Positions 1 through 21,973 of a DNA stretch of 21,973 nt are shown piece by piece. How positions within the stretch are numbered: position 1 is the first letter of the stretch; each line of letters opens with the position of its first letter. The DNA lies in the IMG/VR virus record IMGVR_UViG_3300001460_000171, positions 4,088 to 26,060 of that record. One strand, given 5' to 3'. The stretch is from a virus. Both the position numbers and the translations under genes were made by a program. Below the pieces are notes generated by a model. It did no database searches and was not told where the DNA came from. It saw only the letters and a list, made by a program, of their open reading frames with translations.

Positions 1-24
1 ATGCAATGACTGCATTATATATAA
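1..24 (+). promoter_or_regulatory. Candidate phage promoter, copy 1 of 3
   Basis: Seen: ATGCAA at 1-6, CTGCA at 10-14 and TATAT at 18-22. The spacing (TGCA boxes 9 bases apart, then 3 bases, then TATAT) is the same as at 1019-1040 and 3068-3089. It lies about 30 bases before the first gene. Inference: this is a promoter whose TATAT is the -10 element. The window edge cuts off any upstream -35 sequence. Confidence 0.5.
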
Positions 25-51
25 GTACATAGACACAAAAAGGAGGGCGAG

Positions 52-414
52 ATGCCTAAGACAGCAGAAAAAGCAGAAAGAATCAAAAGAGACCTGAGCG
101 GTGATTTGTTTGATGTAAACCATGTAACGCGGCGCATGTTCCGTTGTTGGTTGGACGGCTCGTATCTTGGTTATGAGCACTATCAAGCAAACCTTGATTT
201 CTTGAAAAGTAACCACCGTGATCAGGCGCGGCTAACAATGTTTGTAATCTGTGAGTTTGTTGATTTCACAGCACACGATGCAAGTTGTTCTAGAAGTTAC
301 GCAAAGAAAGTGATCGTAGAAACAGTAGGCAAAGAAAAGCTAGAGCGTCTGAATAAGTACCTTGTAGATGATGCACTAGACCTGATTGCTGATTGGCTAA
401 AGGAGGTGGCGTAA
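52..414 (+). CDS. Hypothetical protein, 120 aa, upstream of the cyclotransferase
   Basis: I do not recognise this protein. It is soluble-looking, helical and charged, with no membrane segment or signal peptide. The N-terminus is rich in Lys and Glu, and the middle holds four aromatic residues close together (YLGYEHYQANLDF, about residues 39-51). The start is well supported: AGGAGGG lies at 41-47, just before ATG 52. The stop codon directly abuts the ATG of the next gene at 415, and that gene's AGGAGGTG (401-408) lies inside this one, so the two are very probably translated together. The context (first unit after promoter copy 1, next to a gamma-glutamyl enzyme) suggests an early or accessory role, but no function can be assigned. 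Confidence 0.8.
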   Translation: MPKTAEKAERIKRDLSGDLFDVNHVTRRMFRCWLDGSYLGYEHYQANLDFLKSNHRDQARLTMFVICEFVDFTAHDASCSRSYAKKVIVETVGKEKLERLNKYLVDDALDLIADWLKEVA

Positions 415-822
415 ATGTTATACTTCGCCTATGGATCTAACCTAAACAAACAACAAATGAGTATTCGCTGTCCTAAAGCAAAAGCTTTAGGCGCGGCGTA
501 TATCGTTGGGTGGCGTCTGGTGTTTCGGGGCGTCGCAGATATTGAGCGCACAAACGATCCGTCAGCAATGTTGCCAGTCGGGTTCTGGGACATCACAGAC
601 GAATGTTTGCAGGCTCTGGATCATTATGAAGGGTATCCAAGACTGTACCGAAAGGTAGAGATCAACGGGGCAATGACATACGTAATGAATGCCAGCGGGT
701 ATTCACCACCGAGTAAGTTTTACTTCGATGGGATTTGGCGTGGGTATAGCGACTTCGGGCTTGACCAAACCGAACTTTGGCACGCCAAGGACTGGGTAGA
801 TGAACTGGAGCTAGCGGGATGA
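415..822 (+). CDS. Gamma-glutamylcyclotransferase-like (GGCT/AIG2 family) protein, 135 aa
   Basis: The family cleaves gamma-glutamyl amines or peptides and releases 5-oxoproline from the gamma-glutamyl group. Visible family marks are the N-terminal substrate-binding motif YGSNL (residues 6-10), the following M..RCP.A segment, and LDHYEGYP (residues 68-75), where E72 sits at the position of the family's catalytic acid. At 135 residues it is a normal compact single-domain member with no signal peptide, so it should act in the cytoplasm. It follows the previous gene without a gap, has a strong AGGAGGTG Shine-Dalgarno, and is closed by a terminator at 845-874. The next unit encodes an amidoligase, an enzyme class that makes the kind of bond this family cleaves. 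The fold assignment is firm. The substrate is unknown: glutathione, gamma-glutamyl amino acids, or a modified peptide or protein are all possible. Confidence 0.88.
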   Translation: MLYFAYGSNLNKQQMSIRCPKAKALGAAYIVGWRLVFRGVADIERTNDPSAMLPVGFWDITDECLQALDHYEGYPRLYRKVEINGAMTYVMNASGYSPPSKFYFDGIWRGYSDFGLDQTELWHAKDWVDELELAG

Positions 823-832
823 TAAATTGTTC

Positions 833-907
833 GGGTCGGGATCGGGTCGAGCCTTCGGGCTCGGCCTTTTTTTTGTTCGGGGTTCGGGGTTCGGGGTCGG
901 GGTCGGG
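833..907 (+). repeat. G-tract repeat array, candidate G-quadruplex
   Basis: Seen: G4 tracts at 879-882, 886-889, 893-896 and 899-902, separated by TTC, TTC and TC, with a further GGG at 905-907. A weaker set of G3 tracts (833-835, 838-840, 844-846) lies just before the terminator and uses the same TC/ATC spacers. The array therefore brackets the terminator hairpin. Four G4 tracts with loops of 2-3 bases meet the usual rule for a G-quadruplex. Function is unknown. Confidence 0.75.
845..874 (+). terminator. Rho-independent terminator after the cyclotransferase gene
   Basis: Seen: a 9-bp stem (845-853 with 858-866, one G-T pair) closed by a TTCG tetraloop and followed by eight T residues (867-874). 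This is a textbook intrinsic terminator. It isolates the first unit from the downstream one. Confidence 0.92.
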
Positions 908-922
908 CTTCCCGGTGTAACC

Positions 923-936
923 CGAACAATTGTTCG
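923..936. promoter_or_regulatory. Palindrome CGAACAATTGTTCG, candidate operator, copy 1
   Basis: Seen: a perfect 14-bp palindrome. The 13 bases from 921 recur at 2820-2832, and the left half (CCCGAACAAT) has its exact reverse complement at 826-835. Inference: a binding site for a dimeric regulator, for example one of the two HTH proteins encoded nearby or a host factor. Confidence 0.55.
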
Positions 937-947
937 TGTTTCTTTCC

Positions 948-967
948 CGTGCGCGCACGCACGCGCA
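948..967. other. Alternating purine-pyrimidine tract
   Basis: Seen: 20 bases of strict alternation between pyrimidine and purine, mostly GC and AC/GT steps, between the two palindromes. Such tracts can adopt Z-DNA under negative supercoiling. No gene is present here. Confidence 0.5.
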
Positions 968-991
968 GCCGATCAATAATAAAAAAAATGC

Positions 992-1003
992 GAACAATTG
1001 TTC
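992..1003. promoter_or_regulatory. Palindrome GAACAATTGTTC, candidate operator, copy 2
   Basis: Seen: a perfect 12-bp palindrome preceded by C, repeating the core of the 923-936 site 69 bases downstream. It ends 7 bases before the second promoter-like motif starts at 1011, which is a good position for an operator. The whole gap 823-1095 holds the terminator, the G-tract array, two palindromes, the alternating tract and a promoter. I see no gene in it. Confidence 0.55.
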
Positions 1004-1010
1004 TTTTTTG

Positions 1011-1041
1011 CTTGATTGTTGCAAAGATTGCATGCTATATC
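1011..1041 (+). promoter_or_regulatory. Candidate phage promoter, copy 2 of 3
   Basis: Seen: CTTGATT at 1011-1017, TTGCAA at 1019-1024, TTGCA at 1028-1032 and TATAT at 1036-1040. The same blocks occur at 3059-3089. TTGATT (1012-1017) and TATATC (1036-1041) are 18 bases apart, and TG at 1033-1034 would make an extended -10, so a host sigma-70-type reading also works. The start of the next gene is about 55 bases downstream. Confidence 0.6.
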
Positions 1042-1095
1042 TTGGACATAGCCCAGAGCTATGCTTAACAAAACAGAAAAAAGGTAATTAAAACA

Positions 1096-1296
1096 ATGAC
1101 TTACTTAACATCAAATAGATCATCTAAGCGTTTATCAATTCTTTTCAGCATGGTTATTAATGGCGCAACAGCAATTGAAATATCAAAATCAACATTATGG
1201 CATGTGGAAACAGTTAGAGCGCAAATTGCTGATTTACGTTCTAAAGGTTTTGCAATTCAATATAACGAAACAACCAAAGAATATAAAAGGGGTTAA
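1096..1296 (+). CDS. Small winged-helix/HTH DNA-binding-like protein, 66 aa
   Basis: This is a one-domain protein whose middle reads as a helix-turn-helix (about residues 22-50, with ATAIEIS, WHVETVRAQ and DLRSKGF), followed by a short likely wing. It aligns by eye to residues about 267-320 of the amidoligase two genes downstream: both have R..S/G.R+..L+S, a GAT turn, T.W...T+RA and a basic ...R+ end. Inference: it binds DNA and may regulate this unit or an early gene. It is the first gene after promoter copy 2 and has an A-rich leader with AAAAAGG at 1078-1084. Codon choice is AT-rich compared with the structural genes. The HTH call is by pattern only. A role in protein-protein contact cannot be excluded. 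Confidence 0.72.
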   Translation: MTYLTSNRSSKRLSILFSMVINGATAIEISKSTLWHVETVRAQIADLRSKGFAIQYNETTKEYKRG

Positions 1297-1300
1297 AACA

Positions 1301-1540
1301 ATGTTTTACAAAACTGAAATAGGCGCAACGTATCCTGATTACACACTGTATTTTGCAAATATTAGCGATTTGATGGATCACTTACAGGATTTATTGAATT
1401 TAACAGCGAACGAAATTGAATTCAGCGAGGCTTGGCGCAACGGTCAAGTTTTTACAGTACATGATGGTAATGTTGATAAATCATTTTGTGACTTTCACAA
1501 TGTTATTGATGAAAATTGCGAATACGAATTAAACGACTAA
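1301..1540 (+). CDS. Hypothetical acidic protein, 79 aa
   Basis: I do not recognise this protein. It is acidic, with no membrane segment, and ends EYELND. The reading frame stays open upstream to an ATG at 1160, but that would overlap the HTH gene by over 130 bases. ATG 1301 lies 4 bases after the HTH stop and has AAAGGGG at about 1286-1292, so I choose it. It sits in one unit with the HTH protein and the amidoligase and shares their AT-rich codon choice. A small acidic protein beside a DNA-binding one could be a partner or antagonist, but nothing in the sequence shows this. Confidence 0.7.
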   Translation: MFYKTEIGATYPDYTLYFANISDLMDHLQDLLNLTANEIEFSEAWRNGQVFTVHDGNVDKSFCDFHNVIDENCEYELND

Positions 1541-1572
1541 TCACTTTAATATTAAACAGAAAGGTTAAAAAA

Positions 1573-2751
1573 ATGACTTATATTCAAAATGACAATTATC
1601 CTACGTTTGGCACTGAAGTTGAAATAAAGCAATCCGGCGAAAGCGCGAACTGGAATCCGACATTATGGGCGCAAAGATGCCGCGATAACGGTTTCCATTG
1701 GGTATCAGCCAAGCCAGACGGCACGCCCGAAGTTGACGTTGAGTTTATTATTCCACCATTCACGCTATGCAATGCGGCAAAAGAAGATATAGCGTCTTTC
1801 TTTGCATGGGTGGAAAGCGTTGGGGGAAAAGTAGGTTATCGCAATCTTGGCGGTCATGTGCACATGGGCAATCGTTTTGTGCAAGGTAACATCACCAAGG
1901 CAGATTTTTGGGATAATTCAAAGCGCGAGTATTCAGCCAATGGGCGGTATTATCAGCCAAGCGCTTCAATGTGTCAGCCAATGCCATTGGCATTGGTAAA
2001 AGACGTTATTAGTCGCTATGGCTATCATCAAGGCGATATAAACGGCATCTTGCCGCAATCGCGTCGTGATAACCGTTATAGCCATTCTATGGGTCATGTA
2101 GCTTTTGATGGCCGTTCTTATGATCGTTTTATGCGTGCTGATACCGCTAGCCAAATAACCGATATTATTGGCGGCAAGTTTTACGCTATCAATATGGCCA
2201 CATGGGCGCGCATTGGTACAGTCGAGTTTAGACAGCATCAAGCGACATTAGATGCTGATAAGCTTTTCGCATGGTGCGAATTAATCTTGGCTATGTTTCA
2301 GCATAGTGACTGGAATAGACTAGATTATAACGCGCCAGCTACCACCACCATATCAACACCGGAGCAACCCTATCGCAACGGTTCGCGCATTGGCGTTTTG
2401 TATTCAGCCATGCGTGTTGATGGTGGCGCGACAACTAGGCAATTGATGAACATTACCGGATGGTCAGCCGATACAATTCGCGCACGTGTTAGTGAAATTC
2501 GCAATCGTGATGACATTGGTCAAAATGGTGTCTTATGTCATACGCAACAGGCTTATGGTTCAACATATGGCGATAGCCACGGCCAATATGACCTGAATGG
2601 TTATGAGATTGTCCAGACTATTGAGACCAATATATCCGGCGGCATATCCATGATGCCAGACAATCGAATAGGTATGACAAGTATATGGGCTGGTTTATCA
2701 GATGCCCTATTTGAATATTTTAATGAAAGACGCCAAGCCCTAAACAATTAG
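1573..2751 (+). CDS. Putative GS-fold amidoligase (amidoligase_2 family) with C-terminal winged-helix domain, 392 aa
   Basis: Members of this glutamine-synthetase-like family are predicted to join a carboxyl and an amino group using ATP. Visible marks are the opening strand GTEVEI (residues 13-18), a second acidic strand DVEFIIPP (55-62), the metal-site-like GGHVHMG (93-99), KFYAINM (202-208) and TVEFRQHQATL (216-226). The catalytic part takes up about 260 residues. Residues about 267-320 form a winged-helix-like domain related to the 66-aa protein of the same operon, and about 70 further residues are unassigned. ATG 1573 is chosen over 1516 because the longer form would overlap the previous gene and AAAGG (1560-1564) fits 1573. 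The substrate is unknown. The cyclotransferase-like gene at 415-822 is a plausible partner. The DNA-binding tail could target it to DNA or make it self-regulating (inference). Confidence 0.85.
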   Translation: MTYIQNDNYPTFGTEVEIKQSGESANWNPTLWAQRCRDNGFHWVSAKPDGTPEVDVEFIIPPFTLCNAAKEDIASFFAWVESVGGKVGYRNLGGHVHMGNRFVQGNITKADFWDNSKREYSANGRYYQPSASMCQPMPLALVKDVISRYGYHQGDINGILPQSRRDNRYSHSMGHVAFDGRSYDRFMRADTASQITDIIGGKFYAINMATWARIGTVEFRQHQATLDADKLFAWCELILAMFQHSDWNRLDYNAPATTTISTPEQPYRNGSRIGVLYSAMRVDGGATTRQLMNITGWSADTIRARVSEIRNRDDIGQNGVLCHTQQAYGSTYGDSHGQYDLNGYEIVQTIETNISGGISMMPDNRIGMTSIWAGLSDALFEYFNERRQALNN

Positions 2752-2755
2752 GGCT
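2736..2755 (+). other. Perfect hairpin over the amidoligase stop codon
   Basis: Seen: an 8-bp perfect stem (2736-2743 with 2748-2755) with an ACAA loop. It includes the TAG stop (2749-2751) and lies 19 bases before the terminator hairpin. It could protect the mRNA 3' end or slow termination. There is no T-run, so it is not itself a terminator. Confidence 0.6.
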
Positions 2756-2773
2756 GGCAACATAAATTAGATT

Positions 2774-2800
2774 AGGCCGCTTCTGGCGGCCTTTTCTTTT
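2774..2800 (+). terminator. Rho-independent terminator after the amidoligase gene
   Basis: Seen: a 7-bp GC-rich stem (AGGCCGC 2774-2780 with GCGGCCT 2786-2792), a TTCTG loop and a T-rich tail TTTTCTTTT. It closes the second unit. Confidence 0.88.
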
Positions 2801-2821
2801 GTCTGGTAGGTAGGTAGTACC

Positions 2822-2835
2822 CGAACAATTGTACG
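2822..2835. promoter_or_regulatory. Near-palindrome CGAACAATTGTACG, candidate operator, copy 3
   Basis: Seen: it matches the 923-936 palindrome at 13 of 14 bases (A for T at 2833), and CCCGAACAATTGT is identical at 2820-2832 and 921-933. Like the other copies it lies between a terminator and a promoter-like motif. The rest of the gap 2752-3113 holds a possible micro-ORF, the A-tract repeat and promoter copy 3. Confidence 0.5.
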
Positions 2836-2889
2836 CACTCAGCGGAGCCTGCAGCGCCGCTATCGCATGTTTTATTTCTAAGGTACCCT

Positions 2890-2949
2890 ATGGCATATCA
2901 AAACAGTACAAAATCGGGATGGGTTGGGTATGGCATCCCCCCCAAATAA
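2890..2949 (+). CDS. Possible micro-ORF, 19 aa
   Basis: ATG 2890 opens a 19-codon frame ending at TAA 2947-2949. TAAGG (2879-2883) is placed well for a ribosome site. The peptide starts MAYQNSTKSGW, ends YGIPPK and is basic and aromatic. Nothing else supports it and I recognise no family, so chance is a real possibility. Confidence 0.25.
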   Translation: MAYQNSTKSGWVGYGIPPK

Positions 2950-3020
2950 AATCTTGACAGGGCGACGCGTTGCGCCAAGTTTCCCGCAAACAATCGCCAG
3001 ATTTTGCTCAAATAGGCACT

Positions 3021-3044
3021 AAAAAAAATTTTAAAAAAAATTTT
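3021..3044. repeat. A8T4 repeated twice, phased A-tract
   Basis: Seen: eight A and four T, exactly repeated, with a 12-base period. It ends 15 bases before promoter copy 3. Such tracts bend DNA, and upstream of a promoter they can act as an UP-like element or a site for nucleoid proteins. Confidence 0.8.
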
Positions 3045-3058
3045 ATAACATATTTTTC

Positions 3059-3090
3059 CTTGATTACTTGCAACCTTTGCAATATATATT
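3059..3090 (+). promoter_or_regulatory. Candidate phage promoter, copy 3 of 3
   Basis: Seen: CTTGATT at 3059-3065, TTGCAA at 3068-3073, TTGCA at 3077-3081 and TATAT at 3085-3089. The block order matches copy 2, with one extra base between CTTGATT and TTGCAA. It is 25 bases before ATG 3114. It would drive the unit starting there and possibly the late genes beyond, since I see no terminator before about 7900. Confidence 0.6.
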
Positions 3091-3113
3091 GAATAACAAC
3101 ATAGGAGGGGCAA

Positions 3114-3353
3114 ATGCCTAAGTTTTTATTAAAGATCGGCGGTGATCCGATTGAGTTTGAGTCTGACAATGCGGAGGGTTTTCTTGGTGTGTGGAAGGAC
3201 AGTTACTTTATGCCTGACAAGGATGATGGTGCGTGGTTAAGAACTGCGGCTGCGGCGGCTTGTGACTGGAGTGGCAAGCCTATGAGGTTTGACAATGTGT
3301 CGAATTTCACATCTGACATGATTGATGCTGGTTTGATTGAGGAGGTTAGGTGA
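3114..3353 (+). CDS. Hypothetical protein, 79 aa
   Basis: I do not recognise this protein. It is small, soluble and mildly acidic. It starts with a strand-like MPKFLLKIGG and has an Ala-rich helix (TAAAAAACDW, about residues 43-52). AGGAGGGG at 3103-3110 gives strong start support for ATG 3114. It is the first gene after promoter copy 3. Its stop codon TGA (3351-3353) overlaps the ATG of the HTH gene by one base, so the pair is probably made together. A function as partner or co-regulator of that protein is possible but not shown. Confidence 0.75.
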   Translation: MPKFLLKIGGDPIEFESDNAEGFLGVWKDSYFMPDKDDGAWLRTAAAAACDWSGKPMRFDNVSNFTSDMIDAGLIEEVR

Positions 3354-3718
3354 TGTGGAAGTCAAAAGATTCTTATAGCATGTGGGGTGGTTCTGATTTG
3401 TTAGACAAGCGCAAGTCTTTGGGCATGTCTCAGTTAGTGATGTCTAGTTCGTTGGGCGTTAGTCATAGGATGTATTGTTATTACGAGAGTGGTCAGCAGC
3501 AGATACCGCGTTCCATAGAGTTATCTGTTCGTTGGATGGAGCGTAGTAGTTCTGACGTTATTGAGCCGCCATCAGGTTCTTTGAGTGATTTCGACAGGGA
3601 GCGTATTGATCGTTTATGTGATGCTTTGGTTGGCATTGAGGGTTTTGACGCTGATTCTGACAGGGTTTTGAGTCAGAGTTTGAAGGAGATTGAGTATTTG
3701 TTGTCAAAGTTTGATTAA
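3353..3718 (+). CDS. Xre-family helix-turn-helix protein, 121 aa
   Basis: The N-terminal half holds a Cro/CI-type HTH (about residues 16-60): LLDKRKSLGMSQ, then a SSLGVSHRM recognition-helix region, then YYESGQQQIP. This is the classic order of Xre domains. The C-terminal half is acidic and helical and may form the dimer. The frame can also start at GTG 3350, but ATG 3353 has GGAGG (3341-3345) at good spacing. It follows promoter copy 3 and lies close to the palindromes, so it is the best local candidate to read them (inference). No integrase or second divergent repressor is present, so this does not show lysogeny. As the gene two upstream of TerL, a small-terminase role is an alternative I think less likely. 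Confidence 0.82.
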   Translation: MWKSKDSYSMWGGSDLLDKRKSLGMSQLVMSSSLGVSHRMYCYYESGQQQIPRSIELSVRWMERSSSDVIEPPSGSLSDFDRERIDRLCDALVGIEGFDADSDRVLSQSLKEIEYLLSKFD

Positions 3719-3762
3719 TCCCGTATCATTGGCTTCATCATTTTTAGCAGAGGGTTTTATTT

Positions 3763-5433
3763 ATGATGGGGCCAATGGCACCGCCGCAAGCGGCACCTGC
3801 GCAACCGCAGGTTTTGAATGTAAAGAACACACCTGATCAGCGATTAAAGTTTAAGGATTACATGCGCGGTATATCTTCGCCGCCTATGCCTGCTCCTGCG
3901 CCTATTATGCCTATGCTTCCTGCGCCTAATCCTATTGATCAGGTTGACATATTTGATCCTGTTCAGGGCATGGCATCTGGTGGTGTTGTTGGTGGTCTTG
4001 AGGATTTGGGCAAGATGTCTGATCAGATGGTAGAGGCTTTGAACACTGTTGTTTACGGCGGTGGTCAGGGTGGTGGTATGGGCAGTAGTCAGGGTAGTGG
4101 TATGGGTTATCCTACTCAAATGCCTGCTGTGGAGTTGGGTCTGGGTGACATGAGGTTTCCGTTTAGTGATTTAGACAGTCCGTTTGCTGACCCTATGTTT
4201 AACAACATGCCGCAAGTAGGCGGTAACATGGCTCCGCAAAACCAAATGACTACGCATTTTGGATTGCCCGGTCAGCTTGGTGATTTGCAGGAGGGAGCTC
4301 AGTTATTTGAAGATGTTACGGCTTTTGCCCGTGGTGGACCTGCTGGTTTGGCCGAAGATGAGCGTGCTGGGTTTTCTTTTGATGGTGGTGGTTCTGACGT
4401 TATTGGTGGTTCCAATGACACCAACAGCGACAATCGGGATTCTTTTGATTCTGGCGACAATAATTTTGATTCTGGTGGTAACAATGATGAGGAACCGATT
4501 GAATATATGATGACTGGCAAGCCTCTTGGGGAGGCATTAAAGGATGGTGTAGCGGATCTTTTGAGCACTGTAGATAAAACTAAAAACGATATGATTGAGC
4601 GCATACCTGTTAACAGTCCGTATAAGGCTGGCGTTGAGGTAGAGGCTATTCCAAAGGCTATTGATGCGGTTAATTTTTATGACGCAGGTAGTGACGTGCC
4701 ACATGATTTGTTAAATCCTCTTGGTGAGTTGATGGGCAGCAAGGTTTCTTACGGCGGCAGGGAGTCTAATGTTTTAGAGGATTTGGAGCGCAGGGCTGAT
4801 CCATCTAAGAACAAGCCATTTGGTGATATGTCTATACCGGGTTTTGGTAATATTCCGGGTATAGGTTCTGCTTTAAGCAATGTTGCTGGTAGTATTAACG
4901 CGCAACGTGCTGGCAAGTATTTAGATCAGATTGCCAATCAGGGTGCTTCGGCTGTTAGGGATCCTAAAACTGGCATGGTTATGGGTTATGTTGGTGAGGG
5001 GATTCTTGGTGGTCGTTCTTACACTGGTCGTTCTGGTTACAATCCTCTTGGTACGGGTGCTGTATTAGATCCTCTTACTAATTCTTACACTGTTCCTTTT
5101 GACGATGGCAGTGGTGATATGTTTAGGGATGATGATCCTTTGCCTTCTGTATTAAAGCCTATTGAGGAGGAGGATGAGATTGTTCTCCCGCCTTTGGACA
5201 TTCAGCCGCCTGCTCCTGTTGTTCCTAATGATCCTGTAGATGTTGTTGTTCCTAGTCCTCGTCGTCCGGTTGACGTAAGTGTTCCTATTGTTGGTTATCC
5301 TGAGTTGCCGCAGAACATTTTAGATTTATTGAATCTTTACAATAATCAACCTGTGTCTAGCTTTGCTGATGGTGGTGCTGTTTTGGACACGGCTGCGGGT
5401 AATTTTTTACAGGCTTTGAGATCAGCGGCTTAG
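3763..5433 (+). CDS. Gly/Pro-rich protein with GG boxes, 556 aa, next to TerL
   Basis: I cannot assign a family. The N-terminus is Pro/Met/Ala-rich (residues 1-60). It is followed by Gly/Met/Ser-rich low-complexity segments (about 97-165), an Asp/Asn/Gly-rich stretch (about 203-245), a more ordinary middle (about 250-440) and a Pro/Val-rich stretch (about 470-520). Three GG boxes recur: SGGVVGG (72-78), FARGGPAGL (188-196) and a C-terminal FADGGAV (534-540) close to the tag of several tiny proteins in this window. There is no signal peptide or membrane span. ATG 3763 has AGAGGG (3749-3754), and the stop is 3 bases before TerL's ATG. It probably is a virion or packaging-associated protein; that is inferred from position only. 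Codons are unusually rich in G and T. Confidence 0.75.
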   Translation: MMGPMAPPQAAPAQPQVLNVKNTPDQRLKFKDYMRGISSPPMPAPAPIMPMLPAPNPIDQVDIFDPVQGMASGGVVGGLEDLGKMSDQMVEALNTVVYGGGQGGGMGSSQGSGMGYPTQMPAVELGLGDMRFPFSDLDSPFADPMFNNMPQVGGNMAPQNQMTTHFGLPGQLGDLQEGAQLFEDVTAFARGGPAGLAEDERAGFSFDGGGSDVIGGSNDTNSDNRDSFDSGDNNFDSGGNNDEEPIEYMMTGKPLGEALKDGVADLLSTVDKTKNDMIERIPVNSPYKAGVEVEAIPKAIDAVNFYDAGSDVPHDLLNPLGELMGSKVSYGGRESNVLEDLERRADPSKNKPFGDMSIPGFGNIPGIGSALSNVAGSINAQRAGKYLDQIANQGASAVRDPKTGMVMGYVGEGILGGRSYTGRSGYNPLGTGAVLDPLTNSYTVPFDDGSGDMFRDDDPLPSVLKPIEEEDEIVLPPLDIQPPAPVVPNDPVDVVVPSPRRPVDVSVPIVGYPELPQNILDLLNLYNNQPVSSFADGGAVLDTAAGNFLQALRSAA

Positions 5434-5436
5434 TAA

Positions 5437-6921
5437 ATGGACAATGCACTTGATATAGCCACTGAGTTTCTGACTGATGCGGAGATTGAGTCGCTTGGCA
5501 AGCATTTAGACAAGTACAAGGAGTTGCATGAGCGTGATGCTCATCAGAACAGCTTTTTAGATTTTGTTAATTATGTTTGGCCATCTTTTATTACTGGCAA
5601 TCACCACAAGATTTTTGCGGATAAGTTAGAGCGTGTGGCTAATGGTGAGTTGAAGCGTTTGATCGTGAACATGCCACCTAGACATACGAAGTCTGAGTTT
5701 GCGTCATATTTGTTTCCTGCGTGGGTTATGGGCAAGAGTCCTAGTACGAAGATAATTCAGGCGACGCACACGGCGGAGTTGGCTGTAGGTTTTGGCCGTA
5801 AGGTCAAGAACTTGTTAGACAGTGATATTTACCGTGATGTGTTTCCGAAGATGGAATTGGCCAAGGATGCGAAGGCGAGTGGTCGTTGGTCAACTAATGA
5901 GGGTGGTGAGTATTACGCTGTTGGTGTAGGCGGTGCGCTAGCAGGTCGTGGTGCGAACTTGTGTATTATTGACGATCCTGTTTCTGAGCAGGATGCGTTA
6001 TCACCAACCGCGTTGGACAATATTTACGAATGGTACACATCAGGACCGAGACAGCGACTACAGCCGGGCGGATCGATAATAATTGTGATGACGCGGTGGA
6101 GCATCAGGGATTTGACTGCGAAGGTATTGCAGAAGCAGGCCGAGGGCGGGGCGGATCAGTGGGAGGTTGTGGAGTTCCCAGCGATATTTCCAGAAACAGA
6201 CAACGTGTTGTGGCCAGAATTCTGGAGCAGGGAAGAGCTAGAAGGCGTTAGGGCGTCTATTCCTGTTGGCAAGTGGAATGCGCAGTATTTACAGAACCCT
6301 ACTGCTGAAGAGGGTGCTATTATTAAAAGGGAGTGGTGGAATGTCTGGGAATTTGATGATCCTCCTCGCGTCGATTACGTCATCCAGTCGTATGACACCG
6401 CCTTCACCAAATCGGAAAGGGCGGATTATTCGGCTATTACGACTTGGGGTGTGTTTTATCCTGACGAGGGTGATGAGGCGGCGATCATATTGTTGGACGC
6501 TGAGAAGGGTAGATGGGAGTTTCCAGAGCTTAAAGACGCCGCGATGCGTTTGTACAAAGAGTTCGAGCCGGACATGGTGTTGATTGAGCAGAAGGCATCT
6601 GGCACGCCATTGACGCAGGATTTGCGTAAGATGGGCATACCTGTGAGTGGTTTTACGCCGGGCAGGGGTGCGGATAAGTTTTCTCGTATGAATGCGTGTG
6701 CGCCTGTGTTTGAGTCAGGCATGGTTTGGTGTCCAGAGACTAGATGGGCTGACGAGGTTATGGAAGAGTGTGCGGCGTTTCCTAATGGTGAACATGATGA
6801 CTTGGCGGATTCGATGACACAGGCTATACTACGTTTTAGGCAAGGTGGTTTTATTGGCACTCGTAATGATTACGAGGACGAAGATTTGGCTACGTATAAG
6901 CGTAGCAGGGAGTATTACTGA
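5437..6921 (+). CDS. terL: Terminase large subunit (TerL), 494 aa
   Basis: This is the ATP-driven motor and nuclease that packages and cuts phage DNA at the portal. Visible parts are the Walker A variant PPRHTKSE (residues 80-87), Walker B CIIDD (176-180), the coupling motif TRW (219-221), and a C-terminal RNase-H-type nuclease with acids in QSYDTA (D320), LIEQKASG (E384) and HDDLADS (D454/D455/D458). The length is typical and all key residues are present. No clear small terminase gene is adjacent. ATG 5437 follows the previous stop by 3 bases without a strong ribosome site, so coupled translation is likely. The TGA overlaps the next ATG by one base. Two stretches (about 6001-6240 and 6356-6420) look richer in C and A than the rest of the gene. 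Confidence 0.97.
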   Translation: MDNALDIATEFLTDAEIESLGKHLDKYKELHERDAHQNSFLDFVNYVWPSFITGNHHKIFADKLERVANGELKRLIVNMPPRHTKSEFASYLFPAWVMGKSPSTKIIQATHTAELAVGFGRKVKNLLDSDIYRDVFPKMELAKDAKASGRWSTNEGGEYYAVGVGGALAGRGANLCIIDDPVSEQDALSPTALDNIYEWYTSGPRQRLQPGGSIIIVMTRWSIRDLTAKVLQKQAEGGADQWEVVEFPAIFPETDNVLWPEFWSREELEGVRASIPVGKWNAQYLQNPTAEEGAIIKREWWNVWEFDDPPRVDYVIQSYDTAFTKSERADYSAITTWGVFYPDEGDEAAIILLDAEKGRWEFPELKDAAMRLYKEFEPDMVLIEQKASGTPLTQDLRKMGIPVSGFTPGRGADKFSRMNACAPVFESGMVWCPETRWADEVMEECAAFPNGEHDDLADSMTQAILRFRQGGFIGTRNDYEDEDLATYKRSREYY

Positions 6922-7367
6922 TGGCTAAAGTAAAAAAGATACCTATGAAAAAACTCACTCTTGAGGAGCTTGCTGAATTAACATTTGACAAAGGCGTTAC
7001 TCAAGGCAGTAGCGCAACCGCCAATCGCGCAAAAGGTTCTGGAATGAAACGAGGTGCTTATAGCGAGGGTGTAGGTAAAGAAAAAGGCGGCGTTATAACA
7101 AAACTTCCAAAGCCCAGCCCTAGACGTAAAATGAAAACTCCAAAGCCCAAGCCTAAAAGGGGTGATCTTAATGAAAGCATGTCTTCTAATGAGAAAATGA
7201 AGCCAGTTAATCTGAAAGATGGCGGTGCTGTCCCATCTGAGTTCAAAGGTTTTTCAAAGCTTCCTGAAGCTGTTCAAGAAAAGATGAATCCATCTGCCGC
7301 TAAGAAGTACAAGAATGGCGGTGCTGTTCTAGCTGGTCGTGGTGGTTCATTCAAAGGCACTCGTTAA
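6921..7367 (+). CDS. Basic tagged small protein, 148 aa
   Basis: No known family is recognised. It is strongly basic: Lys/Pro-rich in the middle (residues 58-82, repeated KPKP and PRRK). It carries two copies of the GGAV box, DGGAV (100-104) and NGGAV (132-136), and ends GRGGSFKGTR. The same ending recurs in the next two genes and in weaker form in others. It starts on the last base of the TerL stop and its own stop overlaps the next ATG, so it belongs to the packaging operon. The charge suggests contact with DNA or another nucleic acid, or a virion-internal place. This is inference. Confidence 0.8.
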   Translation: MAKVKKIPMKKLTLEELAELTFDKGVTQGSSATANRAKGSGMKRGAYSEGVGKEKGGVITKLPKPSPRRKMKTPKPKPKRGDLNESMSSNEKMKPVNLKDGGAVPSEFKGFSKLPEAVQEKMNPSAAKKYKNGGAVLAGRGGSFKGTR

Positions 7368-7582
7368 TGAGCAGTCGTAAGCTTACATCTAAGGCTCGTG
7401 AGTTACGCAAGCGTCAGCTTGAGCGTCTTGGCCATGACGATGATAAGATTATAGACATACTTGAGTATGAGTTTGATTTAGGTTTAGGAACAGCCCCCGG
7501 CACGCCACTAAGGGGTAAGAGATTTAAATATGGTGGCGCAGTTCTGTCAGGTCGTGGCGGCAAATTTAAAGGAGTAATGTAA
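7367..7582 (+). CDS. Basic tagged small protein, 71 aa
   Basis: Unknown family. The N-terminal 25 residues form a basic helix (SKARELRKRQLERL), followed by an acidic helix (DDDKIIDILEYEFDL) and the tag YGGAVLSGRGGKFKGVM at the C-terminus. The tag matches the preceding gene at about 12 of 17 positions, but the codons for GGAV differ (GGT GGC GCA GTT against GGC GGT GCT GTT). That points to kept protein sequence rather than a fresh duplication. It starts in a TAATG overlap and ends in another, so it is translationally linked on both sides. Confidence 0.8.
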   Translation: MSSRKLTSKARELRKRQLERLGHDDDKIIDILEYEFDLGLGTAPGTPLRGKRFKYGGAVLSGRGGKFKGVM

Positions 7583-7854
7583 TGGGTAGTAAAAACATAC
7601 TTGAAGAATCTGGAAAGACTATTTCTGATGCGGATAGGGCAAAAATAAATAGAATTACACGTTCTATGAAAGAGTCTGGGAAAACTATTTCTGATGCGGA
7701 TATTGATCGTGTGAGAAGGTCTGCTGCGGCAGGCGGTAAAAAAATTTCAGATAAAGATCTTAAACATTTAGCTAAAAATTACAAAGATGGTGGAGCGGTC
7801 TGTTCTGGTGCTGGTTCTGCCATGCAAGGCACGAAGTTTCGTGGTGTTAGATAG
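7582..7854 (+). CDS. Small protein with three SGKTISDAD repeats and GGAV tag, 90 aa
   Basis: Unknown family. Three short repeats are seen: ESGKTISDAD (about 9-18), ESGKTISDAD (about 31-40) and AGGKKISDKD (about 50-59). Each is followed by a basic helix (RAKINRITRSM, IDRVRRSAA, LKHLAKNYK). The C-terminus is the tag KDGGAVCSGAG...KFRGVR, here with a Cys. The repeated start-of-helix pattern with basic helices suggests a small helical bundle or nucleic-acid binder. It is the last of three tagged genes in a row after TerL. Confidence 0.78.
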   Translation: MGSKNILEESGKTISDADRAKINRITRSMKESGKTISDADIDRVRRSAAAGGKKISDKDLKHLAKNYKDGGAVCSGAGSAMQGTKFRGVR

Positions 7855-7861
7855 GTAGAAT

Positions 7862-7993
7862 ATGCTGTATAAGGGACAAGAGGCTGGTTTACGGCTCAAG
7901 AGCGTCGCTCTTGCCCTTTTTGTGGCGCTTTGCAGGCTCCCCACACCACCTGCGCTGTTGCCAGCCTCACCACATGGAGCTTTAAATGGCTGA
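7862..7993 (+). CDS. Possible small membrane or exported peptide, 43 aa
   Basis: ATG 7862 opens a 43-codon frame running to TGA 7991-7993, overlapping the next start (7986) by 8 bases, an overlap style used throughout this genome. The product has a charged start (MLYKGQEAGLRLK), a hydrophobic stretch (SVALALFVALC) and a Pro/Leu/Ala tail. The ribosome site is weak (AGGTAGA at 7853-7859). The same bases can fold into strong hairpins, so this may instead be a non-coding leader. I see no family. Confidence 0.3.
   Translation: MLYKGQEAGLRLKSVALALFVALCRLPTPPALLPASPHGALNG
7871..7968 (+). other. Structured RNA region with competing hairpins
   Basis: Seen: an outer 8-bp pairing GAGGCTGG (7880-7887) with CCAGCCTC (7961-7968). 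It encloses a hairpin AAGAGC/GCTCTT (7898-7903 with 7907-7912) and GCAGG/CCTGC (7932-7936 with 7949-7953). A competing pairing joins AAGGG-A-CAAGAG (7871-7882) to CTCTTGCCCTT (7908-7918), using the same CTCTTG. A switch between the two shapes is inferred, not shown. Confidence 0.45.
7897..7921 (+). terminator. Possible intrinsic terminator or attenuator
   Basis: Seen: a hairpin AAGAGC-GTC-GCTCTT extended by flanking C and G, then GCCC and five T residues (7917-7921). The U-run is separated from the short stem, so termination would be partial unless the longer 7871-7918 pairing forms. It sits between the tagged-protein genes and the portal gene pair. Confidence 0.4.
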
Positions 7994-8873
7994 TGACGGT
8001 ATTTTTGGCGCATTTAATGCCCCTCCTGCATCTCAAGAGATGTTTAAGGAGCTTGTAGATAAAACTGATATTTTTACCGACCCTATGGGTAGCGAGACTT
8101 TAGGAGCAGTAAATCGCGCCATTGTTTCTGCTCCTATTGATGCCATTGATATGGTTGGTCGTGCTGGAGATACTATTTTACGTGGTGCGGCCAAGGCCGG
8201 ATCTGGGATTATGAGTGCTTTTGGTGAAGATGACGCCATGGCGGAAAGGTTTGGTCGAGATGTTTATCAAGCTCTTACTGTTGCCCCTGTTGCCACTGCA
8301 ATGGCACCATTACGTCCTAGAGGCAAATCGAATAAGACGCTTGTGCTTGAAGCGCAGAAAGACAAATTAAAGTCTCCTTCTGCTAAATCTGCTATTGATG
8401 AAGATATTGAGATCGCTGCTTTGCGTGATTCATTTGATGATGCGGCAGAAGAAATGACAACTGCTATGGGTATGTCCATTGATCGTCCTTCTGGATATTT
8501 ATCTGCGGATGATGCTTTTGACATTATTCAGGATTCTTATTTAGACAGCAGGGGTTTAGGAATGTCTAAAAGTGACGCTATTGCTGAGGCTTTAATGAAG
8601 AATCCTGATGTTGCTACAGTGTCTTCTCCTATGTTAAAGCGTCTTGATGCTGATTATAATTTCAGGTCATCTAGTGCTATGAAAAGAAAAAAAGAAGGTG
8701 CTGATTCTCGTAGGAATTTAGAAATGCAAGCTAGGCGTGCTAATAATCCTACACAGCCTACTAGATCTGTTAGTATGGAAGAAGCTACACGAATGCAAAA
8801 CGAACTTAGTGGCATGGCAATACCAGAGCCAGCGAAGCCAACGTTTGCAGTTATTGAAGGCGGAAAGGAATAG
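7986..8873 (+). CDS. Hypothetical protein upstream of the portal, 295 aa
   Basis: I do not recognise a family. The first 110 residues are Ala/Gly/Met-rich and amphipathic (DMVGRAGDTILRGAAKAGSG), which suggests helices that touch membrane or other proteins. Residues about 115-250 are charged and helical, with ADDAFDIIQDSYLDSRGLGMSKSDAIAEALM resembling a helical-hairpin segment. A basic stretch lies at about 233-255. The C-terminus ends PTFAVIEGGKE. GGAG at 7976-7979 supports ATG 7986. The stop is 2 bases before the portal ATG. Position and composition fit an internal or portal-associated virion protein (inference). Confidence 0.75.
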   Translation: MADDGIFGAFNAPPASQEMFKELVDKTDIFTDPMGSETLGAVNRAIVSAPIDAIDMVGRAGDTILRGAAKAGSGIMSAFGEDDAMAERFGRDVYQALTVAPVATAMAPLRPRGKSNKTLVLEAQKDKLKSPSAKSAIDEDIEIAALRDSFDDAAEEMTTAMGMSIDRPSGYLSADDAFDIIQDSYLDSRGLGMSKSDAIAEALMKNPDVATVSSPMLKRLDADYNFRSSSAMKRKKEGADSRRNLEMQARRANNPTQPTRSVSMEEATRMQNELSGMAIPEPAKPTFAVIEGGKE

Positions 8874-8875
8874 CC

Positions 8876-11308
8876 ATGGCTATCGAAAGAGGATTAGGTG
8901 CTGGAGGTCTAAACAAGGCTACACCTGTACAGGAAGAAGCTGAAATAGATTTCGTAGAAATGCCGGAAAATCCTAACGTCATGGAGATGGAAGACGGTTC
9001 TGTAATTATTGGTGAGATTGAAGAGGACACTGTTCCTTTGGAAATTTCGTTTGATTCAAACCTTGCAGATTATATTGACGAATCTGAACTTATGAAAATT
9101 TCTTCTGATCTTGTTAGCGGTATTGAAGAGGACATTTCTTCTCGCCAAGAGTGGGAAGATACGTATAAACGTGGCATTGATCTTCTTGGCATGGAGTATG
9201 ACGAGCGTACACAGCCATTTGAAGGCGCTACAGGCGTTGTACACCCTCTCCTATCAGAATCGGTCACTCAATTCCAAGCACAGGCTTACAGAGAGATGTT
9301 GCCCTCTGGCGGTCCTGTTAGAACACAGGTTGTAGGCGCAGAAACAGAAGAGGTTTCTGCACAGGCTGATCGTGTAAAGCATTATATGAATTACATGCTT
9401 ACATACGAGATGGAAGAATATGACCCTGAAACTGATCAGATGTTATTTTATCTTCCCATTGTGGGTTCGACGTTTAAGAAGGTGTATTATGATCCCCTTC
9501 TGCAGCGTGGTGTTAGCAAGTTTGTCCACGCTGAAGATTTAGTTGTTCCTTATGGTGCTACAGATCTGCTTACATCACAGCGTATTACGCATATTATTCG
9601 CATGGACAGCAACGAAGTTCGTAAGATGCAGTTAGGCGACTTTTATCGTGACGTAGATTTGCCTAGCAGTGGTGACACTCAGTTTTCTGAAGTTCAAGAA
9701 GCCATTGACGATGCGCAAGGCGTCCAGTTGTCTGGAACTCCTGAAGAGATGACCTTGTATGAGGTTCATACATCGCTGGACATTGAAGGCTTTGAAGATA
9801 TGACTTCAGAGGGAGAGCCTAGTGGTCTTAAACTCCCTTACATTGTAACAATCCTAGAGTCCACTGGGGATGTTTTATCTATTCGTAGAAACTACCAAGA
9901 GAGCGACCCTATGATGCGTCGCCAGCAATATTTTGTGCATTACAAGTTCTTGCCGGGTCTTGGTTTCTATGGTTTTGGTCTCACGCATATGATTGGTGGT
10001 CTTTCGCAGGCATCTACAAGTATTCTTCGCCAGTTAATTGATGCTGGAACTCTGTCTAACTTGCCTGCTGGATTTAAAGCTCGCGGTGCGCGTATTAGAG
10101 ATGAAGATGAGCCACTGTCGCCGGGTGAATTCCGTGATATTGATGCTGCTGGCATGGATATTCGTCAGTCTATCATGGCTTTGCCGTTTAAAGAGCCTTC
10201 AGGCACATTGTACAACTTGCTTGGTACTCTTGTAGACTCTGGAAGACGTTTTGCTTCTATGGCTGATATGAAGATCAGTGAGATGGGTGGTGAAACTCCT
10301 GTCGGCACCACCATGGCAATTATGGAGCGTGGCACAAAAGTAATGAGTGCTATTCACAAGCGGTTGCATTACTCGCAAAGGCAGGAGTTCAAGCTTCTTG
10401 CTGATGTTTTTGCTAAGTTCATGCCACCTGTATATCCGTATGCTGTAACAGGAGCACCGCAGGACATAAAGCAATCAGACTTTGATCAAAGAGTAGATGT
10501 TCTGCCTGTATCAGATCCTAACATCTTTTCTATGTCGCAACGGATTGCTTTAGCACAAACACAATTACAGCTTGTTCAATCTAATCCAGAAATACATGGT
10601 GGCCCACAGGGTCTTTACCATGCTTACCGAAATATGTATGAGGCTTTGGGTGTTACAGACATAGATATGATCTTGCCTAAGCCACCACAGCCACAACCTA
10701 TGAACCCAGCCAAGGAAAACCAAGAGGCTCTTCGCAATCAACGCCTTCAGGCTTTCCCACAACAGAACCATGAGGCACATATAGAGGCTCATGTTGCTAT
10801 GATGGCTACTCCAGCGGCTCAAGCGAATGCTAATGTGATAATGACCATACAAGGCCATGTTCAAGAGCACATTGGCTTTATGGCAGAGGCTATGGCTCAA
10901 CAAGAGCTTATGCAGACTATGGATCCGCAACAGCAAATGATGCTCCAACAAGACCCACAAGCTGCTCAGATGATGCAGATGGAGATTGAAAATAGAGCGG
11001 CTGAGATAATTGGCGAACTGACAGAACAGTACGCTCAAGCAGTTGCTCCTGCTGAAACAACCGATCCATTGGTAGCGATACGGCAGCAGGAGCTTTCATT
11101 AAAGGGTGCGGAAATCCAAGAACGTGCAAGGCAGTTCGAGGAGAAGCAAGACCTAGAGGAACGCAAAGAAAGAAACGATGTTCTCTTAGGCCAGCAACGC
11201 ATAGAGCTTACAGAAGAGGCTACCGCAGAAAAAACACGGGTAGCTGAACAAAGAATCCAAACGCAGCGTGATATTGCAGCTGCTAACTTAGCGAATAGGA
11301 GACAATAA
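8876..11308 (+). CDS. Portal protein, P22/SU10 type, 810 aa
   Basis: The portal forms the 12-subunit ring at the head vertex through which TerL drives DNA. Visible hallmarks of the P22-like portal family are WEDTYKRGIDLLGMEYDER early in the core (about residues 90-110), a conserved FEGATGVVHPLL segment, YLPIVGSTFKKVYYD, the VVPYGA segment, and the RRQQYFVHYKFLPG and FYGFGLTHMIGG regions. The first 60 residues are acidic. The last about 190 residues are Gln/Met/Glu-rich with long helical stretches (QQEL, QQQMMLQQ, and a charged coiled coil at 735-800), as expected for a portal barrel or tail. At 810 residues it is on the large side. GGAAAGG at 8861-8867 supports ATG 8876, and the next gene starts directly after the stop. 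Confidence 0.93.
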   Translation: MAIERGLGAGGLNKATPVQEEAEIDFVEMPENPNVMEMEDGSVIIGEIEEDTVPLEISFDSNLADYIDESELMKISSDLVSGIEEDISSRQEWEDTYKRGIDLLGMEYDERTQPFEGATGVVHPLLSESVTQFQAQAYREMLPSGGPVRTQVVGAETEEVSAQADRVKHYMNYMLTYEMEEYDPETDQMLFYLPIVGSTFKKVYYDPLLQRGVSKFVHAEDLVVPYGATDLLTSQRITHIIRMDSNEVRKMQLGDFYRDVDLPSSGDTQFSEVQEAIDDAQGVQLSGTPEEMTLYEVHTSLDIEGFEDMTSEGEPSGLKLPYIVTILESTGDVLSIRRNYQESDPMMRRQQYFVHYKFLPGLGFYGFGLTHMIGGLSQASTSILRQLIDAGTLSNLPAGFKARGARIRDEDEPLSPGEFRDIDAAGMDIRQSIMALPFKEPSGTLYNLLGTLVDSGRRFASMADMKISEMGGETPVGTTMAIMERGTKVMSAIHKRLHYSQRQEFKLLADVFAKFMPPVYPYAVTGAPQDIKQSDFDQRVDVLPVSDPNIFSMSQRIALAQTQLQLVQSNPEIHGGPQGLYHAYRNMYEALGVTDIDMILPKPPQPQPMNPAKENQEALRNQRLQAFPQQNHEAHIEAHVAMMATPAAQANANVIMTIQGHVQEHIGFMAEAMAQQELMQTMDPQQQMMLQQDPQAAQMMQMEIENRAAEIIGELTEQYAQAVAPAETTDPLVAIRQQELSLKGAEIQERARQFEEKQDLEERKERNDVLLGQQRIELTEEATAEKTRVAEQRIQTQRDIAAANLANRRQ

Positions 11309-11524
11309 ATGTCAGCAAGTTCAGTCAGACGGAATATAGAGGCCGTTATAAAGGCTAAAAAGTTAGAGCCGCAAGCCGAAGTTGAAAAAGTAAGAGCGAG
11401 GGATGAAGATGGTCACTTTATCGCAGACAACCCAGAAACCCCAGAAAATGAAGCTTGGGTCGAAAAAAAACCTGCCGTTAAAAAAGCGGCACCAAAAAAA
11501 GCAGTCGCCAAAAAGAAAAAGTAA
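11309..11524 (+). CDS. Small protein with Lys/Ala-rich tail, 71 aa
   Basis: The middle (about residues 29-51, ARDEDGHFIADNPETPENEAW) fits a DG.F..D.P.TP..NEAW pattern that I recall from small phage proteins near head genes. The C-terminus is a histone-H1-like run of Lys, Ala and Pro (KKAAPKKAVAKKKK). No function is known to me. The tail could bind DNA. AGGAGAC (11298-11304) supports the start, directly after the portal stop. The end of the gene is a run AAAAAGAAAAAG before TAA. A +1 slip there would enter the frame of the micro-ORF at 11529 and add a tag-like end. Confidence 0.78.
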   Translation: MSASSVRRNIEAVIKAKKLEPQAEVEKVRARDEDGHFIADNPETPENEAWVEKKPAVKKAAPKKAVAKKKK

Positions 11525-11528
11525 CGGC

Positions 11529-11588
11529 ATGACTGTTTCTAGGTTCTCTAGCATAGCTAGGCCACAAAGATTTCTTGGAGTTAGGTAA
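11529..11588 (+). CDS. Micro-ORF with tag-like C-terminus, 19 aa
   Basis: ATG 11529 starts 4 bases after the previous stop and runs 19 codons to TAA 11586-11588, which overlaps the next ATG in the same TAATG style as nearby genes. The peptide ends RPQRFLGVR, close to KFRGVR, SFKGTR and KFKGVM at the ends of the tagged proteins. The ribosome site is poor. Either it is a tiny coupled gene, or it is the frameshifted tail of the preceding Lys-rich protein: the same frame is open back to 11403. Confidence 0.45.
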   Translation: MTVSRFSSIARPQRFLGVR

Positions 11589-11797
11589 TGTCTGAAAGAA
11601 AGACAGATGGTCGTACTGATAAGGAAATACGAATAATAGCTATTTCTGGAAACATTAGTAACCTTACTAATAATCAATATGATAGACACTTAGAAATGGA
11701 AAAGAATAAACCTGCTCCAAAGAAGATGGAACATGGTGGAGCAGTTTGCCGTGGTCAGGGAAGTGTTACGAAAACAAGAAAGTTTAAAACTTTGTGA
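11588..11797 (+). CDS. Tagged small protein, 69 aa
   Basis: Unknown family. The N-terminal half is polar and charged (SERKTDGRTDKEIRII, then ISNLTNNQYDRHLEMEK). The C-terminal half is basic and carries the tag HGGAVCRGQGSVTKTRKFKTL, with a Cys at the same place as in the 7582-7854 protein. Codons for GGAV (GGT GGA GCA GTT) again differ from the other copies. It overlaps the preceding stop by one base and its TGA overlaps the next ATG by one base. Confidence 0.75.
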   Translation: MSERKTDGRTDKEIRIIAISGNISNLTNNQYDRHLEMEKNKPAPKKMEHGGAVCRGQGSVTKTRKFKTL

Positions 11798-12108
11798 TGG
11801 CTAAAAAGTTTCAAAAGAGCACAGAATATTCTCATTATGACCTTGATAATGATGGGATTATAACTGATGAAGAGTTAGAGCAAGCCAAGTCTATGCAACA
11901 GACTGAAAGAGAGCTGCGGAAAAGTTTGGCGCAACTTAGGATGGCTCGATATACATTAATAAGCATGGGTTTGTTTACTGTAGCTATGTTTTTTATTCCT
12001 TTGGATAGGGTCAAGGTTCTGTCCGACATATCTAATTTATTTTATATTTCTGGCGCTGGGGTCGTTGGTGCTTACATGGGTACAACAGCGTGGATGAACA
12101 GGAAATAG
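11797..12108 (+). CDS. EF-hand membrane protein, 103 aa, possible holin-like
   Basis: Residues 15-26 form a complete EF-hand calcium loop: D15, D17, D19, G20, I22 and E26 (DLDNDGIITDEE). A charged helix follows (27-50), then two membrane spans (about 52-69 and 80-99) and a short basic end. The arrangement of a soluble calcium site on a two-span membrane protein is unusual for a phage gene of this size. It sits next to a 3TM holin-like gene, so a role in lysis or membrane contact is plausible, though no endolysin is in the window. ATG 11797 overlaps the previous stop. A GTG at 11794 is an alternative. Family name not recognised; the motif and spans are clear. Confidence 0.8.
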   Translation: MAKKFQKSTEYSHYDLDNDGIITDEELEQAKSMQQTERELRKSLAQLRMARYTLISMGLFTVAMFFIPLDRVKVLSDISNLFYISGAGVVGAYMGTTAWMNRK

Positions 12109-12111
12109 ATT

Positions 12112-12183
12112 ATGTGGTACATGCACGACAGGACAACCAAGGAACAGGCTGAAAGGAATCGCAAAAATGCTTCCAATTCTTAA
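12112..12183 (+). CDS. Possible micro-ORF, 23 aa
   Basis: ATG 12112 begins 3 bases after the EF-hand gene stop, with AGGAAA at 12100-12105 placed well. It runs 23 codons (MWYMHDRTTKEQAERNRKN, then a short Ser/Asn end) and overlaps the next gene by 17 bases. It is polar and charged. Tight placement supports it; lack of any family weakens it. It might act mainly to carry ribosomes to the next start. Confidence 0.4.
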   Translation: MWYMHDRTTKEQAERNRKNASNS

Positions 12184-12550
12184 TGTTATAGGTTCTCTTG
12201 CTGGCACTTGGCTTGAGGGCAAGGTAGAAACCAAGAAAGCAGAAACTGGTGCAAAGGTTGCGAAAGCAAAGGCTGAAGCTGTAATAATGGAAAAAAAGGC
12301 CACTGGAGAGATTGATTGGGATCTTGAAATGGCAAAGGGTAGCCAGAATTCTTGGAAAGATGAGTGGCTTACAATTTTATTTTCTGTGCCATTAGTGCTT
12401 GCGTTCTGCGGTGAATGGGGTAGACAGGTTGTAACGGATGGTTTTAATGCTTTAGAAGCCATGCCGGAGTATTATAGATATACGCTTGGTATTATCGTAA
12501 GCGCGAGCTTCGGAACACGAGCGGCAACAAAGTTTTTTGGTAAGAAATAA
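12167..12550 (+). CDS. Putative 3TM holin-like protein, 127 aa
   Basis: The N-terminus has a hydrophobic GSLAGTWLEGK segment, then a Lys/Ala/Glu helix (about 18-45). The core is SWKDEWLTILFSVPLVLAFCG (about 62-82) and YYRYTLGIIVSASFGTR (about 102-118), ending in FFGKK. The WKDEW...P...G.....P..Y...G.....FG.R pattern is that of the phage/GTA-type 3TM holin family as I remember it. Holins form holes in the inner membrane at lysis, but many such genes in marine phages are called holins only by similarity. ATG 12167 has AAAGGAATC (12152-12160) upstream. It overlaps the next gene by one base. Confidence 0.6.
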   Translation: MLPILNVIGSLAGTWLEGKVETKKAETGAKVAKAKAEAVIMEKKATGEIDWDLEMAKGSQNSWKDEWLTILFSVPLVLAFCGEWGRQVVTDGFNALEAMPEYYRYTLGIIVSASFGTRAATKFFGKK

Positions 12551-12747
12551 TGGACGCTATACAACTGGCGGAGTATTTACTTAAAGACATACGCAAGCAG
12601 AGAGATGGTTATACTCAAAGGCTGGCGGATGGAGTGGCGGAATCCATACAGGATTATCGATTTATTGTAGGTCAAATACGCGGTCTGACCTATTCAGAAG
12701 ATCTTATTAGAACCGCGATGAAAGGTGTGGAATTAGAAGATGGCTAA
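12550..12747 (+). CDS. Small conserved-looking head-region protein, 65 aa
   Basis: A small helical protein with a long first helix (AIQLAEYLLKDIRKQRDGY) and a second segment IQDYRFIVGQIRGLTYSED that I recall from short proteins placed before phage scaffold or capsid genes. No function known. It starts on the last base of the previous stop and overlaps the GroES gene by 8 bases, so the three are translated together. Confidence 0.7.
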   Translation: MDAIQLAEYLLKDIRKQRDGYTQRLADGVAESIQDYRFIVGQIRGLTYSEDLIRTAMKGVELEDG

Positions 12748-13222
12748 AAAACTATTCGTCCCAGAGAGGATGGCAAGCCCAAAGGAAACAGCAAGTGCAG
12801 TTCCTGCGGCGATTACTAAAGGGTTTGAAAGTGTAGAAGACCCTAATCAAAAAAATACAGAAGATCCTTCAGAAATGGAATTATCAGTCATAGAAAGACT
12901 GCCACAACCAGTTGGCTATCGTCTTCTAGTAATCCCATATTACATGAAACAGAAAAGCGCTGGTGGAATTATTATTCCAGACTCAATTCGAGAGCGTGAA
13001 AGCTTTGCAACAGTTGCGGCTTATGTCGTAAAAGTTGGCCCTGACGCATATATGGACGCCAACAAGTTCCCTTCCGGGCCTTGGTGTGATGAGAAGTCAT
13101 GGGTACTTATGGGTAGATATGCTGGAAACAGGTTTAAAGTAGATGGATTAGAGGTAAGATTGATCAATGATGACAATATTATCGCTACTATTCTTGACCC
13201 AGCCGATATTTCTTATGTATAG
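12740..13222 (+). CDS. Phage GroES-like co-chaperonin, 160 aa
   Basis: GroES caps the GroEL chamber, and phage versions (T4 gp31 is the classic case) help fold the capsid protein. Residues about 52-157 read as a GroES domain: LPQPVGYRLLVIPY, then the mobile loop KSAGGIIIPDS (72-82), very close to the GroEL-binding loop of bacterial GroES, then VVKVGPDAY, a GRYAG segment and a closing INDDNIIATI. About 50 extra N-terminal residues of low complexity make it longer than the usual 95-100. ATG 12740 overlaps the preceding gene by 8 bases. It stands directly before the scaffold and three genes before the capsid protein, as expected for a capsid-folding helper. A host GroEL is presumably needed. Confidence 0.92.
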   Translation: MAKKLFVPERMASPKETASAVPAAITKGFESVEDPNQKNTEDPSEMELSVIERLPQPVGYRLLVIPYYMKQKSAGGIIIPDSIRERESFATVAAYVVKVGPDAYMDANKFPSGPWCDEKSWVLMGRYAGNRFKVDGLEVRLINDDNIIATILDPADISYV

Positions 13223-13236
13223 TGGGAGACATGGAT

Positions 13237-14157
13237 ATGAACACTGAAACACAATCTGAAGAAAAAGAAGAATTTGTTGCTGTTGAGCTTGAAGAAGATC
13301 AACAGGATAATTCAATTGAAAGTTCAGAAGAAGAAACCAGTACAATTGTACAGGATTCTAGTAATGAAAATGAGCCTTCTGAAGATCTTGAAAATTACAG
13401 CGACAATGTAAAAAAGAGAATTAATCAATTAACGGCCAAGCGTAAGCAAGCTTTAGAAGAAGCTGAAGCTGCATATACATACGCTCAACAAGTCCAGCAA
13501 CAAAATGAAGACATGAAAAAACGTCTTTCTGACTTGGACAAAGGCTATATTAATGAGTATGGCACTCGCGTAGAGTCTCAAGAGGCATCTGTCAAAAAAG
13601 TTATGCAAGAGGCATATGACTCTGGAGATATGGCAAAAGTAGCAGACGCTCAATCTGCTTTATCACAGTTAGCGATTGAAAAAGAACGTCTTCGTGTGCA
13701 AAAAGCTCGTTCAGAAAAAAATGAACAAGAAATTAAGGCACAGCCAGAATCACCTGTGCAAAGAAGACAACCTGTTCAAGAACAGGATCTTGATCCAAAG
13801 CTTAAAAAATGGATGTCACAAAACTCTTGGTTTGGCCAAAATATGGTTATGAGCAAAGGTGCTGAAGCCATACACGAGCAATTAGTCGGCCAAGAAGATT
13901 TTGATCCTTCTAGTGATGAATATTATCAGGAAATAGACAAGCGCATGCGCGAACATTTCCCACAAAAGTTTCAGGAGCAACGGAACAACGCCCAATCTGT
14001 CACTCCTGCGTCCTCTGGACGGTCAGCTACCAAAAATGGGCGGAAAAAAACGACTGTGCAACTCAACCAAGGACAGGTCCAGTTTTGTAAAAAAATGGGC
14101 ATCAAACCGGAAGATTATGCAAAAGAAATCGTAAGATTAGAGAGAAGGAACGGATAA
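13237..14157 (+). CDS. Probable head scaffolding protein, 306 aa
   Basis: Scaffolds guide assembly of the procapsid and leave before DNA enters. The protein has a very acidic first 55 residues, a coiled coil (about 60-170, from KKRINQLTAKRKQALEEAEAA onward), a Gln/Pro linker and a helical C-terminal part with WMSQNSWFGQNMVMSKGAEAIH and EYYQEIDKRMREHFP, a pattern I associate with podovirus-type scaffolds. The C-terminus is basic, as needed to bind the capsid protein. The frame is open back to GTG 13222 and ATG 13231, but GGGAG (13224-13228) fits ATG 13237 best (8 bases). The call rests on composition and place between GroES and capsid. Confidence 0.78.
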   Translation: MNTETQSEEKEEFVAVELEEDQQDNSIESSEEETSTIVQDSSNENEPSEDLENYSDNVKKRINQLTAKRKQALEEAEAAYTYAQQVQQQNEDMKKRLSDLDKGYINEYGTRVESQEASVKKVMQEAYDSGDMAKVADAQSALSQLAIEKERLRVQKARSEKNEQEIKAQPESPVQRRQPVQEQDLDPKLKKWMSQNSWFGQNMVMSKGAEAIHEQLVGQEDFDPSSDEYYQEIDKRMREHFPQKFQEQRNNAQSVTPASSGRSATKNGRKKTTVQLNQGQVQFCKKMGIKPEDYAKEIVRLERRNG

Positions 14158-14618
14158 TGTCAGATCGCACAAATCGGGAGTCGCAAACCCGTGAAAAACA
14201 AGCGAGAGTTGCAGATTGGCGTCCACCTTCAGCTTTAGAAGCCCCTGACGCACCTGTTGGCTATAAACACAGGTGGATCCGCGAGTCTGTCATGGAATAT
14301 GATGACCGTAACAACGTTCACAAGCGCCGTCGTGAAGGATATGAATTGGTTCGCGCCGAAGATTATCCAGAGTTTGACGCTCCTGTGATTGACGAAGGTA
14401 AAAACGCAGGCGTAATTGGCGTTGGAGGTCTGGTTCTTGCTAGAATTCCTGAAGAAATTGCGGATCAGCGTAATGCTCACTATCAGCATACTACGCAAAA
14501 CCAAATGGAAGCTGTGGATCGTGACTGGATGCGTGAAAGCAACGCTGCGATGCCCAAGCTTAAACCCCAACGTTCTACCTCTGTGTCCTTTGGAGGACCA
14601 AAGGTAGCTGACAATTAG
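14157..14618 (+). CDS. Head-region hypothetical protein, 153 aa
   Basis: I cannot name a family. The N-terminus is polar and basic, then come WRPPSALEAPDAPVGYKHRWIRESV (about 21-45) and a region ending in LVLARIPEEIADQRNAHYQ (about 92-110). The C-terminus is Ser/Gly-rich and looks flexible. It overlaps the scaffold stop by one base and is followed by two head genes, so a small capsid-associated or assembly role is likely. A similar protein in this slot is common in relatives, as far as I recall. Confidence 0.72.
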   Translation: MSDRTNRESQTREKQARVADWRPPSALEAPDAPVGYKHRWIRESVMEYDDRNNVHKRRREGYELVRAEDYPEFDAPVIDEGKNAGVIGVGGLVLARIPEEIADQRNAHYQHTTQNQMEAVDRDWMRESNAAMPKLKPQRSTSVSFGGPKVADN

Positions 14619-14629
14619 GAGATAAAAAG

Positions 14630-15214
14630 ATGGCTAATCAAGATGCCGCCTTTGGCCTACGCCTTTCGCGTTCAGGTAATGGCTCCGATCTGATTGGCAT
14701 GCAGAACAAATACCGCGTTGCGGCTAACTACGGTACTTCAATCTTCCAAGGTGACATTGTAAAAGCTGTCACTGGCGGTGGTGTTGAGCGTATCGCGGCT
14801 GGCAATACGGATCTTGTTTTGGGTGTTTTCAACGGATGCCGTTATACTGACCCGAGTAGTGGAAAAGAAACCTTTTCCAACTTTTACCCAGCCTCTACAA
14901 ATGCTGCTGACATTGAAGCTTTTATTATTGATGCGCCACATGCTCAATATGAGATTCAAGCTGATGCCGCATTCCCTGTAGCGGATCTGTTTGGTAATTT
15001 CGACATTGTTGATGCGACTGCTGGAAGCACAGCTTCTGGTACTTCTCGAACAGAGATTGATGTGACAACTGGCGCGACTACTGCTGGTTTGCCTCTCAAA
15101 GCTATCGACATTTCCACTGACCCAGAGAACAGTGATGTTAGTTCTGCTAATACAAATGTAATTGTTGTTATCAACAATCATCTGTTTAGCGCTGGCACTA
15201 CTGGCTTGGCATAA
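14630..15214 (+). CDS. Probable head decoration/stabilisation protein, 194 aa
   Basis: It begins ANQDAAFGLRLSRSGNGSDL, a start pattern I recall from proteins placed before the capsid gene in marine podovirus-like genomes. It is rich in Ala, Gly, Thr and Asp with many beta-strand-like stretches (YGTSIFQGDIVKAV, NTDLVLGVFNGCRY, NVIVVINNHLF), which suits a decoration or cement protein. There is no signal peptide. AGGAGAT (14617-14623) supports ATG 14630. The function is inferred from place and fold-like character, not from a known domain. Confidence 0.7.
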   Translation: MANQDAAFGLRLSRSGNGSDLIGMQNKYRVAANYGTSIFQGDIVKAVTGGGVERIAAGNTDLVLGVFNGCRYTDPSSGKETFSNFYPASTNAADIEAFIIDAPHAQYEIQADAAFPVADLFGNFDIVDATAGSTASGTSRTEIDVTTGATTAGLPLKAIDISTDPENSDVSSANTNVIVVINNHLFSAGTTGLA

Positions 15215-15226
15215 GGAGGCTGATCA

Positions 15227-16135
15227 ATGGCTATTTCTCGCGCACAACTAGCGAAAGAGCTAGAACCCGGCCTAAACGTTCTATTCGGAATGGAATATGA
15301 TCGTTATGATGCCGAGCATGCTGAAATCTACGACACCGAATCTTCAGATCGTGCATTTGAAGAGGAGGTAATGCTCGTCGGTTTTGGAAATGCAAGTACA
15401 AAGTCTGAAGGCGCTGGCGTTCAGTTTGACTCTGCTTCAGAGGCATATACTGCACGTTATACGCATGAGACAATTTCTCTTGCGTTTGCTTTGACAGAAG
15501 AAGCTATGGAAGACAATTTGTATGATCGCCTTGGCGCTCGTTATACAAAGGCTCTTGCTCGCTCAATGGCACACACTAAGCAGGTTAAAGCCGCTGCAAC
15601 ACTGAACAATGCGTTCAACAGCAGCTTTACTGGTGGCGACGGTAAGGAGCTTTGTGCTACTGACCACCCACTAGCTGGTGGCGGAACATTCCGCAATGAG
15701 CCATCTACTGCCGCTGACCTCAACGAAACTTCACTTGAGAATGCTCTAATCGACATCTCAACATTCGTTGATGAGCGTAATATGATTATCGCCCTTCGTG
15801 GTGTTAAGCTTATTGTGCCACCGCAGCTTCAGTTTGTTGCTGATCGTCTTCTTGAGTCTACACTCCGCGTTGGTTCAGCCGACAACGATGTAAACGCAAT
15901 AAAGAACACGGGTATGTTGCCAGATGGTTATACAATTAACCACTTCCTAACAGACCCAGATGCGTTCTTCCTAAAGACAGACGCCCCTAACGGCTTCAAG
16001 CACTTTGAGCGTGCTCCTCTGTCTACAAACATGGAATCTGATTTTGATTCAGGCAACATGCGCTTCAAGGCTCGTGAACGTTATAGCTTCGGCTTTAGCG
16101 ATCCACGCGCAGTGTTCGGTTCACCGGGCGCATAA
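15227..16135 (+). CDS. Major capsid protein, Mu gpT-like, 302 aa
   Basis: This is the main shell protein. It follows the Mu gpT-like capsid pattern: LEPGLNVLFGMEYDRY at the N-terminus, FEEEVMLVGFG, YTARYTHETISLAFALTEEAMEDNLYD, an E-loop-like segment, CATDHPLAGG (about 143-152), IALRGVKLIVPPQL with RLLESTLRVGSADNDVNAIK, and a C-terminal MRFKARERYSFGFSDPRAVFGS. This is an HK97-type fold by family knowledge. No delta domain or protease gene is visible. It has the strongest ribosome site in the head module (AAGGAGG, 15213-15219), as expected for an abundant protein, and is followed by a terminator at 16156-16185. Confidence 0.93.
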   Translation: MAISRAQLAKELEPGLNVLFGMEYDRYDAEHAEIYDTESSDRAFEEEVMLVGFGNASTKSEGAGVQFDSASEAYTARYTHETISLAFALTEEAMEDNLYDRLGARYTKALARSMAHTKQVKAAATLNNAFNSSFTGGDGKELCATDHPLAGGGTFRNEPSTAADLNETSLENALIDISTFVDERNMIIALRGVKLIVPPQLQFVADRLLESTLRVGSADNDVNAIKNTGMLPDGYTINHFLTDPDAFFLKTDAPNGFKHFERAPLSTNMESDFDSGNMRFKARERYSFGFSDPRAVFGSPGA

Positions 16136-16155
16136 GCGTAAAAATCAATATAATG

Positions 16156-16185
16156 AAAGGGCGGCTTTGCAGTCGCCCTTTTTTT
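16156..16185 (+). terminator. Rho-independent terminator after the capsid gene
   Basis: Seen: AAAGGGCG (16156-16163) pairs with CGCCCTTT (16174-16181), plus two inner pairs, and is followed by a T-run (16179-16185). It ends the head unit, probably giving a peak of capsid message. Confidence 0.9.
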
Positions 16186-16186
16186 A

Positions 16187-16227
16187 TGTATAATAAATTT
16201 ATCCCTGACAGCTTTATAATAAAGCTG
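16187..16227 (+). promoter_or_regulatory. Two TATAAT boxes and a perfect leader hairpin
   Basis: Seen: TATAAT at 16189-16194 and again at 16215-16220. The second lies inside a perfect 8-bp hairpin, CAGCTTTA-TAA-TAAAGCTG (16209-16227). No good -35 is seen at 17 bases from either. A promoter for the next unit is expected here after the terminator, but the evidence is weak; the hairpin may instead be a 5' mRNA stabiliser or an operator. Confidence 0.35.
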
Positions 16228-16252
16228 ACTATAGCCAAGACAGGAGATCTAA

Positions 16253-16870
16253 ATGGCTAATACCACTTTCTCAGGACCAGTGCGTTCTGAAAACGGCTTT
16301 GAAACCGTATCAAAAAATGCCACTACTGGCGCTATTACAATTACCAGTGGCTCAAAAATGGCAACAGAAGCGGCTGGAGGTGCTGGCATTGAAGGCACTG
16401 CGGAAGTCTATATCACTCAGGTAGAGCGTTTTAAAAGCGACACCTCAACAAACGTTAATATTGTAAAAACTACTATTATGATTGATCTCACTGGTCTGCG
16501 CTCAACTGCGGCTGGAGACATCATTGGTAAGGATGGTTCTGGGGTTGCTTACATTGGTAAGGTTACAGCTGCAAACCAAGGTACAGTATTTGGCGTAACT
16601 ATGGAATGCTTTGAAGCTCCAGCAGGCGGTGATCCAGACATTAACCTACACTCTGCCACTGAAGGCACAGGTGTTGAAGACACACCTATTTCTGATTTAA
16701 CAGAGACGCTGATCATTAATGGTGGTGATGCTGCGGTTGGAACACGTACAGTCGGCGGTACTATTGCTGCGGATCAATTCTTGTACCTAACTGCTGGCGC
16801 TACCACTGACGCTACCTATACAGCAGGTAGATTGATTATAACAATCACTGGCTATGATGTTGCTTCTTAA
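16253..16870 (+). CDS. Probable virion structural protein, 205 aa
   Basis: It starts ANTTFSGPVRSENGF, a start pattern I recall from marine phage structural proteins next to the capsid gene. It is rich in Gly, Ala, Thr and Ile with repeated strand-like segments (GAITITSGS, AEVYITQVERF, TLIINGGDAAVGTRTVGG, GRLIITITGYDV). That fits a beta-rich surface or decoration protein. No enzyme motif, signal or membrane span is seen. GGAGAT (16242-16247) supports ATG 16253. It is the first gene after the capsid terminator. Confidence 0.7.
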   Translation: MANTTFSGPVRSENGFETVSKNATTGAITITSGSKMATEAAGGAGIEGTAEVYITQVERFKSDTSTNVNIVKTTIMIDLTGLRSTAAGDIIGKDGSGVAYIGKVTAANQGTVFGVTMECFEAPAGGDPDINLHSATEGTGVEDTPISDLTETLIINGGDAAVGTRTVGGTIAADQFLYLTAGATTDATYTAGRLIITITGYDVAS

Positions 16871-16892
16871 CCTAACATAAGGAGTAACTAAC

Positions 16893-17297
16893 ATGGCAGA
16901 TGCTGTAGCTACACAGACTCTCTTGGATGGCGAGAAAATGGTCGTCCAAAAATTCACCAACATTTCTGATGGAAGTGGTGAAAGTGATGTTGTTAAAGTG
17001 GACGTTAGCGCATTAGTCGCTAACGCACGCGGCCAAGCGTGTACTGGTGTTACCATTGAAAAGATTTGGTGGCAGTGCATTGGTATGAAGGTCCAAATTT
17101 TTTGGAACGCTACTTCCAATGTATTTTGTATAGAATTAGGTGAAAATCAAAGCGGTAATCACGACTATACAGCCTTTGGTGGCCTCTTAAACAACGCTGG
17201 AAGTGGCAAGGACGGTGACGTTTTGTTCACAACAGTTGGTCATACAAGCGCGGATACATACACAATTATTATGTCTATGCGAAAAGATTATGGCTGA
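16893..17297 (+). CDS. Probable virion structural protein, 134 aa
   Basis: Beta-rich and acidic, with alternating strand patterns (KMVVQKFTNISDG, VVKVDVSALVANARG, MKVQIFWNATSNVFCIEL, TYTIIMSMRKDYG). I recall similar proteins from marine podovirus-like genomes, where they follow capsid genes, without known function. AAGGAG at 16879-16884 supports ATG 16893. Its end overlaps the start of the basic protein at 17290 by 8 bases. A head or neck component is my best guess. Confidence 0.68.
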   Translation: MADAVATQTLLDGEKMVVQKFTNISDGSGESDVVKVDVSALVANARGQACTGVTIEKIWWQCIGMKVQIFWNATSNVFCIELGENQSGNHDYTAFGGLLNNAGSGKDGDVLFTTVGHTSADTYTIIMSMRKDYG

Positions 17298-17577
17298 GTC
17301 TAAAAAGGGCGAAATGCCCAAGCGCAACAAGAAAAATTTCCGTCCCACAAAATCTGGGGCGGGAATGACTAAGGCTGGAGTTAAAGCTTACAGAAGAAAA
17401 AACCCCGGTAGTAAGCTAAAAACAGCAGTAACAGGAAAAGTTAAGAAGGGAAGTGTTGCAGCTAAACGTCGTAAATCTTATTGCGCTCGTTCTGCTGGAC
17501 AGATGAAAAAGTTCCCTAAAGCAGCAAAAAATCCTAATAGCAGGCTAAGGCAGGCTAGAAAGAGATGGAAATGTTAA
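17290..17577 (+). CDS. Very basic small protein, DUF6321-like, 95 aa
   Basis: Rich in Lys and Arg throughout. The order GMTKAGVKAYRRKNPGSKLKTAV, then KKGSVAAKRRKSYCARSAG, then an end RLRQARKRWKC matches the small phage family I know as DUF6321 (by memory and by eye). Conserved-looking features are NPGSKLKTAV, RRKS(Y/F)CAR and the final KRW.C; the two Cys could bind metal. ATG 17290 is chosen over the upstream in-frame ATG 17203, which would overlap the structural gene by 95 bases. Function is unknown; nucleic-acid binding is likely from charge. Confidence 0.82.
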   Translation: MAESKKGEMPKRNKKNFRPTKSGAGMTKAGVKAYRRKNPGSKLKTAVTGKVKKGSVAAKRRKSYCARSAGQMKKFPKAAKNPNSRLRQARKRWKC

Positions 17578-17825
17578 GTAAAGAACTGGTAATAGGCACT
17601 TTATTTGTGGCATTTGTTGGAGTTTGCGTCAGTTCTTTAGGATGGATTGCGACTACTTTAATTCATGTAGATAAAACTATCGCTGTTATTGCTGTTCAAG
17701 TAGAGGCAAATAACAATATGCTTTTGCCTATGTGGGAAGAATTTACAGGAAGGACATACGATGACAATCTCGCGCAGTTCGATTCCAAAACAAATATCAG
17801 ATCCGCCGTTCAAAAGGGGCTCTAA
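17565..17825 (+). CDS. Small membrane protein, 86 aa
   Basis: One N-terminal membrane span (about residues 7-29, VIGTLFVAFVGVCVSSLGWIA) is followed by a helical outside or inside tail (VDKTIAVIAVQVEANNNMLLPMWEEF) and a short polar end. It resembles one-span phage membrane proteins near lysis genes, but no family is certain. It overlaps the basic protein gene by 13 bases and the next gene by 65 bases. ATG 17571 is an alternative start. Confidence 0.68.
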   Translation: MEMLSKELVIGTLFVAFVGVCVSSLGWIATTLIHVDKTIAVIAVQVEANNNMLLPMWEEFTGRTYDDNLAQFDSKTNIRSAVQKGL

Positions 17826-18033
17826 AATGCCAAAAGATGCTTGTTATAAAAAAGTTAAAGCAAGATATAAAGTTTTCCCGTCAGCATATGCTTCAGGGGC
17901 TATTGCAAAGTGCCGAAAAGTAGGAGCCAAAAACTGGGGGAATAAAGCGAAAAAAATGAAAGATGGCGGTCTTGTAAGCCGTGGTTATGGGTGTGCAAAA
18001 TCAAAGGGGCGTAAGAAAACAAGAATAGTATGA
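17761..18033 (+). CDS. Basic small protein with KARYKVFPSAYASGA core and GG tag, 90 aa
   Basis: The core (about residues 25-60: YKKVKARYKVFPSAYASGA, then CRKVGAKNWGN) is a pattern I recall in many marine phages without known function. After it comes KMKDGGLVSRGYGCAKSKGRKKTRIV, a variant of the C-terminal GG tag. AGGAAGGA (17747-17754) strongly supports ATG 17761, which overlaps the membrane gene by 65 bases. A later start at ATG 17827 (AAAGGGG 17814-17820) would drop the SRSSIPKQISDPP start. Two starts, and so two products, are possible. Confidence 0.75.
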   Translation: MTISRSSIPKQISDPPFKRGSKMPKDACYKKVKARYKVFPSAYASGAIAKCRKVGAKNWGNKAKKMKDGGLVSRGYGCAKSKGRKKTRIV

Positions 18034-18215
18034 TTCATGTATTTTTGCTGTTTGTTTTTATTGGATCAGAGGATAAGAGATTAGTTAGTAACGATATGTA
18101 TTTTAAATCTTTGGATGATTGTACATGGTACGCTCAGACATTGCATAAACAAGGATCACAAATAACAGCATACTGCCTGCCAGCTACGGTAGATAAAGAT
18201 ACAAAGGTGTATTAA
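18030..18215 (+). CDS. Small exported-looking protein, 61 aa
   Basis: It has a short hydrophobic start (MIHVFLLFVFIG), then a polar body with two Cys (C34 in DDCTWYAQTLH and C52 in TAYCLP). The length and Cys pair suggest a small protein sent to the membrane or periplasm, possibly with a disulfide. No family known. It overlaps the previous gene by 4 bases (ATGA) and the next by one. Confidence 0.68.
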   Translation: MIHVFLLFVFIGSEDKRLVSNDMYFKSLDDCTWYAQTLHKQGSQITAYCLPATVDKDTKVY

Positions 18216-18907
18216 TGGAACCAATATCTACCGCTCTTGCTGGAATTGCACTCGTTAAAGGAGCTACTGACGCTATAAAAGCGGCTATTGGCACTGCGAA
18301 TGACATCAGTGAAATCGCTGGATATATCGACAACCTGTTTGAAGGTCAGGCACAAGTAAACAGAGAGCGTAATAAAAAATCTGGTGTCGGTGCTATGGAT
18401 GGCATTGGTTCTGTAGCTTCAGAAATGATTGATGCAAAGCTGGCGCAGGAAAAATTATATGAAGTATCTATGCTTGTTGATCTTAGGTTTGGTAGTGGCA
18501 CATGGAAATCTATAGTTGAAGAACGAGCTAGACGCATACAGGCACAAAAAGAACGTGTTAGGCAAGCGGCTATAGAGAAAGCGGCACAGCGTAAAGAAAT
18601 CTTTGATGGTCTAAGCATGTTGTTCTATCTAATCATGGGCGTTATTGCCTTTGGGTTAATAGCTGTCGTTGCTTTTAAGGCATCTGCGGATAATCAAAGA
18701 ATGGTAACTTGCAGACTTGCCGCCACAGAAAAAATCTCTAAGACACAAATAATGTGCTTTTATCAAGGGGCAAATAACACGCAGGAAAGTCACACAACAG
18801 AGCTTTATCTTGGTTGTCAACGGCAGTATGCTTGTAAATATAATCCAAATCCATCAGGGGCATCTTTGAAGGAAACTATGGAAAGCATAAAAGGAGCACT
18901 TGATTAA
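18215..18907 (+). CDS. Membrane-anchored coiled-coil protein, 230 aa
   Basis: The first 60 residues are Ala/Gly-rich and hydrophobic. A helical, charged part follows (about 75-130, RRIQAQKERVRQAAIEKAAQR), then one clear membrane span (about 135-158, LSMLFYLIMGVIAFGLIAVVAF) and a C-terminal part with four Cys (CRLAA, MCFYQG, LGCQRQYACKYN) that may lie outside the cytoplasm. I recall similar proteins in marine phages but no function. A role at the membrane late in infection or in the virion is possible. Confidence 0.72.
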   Translation: MEPISTALAGIALVKGATDAIKAAIGTANDISEIAGYIDNLFEGQAQVNRERNKKSGVGAMDGIGSVASEMIDAKLAQEKLYEVSMLVDLRFGSGTWKSIVEERARRIQAQKERVRQAAIEKAAQRKEIFDGLSMLFYLIMGVIAFGLIAVVAFKASADNQRMVTCRLAATEKISKTQIMCFYQGANNTQESHTTELYLGCQRQYACKYNPNPSGASLKETMESIKGALD

Positions 18908-19185
18908 TGGCTGTAAGAAAGACGAAAAAAGGTGCCGCACTTAAACGATGGTTCAAAGAAGACTGGAAAGACGTCCGTACGGGAAAAGCGTGTGGCCGTA
19001 GCAAGGATGAAAAACGGGGTACTCCATATTGTCGCCCCAGTAAACGAGTTTCCTCAAAAACTCCGAAAACAACCAAAGAAATGACAGCCGCTGAGAAGCG
19101 TAGTAGGGTGTCGCAAAAAAAGAGGCTTGGGCAGCCAGCAGGTAAACCAAGAAGGGTGAAGTCATTAAAGAGAAGAAAGAAATAA
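18907..19185 (+). CDS. Very basic small protein, DUF5872-like, 92 aa
   Basis: The order LKRWFKEDWKDVRTGKACGRSK, then a TPYCRPSKRVSSKTPKT segment, matches the small phage family I know as DUF5872 (by memory and by eye), with two Cys in CGR and YCRPS that could bind metal. The C-terminus is a Lys/Arg-rich tail (KSLKRRKK). Function unknown; the charge suggests nucleic-acid contact. It starts in the TAATG overlap of the previous gene. Confidence 0.82.
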   Translation: MAVRKTKKGAALKRWFKEDWKDVRTGKACGRSKDEKRGTPYCRPSKRVSSKTPKTTKEMTAAEKRSRVSQKKRLGQPAGKPRRVKSLKRRKK

Positions 19186-19208
19186 TAAAGTTAATTGAAG
19201 ATTGGGTT

Positions 19209-19664
19209 ATGAATGATTTAAGTGTGTTAGACCCTGATTTGGGTTTTGCTCCTTGTCCTTATGCAAAAAAAGCTTTTAATGAAAATAAGCTAAAGGTAGT
19301 TGAATGTCTTAGTAGACAGGATTTATGGGAAACTGTAGCGGTACAATGCAAGAATTTTAGTAATAAGCATTCAATTATAATCTGTTTAGAAGAGGAACCA
19401 TCACAAACATATGAAGAGGTTGAAGCGGCTTGCATTTCAATGAATGAGTGGTTTGCATTAAATAAGATTGACGTTTGGTTACTTGCTTTTCAAACAAATT
19501 TTACAATGGTATTCATACAAAGATTGTCAGAATTAGATGACGCTAGTCAAAAGCTGGAAAAAGTGGGATACTATAAAAATTATGACCCTGAAGATTATGT
19601 GAATTTAATTTTAAACCGTAGACACAGGAGAAATCAAAATGGCGGGTGCAAAAAAACAAGCTAA
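19209..19664 (+). CDS. Hypothetical protein, 151 aa
   Basis: The front part (DPDLGFAPCPYAKKAF, about 8-23) is a pattern I have seen in marine phages and cyanophages without known function; the rest is an alpha/beta-looking body with Cys and Trp (ECLSRQDLW, SIIICLEEE, DVWLLAFQTNFTMVFIQRL). ATG 19209 has no clear ribosome site. The frame is open back to 19146 and reads sensibly (EVIKEKKEIIKLIEDWV), so the true start may be upstream at a rare codon. It overlaps the next gene by 26 bases. Confidence 0.7.
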   Translation: MNDLSVLDPDLGFAPCPYAKKAFNENKLKVVECLSRQDLWETVAVQCKNFSNKHSIIICLEEEPSQTYEEVEAACISMNEWFALNKIDVWLLAFQTNFTMVFIQRLSELDDASQKLEKVGYYKNYDPEDYVNLILNRRHRRNQNGGCKKTS

Positions 19665-19857
19665 ACGTATGCGTAGCGGTGGAAAAGTTGCTGCTAAGAA
19701 AATGATGGCCGGAGGTGCGGCTAAAAAAGCTAGAAAAATGCGTGGTGGTGGAAAAGTAGCTCCCAAAAAGATGATGGGTGGCGGTGCAGCTAAACAAGTT
19801 TCTCCTCGCAAAGCTATGGCTATGGGCATGATGCGCGGCGGTAAGGTTAAAAAATAA
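19639..19857 (+). CDS. Basic Gly/Lys/Met repeat protein, 72 aa
   Basis: Built of two near-copies of a 23-residue unit: M-R-(S/G)-GGKVA-(A/P)-KKMM-(A/G)-GGAAK, residues 11-33 and 34-56, plus a final MRGGKVKK. The GGKV and GGAA boxes recall the GGAV tag of other small proteins here. Very basic and low in complexity, it is probably unfolded alone and may bind DNA or capsid. AGGAGA (19627-19632) strongly supports ATG 19639. Its stop overlaps the connector gene start by one base. Confidence 0.75.
   Translation: MAGAKKQAKRMRSGGKVAAKKMMAGGAAKKARKMRGGGKVAPKKMMGGGAAKQVSPRKAMAMGMMRGGKVKK
19669..19806 (+). repeat. Two 69-base coding repeats
   Basis: Seen: 19669-19737 and 19738-19806 encode the two 23-residue units of the basic repeat protein. 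The DNA copies have drifted at many third positions, so the duplication is not recent, and the kept protein pattern suggests it is under selection. Confidence 0.7.
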
Positions 19858-20789
19858 TGGCTGTTTCAGGAAGCAGCGACTTTGAGCTAGATGTAAGTGA
19901 TTACATAGAAGAAGCTTTTGAGCGTTGTGGCATAGAGGTTCGTACAGGTTACGACTTAAAAACAGCCAAAAGATCATTAAATCTTCTGTTTGCTGATTGG
20001 GCAAACAGGGGTTTAAATCAATGGACTATAAAACAAAGAACGCAACATCTAACACAGGCAGATGGGTCGTATAGTCTTGGTGCTGATGTAATTGATGTTT
20101 TGTCTATGGTTGTAAGAAGATCAAATACTGATTTTAGTATGACTCGTGTTAGCCGTGATACATATACAAATATACCAAGTAAAACAACTCAATCAAGACC
20201 AACTCAGTTTTTTATTGATAGACAGATAACACCAACTATTAATATATGGCCACTGCCTGATAATAATGCTGGTGGAGTTGGAACTGTTACGGATGCTGGT
20301 ACATCAACTGGCACAGCCACTTTTACCGGGGTAACTCAGGCATCTACATCAGGAACCGGAATTAACGCAGTGTTTACAATAAGCACTGACGGTGCTGGCG
20401 GTTATTCAGTAGATAGCGTCACCACTGTAGGCTCAGGATATGCTGTGGGTGATACAATTACAGTCGCCGGAACCAGTTTGGGTGGTGCAACCACTGCAAA
20501 TGATTTGACTTTGACCGTCGGCTCTTTGTCTGGTGATTTACTGGTTTTTGATTGTTTAACCAGAATTAACGATGCTGATACCTATAAAAATACTATGGAC
20601 GTTCCATTTAGATTTTATCCATGTTTAGCGGCTGGATTAGCATACTACATTGCTTTAAAGAGAGCCCCTGACAGAGTGCAACTTTTAAAAGCTATATACG
20701 ATGAAGAGTTTGACAGAGCTCAGTCTGAAGATAGAGACAGAGCTTCATTTAGTGTAGCACCTAACTTGCAGTATTACAGGGTGGGATAA
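19857..20789 (+). CDS. Head-tail connector-like protein with beta-rich insertion, 310 aa
   Basis: The N-terminal part has a helical SLNLLFADWANRGLNQWTI segment (about 40-58), followed by strands (SYSLGADVIDVLSMVVRR) and FIDRQITPTINIWPLPD (119-135). The C-terminal part is LLVFDCLTRINDADTYKNT (228-246), then the helix FYPCLAAGLAYYIALKR. In relatives I recall the two parts joined almost directly. Here about 89 residues (138-226) rich in Gly, Thr, Ser and Val are inserted, with VGSGYAVGDTITVAGTSLGG, a unit I associate with marine phage tail-fibre-type repeats. The likely role is head closure or tail attachment, from place and pattern. Confidence 0.75.
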   Translation: MAVSGSSDFELDVSDYIEEAFERCGIEVRTGYDLKTAKRSLNLLFADWANRGLNQWTIKQRTQHLTQADGSYSLGADVIDVLSMVVRRSNTDFSMTRVSRDTYTNIPSKTTQSRPTQFFIDRQITPTINIWPLPDNNAGGVGTVTDAGTSTGTATFTGVTQASTSGTGINAVFTISTDGAGGYSVDSVTTVGSGYAVGDTITVAGTSLGGATTANDLTLTVGSLSGDLLVFDCLTRINDADTYKNTMDVPFRFYPCLAAGLAYYIALKRAPDRVQLLKAIYDEEFDRAQSEDRDRASFSVAPNLQYYRVG

Positions 20790-21295
20790 TGCCTAGATTC
20801 GCTACAGGTAAAGACGCATTTGGGCTTTCTGATAGATCAGGATTCCGTTATAGGCTTCGAGATATGAGGCAAGAATGGAATGGCCTCCTTGTTGGAAAAG
20901 ACGAATGGGAGTCTAAACACCCTCAGTTAGAGCCAATTAGACATTTGCCTGACGCAGAGGCTTTAAGAAATCCAAGGCCAGACACTAGAACAGAGCCTGC
21001 TGTTGCTAGTATAATGGGTATAAACCCTTTTCTGTCTTCTGGGTCTGGCTCTTCTGTTATTTCTGTAAACGAACCTAATCATGGTAGAAGTAGCGGTGAT
21101 ATAGTAAGGTTTAGAAAATGTTCTGCTTTTGATGGATTTTCAGTTGATGTTCTGCAATCTGATTCTGGTTATTCAATAACAGTTGTAGACACGAACAATT
21201 ATACGTTTACTGTTTCGTCAGAAACTGCAAATGTTGGAAACAAAACGGGCGGCGGCAACATTGCTACAGCAGGCCCCGTTACGCTGGAGAATTAA
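20789..21295 (+). CDS. Two-domain virion structural protein, 168 aa
   Basis: The N-terminal part (about 1-75) is charged, with RFATGKDAFGLSDRSGFRYR and DMRQEWNGLLVGKDEWE, a pattern I recall from small phage neck proteins. The C-terminal part (about 77-168) is beta-rich: NPFLSSGSGSSVISVNEPNHG, then GDIVRFRKC, YSITVVDTNNYTFTVS and GGGNIATAGPVTLEN. That reads as a small Ig-like or fibre-type domain that also occurs on other phage proteins. It starts in a TAATG overlap with the connector gene and ends one base before the adaptor ATG. Probably part of the neck or tail. Confidence 0.72.
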   Translation: MPRFATGKDAFGLSDRSGFRYRLRDMRQEWNGLLVGKDEWESKHPQLEPIRHLPDAEALRNPRPDTRTEPAVASIMGINPFLSSGSGSSVISVNEPNHGRSSGDIVRFRKCSAFDGFSVDVLQSDSGYSITVVDTNNYTFTVSSETANVGNKTGGGNIATAGPVTLEN

Positions 21296-21952
21296 ATGAG
21301 CTACACCTTTGCCCAGCTAAAGACAGCAATTCAAGATTTTACAGAGAACACTGAGTCTTCTTTTGTAACAAATCTTCCTACGTTTATTAAAAACACAGAA
21401 AATCGTATTTTTAAACTTGTTGATTTAGAAGTTTTTAGAAAAAACGCTACCAGTTCTTTGACTAGCTCTGATGCGGGAGATCCGTTTCTTTCAGTGCCTA
21501 CTGATTACCTTTCTTCTTTTTCTCTGTCTGTAACGGTAAATAGCGAGAAAAAATTCCTACTTCAAAAAGATGTTAACTTTATACAAGAGTACAATCCAAA
21601 TCCCTCCACGAAGGGTGTGCCAAAGTATTATGCTTTTTTTGACATAGACAATTTTATTTTAGCTCCCACCCCAGATAGCGCTTATGTAGTTGAATTGCAT
21701 TATTACTACACTCCAGCGTCACTAACAGCAGGCGCAGATTCTGGTACAACATGGTTAAGCGAAAACGCTTCTAATGCCATGCTTTACGGTTCGCTTGTAG
21801 AAGCATATACTTATATGAAGGGCGAGCAAGATGTAATGGCTAATTATGAAAAACAATTTCAAGAAGCCGTTTCTAGGATCAAGGATCTGGCAGAGGCCAG
21901 AGAAAACAGCGATGCGTATCGCAGGGGCTTACCAGACAGACCCCGTTCATAA
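21296..21952 (+). CDS. Head-tail adaptor protein, SU10-type, 218 aa
   Basis: Family marks are YTFAQLKTAIQDFTENTESSF at the start, a LPTFIKNTENRIFKLVDL helix, FLSVPTDYLSSFSLSV, LLQKDVNFIQEYNP, KYYAFFDIDNFILAPTPD, ELHYYYTP and NAMLYGSLVEAYTYMKGEQDVM. These are strongly reminiscent of the adaptor family of SU10-type podoviruses, a ring that docks under the portal and carries the tail. Length is typical and no part is missing. The ATG follows directly after the previous stop, with GGAG in the end of the prior gene (21286-21289). AAGGAG for the next gene overlaps its stop. Confidence 0.88.
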   Translation: MSYTFAQLKTAIQDFTENTESSFVTNLPTFIKNTENRIFKLVDLEVFRKNATSSLTSSDAGDPFLSVPTDYLSSFSLSVTVNSEKKFLLQKDVNFIQEYNPNPSTKGVPKYYAFFDIDNFILAPTPDSAYVVELHYYYTPASLTAGADSGTTWLSENASNAMLYGSLVEAYTYMKGEQDVMANYEKQFQEAVSRIKDLAEARENSDAYRRGLPDRPRS

Positions 21953-21962
21953 GGAGTAAACG

Positions 21963-21973
21963 ATGGCAACATC
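21963..21973 (+). CDS. Start of next gene, cut by window end
   Basis: AAGGAG (21951-21956) and ATG at 21963 begin a new frame (M-A-T) that runs off the window. In this gene order it is probably a tail gene, but only three codons are seen. Confidence 0.6.

Follow-up and report, generated by a model that had tools for sequence, protein, structure and literature searches.

A C-terminal peptide shared by unrelated small proteins of HTVC023P-type podoviruses, a possible address for loading into the phage head

Five small proteins with otherwise unrelated bodies end in one shared C-terminal peptide, the tag (consensus approximately Y/MxxGGxVxRG(xGAAx)RGGKFKGVx), in a virus stretch of 21,973 nucleotides, hereafter the window, from IMG/VR record IMGVR_UViG_3300001460_000171. 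The parent record is a virus of about 26 kb whose kin are the HTVC023P-type podoviruses. GGAV-type protein ends had been noticed in the first-pass annotation, and we confirm this observation, which is stronger than is visible from the window alone. Judging from sequence and gene position, we put at about even the chance that the tag acts as a C-terminal recruitment peptide, by which interchangeable, mostly basic small proteins would be loaded into the assembling head. The tagged genes and two genes that share only the GGxV core are listed below, with bit scores from a profile built with the window left out, which finds all five tags.

3763 to 5433, plus strand: low-complexity protein of 556 residues upstream of the terminase, ending in FADGGAVLDTAAGNFLQALRSAA; GG[AS]V core only
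6921 to 7367, plus strand: basic protein of 148 residues (pI 10.3), tag AKKYKNGGAVLAGRGGSFKGTR at 7299 to 7364, 28.2 bits
7367 to 7582, plus strand: protein of 71 residues, tag KRFKYGGAVLSGRGGKFKGVM at 7517 to 7579, 24.0 bits
7582 to 7854, plus strand: protein of 90 residues with repeats (ESGKTISDAD...), tag AKNYKDGGAVCSGAGSAMQGTKFRGVR at 7771 to 7851, 38.7 bits
11403 to 11588, plus strand: overlapping open reading frame with a variant tag ending in SRFSSIARPQRFLGVR at 11538 to 11585
11588 to 11797, plus strand: protein of 69 residues after the portal, tag PKKMEHGGAVCRGQGSVTKTRKFKTL at 11717 to 11794, 40.0 bits
17827 to 18033, plus strand: PSAYAS-module protein, tag KKMKDGGLVSRGYGCAKSKGRKKTRIV at about 17950 to 18030, 19.0 bits
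19639 to 19857, plus strand: Gly-rich protein with GGKV/GGAA repeats, no match to the tag profile

The last tagged gene had been given a start at 17761, which is probably too far upstream; its likely start is the internal ATG at 17827. The 148-residue protein carries a second, internal GGAV (LKDGGAVPSEFKGFSKLPEAVQEKMNP) at 7221 to 7232. The open reading frame at 11403 to 11588, overlooked in the first pass, overlaps the gene at 11309 to 11524 in a different frame, and its stop overlaps the start of the next gene (TAATG). Its ending SRFSSIARPQRFLGVR, also given as SSIARPQRFLGVR, corresponds to the GG(V/A)V-x-GFSPIARPQRFKGVF that relatives have. An AlphaFold model of the 11588 protein based on ten sequences had low confidence throughout (mean pLDDT 54.9), so nothing can be concluded from it on a bound form. 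The first pass had also counted the 556-residue protein and the 19639 protein, whose gene is directly followed by that of an SU10-type adaptor, as carriers of the same tag. Neither matches the profile, and both share the GGxV core only; in the 556-residue protein GGAV is followed by an amphipathic helix-like end (LDTAAGNFLQALRSAA) that is conserved in its own orthologues.

Six GGAV copies occur in the six-frame translation of the window, all in frame in predicted plus-strand genes (two in the 148-residue protein, one each in the 556-residue protein and those at 7367, 7582 and 11588). When the predicted proteins were shuffled with composition kept, the mean was 0.30 and the maximum 3 in 2000 shuffles, and GGAV lay within 30 residues of the C-terminus in five real proteins against 0.06 expected, which rules out chance as the source of these ends. 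A profile made solely from the tags of separately chosen loci was then applied to loci selected by their terminase, where it matched 71 C-termini at 8 bits or more, all on the plus strand, against 0.6 per replicate of shuffled ends. Low-complexity Gly-rich ends are thereby ruled out as a full explanation, and the objection that a profile might match random Gly-rich ends equally well, raised in the first pass, fell away. The best-kept columns are the glycines together with V11, A18 and F24, while the basic R13 and R20 are slightly less conserved. The distance of GGxV from the protein end peaks at 15 to 24 residues, and the core RGMGAAxRGxxF lies within eight residues of the C-terminus in 114 of 118 motifs.

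The tag belongs to one phage lineage and to one part of its genome. The window genome has the lineage gene order of terminase large subunit (TerL), portal, GroES and capsid, and further genes of the window are listed next.

5437 to 6921, plus strand: TerL (phrog_38, 4.6e-115), left border of the array of tagged genes
7986 to 8873, plus strand: untagged protein of 295 residues adjoining the portal, no assigned function
8876 to 11308, plus strand: portal protein (phrog_1216, 1.9e-50), right border of the array
12740 to 13222, plus strand: GroES co-chaperonin (PF00166, 1.3e-9), kept across the lineage
13222 to 14157, plus strand: protein of 311 residues at the usual scaffold position (assigned by position; phrog_28737, function unknown), candidate tag partner
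15227 to 16135, plus strand: major capsid protein (PF25209, 1.9e-12; phrog_371), candidate tag partner
17284 to 17577, plus strand: untagged DUF6321 protein, the same module as the C-terminus of cyanophage T4-GC 119
18907 to 19185, plus strand: untagged DUF5872 protein

On related IMG/VR contigs we found 391 open reading frames that carry the tag. Their bodies are of about 49 kinds, a rough figure obtained by single-linkage clustering of 273 distinct tagged proteins. Where loci were picked solely by their terminase, the stretch from terminase to portal has 182 tags (132 kb), the part beyond the portal has 21 (160 kb) and the part upstream of the terminase has none (352 kb), and another 15 lie downstream of the terminase in loci whose sequence includes no portal. 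Within the terminase-portal interval 185 of 273 genes are tagged, and tagged genes stand in head-to-tail, TAATG-linked arrays. RGMGAAxRGxxF occurs in 118 IMG/VR stretches, with lineage landmarks in all but three of the loci from L103 upwards; 257 Gb of prokaryote genomes gave three matches, non-terminal in both for which a reading frame was recovered. Among complete phage genomes, the tag is present in gp32 and gp51 of the Pelagibacter phage HTVC023P and in one protein after the portal of DSL-LC04, a freshwater phage whose assigned host is a gammaproteobacterium. These two and 023Pt_psg01 have portals 45-48% identical to that of the window and a similar gene order; unlike the window, such pelagiphages and DSL-LC04 hold few tags per genome and no amidoligase was found in them. 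The final profile had no match in HTVC027P, 023Pt_psg01 or CRP-902 despite their related portals, and 023Pt_psg01 shows a weak, related ending (GGFIARGCGKVMSNRRKKTKIA). A tblastn search of 50,697 phage records with two tag peptides returned nothing even at E = 10, a blank that is expected from such short queries and is no evidence of absence. Full tagged proteins from two loci (L105 and L110) matched no isolate, and among the sequences of solved structures the profile had no hit up to E = 10. A search of the open-access literature, including that on HTVC023P and on C-terminal motifs for virion packaging, yielded no description of the tag, and RGMGAA led only to a paper on Cas9 guide RNA with no relation to it.

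Turnover is fastest among the tagged genes and exceeds that of the neighbouring head genes. Where terminases are 98-100% identical, genomes share 54% of their tagged genes but 91% of the genes after the portal; for terminases 90-94% identical the values are 12% and 50%. At the position of the 11588 gene, relatives have another gene with an unrelated body, so that in the window the tag was kept and the body replaced. A DUF5872-type body is tagged in one relative (L225) and untagged in the window. The earlier statement that the bodies are unrelated holds within the window, but relatives reuse some of them, and the body of the 71-residue protein is kept in the close relatives L008-L010. Tagged bodies are basic (median pI 9.97 versus 6.58) and rich in disorder. 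Scans of 76 tagged proteins with Pfam, PHROGs, NCBIfam and PADLOC gave almost no function, the exceptions being one LysM protein and one Rnk_N match.

The amino acid sequence of the tag is what selection maintains. Where tag residues are shared, codons agree at a rate of 0.451 within a genome and 0.442 between genomes, compared with 0.394 from codon usage alone. The codons are thus chosen almost at random, so that the target of selection is the peptide, as the differing GGAV codons had already led the first pass to suppose; the similarity is thus not that of copied DNA, and gene conversion is ruled out as a full explanation. The dN/dS of the tag is 0.16.

Given this late head module, the single lineage, the fast-exchanged basic bodies and the amino-acid-level conservation, a sorting or virion-entry signal with a common partner, as first suggested, is the best-supported reading of the sequences and stands in part. 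We infer the following course. Small, mostly basic, disordered proteins carrying the tag would be made late in infection. An interior-facing part of the assembling head, for which the scaffold, portal and capsid proteins are candidates, would bind the tag through the side chains of its Val, Ala, Phe and Val, which are spaced regularly within glycine turns. The tagged proteins would then end up inside the particle and might be ejected along with the DNA. With the address separate from the payload, payload genes between terminase and portal could be exchanged while the head stays unchanged.

Two known systems come close: a recruitment peptide of this kind would resemble in its working the capsid-targeting sequences of T4 or the cargo peptides of encapsulins, while belonging to neither. 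The T4 internal proteins (IPI-III, Alt) are likewise small and basic, with unrelated bodies under one shared terminal signal, and lie in fast-changing loci whose payloads are exchanged between relatives (PMC9026906, PMC12373910); the basic, disorder-rich tagged bodies resemble them and were counted for recruitment. However, the T4 signal is N-terminal and is removed by the protease gp21, whereas the tag is C-terminal and longer, and the scan of window proteins brought up no protease of this kind. Encapsulin cargo-loading peptides are short and C-terminal, sometimes N-terminal, and load unrelated cargo into an HK97-fold shell (PMC8346489). Encapsulins package enzymes rather than DNA, whereas the tagged bodies are mostly disordered basic proteins, and the likeness implies no sequence match. 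The capsid gene of the window, its fold assigned by family only, lies in the same late module as the tagged genes, not directly adjacent.

Several observations count against recruitment, among them the lack of a profile match in HTVC027P, 023Pt_psg01 and CRP-902. RGMGAAxRGxxF is at the N-terminus in 4 of the 118 motifs. Several tag versions coexist within one genome, so a single binding site would have to tolerate them. The cyanomyovirus protein T4-GC 119 (Syn19_101, SSM1_115, PSSM2_123) speaks on both sides. It has no tag, but this one long protein unites the PSAYAS module with the DUF6321 module, each of which has a gene of its own in the window; its PSAYAS module is 73% identical to that of the window over 49 residues. 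The DUF5872 protein at 18907 was tested as a further part of T4-GC 119, which was unsupported. In the Syn19 stretch, the GenBank note "similar to S-SM1 protein" is attached to gp3, gp13-15, gp18-21, gp23 and T4-GC 119 and is absent from gp16, gp17 and the replication genes. Mass spectrometry detected 41 S-SM1 virion proteins (PMC3037559), and the note, counted in favour of recruitment, may be an indirect pointer to a virion location of the T4-GC 119 modules.

Among other explanations, the tag might be a nucleic-acid-binding tail, with basic proteins coating or condensing phage DNA or RNA and reaching the virion through DNA binding rather than a head partner. Its richness in R, G, K and F (GRGGKFKG) resembles an RGG/RG box, the bodies are basic and two conserved positions are Arg. 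We consider this unlikely, because charge is less constant than the way in which G-G-x-V, G-x-G-A-A and F-x-G-V are spaced, and a generic basic tail would need no fixed distance from the C-terminus.

It is rather improbable that the tag leads to a partner, from the host or the phage, that acts elsewhere than in the particle (in takeover of the host, in degradation, at the membrane or in transcription), gene position then reflecting late expression only. Most tagged bodies do lack a recognised fold, and the protein with a LysM domain could act at the cell wall. However, tags track one phage lineage, in the Pelagibacter phage as in the freshwater phage, the region upstream of the terminase has none, and scans with a defence-system library gave marginal matches only.

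That the tag is a substrate for maturation or modification, either cleaved by a protease of the head or linked to something else by the product of the upstream amidoligase gene, appears quite improbable. An Amidoligase_2 gene, at 1516 to 2751 in the window, is present in 28 of the 29 loci that extend far enough upstream, and the window also has a gamma-glutamyl cyclotransferase-like gene at 415 to 822. A protease signal, and a modifying enzyme as reader of the tag, had both been suggested. For the modifying enzyme the upstream amidoligase speaks in favour, but the complete genomes of HTVC023P and DSL-LC04 are tagged while the amidoligase model finds nothing in them, which rules out dependence on amidoligase as a full explanation. 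The protease gains little: scans of head proteins from the window revealed no dedicated prohead protease, and the capsid protein matches combined capsid-protease families only weakly.

The shared ends could also be recombination handles, short DNA homologies for cassette exchange with the protein motif as a by-product, as the very fast exchange and TAATG-linked arrays might suggest; this is very improbable given near-random synonymous positions (0.45 and 0.44 versus 0.39 expected) and 50 DNA forms of RGMGAA among 135 copies. Hardly credible is that the ribosome-binding site of the next gene (AAAGGAGT, read as K-G-V) alone explains the conserved end. In about 46 tags KGV is encoded by AAAGGAGTN, in most cases immediately ahead of the next ATG. 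But the site is absent from 74 of 142 xGV ends, no start adjoins 36 of 135 tag ends, the endings KIR, KIY and FTNA lack the sequence, and FRGVR of the 90-residue protein is not such a site since the gene stops at TAG 131 bp before the next. The conserved stretch GGxV...GxGAA, moreover, is located 30-60 bases further upstream. This overlap is thus refuted as a full explanation and accounts, in some of the copies, for three final residues at most.

The recruitment peptide would amount to a hitherto undescribed address tag of marine podoviruses, which would load an open-ended, rapidly exchanged set of small proteins and whose two or three tag versions per genome may mark different sites of the head; for this broader picture our confidence falls slightly short of even. 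If the tag does something else, the strong conservation of one peptide across dozens of otherwise unrelated proteins still calls for an explanation. Enclosed or injected phage proteins are usually found one by one. If our reading is true, candidate virion payloads could be listed from sequence alone across many uncultured ocean phages, and this set would be a natural place to seek anti-defence proteins. The tag would then be a C-terminal counterpart to the N-terminal capsid targeting sequence of T4, usable to load chosen proteins into a phage shell.

The full virus record is 26,060 bases, of which the window covers 4088-26060, and one late module in the window includes the genes for terminase, portal, GroES, capsid protein and an SU10-type adaptor. 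Its portal is 45-48% identical to those of the nearest named phages (Pelagibacter phages HTVC023P and HTVC027P, phage 023Pt_psg01, and freshwater phage DSL-LC04). The principal landmarks are as follows.

415-822, PF06094 gene resembling gamma-glutamyl cyclotransferase, upstream of the 556-aa protein (3763-5433, + strand)
1516-2751, Amidoligase_2-type gene (PF12224), also upstream of the 556-aa protein
5437-6921, terminase, late module
8876-11308, portal, late module

Among 29 related loci that extend far enough upstream, 28 encode the amidoligase; it was not found in HTVC023P or DSL-LC04.

Across the six frames of the window, GGAV occurs six times, always in frame within predicted genes, against an expectation of 0.30 in shuffled window proteins. 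When window proteins were scored with a Gly-rich C-terminal tag profile trained without the window and loci overlapping it, the proteins starting at 11588, 7582, 6921, 7367 and 17761 reached 40.0, 38.7, 28.2, 24.0 and 19.0 bits, respectively. The first-pass annotation had also listed the 556-aa protein and the protein at 19639; these two did not match the profile. Aligned together, 60 tags fall into a short form, GGAVMPGRGGKFKGVF, and a long form, GGAVCRGMGAALRGGKFKGVK; a gap of five residues distinguishes the two.

For an independent test, a profile trained on loci chosen by one DNA pattern was applied to loci chosen by terminase. Among 7,367 ends from both strands, 71 C-termini scored at least 8 bits, all on the + strand, versus 0.6 in shuffles, which answers the earlier concern that random Gly-rich ends might match equally well. 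On the + strand, 184 of 458 GGxV occurrences fell 15-24 residues before the C-terminus, where the motif peaked. IMG/VR yielded 118 stretches with the pattern RGMGAAxRGxxF, and only three of the loci from L103 onward lacked any landmark of the window phage lineage. Prokaryote genomes totalling 257 Gb gave three occurrences of the pattern, non-terminal in both cases where a reading frame was recovered. Our search of the open-access literature found no description of the motif.

In 80 terminase-selected loci, which include near-duplicates so that counts are not independent, 182 tags lay between terminase and portal (the interval) and 21 after the portal; 15 more lay downstream of terminase in loci whose sequence does not include the portal, and none was found upstream of terminase in 352 kb. 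A genome usually carries at least one short tag and one long tag ahead of the portal, often with one extra behind it. Whole-record searches gave two tag places in HTVC023P and two, one weak, in DSL-LC04.

The genes bearing these tags turn over rapidly, as summarized below.

Genes shared between locus pairs, by terminase identity
98-100%: tagged interval genes 54%, post-portal genes 91%
94-98%: tagged interval genes 25%, post-portal genes 63%
90-94%: tagged interval genes 12%, post-portal genes 50%

Sharing of untagged interval genes fell between the two; BLAST detects short bodies less readily, yet this is no handicap at such high genome similarity. The 391 tagged ORFs reduce to 273 distinct proteins and about 49 body clusters, an approximate number since single linkage on short, low-complexity bodies may merge or split clusters. 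Compared with untagged small genes from the same loci, the bodies are basic and low in hydrophobic residues. At the first post-portal position the window body is unrelated to that of its relatives while the tag is retained, and a body of DUF5872 type carries the tag in L225 and lacks it in the window. One tagged body contains a LysM domain, consistent with a protein that may meet the cell wall.

L158:3063-3683 and L200:1043-1651 (minus strand), LysM-domain protein with tag RGMGAATRGGKFKIR

The tag is under selection at the protein level. As first proposed, the peptide is kept while the DNA drifts: two tags of one genome use the same codon at 45% of the residues they share, and tags of different genomes at 44%, versus 39% expected from codon usage. 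Among orthologues, dN/dS was 0.16 for tags and 0.175 for bodies. A ribosome-binding site as the cause of conservation covers only some KGV endings and was rejected as a full explanation.

Several variant features were also observed. Gene 11309-11524 (71 aa, with a C-terminal lysine run) overlaps a second ORF, 11403-11588, which ends in a variant tag; the overlap contains A-rich stretches, so a decayed gene and a product made by +1 frameshifting are both possible. Like ORFs occur in L041-L043. EF-hand-like motifs under Pfam cut-offs (DLDNDGIITDEEL; DKNKDGKISGEDF) are present in small late proteins at window 11794-12108 and L088:33143-33508, and GDGKVTKKDIL adjoins tags in relatives. In four small proteins (L150, L155, L192 and L201) RGMGAAKRGGNF is N-terminal rather than C-terminal. 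Another GGxV ending, YKxGG(I/M)VYNPFxxGIGA(L/F), is found on long terminase-to-portal proteins (L061:5738-7372, L062:2762-4927 and L069:4655-6061).

Window gene 17827-18033 (the tagged PSAYAS module) and untagged gene 17284-17577 (DUF6321) have counterparts in modules joined within one cyanomyovirus protein, T4-GC 119, beside gp16 (loci L233, L234 and L235). In one Syn19 stretch, the GenBank note on T4-GC 119 also appears on structural proteins and not on packaging or replication enzymes. These modules and this note may indirectly support a virion location of tagged proteins. For the S-SM1 virion, a 2010 study reports 41 proteins by mass spectrometry (PMC3037559).

In T4, an N-terminal signal directs internal proteins into the capsid, and their payloads block different restriction enzymes (PMC9026906, PMC12373910). 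One address, many exchangeable basic payloads and confinement to the head module is the pattern of T4 internal proteins and encapsulin cargo peptides (PMC8346489), and we therefore favour the reading that the tag is a recruitment peptide, which would bring proteins to the assembling head. The T4 signal is N-terminal, whereas the tag described here is C-terminal and differs from it in this respect. By this analogy, the tag would work like known cargo signals, with a putative role in the virion.
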